A program made the translations under genes and the position numbers. Under the pieces are notes generated by a model. That model searched no databases and had not been told where the DNA came from. It worked only from the letters and a program-made list of their open reading frames with translations. Shown here piece by piece: positions 1 to 64,000 of a stretch of DNA of 64,000 bases. The stretch lies in assembly GCA_946699065.1 (NCBI GenBank), contig CAMPDV010000143.1:434001-498000 (forward strand), read 5' to 3'. This stretch comes from Loxodes magnus (Eukaryota; Ciliophora; Karyorelictea; Loxodida; Loxodidae). The stretch's first letter is position 1, and the number at the start of each line of letters is the position of its first letter.

Positions 1-2775
1 ATATTTAAGAAAACGCAGATTCAGTGCTAGGATCATTTATTCCTGATTTAAATACAACAAACTTCCTCAAGATCTTGCAAGAAAGTATATAGATGCGAAA
101 AGAGCTAACTAAGAGTATAAAGAAACTCAAATTTATTTTGGAAGAATTAATTAAAGAGTACTTAATCTTCAGAAATCAGCTAATAAACTTTGAAATAAAC
201 ATAAATATCATCTATGAAAATGGTTAAAAGATAAAGCAAAGAAGAAATTTCTAAATCTTAATGAAGAACCAAAAAGTATGTTTTAACAAGCGAAAAAGAT
301 TCTGAACTCAAAAATAAGAAACAAAATGAACTTTAATTAAGAGCTTAAAAACCAATTCGTTGATTCATGAGAGAACTTTGTTTTTAATAATTATTAAAAT
401 CTTACTTAATAGTAGCTTGACAATAGTAAGAAAAATTTTAATCTAGTTTATTGAAATATTAAAGAAATTTAAGAGTAAATACCTTCTTATTTACAAGAAT
501 TCCAACTCTTTACGATTTAAGAAATTTAGGAAATTATTCAATAAATCCCTAATGGAAAAGCAGCTGGTCCAGATGGCATAAAGGAAGAATTATTGAAGTA
601 TGGAGGTTATTATCTTATTTTGATTCTTCATTCTTCTTGAATAATATGCTGAGGTTAGGTAGAATACCTGAAGAACTTAATACGTCAATCATTATTCCTA
701 TATTTAAAAAAGGAACCAAAGATGATTGGAAAAATAGGAGACCTTTTTCTTTTTTGAACTCTATACTAAAAATATATGATAAAGCTTTAACTAATAAGTT
801 ATATGATTAAATATATAAAAGAAACTTAATTCATGAAAGCTAGATGGGATTCATGAAAAGGAAACAAACTACTATGCAAATTTAGACAATATAGTAAATA
901 ATAGAATCCTATCGCAAATAAGCAAAAGGGAAGAAAAAACTCCTTGCCACACTAATAGATGTAGAGAAAATACTTGATACTATAGAAAGAAGATTGCTTT
1001 TCGATTAACTCAGGAGAGTCAAGCTTCCTTTAGGACTTATAAATGCCCTTGAATCTTTCTATAAAAACATAAATTCTTCCTTTCTTATAGATGGAACCTT
1101 ATCTAGGAAGATAAAATACAATAATGGAGTTATATAAGGTAGCTCACATGGTCCAGTGCTTGCTTTGCTGTACTATGATATTGTAATCAGATATTTAGAA
1201 AGTAAAAGTAACATAATAGGATTCAAATGTAATACTATTGGCAGAAGCTTCACATGCAGAGGATGGGCAGATGGTTTAATTCTCCTATCCAAATCTGGAA
1301 AGTTCATGCAGATTTTAATAAATGAAACATAAAAAGTATTCGAATGTACTTAATTGAATATTAATACTTCAAAATGCGAAGCTATTTAATTCTTAAAAAA
1401 GAATCAAAAAGAAGTTAAGTTAAACTTAAAAATAAAAGGCAATCCAATTATTTAAAAGTAATAAGTAACGTATTTAGGAGTAATTCTTCATCAAAAAAAG
1501 GATCTAAGTAATCACTGCAAATCGGTTTCATCTAATTATTTGTCTGTTATGAAGAAAGTAGTATATACATTATCAAGATATAAAAATGTGACACCTTGAC
1601 ATTTTAAGATTTTGTGCCGGATGTTCACGTTCCCTAAAGTTGAATATGGAGGAGAATTAATACCTTGAGTAGTCTAAAATGGAGCTACTGGAACACTAAA
1701 TAAAATTGACAAAAGTATGAGATTAATAGCAAGGAAAGCCTTCTAAGCACCTGAAAACACTTTTAATGAGTTCTTTTATATAAATCTTAACTGAATGCCA
1801 TTTAAAGATATTATGGCTTTGAGGTTTTTTAGATTTTTTTATAAAATACGATAAGAAAGTATTAACCTTCCATAATCAACATTAGGGACTCTCTTTATGA
1901 ATAATTGATAGGAAGGATATTAATATAGAGACTAATTAACAAGATTATCTGAATACTACGAAATTTACTTTAATAATTAGGAACATAATAGTAGCTTAAT
2001 TACCTTTACGAAATATGTAAAGAACTAGATTCAACAAAAATTCTATAAAATAACTTAGTAAAGACTTAAATGTATGCCAACTTCAAAGATTTTTATAGAA
2101 TAATTTTGTAACTAACGATAATTCCCAGAAAACCTATCCGAAACTAAATAAATAATATAGAAAAGAAATAATCAGTATATACAAACTCAGAACTTAAAGC
2201 TACAACTTTCGGAAAGATCTTCAAGACAGACATTATCCTATCGAGAATCCTCATTACATCTGTGGAGAATTGGACAAGTTCCAACATATTATGGATTGCA
2301 ATTGTTACATAGATATAAGAGAATGGCTAATAAAAAAGATTGAATAAGGCGATATAGGAAGATTAATAACCTATGATTAAAATTATATCAACTAATTCCC
2401 AAAAAACAAGATAGAATAAATTGATTTACAAATAAAAATTTTCCACAGGATGCTGCTCAAAAGGAGATTGGAATTATTCGAAATGGAAGAAGAATGATTG
2501 GAAAGTCCTGAATCTAAGGAATAGGAAGTAAAAAATCAAGAAAATAGTGAAGAGAATGAGGAAGAAAAGGAATAATAAGAAGAGCTAAAAGAATAAGTGG
2601 AAGAGTAGAAGGAAAAAATTGATAACTAAGATGATCAAGCTGAAGTATAAGATGAAGATGAAAGTGGGAGATGAAAAACTTATTAATAATTCTAAAGCGT
2701 CTTTAATTGAAGGAAGTAATTCTAACAATTAAAGATGTCACTAGACTATTTTAGTTTAGTTTAAGTTTAAATTTA
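1..2775 (+). mobile_element. LINE (non-LTR retrotransposon), linker, reverse transcriptase and 3' end; 5' end outside window
   Basis: The frame shows the LINE reverse-transcriptase entry motif GKAAGPDGI near 555-590, then an IIIPIFKKG block near 690-710, a QGSSHGPVL block near 1137-1160 and the polymerase-box region near 1265, which reads WADG where the family has xADD. Near 2240-2300 there is a C-terminal Cys/His motif (YICG, then H and C), typical of the zf-RVT-like region after LINE RTs, followed by a highly acidic and Gln-rich tail. The 3' end carries a long hairpin (2698-2737) and then a TTTTAGTTT motif. TAA and TAG read as Gln. Frame changes and the altered polymerase box mark it as a dead copy. 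The same family recurs at 26.8-27.9 kb (-), 36.8-40.0 kb (+) and 53.7-54.2 kb (+). Confidence 0.85.
2698..2737 (+). other. conserved 3' hairpin of the LINE
   Basis: The arms CGTCTTTAATTG and CAATTAAAGATG form a 12-bp stem with one G-U pair, around a loop that can pair GAA with TTC. It lies just before the terminal ACTATTTTAGTTTAG. The copy at 26815-26854 (other strand) keeps the stem with an A-U pair in place of the G-U. A 3' hairpin of this kind is what LINE reverse transcriptases usually recognise; that role is inferred here. Confidence 0.6.
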
Positions 2776-2929
2776 TTATTTATTACACGCTTATAACTGA
2801 TATTTACCAACTCAAATATTACTTCTCTCTATCAATATTTCTTATACTATATTACATAATAAATTAAAGTGGGTTCACCTTTTTTAGACCTACCACTGTT
2901 TAAACGTTCAATAATGCTAAATAAATAAT

Positions 2930-3205
2930 TCTGAAAATGGAGTTTTGGCAGGTTGCATCTCTTGAAACTACCAAGGCAGTACTCACATGTCACCCCAAGT
3001 TAGATTTCAGGTCGCCACAGCCGAAGATCATTCCGTTCTAAGGTTTCGAGGATAAGCCAAAGCAGTGAAAGGCAAAGTTGATCATGGGTACTTTATTCCC
3101 CAACCTCTGATGAAGCTATCCTTTTCTCCATCCTTCGATTATGGCTTTAGTTCCTTCGGAGGTTCCACCCACTAAAGCAAGCTAAAGTTTGGGAACCTTC
3201 ATCTT
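2930..3205 (-). repeat. structured GC-rich repeat R2, diverged copy
   Basis: On the minus strand this matches the first monomer of the repeat at 56.2 kb. Shared blocks are CATCAGAGGTTGGGGAA, AGTACCCAT, a CTGCTTTGG block and a CTTCGGC block, in the same order and spacing. It is much richer in G and C than its surroundings. No coding potential is evident. The family also occurs at 56157 and 59890. Confidence 0.6.
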
Positions 3206-3690
3206 AAAATTGATTTAATAAAATATTTAAATATAAACATATACTCATAAACATATAAATATATAAATATAATTAATATTATTATTATTATTATTTTACT
3301 ATTTTAATTAATAAGAGTTATAATTTAGTATATAAGTAGTCCACTCTCATAATCTGTTCCAAGACTCATCCATCACTACAGAAATTAAATTGATTCTTGC
3401 AACCTTGATTTCAAATAGCATTCAAACTTACCCCCTTATTATTTTTACATTCTAACTCACATTCTATCATAATTACAATTTATAGTACCAACTAAAAATA
3501 GACATAAAACAATTACCATCTATTAAATAAAATAATTATCCTATAAAGACCACTTACATACTAAAATTAATTCTAATTACATTCTTTAAAAAATATTTAA
3601 TGCTAAAATACTTTTATCATCTATGTAAATAAATAACTAGTCGAAACTTTAAAACATATGTCAAATTTTATATTACTAGCTAAAATGATT
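3206..3690. other. AT-rich spacer
   Basis: Low-complexity AT-rich DNA with a short ATT microsatellite near 3275-3297. I see no gene or element in it. Confidence 0.5.
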
Positions 3691-4385
3691 AGTAAATGCT
3701 TACGCTCTATAGTTTTAAAAAATATTAAATGCTTACAATCTATAGTTTTAAAAAGTATTAAGTGTTTAACTTACATTCTATAGTTTTAAAAATATTATAT
3801 GTTTAACTTACCAACTATAAGTTTTAAAGAATATTAAATGTTTAACTTACTTTCTATAGTTTTAAAAAATATTAAATGTTTACAGACTATAGTTTTAAAG
3901 AATATTAAATGCTTAACTTACTATCTATAAGTTTTAAAGAATATTAAATGTTTAACTTACTTTCTATAGTTTTAAAAATATTAAATTTTTAACTTACATC
4001 CTAGTTTTAAAAAGTATTAAGTGCTTAACTTACATTCTATAGTTTTAAAAAATTAAATGTTTAACTTACCAACTATAAGTTTTAAAGAATATTAAAGGCT
4101 TAACTTACTATCTATGATTTTTAAAAATATTAAATGTTTACAGACTATAGTTTTAAAGAATATTAAATGCTTAACTTACCTTCTATAAGTTTTAAAGAAT
4201 ATTAAATGCTTAACTTACCATCTATAAGTTTTAAAGAATATTAAATGCTTAGCTTACATTCTATAAGTTTTAAAGAATATTAAATGTTTAACTTACTTTC
4301 TAAATGTTTTAAAGAATATTAAATGCTTAAATTACATTCTATAAGTTTTAAAAAATATTAAATGTTTAACTTACCTATATTAAAA
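3690..4385. repeat. minisatellite, unit about 33-42 bp, some 16 degenerate copies
   Basis: The block is built from repeats of a pattern like CTATAAGTTTTAAAGAATA followed by TTAAATGCTTAACTTACNNT. Units vary between a long form of about 40 bp and a shorter one of about 33 bp that lacks part of the CTTAACTTAC segment. It lies a little beyond the 3' end of the TRIM-like gene on the opposite strand. No coding sense is apparent. Confidence 0.85.
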
Positions 4386-4609
4386 GCTTAGAAATATGAC
4401 TTACTTCCTATAATAAGATTATTATAATTTACCATCTACATATATTTATTTTAAAAATTTAACTCACTCCATCTTATTTAGAGTTATTCTCCATCCATAA
4501 TATTTAAAGATTGTATTGTATCGTTATATCCCAACTCTTTGTTATTTTTATAAATATCCAACGACCATTAGTATAACATAGTTTATTTTTCTATCATATT
4601 CCTTATTTA

Positions 4610-6244
4610 TCAGATTCTAGTATCTTATTTAACTGTAAGAATCACAGATTTATTATTTGGTGATACTATCGATATTTAAACTTCATATTTCATGATCCTT
4701 GTCTATAACTCACTCAACTAATACGTTAATTATTTCCTTTCCTCCAATAAACTTTAAATCTATTTTTCAAAATTAGATCTCTCCTATTTTAAATTCTCTA
4801 TTTATTAACTTAACTCTTGATTCTAAATCTTATATTTTTTGCTTGTCTTAGTAAGTACATTCAAATCAATCTCTTTCTACATATTTTACTCATTCATCTT
4901 ATTTATTTAGTCTCTTAAAAGATCATTATCCTTTCTTTAACCGTCAAGCTAACTCTCTAACTCTCTTATCTTTTACTCTTTTAATAAACCTTATTTTTCA
5001 TACTACTCCTATAAAGATAAATTCCACTTATCCTTCTCTTTAACAGTCTAAAGCAACTCACTTATTTGCAATTTATATTAAACATCCTGACTCGATAAAC
5101 CTTTTATTTACTCATTTAAACTCTTAGACTATTCCTCTAACTTACTTTTATAGCCTTATAACGCAAAGCTATTTTACTACAAGATAGTATTCTAATACTA
5201 GAACATGCTCTCTCTCTATTTCTCTAACTCCTCTATTACTTTCTAGTAATGAAATATTTATTCCCTTATTTCATTTAATACCAAATCCTACTCTCTAATA
5301 TCTTAATGTAACTTTTAGATTTATTCTTTACTTTCTTTATTTACACTCTCATATTATTTAGCCTACAACTAAAACTCCTATCATTAAAGCTATATAGTTC
5401 TCTAAAAGGATTATTTCTATACTCTAACATGCAACTCTTTTTCTTATTTTGGCTGATTCTTCTTCATCATTCTCTCAATTACTTAAGCTTCTATATTCTT
5501 TAAGTTAAGAATAGCTTAATATTAAGAATATTTTTATTCATCCTTTATTTACTTTTCTTAAAGCTATACTTCCAATCTCTCTAACTCAACCTTCTTTATC
5601 TCACACAACTATATAGTAGCCTATTACATTAACCCAATACTCTCTACTTACTTACTCATTTCAAATGGATTATTTTAACTTATTTCCTACCTACATTATT
5701 CACCTTTCTCCTATACTCTTATCGCCACCTCCTCACATGCTTTCGCTAAACTTCTCTTGATTTTATCATAGATCTATATTATCTTATCCCTATTTATCGT
5801 ATTATCTTCAGCCAACTACTTTTATCATTGACCTAAAACAGAAGAATATTGCTTTAACCTCTTCTTTATAGCACTGAAAGTCATTTATATTCGAGCTTAC
5901 ATAATAGGAACGATCTCCTCTTGTTTACCACATTGATGATTCTTATGAGAACCCTATTGACATTTTTGACATATTAATGTACTGTCACTCAGACAATACA
6001 AAGCTAGAATTTCATTATGCTCTTAACATGTACTCAATAAGTATTATTTTGAATTTAGTATTTCCAATTCTTCAATTTGTCTATCAGTGATGATATCATG
6101 ATTGTTGCATATGAACTTCTTTTAGATTTTGTAGAAACCTTTCAAACATTTCTCACAGATGATACATCCACAATCACATCTTCTAGGCTTTTTAAACTCT
6201 TAGTTGAAGGGTTTTTCGCAAACCTCACACTTAAGTGCTTACAT
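4610..6244 (-). CDS. TRIM-like RING / B-box / coiled-coil protein, 544 aa
   Basis: Starts at ATG 6244 (MQALKCEVC) and runs without a break to TGA at 4612-4610, with TAA and TAG as Gln and two internal TGA codons (residues 140 and 288) as Trp. Residues 6-49 form a zinc-binding RING-like module (C6, C9, C25, C27, C30, C33, C46, H49). Residues 73-103 form a B-box (C73, H76, C84, C92, C95, H100, H103). From about residue 115 to 510 the sequence is almost entirely Glu, Gln, Lys, Arg and Leu with heptad spacing, a long coiled coil. RING, B-box and coiled coil in this order define the tripartite-motif class, usually ubiquitin ligases or cytoskeletal scaffolds. No C-terminal substrate domain is seen. 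A shorter paralogue lies at 14506-15270. The substrate is unknown. The intact frame argues for a working gene. Confidence 0.85.
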
Positions 6245-6897
6245 TTTATTTATGAAATAAACTAAAAATTAAAAGAAACTAATTTTATTGTTTTAAGAGA
6301 TATTTATATATTAAAAAAGGATTCTTTTATTAGCTTTGCGAAATAAATAGAAGAATAATTACTATTAAAATTAAAATATAAAATTAAAACATTTCCCTCT
6401 AAAATATTAGATATGTTTATAATAAATATTTAGTCACATAGTAACAAAAACTATGAATATAATCTTAGGAATTTACTTGAAGATACGATATATTAATATA
6501 TTAATATATTATAAATAGGTTTAACTACTTAATATATTATATAGTTATTTCAATAACTCAAATATTATATGCTTAATGAAGGTAATAAGCAAGTGTGCTA
6601 TAAAAAACATATAAAAAGATTCAAAAGTTCTTAATAAGCTAAAAGTACTCCTAAATGTAATTTTGAATAACCTTTAGTTCTATTAGAAATCAAATTATAA
6701 TAAATAATTTTTTATATAAGCACAAAATGATAAAAAAGAAGTTACTACACATTTACAGTGACTTCTATAAAAGCAAATAAAAAAGAAAAGATGTAAATAA
6801 ACCTAGAAATTGATATTAAGAAATTAGTAAACATAAAATAAATTTAGTAAAATAGCAAGATGATAACTAAACTAGCCACTAGTATATAAATTAATTA
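6245..6897. other. AT-rich intergenic DNA between divergent genes
   Basis: Separates the TRIM-like gene (-) from the LRR gene (+), so both promoters should lie here. No specific motif can be defended in such AT-rich sequence. Confidence 0.4.
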
Positions 6898-9640
6898 ATG
6901 AACATGACAGAATATCAGGTAAAAATACCAAATATTTCTAATTCTCGTCATTTTAAAATCTTAACTTTAAGTTATAATCAAATCCAAGACTTCTCTTTTA
7001 TCAGCTGCAAGTAACTGAGAAAGCTGGTAGTTAATCATAACTAAATTTAGCAAGTTTCTTGAAATGCTGATCTTATAGAGTTGACAGAAATTGATATTTC
7101 CTGAAATTAGTTGAAAAACCTAGAAGGACTGGATAACTAAATTTAGTGCTTGATACTTCATATATTGAAATAGAATCGTAAAAGGAAACGCAAGATAGCA
7201 TATAAACTTTGGCTTATCTTTAAAAAAATAGATCAGCAAAAGAACTTCTTTAATTGTAAGTATTACCTATAATTAGAATAGAGATTAAAATTTTAAGAGT
7301 AGATTAAGAGTCACTAACATTAGAAAAATTAGAGTAATAGAAATAAAAAACAAAAATTTAAACAGTTAGCTAAAGGAATAAATTATTTTATAGTAGCATG
7401 GAAAAATAGAAATCTTTGATTGCATTTATGTAGTTAAACAATACAAAAATTACAGTTAAGCTCGCAGGTTGGATAGGTTGCTGTTCTTTTAGGTGAAGAA
7501 AGTAAAATAACAAGTTATTAAGCCCGTATGAAGAAATTCAAGCGCCCTTAAAAATTAATATAGGTAGCCATTAAAAATGCTATTATTGCTTTAGGTAGAA
7601 TATCGCAGTTAATTTCCAGAGATTTGCGAAATCTTCATAATTTCTTACGTATTAGCTAAGATCTCTTTAAATTATGAAAATCTGCATCTCACCTCGTATT
7701 TATTAAGATAATAAAAGGATTATAATCTTTATAGCTCTGTATGTAAAAATCTTTATCATTATCTTAACTGAGAAACAAAAATTAAGAAAATTTAAGAATA
7801 GCAAGAAATAGCAGTTCTAAAGTAGGAAGAAGTGCTAAATGCAGTAAAGATAATCCATTCGACATTTCTGAAATATTTAAAAGAATTAAAGATATTCAGA
7901 TAATTCTAAATCTTAATCTCAGGAAGTAATTTAAAGAACTAATAACCAATAAAGTAGAAGCAGCTTTATTAATCAAGGAATCTAAACTGAATAATTTTTT
8001 TCATAACTACTTAAGATGAAAAATAGCATTTAAGAAGCAAGAATTTTAAATAGAAGATCATTAAAAAAACTTAAAATAGATCTGCTGGTTCTTTTATCTT
8101 CAGATGGATATTTAAATATTTGGAAAGATATGCTTCTGATAAATTTATAGAGCAGAGAAATTTTGATATACTCAAAAGTTTTTCCAATAATGAAAAATAA
8201 ACTAAGATACAGTAAATGAGTAAAAATAACTGAACATTTGTAAGACAAAACAGCTAGAAGTAAGACAATTAAGCATTGGTATCCTTGGAGAAATAAAAAA
8301 CTGGATGCCTTTAAAGTTTGCTTGAAATTAACGAGTCATAAAAGGAAGTGATTTTATAAGGGTAATATAGAGAGGTAACCAAACTGCTTTAAGCAAGTAG
8401 AAACATCTTGAAGATAAATTTTTATCTCACTTCAATTTATCCACACTTTCTATCTTTAGACCTGATTAAAGATACTAGATAAAGTAAAGTGATAAATTTA
8501 GTCAATAAGGTAAGAATGATCAAGATATGAGCGACATGTAGAACAGTAATCGGAGTAAAAGCGAAAATAGTAAAGTAAATTAGACTAAAGGATAAAAAAC
8601 TTGGTTACTCAAAAAATTTCTAATTAAAAAAACTCACAAATCCAGCCCAATTTAGAAAACTATTTAAGTTCTAATTTGAAAACTTATAAATAGCAGAAAA
8701 ACCTAAGTTTTAAAAGTATGTTATGATACTTGAATAAAAAAGAATTAAAGTAACGTCAATTGATTATAAGAACTTAGAGAATAAATCAGTTTCTCTATTA
8801 TCTTGAGAGAAGCATCCTAGAAATCAGGATTATATAGAAAGAAGATAAGTGTCTTAGGTTAAAAAAATGATAACAGAAAAGAAGTAAATAGTAGGATTTG
8901 GCTCAAGAATACAAAATCAAATAAGAAAAACCTAAATACAAAGCTTCTCGTTTATCTATATAAGATAATACCCCAAAAAATAAAGTTATAAGGAATTGAC
9001 AAAGCCCTTTGAAAGAAATTTCAGTATCTAGAAAAATATTGAAACCATATTTACTAATATGCAAAAGTAAGTACTTGTTTAGAAAGATTAAGAAAAGTTA
9101 AAAAAATTGAAGAAAAAGATTAAAAATTAACGTATTAAGGAAATTAAATTGAGATAATTTGCCAAAGAAAAAAGAAAATAAAAATAAAAAGAGTTGTCAA
9201 GGTCGAAGAGTAATATGTAGGAGAGTTTAAATTAATCTATTAGTAACTCTAAAATTAGTATTTAAAGGTTTTTAGAATTTTTTAAGATAGAAATAAAGTG
9301 ACGATTATTAAATCATTTTTGAAAGTTCGAAAAAGGAGAATAAACAAGTTCGCTCTGCAAAAAAAAGAGCCAAAGAAGCCTTTAAACTCAGAGATGATTT
9401 TGAATAAAAGTTTTAACAGTTGGATTGAAATGTGAAATGGTTTCAATAAGCATGATCAATTAATAGATAAATTCATAAAATTTATAGAACATAATAAGAC
9501 CTATTTAATGAACTGAAACGTGTTTAGACTAGAAGATAATTTTCTCATTTTTAAAAGCTTAGAAATGAGTTAACCTAATCTTAATAGCTGTTTTCTTGCC
9601 AGCTAAGACTTCAGACATGTTCTCCTTTAATTACTTCTTC
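6898..9640 (+). pseudogene. leucine-rich-repeat protein, probably decayed
   Basis: ATG 6898 opens a frame with clear LRR units over about 75 residues: LTLSYNQI, LRKLVVNHNQI, LTEIDISWNQL, NLEGLDN. In-frame TGA supplies Trp in DISWNQL (7102-7104), the usual LRR 'LSWN' form. After about 7140 the convincing frame (LVLDTSYIE, then LLQLQVLP) is no longer the starting one. Near 8090-9150 another frame is best, and near 9290-9640 the first frame again looks natural (SFNSWIEMWNGF). The pattern fits one large LRR protein with several frameshifts, or unrecognised introns. LRR proteins are protein-protein adaptors; nothing more specific can be said. The 3' end is a guess because no stop codon is decisive. 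Confidence 0.5.
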
Positions 9641-11200
9641 AATCGAGCTGTTAACGCCTTTCGAGAATCTACCATTTTTTTATATAAAAAGTGAAATTCT
9701 TCCCTCTTTTATGTTGGGTAAAGAAATAATAAAATCGCTGATCCCTTTAGCAGCAATTCTGCTAGGACCAATTTTTAAGTAAAAGCAAGATAAAACTATT
9801 TTTTAGTCTGAGATAACAAAGTTTTGGATAAAACACTATATGCTAAGTATTTAACCATAAAATTAAGCTTAGTAGGATTATAAAAACTTACATCTATAAA
9901 CTAAATAGACTGATTAATAATAATTTCAGCTTAATTTGCTTTTTTCTAGTGAAAATTCCTGTACATTTGGATAAATAATAAACTCCTGCTAAAATTTAAA
10001 GCTGAAAGAAGCCTTTTGTCTTATCGCAAGTATAAGCAAATAATAGAAGCAGGATATAGATTGACGTTAATAGATATAACTAACATTTCTTAGTGCATTG
10101 ACATAGAAAATTCTACAATTTGAGAGCTTTAACCAAATAATCACACCTAGAAATATGAAAAAATGAACTAACATGCTACGTATCTTATTAGGCCTAGCAT
10201 AAGTTAATCTTTAATAAAAAATTTATTTCTGTTCTTCTAAATCTACTTCCTTTGATAGTATAGAGAATAAACTCAGCTTTCTTCTCTTATGACTGCAAAT
10301 CTTGACAAATTCTAAATAAAATAAGCATTCTTCTTATATGTAGGTTTAATAGCCCTTTCTAAAATATTTATTTTAACTATAGGTTTGAGGTAACTTATCA
10401 TCTTCTATTTCTTTAATTTACTTGGCAATATAGGATCTACCTTTTCTTAGTTCCTATCTTGATATTTCTTATTTAAAAAGAAATATATTTTTATTTTTTG
10501 TAGTTAATATGATGATAAAGGAATGACTAATAAAGAGCAGTAATCTTAAGGGTAGAAAAAAGTGTTTAAAGTGATATATAAGATGGCTTTATTTTAGTTA
10601 GCATAATATTAGTGGCAGCAGTATTGGAAGTATCTAGAATGTTGTTAGGTTCTGCTGATTAGTTAGTATTAGTAAAGGTTTGATATAGTTAAAAGTAGGT
10701 ATTAGTTTGGTTTAAGTGTAGATAGTTTGGATTAATTTTAGATAGTATTGAATTATAGGAAGTAATGAAGGTAATATTGGTATCCCACTTATAATAACTA
10801 TAATAGCTTTATAAGATTAACTAAATCATGGTTTAGACCTATTTGATATGGTATTAAATGTTATAACTAATATAGTAATAAAACTCCTAAATGATTGGTA
10901 TTATATACTCTGTATTATAATATTAGAATACTTAGAGCATTATTTAGATAAATAGTAGCAGTTATTAATAAAAATAGCTTATTAACTACTTAATTATAAC
11001 TAAACTAGTTAACTACTTTATATACTAAGTATACCTATTACAAGATATCAATTATATTTAATAATACTTACCTATTATTATTTCTATACTTATCTAATAG
11101 ATATCATATCTATGTCATACTTAATTCATCATTATTAATCTCTCTATATTCATTTTATTAATATTTTAACTCTAACTCCTAGAACTAATTCATTGCTATT
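9641..11200. other. AT-rich region without recognisable features
   Basis: No domain, RNA gene or repeat is recognisable. Reading frames stay open only because TAA and TAG are sense codons, which carries little weight. Confidence 0.4.
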
Positions 11201-11204
11201 ACTT

Positions 11205-11700
11205 TAAATACTTACTGCATACTTTGCACCATAATTGGAAGAAATGTGCAACTACAATGATAGCTATGTATTCATTTTGCAAGTAAAGAGTAGATTTTTT
11301 AATGCAACTAAAAATAGTTGATAAGCAAAGAAAAAATTGATAAAAGCACCATTAGGATTAATTTTCTATAAAACGCTTAATAAGCTTGCTCCTAAGATTT
11401 AGACTACATAAAGCAATCAAAACTTAAAAACGATGAACTCGCATTTCTTGTTTGTTTCTGTATACTAAACATCAATATAACTGAATTAGGCCAATTAAAC
11501 TTAAACGAAGCTGTTAACAATGATAATTGCAAGTAATTAATTTAAATTTTGAAATATACTGAATGTAATTATTCAGCTCTCTTAGCAGTACTTATAGTGC
11601 TTCTTATTATAACAACAAGAGTCATAATAATGACTACAATCATGAATATTCTTATTATATTAGTTTAAGGCAGGACAAGGTCCATATTTATTATCTCCTA
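11205..11700 (+). CDS. unrecognised reading frame with hydrophobic C-terminal segment
   Basis: One frame has a protein-like composition over roughly 150 codons. It includes NDELAFLVCFCILNINITEL near 11420-11485, and a stretch of about 25 hydrophobic residues (ALLAVLIVLLIITTR and onward) near 11580-11640 that could be a membrane segment. No start codon is convincing and the end is unclear. I do not recognise a family. It could be part of a decayed gene. Confidence 0.25.
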
Positions 11701-11764
11701 TAAGATAATTTTTTTAATTTAATTAATTTTGCAAGAAGGTTTTTACTACATAATAGTATAAATA

Positions 11765-12300
11765 AATAAGCGTGGTATCAACCACATTTATTTGGATCAT
11801 CATGATTAATAAAGAAACCTTAATTTATTATCAGAATTAGTCTTGAAAAATTTTCTTGTTTCGCCTGGTCTCTTTGATCTTCTTCTTCTTCATTCCGTCT
11901 TTAAAATCAAATTTAATTGGCTTCAATCTCTAATTCTTACAATTATTTCCCGAAGGTAGGAGTTGGAAGGGATAAGAGGATATTCCAAAATGGCATTAAA
12001 TAATGTAGTGGAATAAATTCTCTTATATAAAAGTTATAATTGTCTCAACCATGCATTTATGAGTTCAAATTCCTGATCAGATTAATGACATGTGGATCAA
12101 GATAACTCTAAGATCTGGACATCAGGACTACTAGTCAGATTCTCTACTGATAGAGAGAATCCTCAAATAAGTAAGGTTTATCACACAATGGACATGCCCT
12201 TTCTTGATGTGATGGCACCTATTGCAAGAGTAATTGCTATACAGACATGACTGCACCGGATTATCTACTCAGCTGACTAGAGCCGAGAATCTATTAAAAA
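11765..12300 (-). mobile_element. Z element: Cys/His-rich coding fragment ending in a hairpin
   Basis: This 540-bp, relatively GC-rich unit is clearly related to 16392-16905, which lies in the other orientation. Both begin with TAGATTCT and carry a Cys/His cluster: CNRCHHIKKG here, CNKCHYKK in the other copy, with CPLCDKPY readable in part. Both have a basic C-terminal stretch. The minus-strand 3' end is a perfect hairpin GTGGTTGATACCAC (11772-11785). It resembles the tail of a retroposon or a LINE C-terminal zinc region, but I cannot place the family. Confidence 0.5.
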
Positions 12301-12639
12301 AAATATTTTATAACAACAAGATAGATGAAGCTTAGGTATTTAAATATCATTTATTTATTTTTTAACGGTAATTTTCAAATAATTAAATCTCTAAATCAAT
12401 TTTAGGTCTATTATTTTTATAATATTCTTAATTTTTTATAGATCGCTTTCTAAAATGTAAATGAATCTTTTAGAATATTTATAAATCTATTTATTCTTAC
12501 TTAACAATACTAAAATAAATAAAAGACGTTACATAAGCTTAATTTAAAATAAATATATTAAGTTTACCTAGGGATCATAGATTTTTTAAGATAGAAAAAA
12601 AGAATAAAAAATAAAGAATAAAATTAAGTTTATAGTCTT

Positions 12640-13510
12640 AGAGAAGAATTTCATAGTTAACTTTTATTTATTCCTGCTCTCTCCTAAACTACTGGATGTC
12701 GTAAGACTGCATTAATCCACCATTCTTGTCTTTCCACAAAATTATATGTCCTTCTGGTTTCTTCTCCTTTTGTTATTCTATTCGTTGATTCTTGAGTTAT
12801 AAAACTTCTTTAAGTATATTTATCCTGTCTTTATTGGTCAAAAGTAAAAAAATTCTTCTAAGATTTATTTCTTATTATTTCTTTCAATTTCTAATTTCTT
12901 ACAACATTTTTTTCAGTAGTGATTCTTCTAATATATGCAGCAACTGATTTTTCTACGATAGAAATTTAACTTATTTATGTCTTATTATTAATATTCAATT
13001 TCCATTAGAATACTTAATTACTAATCTAATGCTTTTAAATTACTGCTTATTATTATTCTTACTTTTCTTACAATTATTTTATTGCTATTATAATTTATAA
13101 AATTGGAATTAAAACATTTGAGAAACTTTATAAAATTATTTGTCAATTGCTTCCATTTTGATTACTATTTATGATTCAATTTTATTAAAGATTCTTCTAT
13201 GGATGGAAATTATAAGTATAGTTATTCAATCAGATTTTCTAGCATGCTTTCTAGTTTTTATATCCTTTATCTTTGTTATTTTAATTCCTATTATATGTTA
13301 GTTATTCTTTATTGCACCGATTATGTATATGCTTCCTTAATTTATATTTATTAAGCTTTCTGAGGCTCTTATTCCGATTGATTATATTATTATTCTTGCT
13401 TTTTAAGAATGAGTCAAGAGGAAGCTATTTCTTTGGTGCCATTTTTTAATACAGTAATAATAATAATAATAATTAATTATAGTGATTCCACTTTTTAATC
13501 AGGTTTATCA
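12640..13510 (-). mobile_element. G1 element: ORF1-like coiled-coil protein (decayed copy)
   Basis: A minus-strand reading frame starts with MAPKKQ (ATG near 13433) and matches the copy at 48.2-49.0 kb along its length. Where the other copy has a coiled coil and CCHC-like zinc region, this copy is diverged and interrupted. The promoter-proximal sequence resembles the ATTGAAAAGATGG start shared by other elements in the window. It is a non-LTR-type ORF1-only retroposon, dead. Confidence 0.55.
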
Positions 13511-13735
13511 CTTTAAAGTTTATTAATTTTGCTAAACATTCTATTTCCAGTCTTCTTTAAAATAATCTTCTTTTAATACATATCTGGCAGTACTGTGTTA
13601 ACCCTTTTTTATTGAAAGTATCTTATTTCGGTCAAGTTCAATTCCAATCATATTTAAATTTCTTCTTTGTTGAGCAAAATTAATGTTCATCAAGATTTCC
13701 CTCCCTTAGTATATTTTTTCTCTGTATAATGGTCT

Positions 13736-14290
13736 TCAAGAAGAGGTTAAAAAATTGAAGAAAGTAATAAGAGAATGATGGAAAAACTTTAAATAGTAGA
13801 GGAAATAGAGTCTAGATTCTTGAGCTAAGAAAAATACATTAATACCTTCTGAAATATTTAACAAGACCAGAATACTCAATCATAAAGCTAGCAAAAGAAG
13901 CAGAACAACTGAGTATTAGGATAGAAAAATAGAAGAGAATCAACAAAAACTTCAGACGCTAAAAGGAACTTTCAGTATAAGGAAATTACCCAATTATTAT
14001 AGAAAGAGAAAAAATTAAAGATTTAAATCAAGCGAGAAATAAAAAGATGCTATTACTTTAACTCTCGAAAGCATCTGTGTAAAAGATGGTAGAAATTCTT
14101 ATTTTAAAAAAAGAATATTTATACTACTAAAATACTTTTGAGAGCAAAAAGAGAAACAACATTAAATATAACTATAAAGAAAAAGAGATAAAAAATTTAA
14201 TAAATAGTTAGGAAGCGACAAAAAATGTGATTTTAAAAAGAATAAGATAAAAAGAAATGATAGAATGAAAATTATTTAAACAAAAATTGA
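13736..14290 (+). mobile_element. G2 element: ORF1-like fragment with degenerate CCHC
   Basis: Matches the G2 copy at 25.3-26.2 kb from its coiled-coil segment (GAGGTTAARAARYTGA, then ATGGAAAAACT and AATAGARTCYAGA) through the zinc knuckle, here degraded to CYYFNSRKHLCKRW. The 5' part is missing. Dead copy. Confidence 0.5.
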
Positions 14291-14505
14291 ATATAAGCAA
14301 AAGAAAATTCTTTTATAAAACGAAAAATTTGCTACGTAATAGAAAATAATTAAAATTTTTATTTAATTTCACTCTTTAATGTGTTGATTAATGATAAAAT
14401 GAATTTTAAATTAATTAATATTTTAGATTAATTTAAAATAAAGATAAGTTATATAGAAAATAACTCTTAAAGTAAATGCTTATTTTCTATCTTATAAACT
14501 TTTTT

Positions 14506-15270
14506 TCAAGATTTAGGACTAATTTTTAATAAGAAGATTCCCCATTTGGGAAGCTGAAGTGACTCTATGTTCTAGAACTTATTCTAGATTTCTAATTAAA
14601 AATGATCCAACTAATTCCTCTTATTCTCGCACTGATTGATACTGTCTTAAAAGATGGTTGAGATAGAATTTATCTAGCTATCTGTTTCTTAAAGTAACTA
14701 CATTTATTTCTTTATTTAGCTTGATTAGTAATTTTCCATCTCTTAACAAGCTTACTAGATATTCTATTTTACCTATAGTTATATTTAAACTATATTGTCT
14801 ATTCTCGATATCTACTACTAACTTAACTACCTATATCATTGATTCATTATATAGTAGTCTAGTCTCTACTTAATGTCTCTTAAAGTAGATTCTATGTAAC
14901 TCTTTAATTGCTATATTGCCTCTTATACAGTAATACATCTATGCTTTTGATGAGATTCTTACTAGCATTGTTCACAGATTCTTATGTTATCCTATATACA
15001 TTATAGAGTTAAATAATACTACTAATGTATCTAGCAAATGTCCTAAATATTGGAGATCTATTTCTATTGACTAACTAGATTCATAATTGCTAATGTTTCG
15101 ATTGATCTTTCAGTAATTAGATTGTGCTTGCTACAAGTAAATTTCAAATAGAGCTTGTAGACAGTTTCTATGCATTTCTCACAAAGAATACACTCGCAGT
15201 CTAACTTCCTTGATCATCTTAGTTCTTAGATGAAGTCTTCTTCACAATCTTCACACTTAGCTGCTGACAT
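14506..15270 (-). CDS. short TRIM-like RING / B-box / coiled-coil protein, 254 aa
   Basis: ATG at 15270 (MSAAKCEDC) to TGA at 14508-14506, uninterrupted when TAA and TAG are Gln and TGA codons at residues 19 and 145 are Trp. RING-like ligands C6, C9, C25, C27, C30, C33, C46 and H49 fall at exactly the positions of the 544-aa paralogue. The B-box follows (C79, H82, C91, C99, C102, H107, H110). Residues 115-235 are Gln/Lys/Ile-rich with coiled-coil character. It ends where the paralogue's coiled coil would continue, in a hydrophobic tail (WGIFLLKI). It is probably a ubiquitin-ligase-like or scaffolding factor. Retention of every zinc ligand in a diverged copy argues for selection. Confidence 0.85.
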
Positions 15271-15639
15271 TTTATTTTTTGAATGAGTCAAAAAAAAGTA
15301 ACTTAATATTTTATTATATAGATATTACTTAAGAAAGTAACTGAAATTAAATTTGCATTAATTGTATCAAATTACTAAAATAGTACCTACTTTTAAAATT
15401 ATTACATCAAATCAAACATTTTTCCCTCTCAATCTAAGTCATTATACAACATTTAACACCAGCTACACAAAACCACTTCTATGCTATACTGCTTACTTAA
15501 ATCATCCAAAATTCATTTATTAACTCATTTTCCAAACTTAGGAGAAATATCTAGGAAGATAAACAAAACTAAGAAAATAATACCACTTTCAAAGGAAGTA
15601 GTTCAACTATAGGTAAATTCATTATTCTTTTCATGGGCT

Positions 15640-18300
15640 TTTTCGATATTCTTCCCTAATTTTTATCTTTATTTTACCTGGCTAATGATCTCCTATTTGT
15701 CTCTACTAATATAATTTTGTGCTGATAATGTTAGTCGTGATATATGAATCCGTTAAGAAATATTATATTTTTATTTTTTCTTTCCCTTATGTTGTGATGA
15801 AGGTTGTATCTTGAATTGGATCTTTGCACACTAAAAAATAATCTTTCATCAAGTTAAATAAGTATTAGCCTGCATTATACTGCTTATCCGGTAAAAATTG
15901 CGGAATATGCTCATTAAATTCCCCTAATATTAAAATTTATAATCCTTTGCTGCTTGCTGCATGCTGCTATTACGTATTATTAAAGACTTTCGCAAAAGGT
16001 TATGAGTTAATAAGAGTTGGATGTTGTAGTGCTATATACGTTTATCAATGCCAGTTAATCATCAAGTGTTAAATCTATTAATCTTCCTCTAAAATAATTC
16101 TGCTTGATTAAGATCCGCTATATTTAATACTTTGGTTCTGCTGGTAATTCCATCTTTTATATAAAATGATACTCCTTTGTAGTGTTTTTTGCTCAATTTT
16201 ATTTTAGCAATATATCTGTATATGTAAGGCATTTCAGCAGTTTGACCCACAAATATTTCTTAAATTGCCATAATTTCTATCTTCTTTTACACATAAACTT
16301 GTTTAATTCTTCCTTGCTTAATTTTTTTCATCTGACATTTGCTGTGTCTTTGCTTAATTCTTTTAAATTTTATTATATATTCATTTTTTAATAGATTCTG
16401 GCTTCTAGTCTACCAAGTAGGCAATCCGGCGCAACCATGTCTGCACTGCAAGTATTCTTGTAATAAATGCCACTACAAAAAAGTAAGAATGGGCCCATTG
16501 TGTGACAAGCCTTACTTTTTGAGGATTCTCTCTATCGGTACGAGAAGTCGACTAAAGGAGCCGAAATCCAGATCTAAGAGTTGTCCTGATTTTACATCTC
16601 ACTATTCTAATCAGGAATTTAAAAATAACGAAGAAATGACTGAGATTACAATAACTATTTTTAGAAGAATTTATCCTAATTGAGTCATTTGACACAAATA
16701 GTGGAATGTTCTCTAACTCCAGCTTTTGCAAGAATTACAATAATTTAAAGAGTGAAGACAATCAATTTTGATTATAAAAACGGAGAGAAGAAGATAAGAA
16801 TCAAAGAGACTAGATGAAGCTATAAACATTTCTAAACTATTATTAATGATTAAATTTGGTTTCTTTATTTTTTCGTGATTAACCAAACAATGGTGGTACC
16901 AAACTAACTTAATTTATTTATTTATATTAGTCTTTTTTGTACTTCCTATTTTTCTTGATCCTCCAAGCCTGCATTTTAGCTTCCTCTTCTTTAATAGCGT
17001 GAAAATAAATTGTTCTAATGTTAATTATTTTTCCTGTACTTATGTCTTCAATTTTATTACTCGATATTATCTTCCTTGCCATTATATATATTTTTTTTTT
17101 TTTTGAGACAGCGCTGTGTTTATGCATACTTCCTTCCTGTCATTGTATTCTAGTTGTTTCAGTTATTTTGCCATATTTCCTATTTTACTTCTGTTTTTTG
17201 TGAAATTGATAGTTTCGTCTTAGTTTTATTTATTTAATTTTGTAATTAAGTATATATTAAAGTCGATCGCTTTTAAAATAACTTTAGTATGGCTTAAACT
17301 TGTTGTCTTTAATAGAAATATAAGCGGTATTTTATTTGAAGGTTAATCCTCTTCAGTTTTCTTAGCTTTCTTTTCCTTCACTTTCTGTTTCTCTTTATAG
17401 TAAGGTATTTTATTCCTGATTTCCAAATGCATTTTTAATTGCTAACTTTATAACTTTTTTCTTAAGAATTAATTTGTAGTATGCCCTTTTTGTTACAGTT
17501 CATACATTTTCAAAATTTATGGATGATTCAAGTAAGTGCTTATACCTTCTTCGTTTAATTATCTGGTATATTTTCTGCATCTTTGATCTTCTTCAATTCT
17601 AAATAAGCTTTCATTTTCCCATTAACTCACGTGTACATTTTAAGGTTTTGATCTCTATACATACTATTTTTCCGTACTGCTATAGTCTGGTTTCTATCGG
17701 GTTCAAAATTGAATGCATGTTAAGTGTTCAATAAATCGGAAAGCTCTTAATGCTAGAATTCCTCTATGTTCCTTTGCTCTTTTGGCATTAAAAAATTCTA
17801 AACTTCCATGCTTAATTATTTCCGAAATGTGTGAGTGTTTACTTATTTTCAAATCATATAATATCTATTCCTGTCTGAAATAATTTCACACTCTCAATAT
17901 TTTTACCATATTCTTTATTCAGATATCTGAGAAATGCTTGATCGATTTCATTTCTTGCATTTGTGCGAGGCTGTGTCTTTGGTTTTAGTAATTTTCTTCT
18001 AAAAATTGATTGAAATAGGTAACTCCTACTCTTTTAGCTGCTTATTATCTTCCTTATTTTCTGGAATTTGCTTATTCTTTTCTTTTTTCATTATAATAAT
18101 TTGTATTGAGTTGTTATCTTGTATGATGTTCTAAATTATCTATTTTTTTGATAGGTTACTTAGTTTTAACGTTTCTGTCCCTTATTTTTAATTCATTACT
18201 TCTAATAATTAAAATATTTTGCGATAGAGACTTTTTTCTTTAAAAAAAATATCAAAGATCTGATTAAGTTGTAAAACTCTTTAATGTCTTTATTAATTTA
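15640..18300 (-). mobile_element. 5' half of a LINE: ORF1/CCHC region and AP endonuclease
   Basis: The minus strand encodes a basic region with a degenerate CCHC knuckle (near 17495), a Lys-rich linker, and an apurinic-endonuclease-like domain with GEFNEHIPQFLP (GDFN-type motif) near 15905 and SFYES-type helices before it. No reverse transcriptase follows: similarity stops near 15640, the border of the segmental duplication. The matching half at 40125-42240 lacks the 0.5-kb insert found here at 16392-16905. Both copies are transposition-dead as they stand. Confidence 0.65.
16392..16905 (+). mobile_element. Z element inserted in the LINE 5' half
   Basis: Absent from the paralogous block, where the sequence passes directly through TTTTATTATATTAG (about 40828), so this is a dated insertion with a natural empty site. 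The flanks repeat an imperfect TTATNTATATTA-like target. It carries a frame with PCLHC, CNKCHYKK and LCDKPYF, a Cys/His-rich module, then a basic stretch. It matches 11765-12300 in reverse orientation. The 3' part has TGGTGGTACCA, a short hairpin. Confidence 0.6.
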
Positions 18301-18486
18301 CCTTGTAGTCTCGATCTGAGATTGGTTGCATGTAGAATATATGATTGCTACTTGATATAATATTCTAACATAATTTAATGTATATAAATAAAGTAATAAT
18401 GTAGTTTTAGATATAATTGACTGTATTTTTGATGGTAACTGTTATAAATTAGCTTTATAGCTTTTGTAGTCTAAATAATAATAAAA

Positions 18487-19881
18487 ATGTAAGCGTTACC
18501 AAAATGCTTAATCTGCTTAGAAGATTACAACTTAACTAATGCTCTTCCAACTGTCTTACCTTGTGGACATATTTACTGTGGTTTGTGTTTGAATACTCAG
18601 TACTGATTATAAGGCATAATGTAATGTCCTATTTGTTAAAAAGGATTCCATTTTAGATTTGATGATTTACCTTAAGAAAGTGATTTAATAAGAGTGATAT
18701 TTTAAAACTAATAATACATATAAAAGATTTAAGATGCTAGATAGAAATTAAAAGAGATAAGGAGGTAAATTATGGAAAAATCTAAAACCATTACAACCAA
18801 ATAATCAAACATTAGTAATACTCTCATAATACCACTAACTAATATCATCATCAATCATTAACCAACATTTATCTACCAAAAATAACACTCAAATATTATC
18901 TAATTCTACTAATCACTAAAACCAACTATACTCTAATATAACGAATAACCACCTACAATACTAAAGTCTAAATTAACTTACAATCTAATAAGATAAAAAC
19001 TATAATACAATAATAAGTAACCAAATAAGATTTAGACTAATTAACATAAACTAAGCTAGCACTTTATTTAATCTAACTATATTCACTTTTTTAATTGAAC
19101 AATTTAAAAATTAAGTTTATTTAATATTTAGACAGAGTAATTACGATAAGTCTAAGTTTAAACTAGTATTCCTGCTGACAGTAAAAGTATAGAATATTAA
19201 AATAAGTTATATTTAATAGGAGGATTAAACAGAAATTAAAATAAATGAATAAAAGAAACTTGGTAGTTTGATTATGAAGGTAATAGAATAAAACTTAGTG
19301 ATCTAAATGAGGGAAGAGGCGGCTTTGGAATAGCAGTTGCTTAAAAGTATCTTTATGTGGTTGGAGGAATTAGTGATAATAATCAAGGTTTATAATCAGT
19401 AGTAAAGTTACAGATAGAAGACTAAAGTAAATGATAAAACTGTTCTTAATTTCCATTTTAAATAGCAAGCTAAACTTTAGTAGTAGATAAAGATGAATAA
19501 AGTATTCATTCTTTTGGAGGGTTAAATTAGAAAGGATAAACTATAAAAGATATATGAAAATATAATATATAGAATGATAGATGGAGTAAGTAAAATTTGA
19601 GTCTTCCTGAGGCTGTTGCTGGACATATAGTTTCTTTAGAGCCTCTTGTCATATGTGGAGGTATGAAAAATGCATTTACGAAAGAATATTCAAGAAGAAT
19701 ATATAAAAGAAACAAAGAATAATGATAGTAAAGTTAAATTTTTAAAGATATTTTAGCTTTAACGGAGATGAAAATAAGAAAAAACTATGGATATGTTTTT
19801 GCTATAGAAAAACCAGGAGTTTCAATAATGAGGATTGATTTAGAAAAATTGAGTTATAGAAGTATTAAAAGTCAAAAATGA
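18487..19881 (+). CDS. RING-kelch protein, 464 aa (copy 1)
   Basis: ATG 18487 (MQALPKCLIC) to TGA 19879-19881. Residues 7-50 are a textbook C3HC4 RING: C7, C10, C26, H28, C31, C34, C47, C50, with the usual Trp at position 40 encoded by TGA. A Gln/Asn/Ile-rich linker follows (about 75-235). Residues 239-464 hold kelch repeats: LYLIGGL, LYVVGGI, IHSFGGL, DIWKYNIQNDRWSK, LVICGGM. Six TGA codons (residues 40, 204, 254, 316, 357, 413) are Trp, several at invariant kelch positions, and the last TGA ends the frame in both paralogues. The likely role is a RING ubiquitin ligase with a propeller that binds substrate. The paralogue at 42434-43828 has the same length with no indels, which shows purifying selection. 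The divergent LINE half upstream supplies no obvious promoter. Confidence 0.9.
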
Positions 19882-20470
19882 TAAATATAATAATAATATC
19901 TATATTATTAATATTATTTAAATATAATCTCATATGTAAAGAAGTAGTTTAAAGATCTATAATTAGGTAAATATTTTTTTCTATTTATTAAAATATATAA
20001 AGCATCTGAAATAAATAAAGAATCAAATTTTATCTAAACATCTTTAAAAATCTATTATTTAAATATTATCATTATTCAGATACAAACATACAGCTTATAA
20101 CATACTTATATTCAACACAGTCAAAAAAACTATCTTTAAATACATACTTATATTCAACACAGTCAAAAAAACTATCTTTAAATACATCCTTATATTCAAA
20201 TTATTAAAGTATTTCTTAGATTACTCTATTATTTATCTAATCAAATCAAATTATAATTAAGCTATACCTATATCTAAAAACTATCTAAGTCATCACTACT
20301 ATCTCATCAATTCAACATCTTCAAATTTAGAATACATTATTTCTTTAATCATTTAAATTAACTACTATATATACTTAAAAATGTCCTTCTATAGCTAATA
20401 ATAAAATCAAGACATTATAACTCCTATACTCTCGATAAAAACTCAATCATAATAATTTTTCGAGATTAAT
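19882..20470. repeat. AT-rich gap with a 42-bp tandem duplication
   Basis: From 20101 the unit CATACTTATATTCAACACAG and the following 22 bases occur twice, with a third partial copy to about 20195. The paralogous gap near 44050-44120 has the unit only once, so the duplication arose after the block was copied. Nothing else is recognised. Confidence 0.7.
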
Positions 20471-22114
20471 ATGATAGACTAATAAGATTAAAACAACATC
20501 GAAATCAAGTTTTTAGGAGGGATGTCTAAGGGTGAAAAAAAGCTAGGAAAATATGTCAAACTAATAAAATTAACAGAAAATAAAATTTTATAAAATAAGT
20601 AACTTTAAAAAATAAAGTAGAAAACTTCAACTAAGAATAGGAATAATTTATTTCAATTTTATATAAAGAGATATTTTAAAAATTACTACTCAGGCATAAT
20701 AAAATAATATGCCGCAATAATGGAACTATTCAGTACCGATAGAGAGAATTTGAATAATATATAGAAGTACGAAAAATACCAAATTAATTAATTCTATTTT
20801 TTTATCTGATTAATATAATTTGATAAATTCTCTAACATAGAAAATGATAATATTAATCTTTTGATATTTTAGCAAGAAGAGAAATAGTAATTAATATTCA
20901 AAAATAATAACTACTTAATTCGCTACTACAAAAGTTTAGTTCCAAAAGAAAAAAGTTAAAAGTCTTCGGAAATATAAAACAAACAGTTTTATATATAATA
21001 AAAGAAACAATATAACTTGATGGTAGAACAACTATGTATCTAGAATTATCAGAAGCCGCTTATCCAGAAAATATTACTACTTAACTGGAAGAAAAAAATT
21101 TATGAGTAAAGTTAAATTAATTGGCAATAAATGATGTGAAAACTTTCAAAAAATTAGATACAGTATTAAGTAATGAAGAAGATAAAAAGCAATAAAGTTA
21201 ATAATCAATTATGATTGAACATAAAAAAGTGGTAAAATATGTAACAAGAAATAACACAATAAAATAAAAGATACATAAATAAAAATAGAAAACCTAAAGA
21301 AATTATAAAGACGAGTAGCAAGCAAAAATTTGGATCCTAAAGCATAAAGATTGCTTAACTAATTATTTAAATTACACCTGAAATAGGGAAAAATTGATAA
21401 AATAATAAAAGATCATTTAACTTAATAAATTATTTAAAAAAATCATTTAAGCTACCTTAAATCTATGAAAAAGTTAAAGTTTAATATCATGAGGAAAAGG
21501 TGGCATTGTTAAAACCCATTGAACAAAATAAATTCCAACAAGTAACTAATTTGCTTCCACAATTAATAGATCCAATAACTTTCAATAATAAATAGAAAAA
21601 TAATATTGTGCCTACAACACTTGAGGAATAATGAATCCGTTTTTATGAAAGCCTAATTAAAAAAGAAACAATTTAAGTTTATAAGTATAGTATGAGATTT
21701 AATGCATATATACATAGTTTCTACCAAATAAACTAAATCCAGTAGGATAGTAGCTATTAGAATTAATTAAAACTATAATGCAATAATTCAGCATAAGATC
21801 CAACCTAGATTACTACAAAATAAAGTTTAAAACTATAAGCTGATAACTTAGTAAATATATTATAAATTATTAATAAAATGCATAATATTTAAATTTTTCC
21901 TTTAAATTATCTAAATTAGTCCTTATTAGTAACTAAAAACAATCAAATAATATACTAAATACGCTATTTATTACCATTATTCAAACAGAATATAATAGTA
22001 AATTGTATAATATATTACTATTAATATTTTACTCCAATATAATTCAATTAATATCAAAATATCATTCATAATTCATTTACATTTACTTATCTAATCCATT
22101 TTTCAAATTAATGA
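20471..22114 (+). CDS. unrecognised reading frame downstream of RING-kelch copy 1, up to 547 aa
   Basis: ATG 20471 (MIDQQDQNNIEIKFLGG) opens a frame that ends at TGA 22112-22114 if five internal TGA codons are Trp. The paralogous block conserves pieces of it in matching frame, for example MELFSTDRENLNNIQ here and MELLSTVRENLDNIQ at about 44660. The rest is Lys/Gln/Asn/Ile-rich. No domain is recognised. The paralogue is frameshifted, and the last third of this frame lies beyond the duplicated block, so the true end may be near 21545. It may be a decaying gene. Confidence 0.35.
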
Positions 22115-22960
22115 CACAAGGTCTCAAGAAGGGTTTTTTTCAGCTCCATAGAAAAAGGTAAGAAAACCAGAGACTTTTAAATTTTCTTCTACCACTTCTT
22201 CTTTAATAACATAATAATTTTCTTAGGCTCTTTAACCCCCAAAATTTGAAAAATAAAGATAATCTTAAATTGAATAAGAAATTAAATCAGCAGAAACTAA
22301 CTAAAGCAAGCGAGACTTTTTACTCCCATAGCCACGATCAAGCAACTACATGAAAAATTGTAACTAAAAAATAATGTAGAAATAGAAAAATGATGAATAG
22401 CTAATAATAGAATAACTTATGAAATCTATCCGTAACTTATAAGAAGAAGTTTAAATATTAAAGAAAGAAAACCAAAAATTATTATAGAAAAGTTAAAACA
22501 ATGAAGAAAGATTAGTGAAACAGGAAATCGAAGTGAAACTTCTGGGAAAAAAAAGAATTTAACCTTAAACCTTAGCTGAAAATAAAATGGAACTAGAATA
22601 CACAAAACCCTTAGAGATAACTCCTCCCAGAAACATCGTCAAGCTGTGCTTCCGTGCAAATCAAGATTCCAGACATACAAGAAATATAAGAGATACAAGA
22701 TATATTTGGATAAACAGAGAAGAACAGTGAAGAGATTTGGAAAGAACTGTCAAGAATTTATGTAGACAAGGATGGAAGAATATTTAGAAGAAGCCTTTTT
22801 CAAGAGTGCCATAACCCCAAAAAACTGGGAGTTCCAAACTTTTATTTTAAACCTCAAGGAACGAACTCTGGAGGTATGTATTGGAGGGGTTTAATCCCCC
22901 GGAGATACGAGCACTTTAATTTAGTATATTTTTATTATTAAAAATAGTAGATATTATAAT
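22111..22960 (+). mobile_element. G2 element, degraded copy
   Basis: Begins ATGACACAAGGTCTCAAGAA, encoding QGLKKGF, comparable to the EGFKTGF start of the copy at 25.3 kb. It continues with a coiled coil (IRNLQEEVQILKKENQKLL) and a Cys/His remnant (LCFRANQDSRH). The tail CTTTAATTTAGTATATTTTTATT resembles the 3' end of the 25.3-kb copy. Interrupted; no intact protein. Confidence 0.5.
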
Positions 22961-25295
22961 TTTAATTTAAACTTACTTAGTCTGCTTTTAAGACTATCCT
23001 TAGGAGTTTAAGTTGTAATTAATATCTTAATTTATATTTTAATTCTGTTTTGTTTAGAGATAAAATATTTGATTTAAAAATTCAAAAAGAGCATTAAAAA
23101 AATAATATCCATTTCAAAATAAAATAAAAAAATGCTCAGATACTAAAATATAAAGAAGGAAATAAATCAGTATGTTATAAAAATAAATAAAAAATTAACC
23201 ATTCATATTTAAATAAAAGCAATAACTAAAGTGCCTAAAATATATTTAATTTAATAATTTAAATATTGTTATTCTAAAAATCTAATTAATAATTGAAAAT
23301 ATTGCTATTTATTTTTAGTTATCTTTATTTATTTTAATATATTTTTCTAATAATTAATCTCATGCTAATATTGTATCATTAACATTAAAAAATTAAATAA
23401 TCTAGAAAAAAGCATTATAATTAAATTTAGTCTAAATTTATGCTTATTGTATTTAAAATAGAACTATAAAAAGAATAGTGATTAAAATATATATAATAAA
23501 AGTTTTTTATTAATAAATGATACATATTGTAATCAATATGCTATTAATAATTATTTATTTTATTTACATTTTTTATATATTTTTAGTTGCTATATTTTAA
23601 TATTTAGTTTTTGTATTAACTCTTTACTGTAAAAGTATTTCTTTATTTTAAAATATAAGTACTTTATCAATGCTATGCATTAAAATATATAAAAAAACCC
23701 TGACAATTTAAGCCTTTAATTATAACCTAATTGATCAATCTTAAGTCTCAGTTAACTAACAAGAATCAAAAATTCAAAAAGATAAATCTACTCCTCTTAA
23801 AGATTGAGAAATACCTAATTTCATAACAAACTAAGAAAGCTTGAGAAACTTTATGAGTAAAACATTATTCAGTTTTATTACTTAATTGAGAAAATTAATA
23901 CAGAAAAATATATCCTAAAGGCGAAAAAATAAAATTTTCGGCAACTTTTGTAAGATAAAAAAAGGAAAATCAAGACTTGATAAGCTAAGTTTAATTTTAA
24001 GAAGAAATTTAATCTCTAAATTTGAATTAATAGTAAAGACATAGCATAAAATACATAGAAAATTAAAGAATAATTTAAATTATCAATAAAAAATTAACCT
24101 GAAGCAGATAATACGGAAATTGAAAAAAAATTTAAATAAAATAAAAAATTTACTTCAAGACTACGAATTTATTTAGAGAAGCTGTAGAATTATTCATCAA
24201 TTATTATCATTAAATGTAAAAAAACTTAAAACTAAATTTATTGATTAAAGAAGAGCTTAGTATGGATTAAAGTAATTCAGCTACTAAAAGTTTGCCTATA
24301 ATAATTCGGTCAAAATATTAATATGTAATTAACATTTTTTTTTCTATTTACTATATCTAAATTACTATTTTTAAACACTTTTTAATCATAAAAATACTTA
24401 ATTATTTAGTCTTCTCTCTTCGTACTATTCTTATAGTCTTTTAGTTCTAGCTTTCTACATCTATTCTCAACACTAAAAGATTTGATAAATCTAGAATAAA
24501 AGAATAAGCAAATCTATCTCGAGTTATAAATGCTGATAAATTATAATAATATGTTTAAATTCTATTTATTATCATTATTCATTCTTACTTTTATAAATTT
24601 TTCTGGAATATTCTATTTTAATTCAATTTCCCATTTCTCCTACCATAATAATAGATTCTAATAACACTAACGGAAAACAAAGAACTTCAAGAAGAATGAA
24701 ATAATACTAGCTCCATGTATCATTCTTTAAATTATAATTTTATATATCATTTATAACTTTTTTTTAATTTACTCCTCTATATGATTATATATTTTCTTCT
24801 CTTTTATCTGCTACTAATTTCTAAAGTATTATTTCAAAAGGAAATTAATTCTTATACTAAATTTTGGAATTTAGACATTTATTTTAACTTCTTTAATTTA
24901 TTCTGTTTCTATATTAAGCAATAAATGTCTTTAATATTGACTATTAGCTAATTATTTATTATTACTAAGTAATTTTATTTTGCTGTTGTTAAATGAATAT
25001 AAGCAGCGTTAGCATAGTATCTTCACTTGGATTTTAATTATTATATTAATAAGTTATAGTTTATAAAAGCTTTAGATTATTTTAATTTAAGTAATTTAAA
25101 GTTTAAGAATATAATTTTAAATTAGTTTAGTTTATCATTTAATATACATAATATTTAAATACTTAATTACCTAATTATTAATATATTCAATTCACTTATT
25201 TAAAATTACTAGTTCCAGTATTAACATCAATATCATATATTTTCAGCTATTAAACCACTATTTTAATTACAACTTTATTAGATTTATTAATTAAC
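22961..25295. other. AT-rich region without recognisable features
   Basis: More than 2 kb of very AT-rich DNA on both strands. I find no domain motifs, RNA genes or repeats shared with the rest of the window. Confidence 0.4.
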
Positions 25296-25306
25296 TAAAA
25301 GTAAAT

Positions 25307-26246
25307 TAATCATTAAAAAATGGAAGGATTCAAAACAGGTTTCTACACCACCTCCAAAAAGTTGAAGAGGAAACCTGAATCCAATCTTGGGTAGTCTTCT
25401 TACCCTTAGCCCTAACCTTTTTCTTAATTCTAACAACCTGAAGAGGAACAGAAACAAACTCAGAAGACAACACAGGAGATAACTCCAACCTCAGAAGAGA
25501 AGCCCAGAAAGCAGATGAAGTCTGCTCTGCACCAGGAGGTCTCAAAGTCAAATCCTTCTGGCCAGATGAGCATGGAACAGCTCATCAAAGTGGTACTAAA
25601 CCTCCAGGAAGAGGTTAGGAAGCTGAGAAAGGACAATGAGAAACTGATGGAAAAACTCAACCTAGCGGAAGGAATAGAATCCAGACTTATGTCCTAAGAA
25701 AGAGAACTAAGCGCTTTCTGAAACATATCTTAAGACCAGAGTAGCTAATCCTAAAATTAGCTTCAGAAACAATCTGATTTGAGTATTAGACTGGAAATAC
25801 TAGAAAATAAATTAGATGAACAAAGGGGAGATCCAATGATGATTGAAGAGACCAATAGGAAGACTAAGCTTATAAACTCCAAAAAGTAGTGAAGAAATGT
25901 TACTACTGCAATTCGACAGAACACTTATGAAGACGCTGCAAGGAATTCCATAATTTCAAGACGTAGTACTGGAATAAATAAAGAACCATACAAGCACAGT
26001 AGAGGAAGAAAAAACAAATGTAGTAGAGACAAATAAGAGAAAGATTATACTTAAATGACCAAGGATACATTTACAAGAGAAAATTTAATTAGAAATAAGG
26101 CTAGATTCGGAAATGACAGGAGTAATGGGAGGAGAGAGGAGTAGAGACATCTAAAACTTTATTTTTAACACTGGAGCAATCTGGTGTCCAGCATGAAGAG
26201 GTGAAAATCCTCGAAAATTGCTAAACTTAATTTATCCTATTATTAT
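25307..26246 (+). mobile_element. G2 element: ORF1-only retroposon with direct-repeat flanks
   Basis: Bounded by an 11-bp direct repeat TAAAAGTAAAT (25296-25306 and 26247-26257), which I read as the target-site duplication. The ORF starts at 25320 (MEGFKTGFYTT). It has a Gln/Pro-rich region, a coiled coil (LQEEVRKLRKDNEKLMEKL), a linker and a CCHC knuckle CYYCNSTEHLWRRC (C-x2-C-x4-H-x4-C) whose Trp is TGA. One frame change separates the coiled coil from the knuckle. It is markedly more GC-rich than its surroundings. This is the ORF1 (RNA-binding) protein type of non-LTR elements; no RT or endonuclease is present, so it must be mobilised in trans. Confidence 0.7.
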
Positions 26247-26257
26247 TAAAAGTAAAT

Positions 26258-26774
26258 ATATTTTTAATTTCTTTCATTATATCATAGTAAATTTTTTGAA
26301 ACAATCAAATATTAAAATAATTTTATCTTTGAAAATAAAAAATTTTGATTTATCTACAATGCATCATAAATAATAGAAAATTGGTTATTAATACTAATAA
26401 ATTATTTTATTTTAAATAAGTATAAGAAATATCTCTTCATAGCAAAAAGTAGTTAAAATTAAACTGGAATATGAAATAAAATTTTATTTATAGTAAAAAG
26501 TTTTTAGATATAAATTAAATTGTATTTATGATTAATTAGTTTGATCAAAATAATTATAAATTTAAATACTTAGGTTTGAAAAATAAATTAATATGAAAGT
26601 AAAATTTTTATTTTTGATATTAAACAAGGATATTTGTTATTATAGTTTGAAATTAAAAATTATATCTAAGGTAAAATTTTAAGCTATTTTAATAATTTTA
26701 AAAATATTTATAATTAATAAAATATATATTTTTATTATATTTCATATTCAAATATTAAAAATTTTACTTTGAAA
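26258..26774. other. AT-rich spacer
   Basis: Very AT-rich, no recognisable gene or repeat. Confidence 0.4.
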
Positions 26775-27905
26775 AAAATTTAAACTATTAAACTAAACTA
26801 AAATAGTCTGGTGACATCTTTAATTGTTAGAATTACTTCCTTCAATTAAAGATGCTTTAGAATTATTAATAAGTTTTTCATCTCCCGCTTTCATCTTCAT
26901 CTTATACTTCAGCTTGATCATCTTAGTTATCAATTTTTTCCTTCTATTCTTCCACTTATTCTTTTAGCTCTTCTTATTATATCTTTTCTTCCTCGTTCTC
27001 TTCACTATTTTCTTGATTTTTTACTTCCTATTCCTTAGATTCAGGACTTTCCAATCATTCTTCTTCCATTTCGAATAATTCTAATCTCCTTTTGAGCAGC
27101 ATCCTGTGGAAAATTTTTATTTGTAAATCTATGTATTCTATCTTGTTTTTTGGGAATTAGTTGATATAATTTTAATCATAGGTTATTAATCTTCCTATAT
27201 CGCCTTATTCAATCTTTGTTATTAGCCATTTTCTTATATCTATGTAACAATTGCAATCTATAATATGTTGGAACTTGTCCAATTCTCCACAGATGCAATG
27301 AGGATTCTCGATAAGATAATGTCTGTCTTGAAGATCTTTCCGAAAATTGTAGCTTTAAGTTCTGAGTTTGTATATACTGATTATTTCTTTCTATATTATT
27401 TATTTAGTTTCGGATAAGTAATTTCTGGGAATTATCGTTAGTTACAAAATTATTCTATAAAAATCTTTGCAGTTGGCATACATTTAAGTCTTTACTAAGT
27501 TATTTTATAGAATTTTTGTTGAATCTAGTTCTTTACATATTTCGTAAAGGTAATTAAGCTACTATTATGTTCCTAATTATTAAAGTAAATTTCGTAGTAT
27601 TCAGATAATCTTGTTAATTAGTCTCTATATTAATATCCTTCCTATCAATTATTCATAAAGAGCTTCCCTAATGTTGATTATGGAAGGTTAATACTTTCTT
27701 ATCGTATTTTATAAAAAAAATCTAAAAAACCTCAAAGCCGTAATATCTTTAAATGGTATTCAGTTATAATCTATATAAAAGGACTCATTAAAAGTGTTTT
27801 CAGGTGCTTAGAAGGCTTTCCTTGCTATTAATCTCATACTTTTGTCAATTTTATTTAGTGTTCCAGTAGCTCCATTTTAGACTACTCAAGGTATTAATGT
27901 GAAAA
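26775..27905 (-). mobile_element. LINE 3' half (5'-truncated), minus strand
   Basis: Near-exact reverse-strand match to about 1650-2770 of the left-edge LINE: the C-terminal part after the RT, the Cys/His motif (near 27290), the acidic Gln-rich tail, the 12-bp hairpin (26815-26854) and the TTTTAGTTTAGTTTAA end. Similarity breaks off at about 27903, where G4 sequence begins in the same orientation, so this is either a truncated insertion or the 3' part of a chimera. Dead. Confidence 0.8.
26815..26854 (-). other. conserved LINE 3' hairpin, second copy
   Basis: Perfect 12-bp stem CATCTTTAATTG / CAATTAAAGATG, the equivalent of 2698-2737 with one base pair changed from G-U to A-U. Confidence 0.6.
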
Positions 27906-28757
27906 AAATTTAAAGTTAAAAGTTAAAAAGCTTTATTAAAGCCTTAGTAGTCAGCCATCTGATTTATTCTATCAGTTTGTCTCCATTAGTTTGTCTTGAA
28001 TTCCTACTAGGCTTAGTAAGGCGGTGTAGCACTTCATTAGTGCACCATCCTTTAATATTCGGAATAGTTTTGATCTTGCACTTAGCGTTCCTAATTATTT
28101 CTCCAAGGATTAAGATTTGAATTAAAGAATTTTTTTCTATAAATTTTTCCACTTTATGTTGGATATATCCTAAATAGTTTTTTAAAAATATCTTATTTGT
28201 TCCTTTTTTAAATTTCGCTTAGTTAGTAGCAGTATTTTCATTGATGCTATTTATTGAACACGTAGCATTTTATTCTCCTTTTAAACTATTATTCCTGTAA
28301 CATTTAATTAATTTAAAATTACTAGTTATTTAAAATTAATGTTTACTGTTTATTTTAATTTGAGGCTTCATTTTCTATTTCTATAGGATCTGATTAATTC
28401 TGTTAAAACGAAAATGGCGTAACCTGAGTTTATTATTAAAGGATTCTTAGTTCCAGTTTGTTTTCTATTTCTTATGCTGATTAATAATGTTTCTCCAGTA
28501 AAGATGTCATTAGTTTTTCTAATTTTTCTACTTTATCAGTGAGGTATCTATTTTTGAACATAAACTCTTTAATGATATAGATAATATTTCTATTTGAGTT
28601 TGTGACGGAAGTTTTTTTAATTCTGGATTTCCAAGTGGTTAATGTTCATCATATCAATCATATTTCTCACTTTCACTCATTGTAATTATTTCGCTTTTTT
28701 ATTTTTATAGAATTTTCCTGTTTAAATATTTTGTTCGCTGATCTGTTATTTCTTAGA
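27905..28757 (-). mobile_element. G4 element: ORF1-like CCHC protein, copy 1
   Basis: ATG at 28680 (MSESEKYDWYDEHQPLG) with a coiled coil and a zinc-knuckle remnant (CYVFNK...C), then a conserved basic C-terminus (MEKFIEKNSLIQILILGEII). It is frameshifted relative to the copy at 46.3-47.2 kb. The 3' end has the hairpin GTCAG-ATGG-CTGAC type and a TTTTAACTTT repeat tail, directly abutting the LINE 3' half at 27903. Confidence 0.6.
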
Positions 28758-30909
28758 AGCTATTTTATTAATATAATAAAATTTAGTGATAGTGTTAATA
28801 TTTAAGCTCTAGATTATTAATAAGATACTTTAAACTAGATATCATATAATATACTTTTAAGTAACTTACTTTAGAATACTTATTTTACTATTTTCTTTTT
28901 ATAATTTATCATTTCCCTGCATATAGTCAAATAAAATATATCTTAACTAACTAAATCATAATAAGTTCCTATGTTTTTCATTACTAAATTGAAAAAGCTT
29001 TTATTAATAATTTAAGTTCTTATTAATCTAAAGAAAGGAGATTTATAAGAACAGTTAACTAATTAAAATCCTAATCAATGTAATCTTCTTAACATTACAG
29101 TACCTTATAGCATTCTTTGTGTATGTGGAATTCATTAATCATTTTTCGTCTCATATTTATCTTTTATCTCTCTGCAGAAATAATAAGTCGTTTCTAACAT
29201 CATTGGCTCTACTTCATTCATCTCACTTGAAATATATATTTAGCATTCTTAGTTCTATATTGGAATTACTCAATTGAGCAGATAGATAAATTATATGGTA
29301 GCTTAAAATATTTAGGTAAAATAATCTTAAAATTGAAGTTTAGCTAGCATGATTAGTACAAGTAATTGTTTCACATTTTAAGATATTAGTAACAGTAAAT
29401 TAAAAACCTAAGAATGATACTATTTGGAGCCTTAAATGTATTCTTTTATATAATAATAAGAAAAGATAAGAAATGTAAGCAGATCTGTTCTGAAATTATA
29501 TAAAAAAGATAGATAACGAAAATGCTTGTAGAGTGATATTAATATACTTAATTAAGAGAAGTTAGGTGAGAATCACCTGATCTGTAATTTTTCCACTTAA
29601 TTGAAGAAATAATTTACAAAATGACAAGTTAAGTGTATGTATTCTAACATCTGATTAAATAGATAAACTCAGTTTCAAAAAGCCTTTTACAATACAACTT
29701 TTCTAAAACTTAAAATAAATTATAATGATAGTTTCAGTTTAATAATCAATAATACTTACGATATTAAAACAATCTGAATAGCATCATTGAAAGTTAAAGA
29801 AGTATAAAATCATAAAGTAAACTTAGTGAATTTAAATAGCTGACTATTACAGAATTGATTATCATATAAATACTTAGGTATATTTATAATTATTTATATG
29901 CTAAAACTTTAGAATATTTCCTAACTTATTCAGAAGTATTATGCTAAATTAATTAGTCAAATAAACATCATTAATATCTATAAATTATGTAAATAATTAA
30001 AAGATATCCTTATGGGGATATAAATAGATGACTAAGCAATACTAGCTGTATAATAATAAAATTATTTAGTTTTAGTTAATTATTATAAATATTAGCTATT
30101 ATAAGCCTTAATTTAGTTATAGTCTATAATTACCATCATTATAATTAAGCTATTCCAGTATTAAGTAAAGCTAATTACTTTTCATTTTTTTAAGCGAAAT
30201 AAATAAATTAAGATTACCTACTTAGTCTTTTATTTAAAAGGTTTCAATAGGATAGTTACTTAGTAGATAGTAATTTAAAGATTAAGGAATTTAAGTTTGG
30301 TTTATCAGATAAAATATTTATATTAAATAGTAATCTACTATATTTATTGTATATTAGCAGGAAAGAGAATAATGAAGCATTATTAAAGTACAAGTTTATA
30401 AGGAAGGCTACTTTTATAATAAATGAAATTACTAAAAACTCTTAAAAACAAATAAATAGTAAAAATATTTGATTGATAAGTAAACTAAAGTAATAACTAT
30501 ACTAAATTATTAATATTAGTCAGAAATTAAAGGAACTAGCTTAAAAATTAGGGTAAAGGGGAATAAAGAAATAATAATTAAAGAAACAATAAAATAGTTA
30601 CATATACTAAATAGCTAATAGTTATAATTGTATAAATAAGCAAATATTTGATTATTAGTAACTATCTACTAGCAACAGTAAACTCTTTATTACTTCTATT
30701 ATAAATAATACTAATTATACATTAAAAGCAATAATACATTAATAAAAACTAAAGGTCTATAAGTACAAATAAAGAAGCTAAAGAGTAAAGTAAATAAATA
30801 AAAAGTAGAATAAAGGTATTAATTACTTAGAATCAAAAACTAATATAAGCATTATATTAGCAACTACTAAACTTAAATTAATATTTATTATTAGTTATCA
30901 TTATATAAA
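28758..30909. other. AT-rich region; one short protein-like frame
   Basis: Mostly featureless. On the minus strand from ATG 29221 a frame of about 46 codons looks like real protein (MNEVEPMMLETTYYFCREI, then IPHTQRML) before it loses protein-like composition near 29080. It may be a remnant of a gene I cannot name. No promoter or RNA gene is recognised before the TPR gene. Confidence 0.3.
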
Positions 30910-32608
30910 ATGTCTCAAGCTACTTAATATAACAGAATAGCATTAAAATTTATGAAGGAAGCTAATTATCATAAGGCTATCGAGTAATTTAATATAGTTA
31001 TCATGCTAGATCCAAAATATGCTGCTGCTCATACTTATAAAGGAGTTGTCCTGAAGATGCTAGGAAAATATGATGAAGCAATATAGAGCTACAATTTAGC
31101 TCTCAAACTAGATCTTAAAATGGTATCTGCTTATTTGAATAAAGGATTATTATTGAAACAAATAGGAAAATGTAACGAAGCCATATAGAACTATGATATA
31201 GCTCTCTAATTAGATGCTAATTTAGTGGCAGCTCACTATAACACAGGAACTTTGCTGGGATAATTAGGAAAGAACGTCGAGGCGATATAGAGTTTAAATG
31301 TAGCTACGAAGCTAGATCCTAGATTAGTAGATGCTCACTTTAATAAAGGAACGATTTTTATTAAGCTAGAAAAATACAATGAAGCCATTGAAAGTCTTAA
31401 TTAAGCCATCAAACTTAATCCCACTCTACCAGATCATTTCAAACTCAAAGACTTTTCTCTTTTTAAATTAGGAAATCATCTTGAAGCTATCGAATGCTTC
31501 AACTAAGTTATCTAACTAGATCCTAAGTACTCAAATGCTTTTTATGATAAAGAACTTTGTCTTTAAGCTTTAAAAAATGAATAAGATGCACTGGAATGCT
31601 TCAGCAAAGCAAGACAACTAAATCCTGAATTAAAAATTCCCTAAACAAAAATTAAAAATAAAGTAAACTAAGTAAAGAATAAAATAACAGAAGAAGAAAT
31701 AAGAAAGTTCCTATAGCAAATAGATAGTAGTTGTAAAATAAGAATATGGAAATATAGAGATTTGGTTCCTAACAATGAATTTTTAGCGGAATTGTAGAAA
31801 TTGGCTTGTGACTAATTAGGAACTACTTATCTGGCTTGTATCTAAGGATTCATGTATGAATTTAAAGTATTTAACTAATAGAATGATAAAATAATAGATT
31901 AGTTCTGATTTGAATGTAAAGAACTACTGCTAATAAATAGCTTAAGAGTTTAAAAACTTATAGGATTTGCTATCGATACTTAAGAACTCGCTTTTTTAAC
32001 TGATTTTTAGAATAAAGGAAGTTATTCTAAATTATTGAGACAAAGTAGTTATTCAAAACTGCCATTCTAGATACTATAAGAAACTTAAATTACTTAGTTA
32101 AATAACAGAAGGTTTGAAGGCTATTCACGCTAGAAACTTAATTCATAAAGAAATCAAATTTCTTAATATTCTGTTAGATGATTAAGATTTTCCTAAAATA
32201 CTAACTCTTGGATTATTTAATAAAGATAACTGATTAAGAGCAATAGAATAGAAAGATGAACATCAATGAATGGCTCCTGAATAATTTGAAAAGAAAGTGA
32301 GTAAAAAAAGTGATATTTGATCTTTAGGTTGTATAGGAGTAGAAATATTCAACGAAGAACTTCTTTATCCAGTTCTAGATTCTTAGTTAAAGTAAATAAT
32401 CTATATCGATAAAATGATACCTAGGTTTTAAAACGAAATATACCAAGAACCTTTATTAGTTGATCTATTCTACAGATGTTTAGCTTTCGACGAGAATAAA
32501 AGACCAGACATAGATACTTTTATAAGTTAGTTAGAACTTATAATATTAAAGTGAAATCCACATGCAGATATAAGTCATTAACCTACATCATTATTATAAG
32601 AGAAGTGA
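30910..32608 (+). pseudogene. TPR protein with C-terminal pseudokinase domain (one frameshift)
   Basis: ATG 30910 (MSQATQYNRIALKFM). Residues 5-245 are six to seven tetratricopeptide repeats (AIEQFNIVIMLDPKYAAAHT, YDEAIQSYNLALKLD, CNEAIQNYDIAL and so on). From about residue 280 a protein-kinase fold follows: an N-lobe with EFKVF at the lysine strand, then GLKAIHARNLIHKEIKFLNI, QWMAPEQF, DIWSLGCI and DENKRPDI. In the last three motifs TGA encodes the invariant Trp (32267-32269 and 32318-32320). The catalytic loop reads HKE where active kinases have HRD, and TLGL replaces DFG, so it should not phosphorylate. A one-base frame change lies at about 32070-32100, so the copy may be dead or the base miscalled. 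The stop is TGA at 32552 or 32606. TPR-kinase fusions are plausible signalling scaffolds. Confidence 0.75.
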
Positions 32609-32934
32609 AAAAGTAGAGGTAAAAACTAAAAAATGTTAGCTTAAAATTTTATTATTAAGTCTTATTTTACTTATTTATTTATACTTAACTAATCTTTATT
32701 TATTCAAAAGATATTATTGATATAAGCCTACAGAACATTACTTTAATATCAAAATGCTTTAAGTATTAGAAATTTACAAATCAGTTAATTTGCTAGAAAC
32801 TAAGAAATAATTTTTGATTATATAATTAAAGGATCAGTTTAAGTCTTAAACAAGACTTTATAAGCAAAATTATTCAATTTTGTATTTTAAAAATATTTGA
32901 TTAAATGATTTATTAATTACTATTTTTTGCTATT

Positions 32935-33137
32935 ATTATGCATATAAGGATTATAAGGATGTTCATTATAAAATTATAATTAACTATATTTTAAATTTAC
33001 TTATTCATTTTCCTTAAATTTGGTTTAAAACCTTTTTATTTATTATTTATTAAGGCGCTATTAGTCTAGTGGTTAGGATAACTGCCTTCCAAGCAGTTGA
33101 CCCGGGTTCGAGTCCCGGATAGCGCACTTTTGATTAT
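32935..33137. repeat. duplicated segment around tRNA-Gly, copy 1
   Basis: About 200 bp including roughly 115 bp upstream of the tRNA recurs at about 33975-34168 with few changes. The tRNA gene itself is identical in both. Confidence 0.8.
33055..33126 (+). tRNA. tRNA-Gly(UCC), copy 1
   Basis: 72-nt cloverleaf: acceptor GCGCTAT pairs with ATAGCGC, the discriminator is A, the anticodon stem ACTGC/GCAGT encloses the loop CTTCCAA with anticodon TCC, and the T arm is CCGGGTTCGAGTCCCGG. Intact internal A and B boxes; a CTTTT run right after it is the likely Pol III terminator. It decodes GGA and, by wobble, GGG. Identical to the copy at 34085. Confidence 0.95.
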
Positions 33138-33439
33138 AAAATATTTAATTTATTTGTAAACTATTTTACTACCTTTATGCTTAAAAGATTTTACTTTTCT
33201 TTTATCATTTAACAAATCAGATAAAAAAGTAATTTTTTATCTTAAAACTTATTTAATTTACTAAAATTTTAATAAGGATTAATTTATTTGCAAACTTTTT
33301 TAAGCTAAAATTTTATGATATTTATAAGATGCTTCAATAATTTCAAACTAGCTTTTAAAATTTTTAATCAATTATAAAATAAACTTGTTTTATCTTAATC
33401 ATATACTATTATCAATCCTTTAATTTTAATTTTAATTTA

Positions 33440-33660
33440 GGCTATAAACTAAAATAATTTTTTGACGTATTTAATTGTAAGAATTTTCTTTAATTATGGA
33501 TATTAATAAATGTTTTTTAAATATCTTGTTTATCTCATCATTTAAATTATTATTCTAATCTTAAATTCATTTTCGCTTTCTTATTACTTTCTACATTTCT
33601 AGTAATTATTATTTTCTTTACATTAGCTTCTTTTTTAATGGATTATTTCTCTTCTTATAA
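33440..33660 (-). mobile_element. diverged LINE 3'-end fragment between the tRNA genes
   Basis: On the minus strand it resembles the LINE 3' end at 26.8 kb: TTTTAGTTTA near 33450, then a decayed form of the hairpin arms (TTTAATTGTAAGAATTTTC), an ATTAATAAATG match and an acidic coding tail. It is old and short. Confidence 0.45.
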
Positions 33661-33847
33661 ATAATTTATATTTTTATATATTTGATAGATAAAAATGTAT
33701 TTAGGTATTTATAATATAAATAAAAGTTTATAGATGATATATAAATTTATATAACTATATATTTATTTTATTTAACTATATGCTATTTAAAATATTTATT
33801 TAGCTTATTAATCATTTATAAATGTATGATGCTATTTATTTTAACCA

Positions 33848-33919
33848 GGCTGCTTAGCATAGTGGTAGTGCGTTTGATTTGTAATCAAAAGGTCGAGGGT
33901 TCGATCCCCTCAGTAGCCT
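33848..33919 (+). tRNA. tRNA-Thr(UGU)
   Basis: 72-nt cloverleaf: acceptor GGCTGCT with AGTAGCC, D arm GCATAGTGGTAGTGC, anticodon stem TTTGA/TCAAA with loop TTTGTAA (anticodon TGT), T arm GAGGGTTCGATCCCCTC, discriminator T, then a run of T as Pol III terminator. No intron. Lies between the two tRNA-Gly genes on the same strand. Confidence 0.95.
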
Positions 33920-33974
33920 TTTTTGTTACTTTGAATGAATTGAATGATTTATAAATTAGTATTTTATAATAATA

Positions 33975-34168
33975 TTATACATATAAGCATATTCATTATA
34001 ATATTATAATTAACTATACTTTAAATTTACTTATTCATTTTCCTTAAATTTGGTTTAAAACCTTTTTATTTATTATTTATTAAGGCGCTATTAGTCTAGT
34101 GGTTAGGATAACTGCCTTCCAAGCAGTTGACCCGGGTTCGAGTCCCGGATAGCGCACTTTTGATTATA
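33975..34168. repeat. duplicated segment around tRNA-Gly, copy 2
   Basis: Second copy of the segment at 32935-33137. The upstream part has a few substitutions, but the block from about 34010 onwards is nearly identical. Confidence 0.8.
34085..34156 (+). tRNA. tRNA-Gly(UCC), copy 2
   Basis: Identical in sequence and flanking terminator to the copy at 33055. About 90 bp further downstream lies a SINE-like insertion. Confidence 0.95.
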
Positions 34169-34245
34169 AAGTAATAAAAATGAGAATATTGATATAATAG
34201 TATGGTATTAAACCATTATAATCTACATAATTAAGATTATTAATT

Positions 34246-34564
34246 TATAAGATTTAATTGAAAAGATGGTAGGAGCTGAGGATGACCTTCGTGACAACAC
34301 TTTCTGGTTTTATGGCTAAGAACAAGTTCCTTTCCTGTTGCTGAGAAAGTCCCTGGTCAGAGGCATTTTCTGAAGGGAACACTGTCTTTGAGATTATCCG
34401 CTCTTGGTAGGGGCTTGAAGCCTTGGTGCTCATAGCGATGGAGCTCCCTAGCAGCTGTGCCTGGAGCACAACAGGATATCCCCGTTATTCCATAAAAAGA
34501 GAGCGTCGGGTCGTGCAATCGGTAAGGAGTTTCCGGTCCAAAAACTTTTTTAGTTTAAATTAAA
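34246..34564 (+). mobile_element. SINE-like GC-rich retroposon, copy 1
   Basis: About 300 bp, roughly half G+C in an AT-rich setting. Starts AATTGAAAAGATGG, ends with a hairpin near 34525-34540, GGTCCAAAAACTTTTTTAGTT and an AT tail. Flanked by a 17-bp direct repeat AATTAAGATTATTAATT (34229-34245 and 34565-34581). Nearly identical copies lie at 58031-58352 and 59539-59851. Direct-repeat flanks of different sequence and length and an AT-repeat tail point to retroposition and not to a DNA transposon. A short reading frame on the complementary strand exists but is not conserved in length. Confidence 0.75.
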
Positions 34565-34744
34565 AATTAAGATTATTAATTGATCATACTTACTAAATAT
34601 TAAATGCTTTTAAAGTATTTACTGTTACTATTTTAACTTTATTATTATTTCACTCTAATAAAGCTAATATTAAAAAAGCTAATAAATCAATTCTTTATTA
34701 TACTTTATATTCAAATTTAAAAATATCTAAATATTTGTGATAAA

Positions 34745-35420
34745 AAATGTAGAAGGATTGAAAAGAGGATTTTCTCTAAGCTCATTTAAATAGGAGCAAA
34801 TAATTCTCTAAAAATCTTTATTAATGATAAATTTTATTAGGAAAAATTACTAATTATTATCTTATACTCAAACATCTGAGATAAAATTACAGAAATAAAT
34901 AAAAACAGTCTTATATAAAAAATCTTCAAAATACTATATAAGTAAACAAATAAATATGGATTAATCTTTTTAAATTGTTAAACTTCATAAAAATAAACTC
35001 TTTAAAAAAGGAATGAAAGTAATAGAAAATTTAAATAAGAAAGAAGTTATAAACTCAAGATTTATACCACTAAAATGGAAAATAAATACTTTTTGAAGCA
35101 TATAAAAAAGTTAAAATAACCATTCTATTAATTAAACTAACCAACTTAAAAATAAAATATATTCTATTGCAAGTAATAATATACTTAAAAATTGGTAGAA
35201 TGCAAATTTAAGAAGCAAGACTAAAAAAATTAAAATTAATTTAAGCAAATGTTGTTATAAAGGTTAGACCAAGAATCTTTATAAAACATAAAAAAGTTAA
35301 ATAAATTTAAATAAATTAGCTAAAATAAATGATAAAACAAAATAATACAAAAAACTATTGGAAAATAATAAAAAGAAATCAATAAAATATTACGTAATGA
35401 ACTAAGAATAAATCTATAGG
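34745..35420 (+). mobile_element. G2 element, heavily degraded copy
   Basis: Begins with an EGLKRGFSLSS-like start (compare EGFKTGFYTTS at 25.3 kb), then a Lys-rich coiled-coil region with a KVIENLNKKEVINSR segment and a Cys remnant (KCCYKG). The similarity is weak but collinear. Dead. Confidence 0.3.
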
Positions 35421-36838
35421 CTTAAAGTGTAATTTTATTAATAAAGTGAATAAGTTTACTAAATATCTTACTAAGAAATAAAAATAGCAATCAGTTTTTT
35501 TAACTTCCAGGAAATATTAGTGTTGATGAGGGCAGAGTTAAATATCTTAAAGTAACTTTAGAGTTAAAGCAACTAAATATTAAATTATTAAGTTAATCCT
35601 TAAAAAGTATCTGATACTGATTTTTAAAGAGAAGATATTTAAAGAAGTCTTATTGCTTATTTGTCTATATAATGGGCAAATGATTATAATCATAAGGCAA
35701 GGATGAAATATTCAATTTGCTTAAGATATCATTTTAGGAATGTGGTAAAAATTGAATTGATAAGCGATGATTTGTAAGAAAGAAAAAGCTTGTAAAATTA
35801 CCATGGTTATAATAATATAAAACATAAAAAGAAGGATTGCATGATATTTGGTTCTTTAATAACCTTTTTATTTAATTAATTGTGTAGAATTTTAAGACTT
35901 TCTACTTTTTAATTTCCATTTGAGGCTATCCAATCTCTCTGATATAAAGAATATATTGAATATTTAACTTAAACTAGTATAATTTAAAAAGATTCTAAGC
36001 TTAAGAAAAATTTTATGTTAAAAGGTTTAAAATTAAAAAAAACTACCTAATTTAGATTATCTATATAAGATTATATTTTTTTTAACCTTATAATAACTAA
36101 GTAATTTACTAATAAAAATAAAGCCTTACATATTTTTCAAACACCATGCTGCTTTTAAATTTTGACCTAAAACTTGTAACTATAAATATAGTAATAATAG
36201 GTATATTTAAGATTAATATTTAGATATAAAGCATAATAAAATAATAATGAATGAAAAAAGATAAGCTTAATATTTATTAATATAGACAATATTAGAATAT
36301 AGGATTAAAAGATATAATGTAATAGAGTGGTGATAGAATATGCTTTATAAGTATTATTTGGATAATTTTAGTATTATAGTTTAATAACAATAGTAATGCT
36401 TTATTTTAAATTTAAATTTTATCTTCTTGTAGGTATTTAAACATCTTTCCCACCAATCTCCAGAACTTTCCGAATTTTTATAAACAATTTTAATTATTTG
36501 ATTATAGCAAATAGTTATTTATTAATATTTATTGTTTATTATATTTAATTTTGATTTATATCTTATAACTTATTCTTAATCATTACAATAAACTTCTCTT
36601 TATACTTCCTTAAATTTCTTATGTGTTTTTTCTTTAATTTTTATTTCTTCTTGCTATCTTTTTTAAAAGATAGATTCTTTTGTAATATTTTCTGTATTTG
36701 TTACTGTGAATTATATAAGCATTATTTTCTCTTTTATCTTTTATTTCTATATTTATTTCATTTATTTAAATACTATCTCTCTTTAATCTTGCAATCCTAT
36801 CAAATTTAACATTTATTGCTAAACACAACTTAAATAGT
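35421..36838. other. AT-rich region without recognisable features
   Basis: No gene, RNA or repeat is recognised on either strand. Confidence 0.4.
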
Positions 36839-36839
36839 T

Positions 36840-39800
36840 TAAGAGGCAGATGGAGAGACCTAGCTTAGATTCTGCACAATAAAACTTGACGATATACTCT
36901 TTACTTCATGCTACATGCAAGATAACAACAAAACAACATATATGAAAGATGAAGTCTATGACATTCTCAATGAAATATCTAATGCATTTCCCATAATGCT
37001 CACGTCTTTCTTGGTGACATTAATGAACTATTAGAAGACTTTGGTAGTAATCCTCTAAGCAACTACGATAATACATCCAGATTAAAATAGTTTATTCAAC
37101 AGAATGATTTGTAGATTATCAATGACCCTATAACAAATACATTCATTCATAGAGCTAATCAATAGTACTATTGTAATAATTACATTTTGGCAACCAAACA
37201 CTTGAACATTTATTAATTCAACGATTTCTAAACTCCCTATGACAAACTAATCACTGATCATATTCCTATATCTGTGACTCTTGCTTACAATGCAACCACA
37301 AATGTTCCAAGATAACAACAATTACTCTATAAGATTGATAAGCTACTTGTCCCAATGGACAGATAAAATTACTAAAATCAATTTTAAGGTAGTTTTTCTG
37401 TTTTTTGACTGTAGATACAGACAACTTAGACTCATAATATAGTTTCATCATGAACTTACTTTAGAATAGTGCAATGAACCAATAGGAGTAGTTAAACAAA
37501 ATACTAATTACAACAAACTGCCTCAGGATATCACTTTGAAGTATATAGCTGCTAAAAGAGCAAATTAGGAGTATAAGAAATTGATGCTTATACAAGGAAG
37601 AATTAACTAAACGTAACTGAAGCTCATTTTATAGCCAGAAAACTAAAAAATATATTTATGCGTTCTTATTGAAAATGGAGAAAGCTTCAGGCTAAAGGTA
37701 AATTTCTCAAACTAAATGGAAATCAACTAACAATGTTCTGTCAGGCGAAAAAGATAATAAACCCTATAATAAGGAATTGAATGAATTTGAATGAAGAACT
37801 TAGTAACTCCTTTATTGATAACTGAGAAACCTTTGTGTTAAACAAACATTAAAACGTAACATAGGAACAACTTAATTTTAGTAACGGTAAATAAATCTTA
37901 TTTATAGAAGTCCTTAACTTATCAATTACCCATATTCTCACTTATAAAATTTTGAACTTTTCAAATTTTAAGAAATTCAAGAAATTATTCAACATAATCC
38001 AAATGGCAAGCCAGCTGGACCAGATGGAATAAAAGGTGAACTCATCAAGTATGCTGGAGAAGAGTTGCAATAAATAATTCACTGTTTTATCAATAATATG
38101 ATGCGATTTTAATAAATTCCATAAAAACTGAATACCTCCATTATCATTCCTATTTTCAAGAAAGGTGGTAAGAGTGATTGGAAAAACTAAAGACCATTTT
38201 CCCTTATGAATACTATATTGAAGATCTACGAAAAGGCTTTAACAGAAAGGACTTACAAAACTCTTTAAGAATGAAACCTCATACATCCTGCATAAATGGG
38301 ATTTCTCAAGAAGAGACAAGCAGTCCACTAAATATGATAATTGTAGCAGATAATTGACCTCTATTAGAGTGAAGGGAAAGGCTAAACAAGGATACTTCTA
38401 CTCTTATTGATGTTGAGAAGATGTTTGATAGTAGTGAGAGAAGAACACTTTTTCAACATCTTAGGAGAATAAAACTACCTCTGGGATTGATACTGGCACT
38501 AGAGTCTTTCTAAAGTTACCTGAATTCCTCTTTTATAATCGACGGGTAAACAACTCAACGACTTCATTACAACAATGGAGTTATGCAAGGGAGTTCACAT
38601 GGTCCTGTACTCTCCCTCCTATATTATGATATAGTAATCAGACATCTATAGGAAAGAAATACACATCTAGGTATCAATCAACACAACATGAACTTTGTAT
38701 GCAGAGCGTGGGTAGATGACCTTATACTCCTTTCTTGTTCTGCTTAATGGATGTAATAACTAAGAGATTAATGTAACAGAGTTTTCAGTGAATTTTTCTG
38801 TAAATAAACACTAGTAAATGTGAAGCAATACAATTTGTTAAAAAAAGAAGATCTAAAAAAATCAAATTAAACTTGAAACTGGAAGGTTAACATATCAAAT
38901 AGAAGAATCAAGTGACATACCTAGGAGTTATAATACAAGAAAATGGTCTTTTGATCAATTACTGTAAATAGAGAATTTAAACATATTTAGAATCGGTAAA
39001 GAAATGCATTTATACTCTCAGTCGATTCAAGAATGTTACTCCTGACACTTCAAAATGCTTTGTCGCATGTTTACGCTGCCTAAGGCTGAATGCGGTGGAG
39101 AATTGGTTCTTTGAACTATAATGAGAGTCTCATAGTCTATGAAAGAGAAGATAAATAAAAGTATGCGTATAATTGTGAGGGAGGTTTTATAGTCGCTTAT
39201 CTCTGTCTTTAATGAGTCCTGTTACATAGACTTTAACTGGCTCCCTTTCGAGCATATTATGGCTAGTCGCTTTTTCCGTTTCTGCTTTAAAATACAAAAA
39301 GAAGCTAGGAATTATCCGGAATCCGATATAGGAAGACTCTTTGAATGCAATTGAAACTAAAAATCTTTGTACTTCTAGTAAGTTAAAAGGATGTTTTAGT
39401 ATTACGGAATTAACAATGACGACCAAACCATGATTTCTAATTAAATTTCTTTTGTGAATCTTATTGAAGAAAAATAAGAAACAAATTCTATTAAGAAGCA
39501 ACTATACGATATAGAGACATGCCCACTGCACAGATATTTAGAGAGTAACTTGGAGGATTTTTGAAATTTCCTGAAATAAATTACACTAAACTAAACAAAG
39601 AATATAAAAAAGAAATCATCTCAATCTTTAAATTACGAACTAATTCTTACAGTTTTCAATATGACTTACATATGCGTCATTATTCTGTAAAAAATTACCT
39701 CTGTAAATGTGGTGGAAAAGAAACGTTTAGACATATCTTCGAACGTGTCTACTATTAGGACATAGTTAGAAATATCTCTGATAAATTTCCTGGAAAAAAC

Positions 39801-40040
39801 TTGGAAAAATTAGTAACTTACGATTAACTCTACACAAACTAGCAGTTCACTTCTCATAAGTAAATGGATGTAGAACTTTAGATAAAAATTTTTCATAAGA
39901 ATCTACGAAAAAAAAAAATTGAAATTGTAGAACAAAACACAGATAATTGATTGGAGCCTAAAGAAGGACAATAAGAAAGCACAAGAATCGACGGGGAAAA
40001 GTTGGAAGATGGAATGAACGATGCTTGAACTTTTGAACAT
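36840..40040 (+). mobile_element. LINE with AP-endonuclease C-terminus and reverse transcriptase
   Basis: The longest LINE copy in the window. The end of an AP-endonuclease domain is visible: FLGDINELLEDFGSN near 37010-37050 and ITDHIPISV near 37255-37280. A linker follows, then the RT with GKPAGPDGIKGEL (38005), IIIPIFKKGG (38142), QGSSHGPVL (38588) and an intact-looking polymerase box AWVDDLILL (38706-38735). The C-terminal zinc motif is LCKCGGKETFRH (39700-39735). It is collinear with the left-edge LINE from 37500 on. The 5' end is truncated inside the endonuclease, and there are several frame changes, so it is dead. It belongs with endonuclease-bearing LINEs (I/Jockey-like organisation); the clade is not decided. 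Confidence 0.85.
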
Positions 40041-40124
40041 AATTAAAATGAAGTATCTAATTTATATCAGTAACTTCATTTCATTAACATTTTTATTAAA
40101 GTGATTTCTTCTTCTATCCTTTTA

Positions 40125-42240
40125 ATTTATGGACTTTTTCGATTCTATTAAACAATTTTTATCTTTATATTGCTTGCTAATGATCTCCTATTGATCTCTA
40201 TTGATTGAATTTAATGTTGATAATTTTAGGCGTGATATATTGATCCGTTGAGAAGTATTCTACTTTGAATTTTCCTTTCCCTTATGTTGATGAAGGTTGT
40301 ATCTTGATTTGGATCTTTACATTCTAAAAGATAATCTTTCATCAAGCCAAATAAATATTAGCCTGCATTATTCTGCTCATACGGTAAAAATTGAGGAATA
40401 TGCACGTTTAAATCCCCTAAAATTTATAATCCTTTACTACTTGCTACTTTCATAAAAGGATATTAATTAATCAGAGTCAGATGTTATAGTGCTATATACG
40501 TTTATCAATGCTAGCTTATCATTAAGTGTTAAACCTATTAATCTTCCTCTCTAATATATTTCTGCTTGATTGAGATCCACTATATCCAATACTTTGGTTC
40601 TGATGGTAATTCCATCTTTTATATAAATGCTACTCCTTTGCAATGTTTTTGGCTCAATTTTATTATTGCTCTAAATCGTATATATAAGGCATTTCAGCAG
40701 TTTTATCCACAATTATTTCTTAAATCGTCATAATTTCTATCTTCTTTTCACATATAAAATTGTTTAATTCTTCCTTGTTTTATCTGATTCATCTGACATT
40801 TGCTGTGTCTATGTCTAATTTTTTTATTTTATTATATTAGTATTTCCTTGTACTTCCTATTTTTCTTGATCCTCCTACCCTACATTTTTAGCTTCCTCTT
40901 CTTTAATAGCGAGAAAACCAAATTGTTCTAATGTTTATTATTTTTCCTGTACATAAATCTTCAATTTTTTTACTCGATACTATTCCTATATATATTTTTC
41001 TATCTTTTACCGAGATGGCGTTGTGTTTATGCATGCTTCCTTCCTGTCACTACTTTCTAGTTGTTTCAGTTTTTTGACATATTTCCTATTTTACTTTCTT
41101 TTTTTGTGACATGTATCGTTTCGCCTCAGTTTTTATTTATTTAATTTTGTAATTAATTATCTATTAAAGTCGATCGCTTTTAAAGAAACTTTAGTATATC
41201 TTAAATTTAATATTTTTGCTAGAAGTTCAAAGTGGTATTTTATATGAAGGTCAATCCTCTTCAGTTTTCTTTACTTTCTTTTCCTTCGCTATCTATTTCT
41301 CTTTATAGTAAGGTATTTTATTTCTGATTTTCGAAGGTATCAACCTGGTTTTTACTTCCTTAGCATTTTTAATTGCTTCCTTTATAGCTTTTTTTTTAAG
41401 TATTAATTTGTGCTATGCTCTTATTTGTTACAGTTCATACATTTTCTAATTGATGGATGACTCAAGTAAGTGATTTTACCTCCTTCGTTTAACTTATCTA
41501 GTATACTTTCTCAATCTCTGATCTCCTTAAGATCTAAATAATTTTTCATTTTCCCATTGGCTCACGTTGTACCTTTTACGGTTCTGATCTCTGTACATAC
41601 TATTTTCGTACTGCTATAGATAGATTTCTACCTGGCCCAAACTTGAATACATGTTAAGTGTTCAATAAATCGGAAAGCTCTTAATGTTAGAATTCCTTTA
41701 TGTTTCTTTGTTTTGTTGGTATTACAAGATATCTAATACTTCCATGTTTAATTATTTGCGAATTTTGTGAGTATTTACTTATTTTTGAATCATATAATAA
41801 TTATTCCTGTCTGAAAGAATTTCACATTTTCAATATTTTTACCATATTCTTAAACCAGATATCTGAGAAATGTTTGAAAATTTTCATTTCTTGCATTTCT
41901 GCTGAACTGAGTCTTTGGCTGTAGCAATTTTATTCTAAAAATTTACTGAAATAGGTAACTCCTACACTTTAGCAACTTTGAGTTGCATATTCTCGTCCTC
42001 ATTTTATGGAATTTGCTCATTCTTTTCTTCTTCCATGATTTGCAAAGAGCTGTTATCTGATTTGATGTTCTGAAATACCTACTTTTTTTGATAGATTACT
42101 TAATTTTAACATTTCTGTCCCTTATTTTTAATTTATTACTTCTAGTAATTTAAATATTTTACGAAAGAGTCGTTTTTCTTAAAAATGTCTTCAAAGATCT
42201 GATTAAGTTGTAAAGTTCTTTCATGCCTTTGTTAAATTTA
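40125..42240 (-). mobile_element. 5' half of a LINE: CCHC and AP endonuclease (paralogous copy)
   Basis: Minus strand: knuckle CMNCNKQEHSTN near 41430, a Lys-rich linker (IPYYKEKQIAKEKKVKK), then an endonuclease-like domain with GITIRTKVLDIVDL, GRLIGLTLNDKLALINVYS and a GDLNVHIPQFLP (GDxN motif) block near 40400. Ends at the duplication border with no RT. It lacks the Z insert present in copy 1 and so gives its empty site. Frame changes are present. Confidence 0.65.
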
Positions 42241-42433
42241 CCTATCAGTCTTGACTTGAGATTAGTTACATGTGGAATATATGATTGCTACTTTATATAA
42301 GAGCTTAATATTATTGTTTCTTTAATGTATGTAAATAAAGTAATAATGTAGTTTTAGATATAATTGACAGTATTTTTGATGGTAACTGTTATAAATTAGC
42401 TTTATAGCTTTTGTAGTCTAAATAATAATAAAA

Positions 42434-43828
42434 ATGTAAGCGTTACCAAAATGCTTAATCTGCTTAGAAGATTACAACTTAACTAATGCTCTTCCAACTT
42501 TCTTACCTTGTGGACATATTTACTGTGGTTTGTGTTTGAATACTCAGTACTGATTATAAGGCATAATGTAATGTCCTATTTGTTAAAAAGGATTCCATTT
42601 TAGATTTGATGATTTACCTTAAGAAAGTGATTTAATAAGAGTGATATTTTAAAACTAATAATACATATAAAAGATTTAAGATGCTAGATAGAAATTAAAA
42701 GAGATAAGGAGGTAAATTATGGAAAAATCTAAAACCATTACAACCAAATAATCAAACATTAGTAATACTCTCATAGTACCACTAACTAATATCATCATCA
42801 ATCATTAACCAACATTTATCTACCAAAAATAACACTCAAATATTATCTAATTCTACTAATCACTAAAACCAACTATACTCTAGTATAACGAATAACCACC
42901 TACAATACTAAACTCTAAATTAACTTACAATCTAATAAGATACAAACTATAATACAATACTAAGTAACCAAATAAGATTTAGACTAATTAACATAAACTA
43001 AGCTAGCAATTTATATAATCTAACTATATTCACTTTTTTAATTTAGATATTTAAAAATTAAGTTTATTTAATATTTAAACAGAGTAATTACGATAAATCT
43101 AAGTTTAAACTAGTATTCCTTTTGAAAGTAAAAGTATAGAATATTAAAATAAGTTATATTTAATTGGAGGATTAAACAGAAATTAAAATAAATGAATAAA
43201 AGAAACTTGGTAGTTTGATTATGAAGGCATTAGAATAAAACTTAGTGATCTAAATGAGGGAAGAGGTGACTTTGGAATAGCCGCTGCTTAAAAATAACTT
43301 TATGTGGTTGGAGGATTAACTGATATAGATCAAGTTTTATAATAAGTAGAAAAGTTAAAGATAGGAAACTAAAATAAATGATAAAACTGCTCTTAGTTTC
43401 CATTTAAAATAGCTTGCTAAACTTTAGTAGTAGATAAAGATGAATAAAATATTTATTCTTTTGGAGGGTTAAATTAGAAAACATAAACTTTAAAAGATAT
43501 ATGAAAGTATAACATATAGAATGATAGATGGAATAAGTAAAATTTGAGTCTTCCTGAAGCTCTTGTTTATCCTATAGTTTGTTTAGAGCCTTTTATCATA
43601 TTTGGAGGTATGAAAAATATGTTTATGAAAGAATTTTCAAGAAGAATATATAAAAGAAATAAAGAATAATGACAATAAAGCTAAATTTTTAAAGATGTTT
43701 TAGCTTTAACGGAGATGAAAATAAGAAATAACTATGGATATGTTTTTGCTTAAGAATACCAAAGAGTTTCAATAATGAGGATTGATTTAGAAGGGATGAG
43801 TTATAGAAGTATTAAAAGTAATAACTGA
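42434..43828 (+). CDS. RING-kelch protein, 464 aa (copy 2)
   Basis: ATG 42434 to TGA 43826-43828, exactly as long as the copy at 18487 with no insertion or deletion in 1395 bases. All eight RING ligands are kept, as are the kelch GG pairs. Five of the six Trp-encoding TGA codons remain; the sixth (residue 204, in the linker) is TTA. The first 420 bases of the gene differ at about three positions and the remaining 975 at several dozen, a sharp step that suggests recent gene conversion over the RING half. Same inferred role: RING E3 with a kelch propeller for substrate. Confidence 0.9.
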
Positions 43829-44407
43829 TAAACATAATAATAATATTTATATTATTAATAGTATTTATAATAAATATAGTTTTATACGTAATGAAGTAGC
43901 TTAAAGATCTATAATTAGGTAAATTTACTACTTATTAAATGGTCAATCTACTAAATACTTTAATAAAGGATATAAATAAAGTATCTAAATTTATCTAAAC
44001 ATCTTTAAAAATCTATTATTCAAATACTATCATTATATAGATACAAACATTAAGCTTATAACATACCAAAAACTATTTAACACAGTCAAAAAAACTATTT
44101 TTAAATACATTCTTATATTCAAATTATACAAGTACTACTTAGATTACTCTATTATTTATCTAATCAAATCATAACTATAATCTAATTATCATTAAGCTAT
44201 ACCTATATCTAAATACTAATTAAGTCAACACTATCATCATCAATTCAACATCTTCAAATCTAAAATACATTATTTCCTTAATATTATTTAAACTAACTAC
44301 TATATATACTTAAAAAATGTATCTTCTATACCCAATAATTTAATCAAGCCATTTTAACACGTATACTCTCGATAAAAACTTAAATATAATAACTTTTCGA
44401 GATTAAT

Positions 44408-45430
44408 ATGATAGATCATTAAACTATACTCAGTTACATCCAAATAAAGTTTTTAGAAGGGATGACTATTGGTGAGAAAAAGCAAGAAAAATAAGATGAA
44501 ATAATAAAATTAACAAAAAATAAAATATTTTAATATGCAATTTTTTGAAGAAAATAAAGAGAATAAAATAGAAAACTTCTTCTAAGAAAAAGGAATAATC
44601 TATCGATTATAGAGAGACATTTTAACCGTTACAACTCAAGCATAGCAAAAATAAAATAACGTTTGCATTAATGGAACTCTTGAGTACTGTTAGAGAGAAT
44701 TTGGATAATATATAGATTAAGTACGAATATCAGCAACTGGACTTATTCTAACTGTTTTATTTGATTAAGAATAAATTAATAAATTCTATAACATAAAAAA
44801 TAATAATATTAAACTTTTTATATTTTAACAAAAAAAAAAACAAATTAATATTACAATAATATAAACTACCTAATTCACTTTTATATAAAAAAAAGCTTAG
44901 TTCCAACTGAAAAATAATTAAAAGCCTTCACAAAAATAAAACAAAAATTTTTACTTATGTGTAAAGTTAAGTCATTTGGCAATATGATGATGTGTAAACT
45001 ATCAAAAAATTAGACACGATACTATGAAGAAGATAAAAAAGCAAATAAAATTAATAATCAATTGGGTTTAAAAATCAAAAAAAGTAGTAAAATATGTAAC
45101 AAGAAATATAAATTGAAATAAAGGATAAATAAATATAAATAAGATACCTAAAGAAATGCTAAATAAAGGATAAGAAATTATAAAGATTAGTAGCAAAATA
45201 TTTAATTCTAAAGAATAAAAATTGCTTAAATAATTATTTAATTTGCACCAGAGATAGATAGTAACTGATAGAATAATGAAAGATCATTTAAATGAATAAA
45301 CGCTGAGATAAAATCACTTAAATAACCTAGATTTATGGAAAAAACCAAAGTTTAGCATTATAGAATAAAAAAATACTATTGTCAAAAACCCATTGAACAA
45401 AATAAGTTCCAAAAAGTAACTGTTATATTT
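44408..45430 (+). pseudogene. decayed paralogue of the reading frame at 20471
   Basis: ATG 44408 (MIDHQTILSYIQIKFLEGM) matches the start at 20471, but the conserved segment MELLSTVRENLDNIQ lies in a shifted frame and further indels follow. It ends at the duplication border. Function unknown. Confidence 0.35.
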
Positions 45431-46340
45431 TTTATCACTCCAATCTTTTTAAATAATTGCTTAAATCTTCAATTCGAAAAGATAATCCTTTTAATGCATT
45501 ATACAATTAATTTAGTTTTTTGCAAGAGATATAGCTTTACTTTTTGATTGTGAATGATTAAATTCTTTATAAAAATTCTTTTATTTTTATTTTTATCTTT
45601 ATGATCCTATTTATATTTCATTTTTCATTTAGTTTGTTAAAACTTTCTAATCTAATGTTTACTTAATTTCATCTTAAAATTTATTACTTATTTACAACTC
45701 TTTTCTTATCAAATTATTAGCTCATCAAACTGAGATATCACTAAACTTTTAAGATCTACAACCCTTCAAATCATAGATAACCTAACTATGAGACCTTAAT
45801 AACTTACCTTCATCTCAATAATTATACCACATTTTTTAATATTTTCTATAAATAATGAGAGAAATACATTAATCTAAAAAGTAAAAATAATAATATTCAT
45901 TTTTTCTAATGTTTCTTTAATGTTTAGCAATAATTAAGCAAATTAACAGCATTTACTTTAAAATTAAGTAACTCTAAATTAAAATAAATCTTTAATACCG
46001 AATTTAGCTTAAAAGCTTCTGCACTTCTATTTAATTAAGAAGAAAAACAGGAAATAAAATATAAGAAATTAGAAATCTTAATTAAATAAGCCATTAATAA
46101 GTTATGATTAAAGCTATACACAATCCAATGAAGATTGCGTAATCAAACTTAAATACTAATAAAATCTAAAAAATTAGATAATTAATCAAGTAATAAAAGT
46201 AAGATAAACTATATGCTGACTGTGTAAAAGGTTAGGAAACATAAAATAAAGATGTTTGAGATACAAAAAAGTAGAAAAGAGGTAAAAATAAATAATTTCT
46301 TAAAAAAATCTAACTTAGATTTATTTTGCGTTTAAAAGGA
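45431..46340. other. AT-rich spacer
   Basis: Nothing recognised on either strand. Confidence 0.4.
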
Positions 46341-46344
46341 CACA

Positions 46345-47208
46345 TAAATAATAATAGTTAAAGTTAAAGTTAAAAAGCTTTGTTAAAGCCTTAGTAGTCA
46401 GCCATCTGACCTATTCTATCAGTTTGTCTCCATTAATTTGTCTTGAATTCCTGCTAGGCTTAGTTAGGCGGTGTAGCACTTCATTAGTGCATCATCCTTT
46501 AATATTCTGAATAGTTTTGATCTTGCACGTAGCTTTTCTAATTATTTCTCCAAGGATTAAGATTTGAATTAAAGAATTTTTTTCTATAAATTTTTCCGCT
46601 TTATGTTGGATATATCCTTAATAGTTTTCTAAAAATATTCTATTTATTCTTTCTTTAAATTTCGCTTAGTTAGTAGTAGTATTTTCATTGGTATTATTAT
46701 TGCACACGTAGCATTTTATTCTTCTTTTAAAATATTATTCCTATAGCACTTACTTAATTTAAGTTTACTAGTTTTTTTAAATAAACGCTTACTGCTTATT
46801 TTAATTTGAGGCTTCATTTTCTATTTCCATAGGATCTGATTAATTATGTTAAAACGAAAATGGCATTACCTGAATTTATTATTAAATTTAAAGAATTCTT
46901 TGTTCCAATTTATTTTCTATTTCTTATGATGATTAATATTGTTTCTCAAGTAAAGACGTTATTAGTTTTTCTAATTTTTCTACTTTATCAGTGAGGTATC
47001 TATTTTTAAACGTAAACTCTTTTAATGACTTAGATAATATTTCTATTTGAGTTTGTGTCGGAAGTTTTTTTAATTCTGGATTTCCAAGTGGTTAATGTTC
47101 GTCATATCAATCATATTTCTCACTTTCACTCATTGTAATTATTTCGCTTTTTTATTTTTATACAATTTTCCTGTTTAAATATTTTGTTCAAAGTTCTGTT
47201 ATTTCTTA
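46345..47208 (-). mobile_element. G4 element: ORF1-like CCHC protein, copy 2, frame intact
   Basis: ATG at 47133 (MSESEKYDWYDEHQPLG) and an uninterrupted frame of at least 240 codons to a TAG at 46413-46411, which may be Gln or stop. A coiled coil lies at residues 35-95 (LTDKVEKLEKLITSLLEKQ), CYVCNN marks a partial zinc knuckle, and a conserved basic C-terminus follows. The 3' end contains the hairpin GTCAG-ATGG-CTGAC (46395-46409) and then a (TTTAAC)n-type tail, a normal non-LTR 3' end. A single TGA-encoded Trp lies near the start. No RT or endonuclease: non-autonomous. Confidence 0.65.
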
Positions 47209-47930
47209 TAAGACATTTTATATATATTTTTTATTTTAAATAACCACATTAAAGTATCTTTAGAATTTTTTAAGAATCAAATTATTTTTTGCGATTTTTC
47301 CAACTTTTTAATCCATTTATTAAACTAAAATTAGACTAATAGATTTTTATTATTTATAGTATTGATTAAAATAAAAAAGATTTAGTTTAATGAAATAAAA
47401 GTAAAATAAAATAATAGAATTAGTTGAAATAGATATTACTTCAATGTTTATAATTAAGCTGTTTATTAAGCTTTTATTTATTTTTAATAAATTTTATATT
47501 AATTTATTTAAAGGAAAGTATTTTAATTTATTCTTATAAACTAATTAAAATTTAATATTTTTTAATTATTATATTATTTTAATACTTCTATATAATAATA
47601 ATAGAAATAACGAATTATACTGATACCATCTTCAATTAGGTTCATCACTGGGTAATTACTTAAAGTTATTTAAAATAATTTCCTTTACATAAAAACTTCG
47701 AAGTCTCCCTTAGTTTTATATTATTCTATAACAATTCTACTTGTTTTCTTTTTGCCTATCTTGATTTTAGGAATTTAACTGAAATGCGGATTATTTTCGA
47801 ATATTTATTAATACTGTCGCATTTAGATTTCTCCAAGCATAGTAACAAATTTTTTAAATTCAGCATTTTAAATCTTTGAAAAATATCCTAAAAAGTAAAA
47901 ATAGTCTACAATTAATTAATTATAAACTTT
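47209..47930. other. AT-rich spacer
   Basis: Nothing recognised. Confidence 0.4.
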
Positions 47931-47934
47931 AAAA

Positions 47935-49085
47935 ATTTCTCTTTCGAGATAATGGAAACTTCTTTCCAGCTAGCCAACCCAGAACACTCTCTTAACGCAC
48001 ATAGCACCGATATCCTGCTGCTTAATTAAATAAGCTTCGGTCCTGGATTCCATAACATTGAGACGACAGAATTCAAGCTGATAGCAAGAGTAGATAATTA
48101 GAAAAATTTTGTTCACTTGATGAGGTTGACTCTAACATGGGACTTCTCAGCGAATAGGAACTTGACCTTATCATAAGACTAGAAGGTTTGATTAAATAAA
48201 AAAAAATTAAAGTTTATAGTTCTTAGGGAGAGCTTTACAGATATCTTCCATTTTCTCCTGCTCTCTCTTAAACTAAAGGATGTCGTAGGACTTCACTATT
48301 CCGTCATCCTTATCTCCTTCCTGAAATCCAATTGTCCTTCAGGTTTCTTCTCCCGTTATTAAAGTCGTTAGCTTTTGAGTTGTAGAATTTCTTTCTGTAA
48401 ATTTATCCTGTCCTTGCTGATCAAAAGCGAAATAATTCATCTAGGATTTTATTCTTATTATTTCTTTCTATTTCTGGTTTCTTTCAGCAATTTCTCCAGC
48501 AGTGGTTTCTTTTAACATATGTAGCACCGTATTTTTCTCAGATAGAATTTAATCTATTTTGTTTCTTATTATTAGAATTACGATTCGATTGCCATTGGGA
48601 TACATGGTTACTAATCAAATTATTTTAGATTATTACTTGTTATTATTCTTATTTTTCTTAAAGTTACTTTATTTGATATTCAAATTTAGAAAAATAAAAT
48701 TAGAATATTTGAGAGACTTCGTTAAATTATTTATCAATTTATTCCAATTTAATTACTATTTACGATTAGATTTTACTTAGTGATTCTTCTATAGAGGCGA
48801 ATTATAGATCTAATTATTCAATCAATTTTTCTAGCTTGTCTTCTAGTTTTTTTATCCTTTGTTTTTGTAATTTTAATTCGTATTAGATATTTAATACTCT
48901 TTACTGTACCAATTATATGTAAGTTTCCTTCGATTATATTTTCTTAGATTTATTGCGGCTCTTATTCAGTTAGGTTAGATTATTATTCTTGTTTTTAAAT
49001 GAGCCGAAAGAGGTCTATTTATTAGGTGCCATTTTTCAATATAATATATTAAGCATCAGCTTGAGCCATCTTTTCAATTATCCTT
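47935..49085 (-). mobile_element. G1 element: ORF1-only retroposon whose ends match the SINE
   Basis: The minus strand begins ATAATTGAAAAGATGG (49085-49070), as in the SINE-like repeat. ATG at 49032 starts an ORF (MAPNKQTSFGS) with a long coiled coil (LQKQRIKKLEDKLEKLIEQL) and a zinc-knuckle region (NHCWRNCW, with CYIC just before it in another frame). The 3' 250 bp (48190-47935) align with the SINE body through several blocks (CAAGTTCCT, GCTGAGAA, AGAGTCA, GCTTGAA, AGGATATC), then a TGGAAA-GAAG-TTTCCA hairpin and an ATTAATTAATT tail. So the SINE seems to be this element minus its coding region. Dead copy. Confidence 0.65.
47953..47968 (-). other. 3' hairpin of G1, covarying with the SINE hairpin
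   Basis: TGGAAA-GAAG-TTTCCA here; CGGAAA-GGAA-TTTCCG and CGGAAA-GGAG-TTTCCG in SINE copies. The closing pair changes from C-G to U-A on both sides, which supports a conserved RNA stem. Confidence 0.55.
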
Positions 49086-49558
49086 TTTTTAATTACTAGT
49101 GCATATTTTAATAAAATTATACATATCATATTAAAATTTTAATATTAATATTTTTAATTTTTCTATTATTTAATAAGACAAAAAAGATATGAAACTCGAA
49201 ATAAATGAAATCCCTTCAATAAATCTATTAAAAATAATGTTATACTTCTTATTTCTAGATTAATTTGCTAAATAATAAATCTCCTTGTAGTTTAATTTGT
49301 GAAACTATTTTTTTGCATCTATGTCTTTTGGAATTACTATATTTAGATATTTACTGTAATATTTTTGCCCTCAATTCTTGTACAACTTAAATTAATTTCT
49401 TATAAAATTTAGTTTTTGCTTTATAAATCTGTTTGAAAGAAAGATTTTCTTTTTAAACTATATCTTCACCTTATCATTGTTTATCTTATAAAATAGTTGC
49501 TTTTGAGAATTAAGTTTTATGTTCAAATAATCTAGCAATTTTTTGGTTTATATATGAC
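49086..49558. other. AT-rich spacer
   Basis: Nothing recognised. Confidence 0.4.
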
Positions 49559-49573
49559 ATAACGAATACTTAA

Positions 49574-50402
49574 TAATAATAATAGTAAACTAAAAGTAAT
49601 TAAAGTTTAGCATTCCCTGGATTTTCAACTAGGTTTTTGCTACCATTTTTTTAGCGTGGATGGATACCACGCCATTTTTTTATGTGGATGGAACCACAGA
49701 GGATCTTCTGTCTTTTATGTGAATAGTTTTCTCTTGTAAATCCCTGTTTAGGTTATTCAGAGTCTGCTGAGTATGCTTAACGTTTTTTATTGTTCTTTTA
49801 TCTAAATTTATCTTCACTAATCGCAATTTTGTAATAAATGTCACTTTGATTTGCAATAATAGCATTGTTTGCCTTGTTTTTTCTTGAATCTCTTCAGAAA
49901 TACTTTTTTTTCAAGTTAATCGATTCTTTTGATTAAATCTATATTAATCTTTTAGTCATTCTATTTTTCTTAAACGTTTGCTTATGTAGAAACATTTTCG
50001 ATAATCATATTTTGTTCTTGCTTAAAATTTGATTGAGATTATTCATATAGTTACTATTCCGTGACTAGATTATTCTAAATCAATTATCGTCTAATTATTA
50101 GAAGCTCGTTATTTTAATCTTCGATAGTATTCATTAGTTCTTTTATTTTTTCCCCTTGGTTGTAAATTGTTTCCTAATAATTTTGTATTATTGTTTTCAT
50201 TTGGTCAAGCTATATTTATATTTCGGATTATTTTTATACCTTTACTGGATTCGATTCTATTGTTCCGATTATAATTTTTCCTTCAGAGGAGGAACTTGAT
50301 TTATCTTCTTCTTGTTGTTGTCTCTGCATTTGTTTCGCAGCTTTCCTTTTTGCGTTCTTAATTTGGCTTTTGGAAAGGCGAATAGATTATTCCATTTTTT
50401 TT
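49574..50402 (-). mobile_element. G3 element: complete ORF1-only retroposon with 15-bp target-site duplication
   Basis: Flanked by the perfect direct repeat ATAACGAATACTTAA (49559-49573 and 50403-50417). The 5' end is a run of A directly before the ATG at 50395, so there is almost no leader. The 3' end has two successive hairpins with the same CCAT core (GTGG-TTCCAT-CCAC near 49690 and GCGTGG-TATCCAT-CCACGC near 49660), then ACTTTTAGTTTAC and a TATTATTATT tail. The tail motif matches those of the LINEs and the SINE. The element is 829 bp long and carries one open frame. It looks young and whole but has no enzymatic genes. Confidence 0.8.
49625..50395 (-). CDS. G3 ORF1-like protein: coiled coil and CCHC zinc knuckle, about 256 aa
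   Basis: MEQSIRLSKSQIKNAKRKAA, a basic start, is followed by a Ser/Glu stretch and a coiled coil over about residues 60-175 (LDQMKTIIQNYQETIYNQ, IDLIKRIDQLEKKV). Then comes CYYCKSKWHLLQNC, an exact C-x2-C-x4-H-x4-C knuckle whose Trp is a TGA codon. The C-terminus is basic and overlaps the 3' hairpins. The first TGA that could serve as stop is 49627-49625, but earlier TGA codons (CDQW, SRLW) read plausibly as Trp, so the end is uncertain. The protein type is an RNA-binding ORF1 product of non-LTR elements, probably coating the element RNA. The frame has no breaks. Confidence 0.7.
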
Positions 50403-50417
50403 ATAACGAATACTTAA

Positions 50418-52290
50418 ATAACAATCTTTATAATATGAATAAAATAGATTAATGAGTAATAAATAATGACTATTTCTAATTAGAAAATGAATATGAAAGT
50501 ATTTTAATTTAATTTCTTGATAAGATCTTTTAGACATAAATAAATGCTTATTATTTTTAAAATCTATATTAAACAAAATATTTTAAATATTATTAAGTTT
50601 ATGAATTTTAGTATCTTAAATTAATAAATACTATATTACTGTGTAGTTATTAAAGGAATCCTTAAATTAAAAATTATGATTTAAGTGCCTAATAATTTCA
50701 ATAGAATAAAAATAGCTCATTATTAAGATTATTTATGAAGTTGCGTATTATTCGATTTATGGTCTTAGAAAAAACATTGTATTTTATAATGTTATATATT
50801 ATTTATTTTTATATTAAAATATTTTAAATTTTGTATAGATATAATAGTAATAGTTTTTAACTTACACTTAGTATATTTAATAAATAAAAAAGCTTTTGTT
50901 TTAATGTCTTAGACATAATGAATATTATATTAATTTGCTAATTAATTTCATTTTGCTAATATGCATTATTATTAAAATAAAATCATTTTTATTATTATTT
51001 AATATAAAGATACTTAAGTTAAAATTTGTATTGCTTATATTCCAAATATTTAAATAGTTTGGTACCAAATGTTTGTTATATGATAAACAATAACTTTTTA
51101 TTCTTAAAACTTTAAATTTTAAGATTATTTTAGTAAAAATTAAATAATTAAGCAATTTAATCTTATATTCACTTATTATTTATGCCTATAAATAAATTAT
51201 TTATTCTTTTATCAAAATATGCTCTTTTAATTGGCTTAATCACTAATATTTTTAATATTTATCAATCGTTTTATTAAATTTAATTTTTACTAAAGAAATA
51301 AAAATGACTTGAAAAATTAAATTAATAATTTTTAAGTTAAATATGTTTAAACAATTTATTTTAGTTATTTGATAAATAAGGATTATATTATAAACAATTA
51401 GTTGCTCTTTCTGTTTGTGATTCTTTTATTTGATATTTATCATCAATTTCTTATTTTATTTTTCTACCAACTATTTTTAATTTATTACTTAATTAAAATT
51501 TAATAATCAAATTATTTTATACTTGTTCACTAAAGGAGGATAACTGAATATACTAAAAAATCAAATTTTACTTTTAAGTATAATGGAGAACTATATAAAT
51601 GATTTTTACTAAATTCCCATATTATGATTATATTTGGCTTATTAACTTATTATAATTCTATATTATACCTACGTTCTTTTAGATTTATACTTGCTTTATT
51701 TACATTTATTTGCATTTATAGTTTAATTTTTTTAAAGATTCGAATATATTCAAACTTTTATTCTTTTTTTCCTTTTATAGATATTAAAAAAATTAAATTA
51801 ATTTTATCTAAAAATCTTTGGTAGTATAAATCGCTGAGCAAAAGATGGTTTAAGTAACTTTTGAATTTTATTAATAATGATTATAATGTTATCCGAATTA
51901 TAAAAAAAATAAAAAAATTGGTTTTAAATAAAATTTATTCCATTGATACTATATTTAAAAAATAAATAAAAATGTAAACAATTCCGTCCTTATTCACTAA
52001 ATACTAAAAATTAAATTAAGAAACAACCTTTAAAAATTTCTATAAATATACAAAGACATAATCTAAATTAATAAGCTTAAAATCTTAATATCCTTTTATA
52101 CATAATACCAAACAATATTAAGACCTTTAAAATAACTAAGAAACATAAACATGTAATATATATACCTTAAATAAAAAATAAAAATAACTTTTAAACTGTA
52201 TAAAAAACTAATATAAAATATATAATAGATTTATCTACTTTTAATAATTAAAAATTAAATCGTCAAATTTAATTAGTCTTAAATAAATTT
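50418..52290. other. AT-rich region without recognisable features
   Basis: Almost 1.9 kb of very AT-rich DNA. A hydrophobic open frame near 51624-51824 looks like AT-rich noise. Nothing else is recognised. Confidence 0.4.
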
Positions 52291-52302
52291 ATTCCTCAAC
52301 TC

Positions 52303-53122
52303 TTAACTCGCAATCCTCCACTTCTTCACAATATTGTCATCCGCTCCAGATATTAACCATTTACTGTCACTACTCAATGCTATAGATTCAATTTATTATG
52401 TATGCCCTTAAAGAGTCTATATAAACATTCCGCATTAAAATTCCATATCTTGATTAAGTGGTCATAAGAGCCAGAAAATATAGCACTTGGATCAGAATTT
52501 ACTGAATACTTGATACACCTTTCGTGTGACCTTGAAGATTACGAACTAGCTAACCAGTAGAGAAGTCTCATATCTTAATTGATTTATCAGAAGAACTCGA
52601 TATTATATACTTATTGTCCAAAGTGAAAATTACCGATAAAACATAACTTGAATGACCAGAAAGAGTTTGATTGAGCTGGCCAGTCTGGAAATCCCAAATA
52701 TTGATCGTTTTATCATTAGATGCTGATATGATTCATTTCTAGTCAAAGGAGATAACTACCGATCTAACTCAATTAGTATGCCCAGCCAAATTTTTATGGA
52801 GTATACCAGTCTGAAAATTTCAGATATTGATCGTTGTATCTTCAGATGCTGATATGATTCATTTCTAGTCAGAGGAGATAACTACCGATCAAATGATAGA
52901 AGTGTGTGCCTTCAAAGTTCTTAGGAGGGTATCAGTCTGGAAATTCCAGATCTTTATAGAATTTTCAGGGTATCCTGAACTAGATGCAATTCAATTCAGG
53001 TAATTTGATATGGCTACCGAGTATACATATGAGGAGTGAACAGTAATGACTTAGTCTAAAAATATTAAAAAATAACTTAACTTTTATCGTAGTTGATCTT
53101 ATTAACAAGTCTTTAGAAGCAT
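52303..53122 (-). pseudogene. WD40-repeat protein, possibly with a short intron; frame breaks in the 3' half
   Basis: Seven WD-type units are visible on the minus strand. Examples are SGYPENSIKIWNFQT, KWIISASEDTTINIWNF, KWIISASNDKTINIWDF, YIISSSSDKSIKIWDFSTG, IFSGSYDHLIKIWNF and KWLISGADDNIVKKW. TGA and TGG alternate at the same Trp of successive repeats, direct evidence for TGA as Trp. Two single-base frame changes near 52500 and 52430 interrupt an otherwise good sequence, so it may be a recent pseudogene or hold base errors. The start is taken as ATG 53122, joined through a possible 21-base intron at 53056-53076. The end is uncertain; the last recognisable residues are WRIAS before a TAA at 52305-52303. 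WD40 propellers are binding platforms; the partner is unknown. Confidence 0.7.
53056..53076 (-). other. candidate 21-nt intron in the WD40 gene
   Basis: GTTATTTTTTAATATTTTTAG has GT and AG ends, is almost pure AT, and its removal joins an ATG-started frame (MLLKTCQQDQLRQKLN) to the first WD repeat (QVITVHSSYVYSVA). This is inference from one gene. Confidence 0.35.
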
Positions 53123-53660
53123 AAATTTGGTAAGATTTCAATTTAAATAGAAGAAATTATATTCTTCCAAGGAACTGTTTCGTTATCTTAAGAATTTTCG
53201 CAAAAAAAATGCATTTAGCAAATTGTATTTTTTTTCTATTTTCATATTTATAGCTTACAATAAAATTGTTTAATTAAATTAACTCATCTAAATAATTTTT
53301 TTGGCTTAATTCAAACAAAATTAAATAATTAAATAATTGATTTATTAAGTATACTTCAAATTACTCTATTTTATTACTAATAATTCATTAAAATTTTTTA
53401 TTTATAAAGGTCCCTCTTAAAATAATTAGCTAAAATCATTTATTACTTATATTTTATGGTTATTTAAGAGAAATTGGTTATAGAAATTTAATATAAAAAA
53501 GTTGTAGAAAGTAAATATTTAAACTAACTAGAAATGAAATGTTTACATTATCACTAATTTTAGTTTACTATTTTTAAATTGTAACCTTTTATTTTATAAA
53601 TAAGCTTTAATATGTTTAATTATGTCTATTAAAGTATTTCAAATAAAGATTTATAAATTT
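53123..53660. other. AT-rich spacer
   Basis: Upstream of the WD40 gene; nothing recognised. Confidence 0.4.
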
Positions 53661-53664
53661 ATAG

Positions 53665-54165
53665 AAATTAACTAAATTAAACTGAACAAATCATATAGAA
53701 TAGAAAATATTAGTATATACAAGCTCAGAACCCAATCATTCAATTTCCTAAAATATTTTTAAAACCGTCGATACCCAATTGATAACCCTTACTACATCTG
53801 TGGAGATTACGACACCTTTAAGCATATAATTGAATTTAACTACTATTCAGACATAAGGGAATGATTATAGTAAAAGATTGGGAATTTCGAAATAAAGCGT
53901 TTTATTCCTAATGATTAAGTTTATGTAAATATATTTCCTAACCATCAAGCAGTAGAGTTAGATTTACAAATCAAAAATTTTCACCGATTGTTATTTGATC
54001 GAAGAATGGAGCTATTGAAATAGAAAAGAAGGAATCATCAGAAAAGTATAGATAAGAAATGCTGATGAAGAGGAAGTGATGTGATGAAACTTTTAAATTT
54101 AAAAGTTTTTAATTGGAAGAAGAAGATTTTACAGATAATGATGTCCAAAATTCTTTTTAGTTTGA
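53665..54165 (+). mobile_element. LINE 3'-terminal fragment
   Basis: Collinear with 2165-2770 of the left-edge LINE: SIYKLRTQSF, the Cys/His motif YPIDNPYYICGDYDTFKHI, FHRLLFDRRMELL, then GATGTCCAAAATTCTTTTTAGTTTGAA. This end, GTCCAAAA..CTTTTTAGTTT, is the closest LINE match to the SINE end GTCCAAAAACTTTTTTAGTT. 5'-truncated and dead. Confidence 0.75.
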
Positions 54166-54350
54166 ATATTAGTATAATTCACACTTTGGCTTATATGTAA
54201 AATTTGATTTGTTAGTATATTCATTTCTTCTCCTATCTTCTTCCTGTCTTGCATTTAATATAAACATAATTTGGTAATAAACATATCCTTAAACTAAAAT
54301 TAAGCAGATAATATAAAATAGTCGAAGAATTTTGTAGGTAATCTGGAACA

Positions 54351-54821
54351 ATGAATAACTGTATTGAGAGTAATCTTGTATTTTATGCCATCACGAATAA
54401 GAATGGACAAGCTCAAAAGAGATATGCCTAACTTGCCCGAGAGCTCTCGCTAAAATTCGAAGGTTTGACTGACATTTTTAAATTTAAATTTGGAGTTTAT
54501 TTTTAAAAGAATGTGTATTTGCAACAAAATATTAAAATAATATTTGAATAAGAAGATTCCCAATATAGAGAAGCTTATGCATTTCATTTGATAATGTACT
54601 AAGACAAAAAGAATAATGAGAACATTTAAATTAAAATAAGTGGTTAACTTGTGACAAAGCTATTAACATTAAAATGCAAGAAGTTGCAGTCCAAAAACTC
54701 TTTTAGTTTAAAATTAAATTAATTAATAATGTTACAGTTAGTCTAATACACATTTGATTAATTATTTAGATCTTATATGGGAAAATTATAACTTTATATA
54801 AGATTATTAATTTACAAATGA
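54351..54821 (+). CDS. unrecognised reading frame with a LINE/SINE-type 3' tail
   Basis: ATG 54351 (MNNCIESNLVFYAITNKNGQ) gives a good protein-like frame of about 110 codons with no TGA (YAQLARELSLKFEGLTDIFK, YREAYAFHLIMYQDKKN). Near 54690-54730 the DNA becomes GTCCAAAAACTCTTTTAGTTT plus an ATTAATTAAT tail, the 3' end of the SINE. The nominal stop is TGA 54819, past that tail, so the real end is probably earlier. It may be a cellular sequence or small element mobilised by the LINE. No family is recognised. Confidence 0.4.
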
Positions 54822-55228
54822 TATTGAGCTTAAATATATATTGAATAATAATAGGCTTTATTTTAGTTTAATTAAAGTTATAATCAGAATAACTTAATAA
54901 ATAATTAATAAAACTAAATAGTAGAAACTAAAGATTGCAAATATACTAAAAATTTATAAGTGTTTCGATAATTTCGATGAATTGTGAATATTACTAATAA
55001 ATTAAGTAAATCTTTTTTAATAAAATTTGATGTCTTAAAAATAAAGTTATTAATAGCTAAAAATAAGACAATATTACAAAAATAAAATTTTAATTTATTT
55101 TTATATTTAAAATAGCTGTTGTTGTTAAACTTAAGAATTAAGATTTAAGATTCTTAAGTATCTCTTATTTTATTAATAAACCAAAAAACATTTTAGTTTA
55201 TATTAAATAAAAAAAGGAAAATATAATC
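54822..55228. other. AT-rich spacer
   Basis: Nothing recognised apart from an isolated CATTTTAGTTTATATTAAAT near 55190, which resembles the retroposon tails but has no body attached. Confidence 0.35.
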
Positions 55229-56020
55229 AAGAAAGGCCTTTGATCCATCTTCTAATAGTAGAGAGAAAGCTAGAAACATCAATTCTATAGCACAAATCTT
55301 CTTAAAGCAACCTATGAAATATTAACATGCAAAAATCTCGACTGAATATCTTCCAAAGAAGCAGAAAATTGGTTAATTCATGACCTAAATCATCAAATTT
55401 TGTCTCTATTAGACCTTGATGACTTAAACAAGAGTAAAATCCTTGGAGTATCTTAGGAAGAAATGGATAAAAGATTTTAGCCTTTATCGAACAAATTTAG
55501 GATCTGGAAAAATAAATAAATACTCTTGCTGGGACCATGAAAAATAAACGTAATAAAAAAGGATCTCATACTGCACGAGGACGATAATGAAATCCACAAA
55601 ATGGACAGATAAGCGGAAACAGGAATAATACTATAGATAGACAGATTTTCCACAAATTTAATGATAATTGAAGAACAGTAAGACGAGAATTTTGCCTATA
55701 CGAAAATTAAATTATCCATTTAGAAAATTAAGAAAAAAAGTCTAAAGAATCGAATAGAAAAGCATAATAAGTTAGACTATTCAAAGCGATGATATATTAA
55801 TAGAAATCAAACAGTCAACAATCAAAATCTAAACAAATTTGAACCATAAAAAGATTAGTTTAGTTCGGACGGAATAAGTAAATCACTAAGAGTCAGATAA
55901 ATCAGGAACCGTACTCCTTCCAGAAGTGAAAGGTACAATAAATCTTCGGCCTACATAAAACTCCATTAGTTGAATAGTGAGTAAGCTACTTCCAGACATT
56001 AAACGGATAAGTCCATATGA
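55229..56020 (+). CDS. unrecognised reading frame, about 263 codons, start unclear
   Basis: A consistent protein-like frame runs to TGA 56018-56020, with TGA as Trp in KKGLWS, NLDWIS, LGPWKIN and KRWYIN. Segments such as EAENWLIHDLNHQILSLLDL, ILHEDDNEIHKMDRQ, IEEQQDENFAYTKIKLSI and a basic Ser/Arg-rich end (RTPSRSERYN) look like a folded N-terminal part and a disordered C-terminus. Codon composition is richer in G and C than the flanks. There is no ATG near the 5' end, so the start is lost or lies in an unrecognised exon. No zinc motif and no known domain is seen. It could be another element protein or a host gene. Confidence 0.4.
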
Positions 56021-56156
56021 ATCCTTCTTTTGTGTACATTCGCTCATAACATAATCATAGTTAAATACACTTACGACTGTATAAATATATGTTTGCTTGA
56101 TTTTGTAAAATGATAAAATATAATTTCTGATATTTATTATATATATTAAATTTCCA

Positions 56157-56640
56157 TAGTTGTTCGAAGGTGAACAACAAGGGACGGCTTCATCAGAGGT
56201 TGGGGAAGCTAAGTACCCATAATTGACTTTATGTCTTCCTCTGCTTTGGTTTGTCGAGACATAAGATTCTTAGACCTTCGGCACTGACTTATTATAATTT
56301 TTAATTCTGGAACGAAAAAGAAATAATATTGCGAGCTACATCAGAGGTGGGGAATTTAAGTATCCATAATTGACACATTCGTCCTCTGCTTTGGTGATGC
56401 AATAAGACGCAAATCTGCCATGTCCTTGAACCTCCAACAAGTATTAAAGATTACGAGTATTCTTAAATTATATCAGTATTGAACATTTTTATCAGTACTG
56501 AATAATTATACAGTATTGAACAAGGTCTACCAGTATCTAATAATTTTATCAGTAAGAAACATTCTTGTCAGTACGAAACATTTATTAAAGAGTTGCGCAC
56601 CAACGAGAGTGCTACGCGCTCTATAATCAAATTTATTTAT
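56157..56640 (+). repeat. structured repeat R2, two core monomers plus 19-nt tandem array
   Basis: Starts with a perfect hairpin GTTGTTC-GAAGGT-GAACAAC. Two related cores follow (about 56190-56270 and 56340-56410). Each has CAGAGG pairing with CCTCTG about 45 bases later and GGG pairing with CCC inside. From about 56475 to 56590 come six 19-base units of the type TATCAGTATTGAACATTTT, then a GC-rich end with CTACGCGCTCTATAATCAAA. A second copy lies at 59890-60222 with one core; a diverged one lies at 2930 (-). No coding sense. It may be a non-coding retroposon. Confidence 0.7.
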
Positions 56641-58021
56641 TATTTATTTAGTTTATTGGATATTTAACATATTTTTGCTTAAAAAAGAAGAAAGTTAGCC
56701 GAAATAATTATGCATTTTAATATGCTTTTAAGGTGTTGAATTCCTTATTTTATTGATTAAATTTTAAAATTAATGTTAAAAATTATAAGCTTTTACTTAT
56801 TTAGACTAACTTGATGAATGGATATATTAATTAAAAAGAGAATGATTAAATGAAAGGTAAACTAATTTTATTTCAATAGAATTCTTGTTGTTTGACTAAG
56901 TAAAAATAAGTTTTATGGTATATTTATTAGACTAGATATTTAGTTTATTATTAATTTAGGGACTAAGTTAAATAAATCTCAAATGTAAAAGCTAAATAAA
57001 CTTTAAAAATTATTTCCTCTTCCAATAAATTATATAAACCTTATAAAAATACTAATTTTAGAAATTGTCTAGTTTTAATTTTTAAATCTGATATTATTTT
57101 CTATATATTTTTAAGAATTATATCATAATATGTTTAAAAATCTTTCCTTATATGCTTAACTAGAATTTTAATATCTTAATTTCTTTCAAATAACCTAAAA
57201 TATTTTTTATTATATCTGAGTTTTTAATTAAAAGGTTAGTTAATTTCTTTATGTTCTATCAAAAATAAGTTTTAGTTTAGTTGATAAAGTAAAATATTTT
57301 TGCTGCATTCCTTTATAAATTTTTATAGAATACTTTATCTATGTGATATATATAAAGCAATTTTAGATTTCCTTATAAATTAACTAAATAATTTATTTAT
57401 AGTCTACTAAATATGATTCATATTTGTTTTATATCTTAGTAAATATAAAATTAATGGTTTAGATTGAATACTAACAAAAGTTAAATGTGTGTTTTCTTAA
57501 GGTATATAGTTATAGATTAATAATTTATTAAAATAAATAGCTAAATATCTAATATCCTTAGTTTAATAAGTATAATCTATTTCTTAATTACATAATTAAT
57601 TTATTAGAATGTTTTGTAGACTTATATATCTTATATTATTAAAATCCCTATTTAGATTTTTAAACTTTTTTATATTTTTTTATTTCCACTTTTTAGGAAT
57701 AAAAGGATATAATGTAATTTAAATTTTTCGTTATTTTCTAAAAGTTAGACTGAAGAAATTAGAGCTTTAGGAAAAAAATAATTTGTAAAATGCTAAAAGC
57801 TTTTAAATTCTCCCTTATATTCTTTTTTAGTAAATAATTGAATATGAAATAATATATTATATGACTAATATACTTCTATTAAGAAATTATCTTTCCAATT
57901 AAATCTTTTTATTGTAATTACTTAAAATTTTAATTTTTTAATTCTTAACTTCTTCCTCTTTTTCCACTATTAAAGTAAAAATGAATATTTTGTATTATAT
58001 TACATTTAAATTTATTTTTCG
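56641..58021. other. AT-rich region without recognisable features
   Basis: Nothing recognised. Confidence 0.4.
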
Positions 58022-58030
58022 AAAGTATTT

Positions 58031-58352
58031 TTAATTAATTAATTTCAACTAAAAAAGTTTTTGGACCGGAAATTCCTTTCCGATTGCACGACCCGACGCT
58101 CTCTTTTTATGGAATAACGGGGATATCCTGTTGTGCTCCAGGCACAGCTGCTAGGGAGCTCCATCGCTCTGAGCAGCCAGGCTTCAAGCCCCTAACAAGA
58201 GCGGATAATCTCAAAGACAACGTTCCCTTCAGAAAATGACTCTGACCAGGGACTTTCTCAGTGACATGAAAGGAACTTGTTCCTAGCCATAAAACCAGAA
58301 AGTGTCGTCACGAAGGTCATTCTCAGCTCCCACCATCTTTTCAATTATTTCT
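58031..58352 (-). mobile_element. SINE-like GC-rich retroposon, copy 2
   Basis: Reverse orientation relative to copies 1 and 3, with few differences. Flanked by the 9-bp repeat AAAGTATTT (58022-58030 and 58353-58361). The hairpin is at 58067-58082 and the tail is AATTAATTAATT on the minus strand. Confidence 0.75.
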
Positions 58353-58361
58353 AAAGTATTT

Positions 58362-59524
58362 AATAAAATAAAATTAATTATACAAATTATTTTATTTTTT
58401 CTATTTATATACCTTTAATAAACTTGCTTTTATAAAAGAATCTCCTTAGCAAATTTAAAAGTTATTACTATAACAATTTATAAGCAGTATATTTAAAATT
58501 TCCCTTTTTTTGTTAATTTTCACTTGTATTTTTTGCAATAAGTATAGGATTAAATTATTTATTTAATTTACCTTACAAAGCTAAATTATTCTTTTATTAT
58601 TTATTTAAATATTATAATAACTTTAAAATTTAAATAGCTAAGCTAAGTATTTAGTAATAAAATTATATTATTATAACTATTTTTTAATTATTATCTTATA
58701 GTTTCATAAGCTATAATTGATAAAAGCATAAGTATAAGTATATTTACAATATATATACATATTTTACAATTTATTCTCTTATAGAAAAACAAATATCTAC
58801 TATATAATGATTTAAATATAACTAATCTAATATAAATACTAAAGCTTATCACTTTTTTATTTATTTAGTTCTTTTTTATTATTTTCTATTTAATGCTTCA
58901 CTTTCTTTTTTAATTTTTAATATAGCTATTAATATTTATTTTAAATACTTAGCATATTTAACTTATATCTAACTTTTATTATTTATGCTTTAATTATTAA
59001 TTTTAATTTTCCTTAAAGTAAAATAATCAAACAAATTTAAGAAAATTAGCTTAAGAGTTATAAGTCTAGATGATATTTGAGCAGAAAACTTTAAATAATA
59101 TTTTAAGAGCTACTTAGTTTTAGAATAAGTGACTGAAGTAAATTAGTTTAATAACCTAATTATTATTTATCTGGAATAACTAAATTTTAATTTATATAAA
59201 ATCCTAAGACATTAAATTCCCTAAGTACATACAAAAGCTTATGCTTTTATACTACTAAATCTTTATTAATTGCTAGTATATTTCAAAATATCATAAGATA
59301 TTAATTTAAATCTATTGCTTGCTAAAGCTTACTAGACTAAATGTCTTTTATAATTAGTTTAAATTATATCTGCTTAATATATTTATAACATAATATGAAT
59401 TATTTAGTCAAAGAAATAGAAAAATTAATTAACTAAAATATGAAAGAAAATATACAGAATTATTACATATTATAAGCTAAACCCTAAAATATCCAATGCT
59501 TTATTTAAATTATATCAACTAACT
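58362..59524. other. AT-rich region without recognisable features
   Basis: Nothing recognised between two SINE copies in opposite orientation. Confidence 0.4.
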
Positions 59525-59538
59525 ATTAAAATTTATTA

Positions 59539-59851
59539 ATAATTGAAAAGATGGTGGGAGCTGAGAATGACCTTCGTGACAACACTTTCTGGTTTTATGG
59601 CTAGGAACAAGTTCCTTTCCTGTTGCTGAGAAAGTCCCTGGTCAGAGTCATTTTCTGAAGGGAACATTGTCTTTGAGATTATCCGCTCTTGGTAGGGGCT
59701 TGAACCCTGGCTGCTCATAGCGATGGAGCTCCCTAGCCGCTATGCCTGGAGCACAACAGGATATCCCCGTTATTCCATAAAAAGAGAGCGTCGGGTCGTG
59801 CAATCGGAAAGGAGTTTCCGGTCCAAAAACTTTTTTAGTTGAAATTAATTA
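59539..59851 (+). mobile_element. SINE-like GC-rich retroposon, copy 3
   Basis: Flanked by the perfect 14-bp repeat ATTAAAATTTATTA (59525-59538 and 59852-59865). Same 5' end, hairpin (CGGAAA-GGAG-TTTCCG), GTCCAAAAACTTTTTTAGTT end and AATTAATTAATTAAAA tail as the others. It sits directly next to an R2 repeat. Confidence 0.8.
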
Positions 59852-59889
59852 ATTAAAATTTATTATATATATATATATTTTTATTAAAT

Positions 59890-60222
59890 AGTTATTCGAA
59901 GGTGAACAACAAGGTCATCTTCATCAGAGGTTGGGGAAGCTAAGTACCCATAATTGACACATTCGTCCTCTGCTTTGGTGATGCAATGAGACACAATCCT
60001 GCCATGTCCTTGGACCTCCAACAAGTATTAAAGATTACGAGTATTCTTAAATTATATCAGTATTGAACATTTTTATCCGTACTGAATAATTATACCAGTA
60101 TTGAACAAGGTCTACCAGTATCTGATAATTTTATCAGTAAGAAACATTCTTGTCAATATGAAACATTTTTTAAAGATCTGCGCGTCAATGAGAATGCTAC
60201 GCGCTCTATAATCAAATTTATT
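59890..60222 (+). repeat. structured repeat R2, copy with one core
   Basis: Carries the 5' hairpin (one mismatch), one core, the same array of 19-base TCAGTA units and the CTACGCGCTCTATAATCAAA end, closely similar to 56157-56640 but lacking one of its two cores. Confidence 0.7.
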
Positions 60223-63040
60223 TATTTATTGATATGAAAGCTTAATTTCCATAAATATAATAAAAATTAGCAAAGTTATTCTAAAAATAGGATTGGTTAT
60301 TTCTAATTATTATTTCACTAACTAATATTTAGCAAGTTTAAGTTTTAAGTAAATATAAATTTATAAAAGGAATAAATATCTTAAAAATAATTAGATACTT
60401 AAATTTAATTTATTACAATACTTTATTTGTGTATTTGCAATTATTATTTTGCTTCTACTATTAAGTTATTAATTTGTATTAAGTCTTATCATTTATCCCA
60501 TATAAAGTTTATTATCTATATTATTAAAGCCTTTATCATATCTAGATTATTCATGATATATGGTATTACTCTTATTCTTACATGTTTTCTTCTTTCTTAA
60601 ATATGATATAGTTTTGATAAATATATTTATGTAAAAAATTAGGAAAATGGAGAACACAAAGCATAGAAAAATTAGTAGAGAAAGGCTAAAGAGAAAAAAC
60701 AAAAATATTCTGAATCTTAGTTATCATATCAAGACAATTCTAGCAAAGCTTGGCTTAATATAAATGAGCAATTGGATTTGTATTTACTTAGTATTAAGAA
60801 TACTCTGAAAAGTTTATTATAAATATAGCATAATTTCTTCTTTCAATGCTTAACAATAAATCTCTATAATTTTAGTTTAAGATTAACAAAAAATTATAGT
60901 TGACAATGTAAGCTACTATCTCAATTATATTTATCTATCTCAAATTACTAAACTTTAGCTTTTATAATATATAAAAGTTTAACTAAAGCCTAAGATTTAA
61001 AATCTAAGCAATGAGAAAATTGTTAGTTTAGGAAAGAAAATGCTTTATCTGATAACCTAAAATGAAAAATTTAATAAGATTAGCTTTAATTAAAAGAGTT
61101 AGATATAATAATTCTTCATTTAGTTATCTTTTTAAGTTCTAGATTAAGCACATAAGCTATTTCTCTAATAGATACTTATCAATCAAATGAATATAAAAAG
61201 ATATTATGAAGTATGTCCAAAATAAACTTTTTTTGATTCTTTTAGTATAATTTCTCTATTTGTTAGTTAGTATCTTTTTGCAAGATTTATTTTTTACCTT
61301 TTAGAGATTAATAACTATTTAGTATATCATCTAATGGGGATTTAAGTACCATGCTAAAATATATAACTAGATTTATTGTAATTAGAGAAGAGTGGTTGTT
61401 AATAAGCAAAATCATAATATTTATTGATAATTCATTAAACTTAAGATTACTATAAAGAGCAAAATAAAGATATGAAATGTATATAATCTAATCTCCCTAA
61501 AGAAAAATCCTTTTTCATATAGCTTAGTAGTTATTTATTTAATTTAGAAAAACTAGAAATAAATGCTCTTAGAGAAATGGCTTTAATTTTATATTTTATC
61601 GTTTGTCTTTTTTAACTAAATTGAGGTTTTGGCATGATAATATTTAATATGCTTAGCAAATGAAGAATAATTATATTATTAAATCTTAAATGAGATTCTC
61701 TATTATTTTAAATAATCATTCGTAAAGCTAAGAAATACCTCAAAGTCATATTTTCAAAAAAGGTTAAAATTTAGTAATTATTAGCTTGAATGAACTTAAT
61801 GATATTATATATTCTTACCATTTACTAAGATTGAGATTTTTATAAAGCTTTATGCTTTCTCTAAGCTATCAAATTCCTGCTAATTATAAACATTTAATTT
61901 TAAAATAATTTTACAATTAAAAAGCGATAAAATTGAAATGAGACTTAAATAAATCATTATAAAACAACTTCTTTAATTGAAAGAAGCAACTTTTGCTATT
62001 AAACACTTTTATTATAAATTAATTATCTTAAATAAACTCCAATAATTAAAAGTCTTAAGTCATTTAAGCCAAATTTTTTCTGCCTTTTAGTTTAGTAAAT
62101 ATTAAAACTAATTGTATATGGTAGCTAAACAATCTTTTAGAATTAAGGTTAAGATACGTAAAATAGAACGAAGATATTTAAGCATATCGAAATTATAAAT
62201 AAATATCCTTACAAATTAATTTAAGTTTTCTATCTTAATCCAAAATCTATAATCGAAAGTAAAAATATAGAAAAAATTAATAAAGCTAATGATAACGATG
62301 TAAAGTTCTATTTGCCCTACTTTTAAATTAAAATAATCTAAAAATAATTACCTAATAAAAAGCATGATTTAAGACAACTGCAAATATTTTTAATCTAACT
62401 ACACCTCTATAATAAATTAATAAGCAACTGTTATTTTAAAAGTTCTGGTAATAGAATAATCTAATTTATTATATATTTTAATTCTGTTCAAACTTTAAAC
62501 ATATTAATGTTGGACAGTTGTAAGTAATTATTCATTTAATATTTCTAAACAAAATAAAATTATTGCTCTCTTAATATATTTTTACATCATCCATTAAACC
62601 TAGATTAAATCGCATTTAAGTTACTTTGGCATTTTTAAAATTTTTGATAGTTTTTATGATATTCTTAATTTCACACTCTAATTAAATATCTAATCCCTTT
62701 AATATTTGATAAAGACTCTACAAAACAGAATAAAGAAGATTGATGCCAAATAGAATTATAAGATTATAAATTTTTATATTTCAATCATTTCTTAAAACAT
62801 CTATTGTTTTTACTATATCAACCTTTTTTAAGCTTCTTAAACAAAACTTGATTTGTTGTGCTACTCTAAAGATATATTTAAATATTTAAGTAAAAAAATG
62901 ATAATAGTTATAATTGATTTATATATGACTATTAACTTCAATAGCCTAATTTATCTTGCTAAAAATATATTTAGCACATCATTTTACTAGCTTTAATATA
63001 ACATTTAATAGCTTGTATCCATATATATTTCATATCTATT
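60223..63040. other. AT-rich region without recognisable features
   Basis: Long AT-rich stretch. I looked for domain motifs, tRNA B boxes and the window's repeats and found none that I can support. Confidence 0.4.
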
Positions 63041-63041
63041 T

Positions 63042-64000
63042 TCATTGACTTTGGCTAAAACATTTAATTATATATATTATTTGAAGATTCTATATCACTA
63101 ATTGTGAGAATTAGAAAAGATTAAATTATTTTTATATGTGAAAGAAGTAAAATTTAATGATATGAGTTTTCTCTTTGATTAGAAAGATATAAAATTTTTA
63201 ATTGTAGTAGTCATTCTTTGCTAAGGAATTCCAGATTCCTATCTTTAGATCGTATATATAAAGAGATATCTACTGTGATTACTAATAGCTGTAAATAAAA
63301 TTTCGAATTTTGACTGCTGAAGCAAAAGAGTCGCTTTATAACCACGTATTTCTAAGTTTTTCTCCGTGTTCGATTCATTTAAAGCCTCCTAAGTCAAAAA
63401 TATAAGAATATTTCAATCCTTTCTAAAGAAAGTTAAAAACAAAGCATTAATTATTCGAAAGCTACGTTGTTTAGCATGCTGATTTTAGGGGAAGTTTAGT
63501 ATTTAAGGTGATTCACTTCTGACTCATCAAGTATAAGATTCTAATTTTATTAGAAGCAAGATCTTCCTAGGAATACCCTCCCAATACATAAATCTGGTTA
63601 TTTATTAGAATTTAGCCATGCTCATAGACTTCTTCATGTAAATCAGGTAACTAATGGAATTTTTACCCTTTTCAGTCAAAAAAGATGCAACTTTTATCTT
63701 AAATACCTGATATCATGAAAGTCTTATAATTAGACGAGCTTGTCCTGTGACTTTCTCTCTGCATCATATAAAATTATTATATCTGCGTGGGCTAATAAAT
63801 CTGAAGCATTTACCCTGAAATGATCAAATGTGAATGATTTAAAGAATAAGTTTCTATATAGTCAAAGTTAGAGTTTGTTGGTTCGATATTTGTAGGCTAG
63901 ATCTGAATTTGATTATTCTTGATGGAATAACTTATTAATGTGGAACTTAAAGGTATGAAAGTCATATAACAACTAGTAAAATAACTTAAATTGGAGCAAA
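63042..64000 (-). CDS. kelch-repeat protein, 3' part; 5' end outside window
   Basis: The minus strand encodes FDWKGQKFHQLPDLHEEVYE, IYVLGGYSQEDLASNKIRI, SQKWITLNTKLP, FDLGGFKWIEHG and IYDLKIGIWNSLA, a run of kelch units with the hydrophobic-GG, Tyr and Trp spacing of the family. Trp is TGA in FDWK, QKWIT and FKWIE. The likely stop is TGA 63044-63042. A change of best frame near 63700 suggests one frameshift or an intron. It resembles the propeller half of the RING-kelch proteins only in fold, not closely in sequence. Whether it has an N-terminal RING cannot be seen. Confidence 0.6.

Follow-up and report, generated by a model that had tools for sequence, protein, structure and literature searches.

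Dual-meaning UGA codons have already been described, in publications of 2016, 2022, and 2024; the 2022 publication is reportedly that of Seah et al. in Peer Community Journal. In the karyorelict code (table 27), known from Parduczia and Loxodes (PMC4967479, PMC11441545), UAA and UAG (UAR) encode glutamine, and UGA encodes tryptophan inside genes and serves as the stop at their ends. This code goes with a tRNA-Trp(CCA) whose anticodon stem has 4 bp, together with a matching eRF1. Loxodes magnus has 3′ UTRs of 18.6% GC, a depletion of UGA and UAA over the ~20 codons before the stop, introns with a modal length of 17 bp (93% are at most 25), and abundant RVT_1 domains and tandem repeats (PMC11441545). 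In Condylostoma magnum (table 28; PMC4967479), all 64 codons can likewise be sense and the stop is set by nearness to the mRNA end, but UAA and UAG are also stops, and heterotrich introns are 15–16 nt long (PMC11441545). The nonstop code of Blastocrithidia (PMC12153298) also has UGA as tryptophan and a stop codon with a dual meaning; unlike in karyorelicts, UAR is glutamate and UAA is the stop.

Here, we analyzed a 64-kb stretch of DNA, referred to as the window. The code seen in it is one on record in the literature and is not new. We put at roughly 0.87 the probability that the window is nuclear DNA from a karyorelict ciliate, probably Loxodes-like, or from one with a very closely related code. 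UAA and UAG would then be glutamine, a ribosome reaching a UGA far from the mRNA 3′ end would insert tryptophan, and a UGA just ahead of a short AT-rich 3′ UTR would act as a stop. The reading is drawn from the sequence itself, namely from UGA at conserved tryptophan positions, a RING-kelch frame free of indels across its internal UGAs, and a shift in composition right after the last UGA. Within genes, TGA is tryptophan; at gene ends, it is most likely a stop. The window is AT-rich and contains LINE relics and tandem repeats, in agreement with the description of L. magnus (PMC11441545). The preliminary description had proposed the context-dependent karyorelict code, which is supported as the best account by the domain evidence, the conservation of a paralog frame that ends just past the last TGA, and these genome features. 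The core of its observations holds, with the exception of its LRR and CCHC sites and the end of one TRIM-like gene (TRIM A). See Table 1 for the coordinates of all features.

Table 1. Features of the 64-kb window, with positions counted from its first nucleotide
Feature	Position	Strand	Details
LINE relic	1..2700	+	RVT_1 domain under TAR=Q, TGA=W
Tandem intron-like array	3680..4467	-	22 consecutive GT..AG units, 24–36 nt each; directly behind TRIM A ubiquitin-like domain
TRIM-like gene A (TRIM A)	4430..6244	-	B-box, coiled coil, C-terminal ubiquitin-like domain; TGA 5827, 5383, 4612
TRIM-like gene B (TRIM B)	14506..15270	-	B-box; internal TGA 15216, 14838; terminal TGA 14508-14506
4.2-kb duplication	16913..20991	+	Partner 40823-44953; 84% identical; 49 indels, 0 within RING-kelch frame
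RING-kelch copy 1	18487..19881	+	464 codons; terminal TGA 19879-19881
Copy 1 internal TGA=W	18604, 19096, 19246, 19432, 19555, 19723	+	RING-kelch frame
TPR repeats, then protein kinase domain	30652..32608	+	Internal TGA 31906, 32231, 32267 (WMAPE), 32318 (DIWSLG)
Frameshifted LINE relic	36915..39900	+	RVT_1 in 37500-39303
RING-kelch copy 2	42434..43828	+	Internal TGA 42551, 43193, 43379, 43502, 43670; terminal TGA 43826-43828
WD40 repeats	52296..53086	-	TGA 52993, 52891, 52861, 52822, 52771, 52735, 52570
WD-site Trp codons	TGG 52948, TGA 52822, TGG 52696, TGA 52570, TGG 52445, TGG 52320	-	Six repeats

With TAA and TAG translated as glutamine and TGA as tryptophan, Pfam domains emerged for RING-kelch proteins (two copies), a kinase, TPR, WD40, B-box, and reverse transcriptase. 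Under tables 11 and 4, the window has no open reading frame of at least 150 codons. The meaning of TAR was best seen in RVT_1, which scored 82.0 bits with glutamine, 75.8 with glutamate, 72.9 with lysine, 70.0 with X, and 69.0 with tyrosine, so UAR is glutamine on this domain, as in karyorelicts. The 6.2-bit preference over glutamate differs from Blastocrithidia; TPR and WD40 do not discriminate, with glutamate slightly ahead in TPR_1 (141.4 versus 135.0) and PF25173 (182.8 versus 180.4). In the frameshifted LINE relic, an Exo_endo_phos_2 match at 36950-37330 fell under its gathering score, and the longer frames of this relic gave no domain match.

Reading TGA as tryptophan rather than X improved the scores of PF00069, PF24681, and PF00400 by 12 to 23 bits. 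With TGA as W, X, C, R, and F, respectively, the bit scores were 75.3, 63.0, 62.6, 62.3, and 70.7 for Pkinase (PF00069); 77.9, 55.2, 54.6, 73.9, and 56.4 for kelch (PF24681); 130.8, 107.5, 107.3, 114.2, and 122.7 for WD40 (PF00400); and 33.9, 30.9, 27.3, 32.5, and 31.4 for zf-RING_2. Some RING, kelch, and WD40 models favor another residue: arginine in zf-C3HC4 (26.3 versus 24.7 for W), phenylalanine in Kelch_4 (50.0 versus 49.7), and tyrosine in several WD40 models, including PF25172 (128.8 versus 93.4) and PF24814 (101.3 versus 85.3), where even X (89.9) is above W. Alignments to solved structures also point to tryptophan inside coding sequences. The TGAs in the kinase motifs WMAPE and DIWSLG, named in the preliminary description, are both opposite W in all five alignments listed to solved kinases (four PAK and one CDKL2). 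In a designed protein of solved structure, the kelch W is the counterpart of the RING-kelch “SKW” TGA. Where the WD40 stretch aligns to 2ymu, W is opposite three of the six TGAs, as read by eye. In frame, TGA makes up 27 of 2,505 codons (1.08%), versus 11 TGG, with both RING-kelch copies counted. The presence of TGA alone is uninformative because the other two sense frames of the same stretches contain it at 1.6% and 3.6%; its positions are informative. The share of UGA reported for Parduczia is lower, at 0.120%; the set of genes here is small and biased to repeat proteins.

As had been claimed, TGA and TGG stand at equivalent positions of the WD40 repeats, in the order TGG, TGA, TGG, TGA, TGG, TGG along six repeats. 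This minus-strand gene changes frame at two points ~90 nt apart, between about 52510 and 52420, and we identified no stop codon for this stretch. Introns were considered as the cause of these frame changes and rejected, as by-eye reading showed that the candidates would delete conserved repeat residues. Between the repeats, there is a third-position bias (36 versus 23 and 20; P 0.016). Two further classes of site proposed as invariant tryptophans, the LRR “DISWN” and the CCHC knuckles, could not be upheld, as the LRR and CCHC consensus sequences are not known to have an invariant tryptophan at these sites. Three-frame scans of the knuckle-holding regions (24.0–26.4 kb, plus strand, and 46.2–50.5 kb, minus strand) yielded no Pfam hits at an E-value of 0.01. 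The LRR and both TRIM genes lie outside the interval 18487-53122 that the preliminary description covers.

The paralog evidence was restricted to the WD40 repeats, the RING-kelch pair, and the TRIM pair. A TGA/TGG exchange table from all-frame paralog protein comparisons was too noisy and was dropped. In the RING-kelch pair, internal TGAs at codons 40, 254, 316, 357, and 413 are common to both copies, codon 204 is a TGA that copy 2 lacks, and each copy has TGA at codon 465. Residue 40 of the RING and the tryptophan of the kelch DIWKYN motif are TGA in both copies, in line with the preliminary description. The flanks of the duplication (16913-18376 and 19919-20991) have 49 indel events and 361 mismatches, whereas the RING-kelch frame has 0 indels and 87 mismatches (Fisher P 8.7e-5). 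Taken by itself, the second half of the frame is likewise depleted of indels (P 4.3e-4), and indels reappear 38 nt past the last TGA. This paralog indel test works without RNA data. No TGA/TGG exchange was found between the two copies, and conservation of their TGA sites is not significant (1 changed versus 3.0 expected, P 0.17).

The reading of TGA as a stop most likely holds and rests on three genes, the RING-kelch copies 1 and 2, which are recent paralogs, and TRIM B. The last internal TGA had been placed at least 50 codons before the stop; we found 52 codons in both RING-kelch copies and 110 in TRIM B; in TRIM A, the last internal TGA is not followed by an end of this kind. The GC content of the 60 nt behind the three assigned terminal TGAs is 0.08, 0.08, and 0.17, versus 0.18–0.42 behind 27 internal TGAs, a count that omits two candidate ends of the kinase; for TRIM B, the comparison is circular in part, as the end of this gene was first spotted with a composition-aware model. 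That model, a home-made gene-finding HMM, shifted toward GC-rich sequence as it was trained and placed the RING-kelch regions in a different frame. Apart from the TRIM B end, we drew no evidence from the gene ends it proposed. A codon log-odds scan pointed to coding regions and their strand without fixing the frame. In all three genes, the last 20 codons are devoid of TAA, TAG, and TGA, versus 6.7 expected in 60 codons from in-frame frequency by hand arithmetic (P ~0.009 with the RING-kelch copies as one); this calculation includes TAG, a codon that is not depleted in L. magnus. AT-rich DNA past the stop and last codons without TAA or TGA are shared with table 27. From its sequence alone, the window independently confirms UGA as sense and, most likely, as stop within the same genes.

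The frame changes near 32021-32048 between the TPR repeats and the kinase domain, which we infer to be parts of one gene. A short GT-AG intron of 19, 25, or 28 nt would be the best explanation of this change, and such a putative intron would also fit table 27. Among lengths of 15–33 nt, these three join the two frames, and none of 15–16 nt does. The candidate end TGAs of the kinase, at 32552 and 32606, are 18 codons apart, and neither has all the properties of the assigned ends. The 60 nt behind them have a GC content of 0.28 and 0.17, respectively, and an end at 32606 would break the depletion pattern, with TGA at -18 and TAA at -9 and -3.

We considered three other readings of the code. It is quite unlikely that the window uses a Condylostoma-type code, in which TAA, TAG, and TGA would each have a sense meaning and would act as stops close to the mRNA end. 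The terminal TGA of each RING-kelch copy is immediately followed by TAA. From the ubiquitin-like domain of TRIM A to 3619, there is no in-frame TGA, yet there is a TAA a few codons past the domain. Both observations are as such a code would allow. However, no gene in the window demonstrably ends at TAA or TAG, the candidate TPR-kinase introns that fit are longer than those of heterotrichs (PMC11441545), and the abundance of LINEs suits Loxodes.

We find it extremely improbable that the genes are decayed copies in which each internal TGA is a true stop (table 6, TGA stop). Substitutions in the RING-kelch pair are near neutral (dN/dS 0.75; nonsynonymous fraction 0.753 versus 0.787 ± 0.042 simulated, P 0.215), the WD40 stretch and LINE relics have frame changes, and the window is rich in duplicated blocks, all as expected of pseudogenes. 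Decay would not, however, place TGAs at conserved tryptophan positions with W as the best score in the main models, keep the RING-kelch frame clear of the indels around it, leave a third-position bias among the WD40 repeats, or let TRIM A and TRIM B align through and past a common TGA. We give next to no credence to a TGA that is always tryptophan, with the stop encoded otherwise, whether Blepharisma-like or fully reassigned. Internal TGA as tryptophan is well supported and the evidence for stop is indirect, which speaks for this possibility. Against it, the Blepharisma-like reading (UGA as tryptophan, UAA and UAG as stops) is that of table 4, with its lack of long frames, and past the last RING-kelch TGA, indels return and GC falls to 0.08.

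TRIM A has no ordinary TGA stop in its frame, which speaks against the karyorelict reading. We equated TRIM A and TRIM B with the TRIM-like pair of the preliminary description, as they are the sole B-box matches in the regions scanned. They are 36% identical, and at TGA 5827 of TRIM A, a TGA-coded tryptophan is aligned in both. Both genes had been thought to end at TGA; this most likely holds for TRIM B, whereas the ubiquitin-like domain of TRIM A spans its last TGA, 4612, where W scores under X (20.1 versus 21.8). A naive reading can therefore fail, as a TGA mistaken for a stop may sit within a domain. The next in-frame TGA is that at 3619.

The frame of TRIM A continues into the tandem intron-like units, with spacers of 3 nt in 20 of the 21 gaps between them. 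Across these putative micro-exons, the frame reads IRW-NGKQKYEVYIE-TGA. If the units were 22 tandem introns, TRIM A would have no contiguous stop, and its TGA would be made only by splicing, from T and GA of successive 3-nt micro-exons. This would account for the missing stop and would couple splicing to termination in a code where the stop is already context-dependent, but we consider it very unlikely. A plain alternative is a small indel or assembly error, because an out-of-frame TGA is present at 4466, directly behind the ubiquitin-like domain. Tandem intron arrays are not named in the titles of the papers listed in our literature search. PMC4974935 concerns intron gain by tandem duplication in potato, a possible mechanism for the array.

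At the gathering threshold, Rfam matches in the window are limited to three tRNAs, tRNA-Gly(TCC) twice and tRNA-Thr(TGT). Two exact 23-mers from a window repeat matched no contig, one searched against viral contigs and the other against genome contigs. Many duplicated blocks are seen in the window.

GC content of the window is ~25%, and no open reading frames of at least 150 codons were listed in it under genetic code table 11 or table 4. We searched Pfam with regions picked via a coding scan and by eye, a subset of the window's six frames. Translation with TAA/TAG as Gln and TGA as Trp yielded recognizable domains.

Genes and elements recognized in the window
Feature	Position	Strand	Basis
RING and kelch	18487 and 42434	+	Pfam, recoded translation
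TPR repeats and protein kinase	30.7–32.6 kb (30652–32608)	+	Pfam, recoded translation
WD40 repeats	53.1–52.3 kb	−	Pfam, recoded translation
B-box (TRIM-like) genes, two (TRIM A, TRIM B)	6.2–4.4 kb and 15.3–14.5 kb	−	Recoded translation
LRR	near 7 kb		Recoded translation
LINE relics (RVT_1, Exo_endo_phos_2)	1656–2777, 26773–27898, 36915–39900, 15630–16378		Pfam

The second LINE relic had no match in long frames and was detected in shorter ones; one pair of relics is 97% identical.

We scored the domains in Pfam with W, X, C, R or F put in for TGA, adding G and Y for WD40. W was best for the kinase (75.3 bits; F second, 70.7), kelch PF24681 (77.9; R, 73.9), zf-RING_2 (33.9; R, 32.5) and WD40 PF00400 (130.8; Y, 127.9). 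W, Y and F were indistinguishable for PF25173 (180.4, 180.9, 179.9), Y scored above W for PF25172 and PF24814, and the best reading was R for zf-C3HC4 and, marginally, F for Kelch_4. The preliminary description had placed TGA at invariant tryptophans of several domains. Both kinase TGAs, in WMAPE and DIWSLG, indeed lie opposite W in all five printed alignments, and the reported TGA/TGG alternation was recovered, the conserved Trp over six WD40 repeats being TGG, TGA, TGG, TGA, TGG and TGG. In the alignment of TRIM A with TRIM B (36% identity), a Trp is encoded by TGA in both genes. The LRR and CCHC sites proved weaker: the CCHC regions had no match in the Pfam search, and Trp is not known to be invariant in either consensus. 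Judged from sequence conservation, TGA is tryptophan inside genes.

PMC4967479 covers Parduczia and Condylostoma; its ribosome profiling and mass spectrometry appear to concern C. magnum. PMC13092985 describes a Loxodes tRNA-Trp with a 4-bp stem. Since the code is already published, our finding adds one more case of a known code. UGA outnumbers TGG 27 to 11 and makes up 1.08% of 2,505 codons, compared with 0.120% reported for Parduczia in PMC4967479, the sample here being small and counting both RING-kelch copies.

TGA most likely serves as a stop too, with less direct support than for Trp. The RING-kelch pair lies within a 4.2-kb duplication, 84% identical, whose flanks carry 49 indel events and 361 mismatches. 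The 1,395-nt frame, including the last TGA, has 0 indels and 87 mismatches (Fisher P 8.7e-5 versus flanks; indel contrast for the second half alone, P 4.3e-4), and indels resume 38 nt past that TGA. The two copies have in common the last TGA and five internal ones. GC in the 60 nt past the three assigned terminal TGAs (RING-kelch 1 and 2, TRIM B) is 0.08, 0.08 and 0.17, versus 0.18–0.42 past 27 internal TGAs. TAA, TAG and TGA are absent from the last 20 codons of all three genes. Counting against a stop are near-neutral RING-kelch substitutions (dN/dS 0.75, P 0.215 versus random placement), a first half that looks recently homogenised (divergence 2.4%; upstream 110 nt, 1.8%), the initial spotting of the TRIM B end with a composition-aware model, and a TAA behind the terminal TGA of each RING-kelch copy.

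The stretch 18377–19197 and its partner at 42.3–43.1 kb, half of RING-kelch plus 110 nt upstream, are ~2% diverged versus 14–16% in the flanks, and appear as after gene conversion.

For the kinase, Trp at both motif TGAs stood; two further TGAs (GC after, 0.28 and 0.17) are candidate ends of the gene and were left out of both the internal and terminal groups. The preliminary description had both TRIM-like genes end at TGA, and this did not hold for TRIM A, whose last internal TGA, at 4612, lies within a ubiquitin-like domain. A Rad60-SLD match spans it (E 5.7e-4, under the gathering score), and the part past 4612 searched alone gave no domain match. Among PDB sequences, a designed ubiquitin matched weakly (E 0.021). 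The single-sequence AlphaFold model is strand-strand-helix-strand with mean pLDDT 69.4, four of five models falling under 50; in Foldseek the best of the ubiquitin and SUMO matches reached E 4.6e-4 at probability 1.00. Past the domain, none of the minus-strand frames has a TGA beginning within 4465–3664, and the TGA at 4466 is out of frame.

Immediately past this domain, 3680–4467 (−) holds 22 consecutive GT..AG units (GT[A/G]A...TAG) of 24–36 nt; 20 of the 21 gaps measure exactly 3 nt, under a search expression permitting 0–6 nt. Eighteen look like copies of a 39-bp repeat. Mean diversity over the 35 aligned columns of these eighteen is 0.13, six columns being at least as diverse as the least variable spacer column; the three spacer columns vary much more, at 0.45, 0.66 and 0.71 (random, 0.69). 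All five non-overlapping runs of at least four units in the window fall inside this array, versus zero in 50 first-order resamples, an unfair control for a tandem repeat. The units are intron-like by DNA sequence, and their splicing is putative.

The WD40 gene changes frame twice, ~90 nt apart (52420–52510, −), and therefore may be decayed or misassembled; recoding may also explain the changes. At 30652–32608 (+), TPR repeats are seemingly fused with the protein kinase; joining them in one gene would take a short intron, 19, 25 or 28 nt long. Two tRNA-Gly(TCC) genes lie at 32900–34173 in a 91% duplicated block, with tRNA-Thr(TGT) between them. A ~330-bp repeat, which we label SINE-like, has three copies (34255–34578, 58029–58365, 59540–59865), 90–95% identical, with a GC-rich box in AT-rich surroundings.
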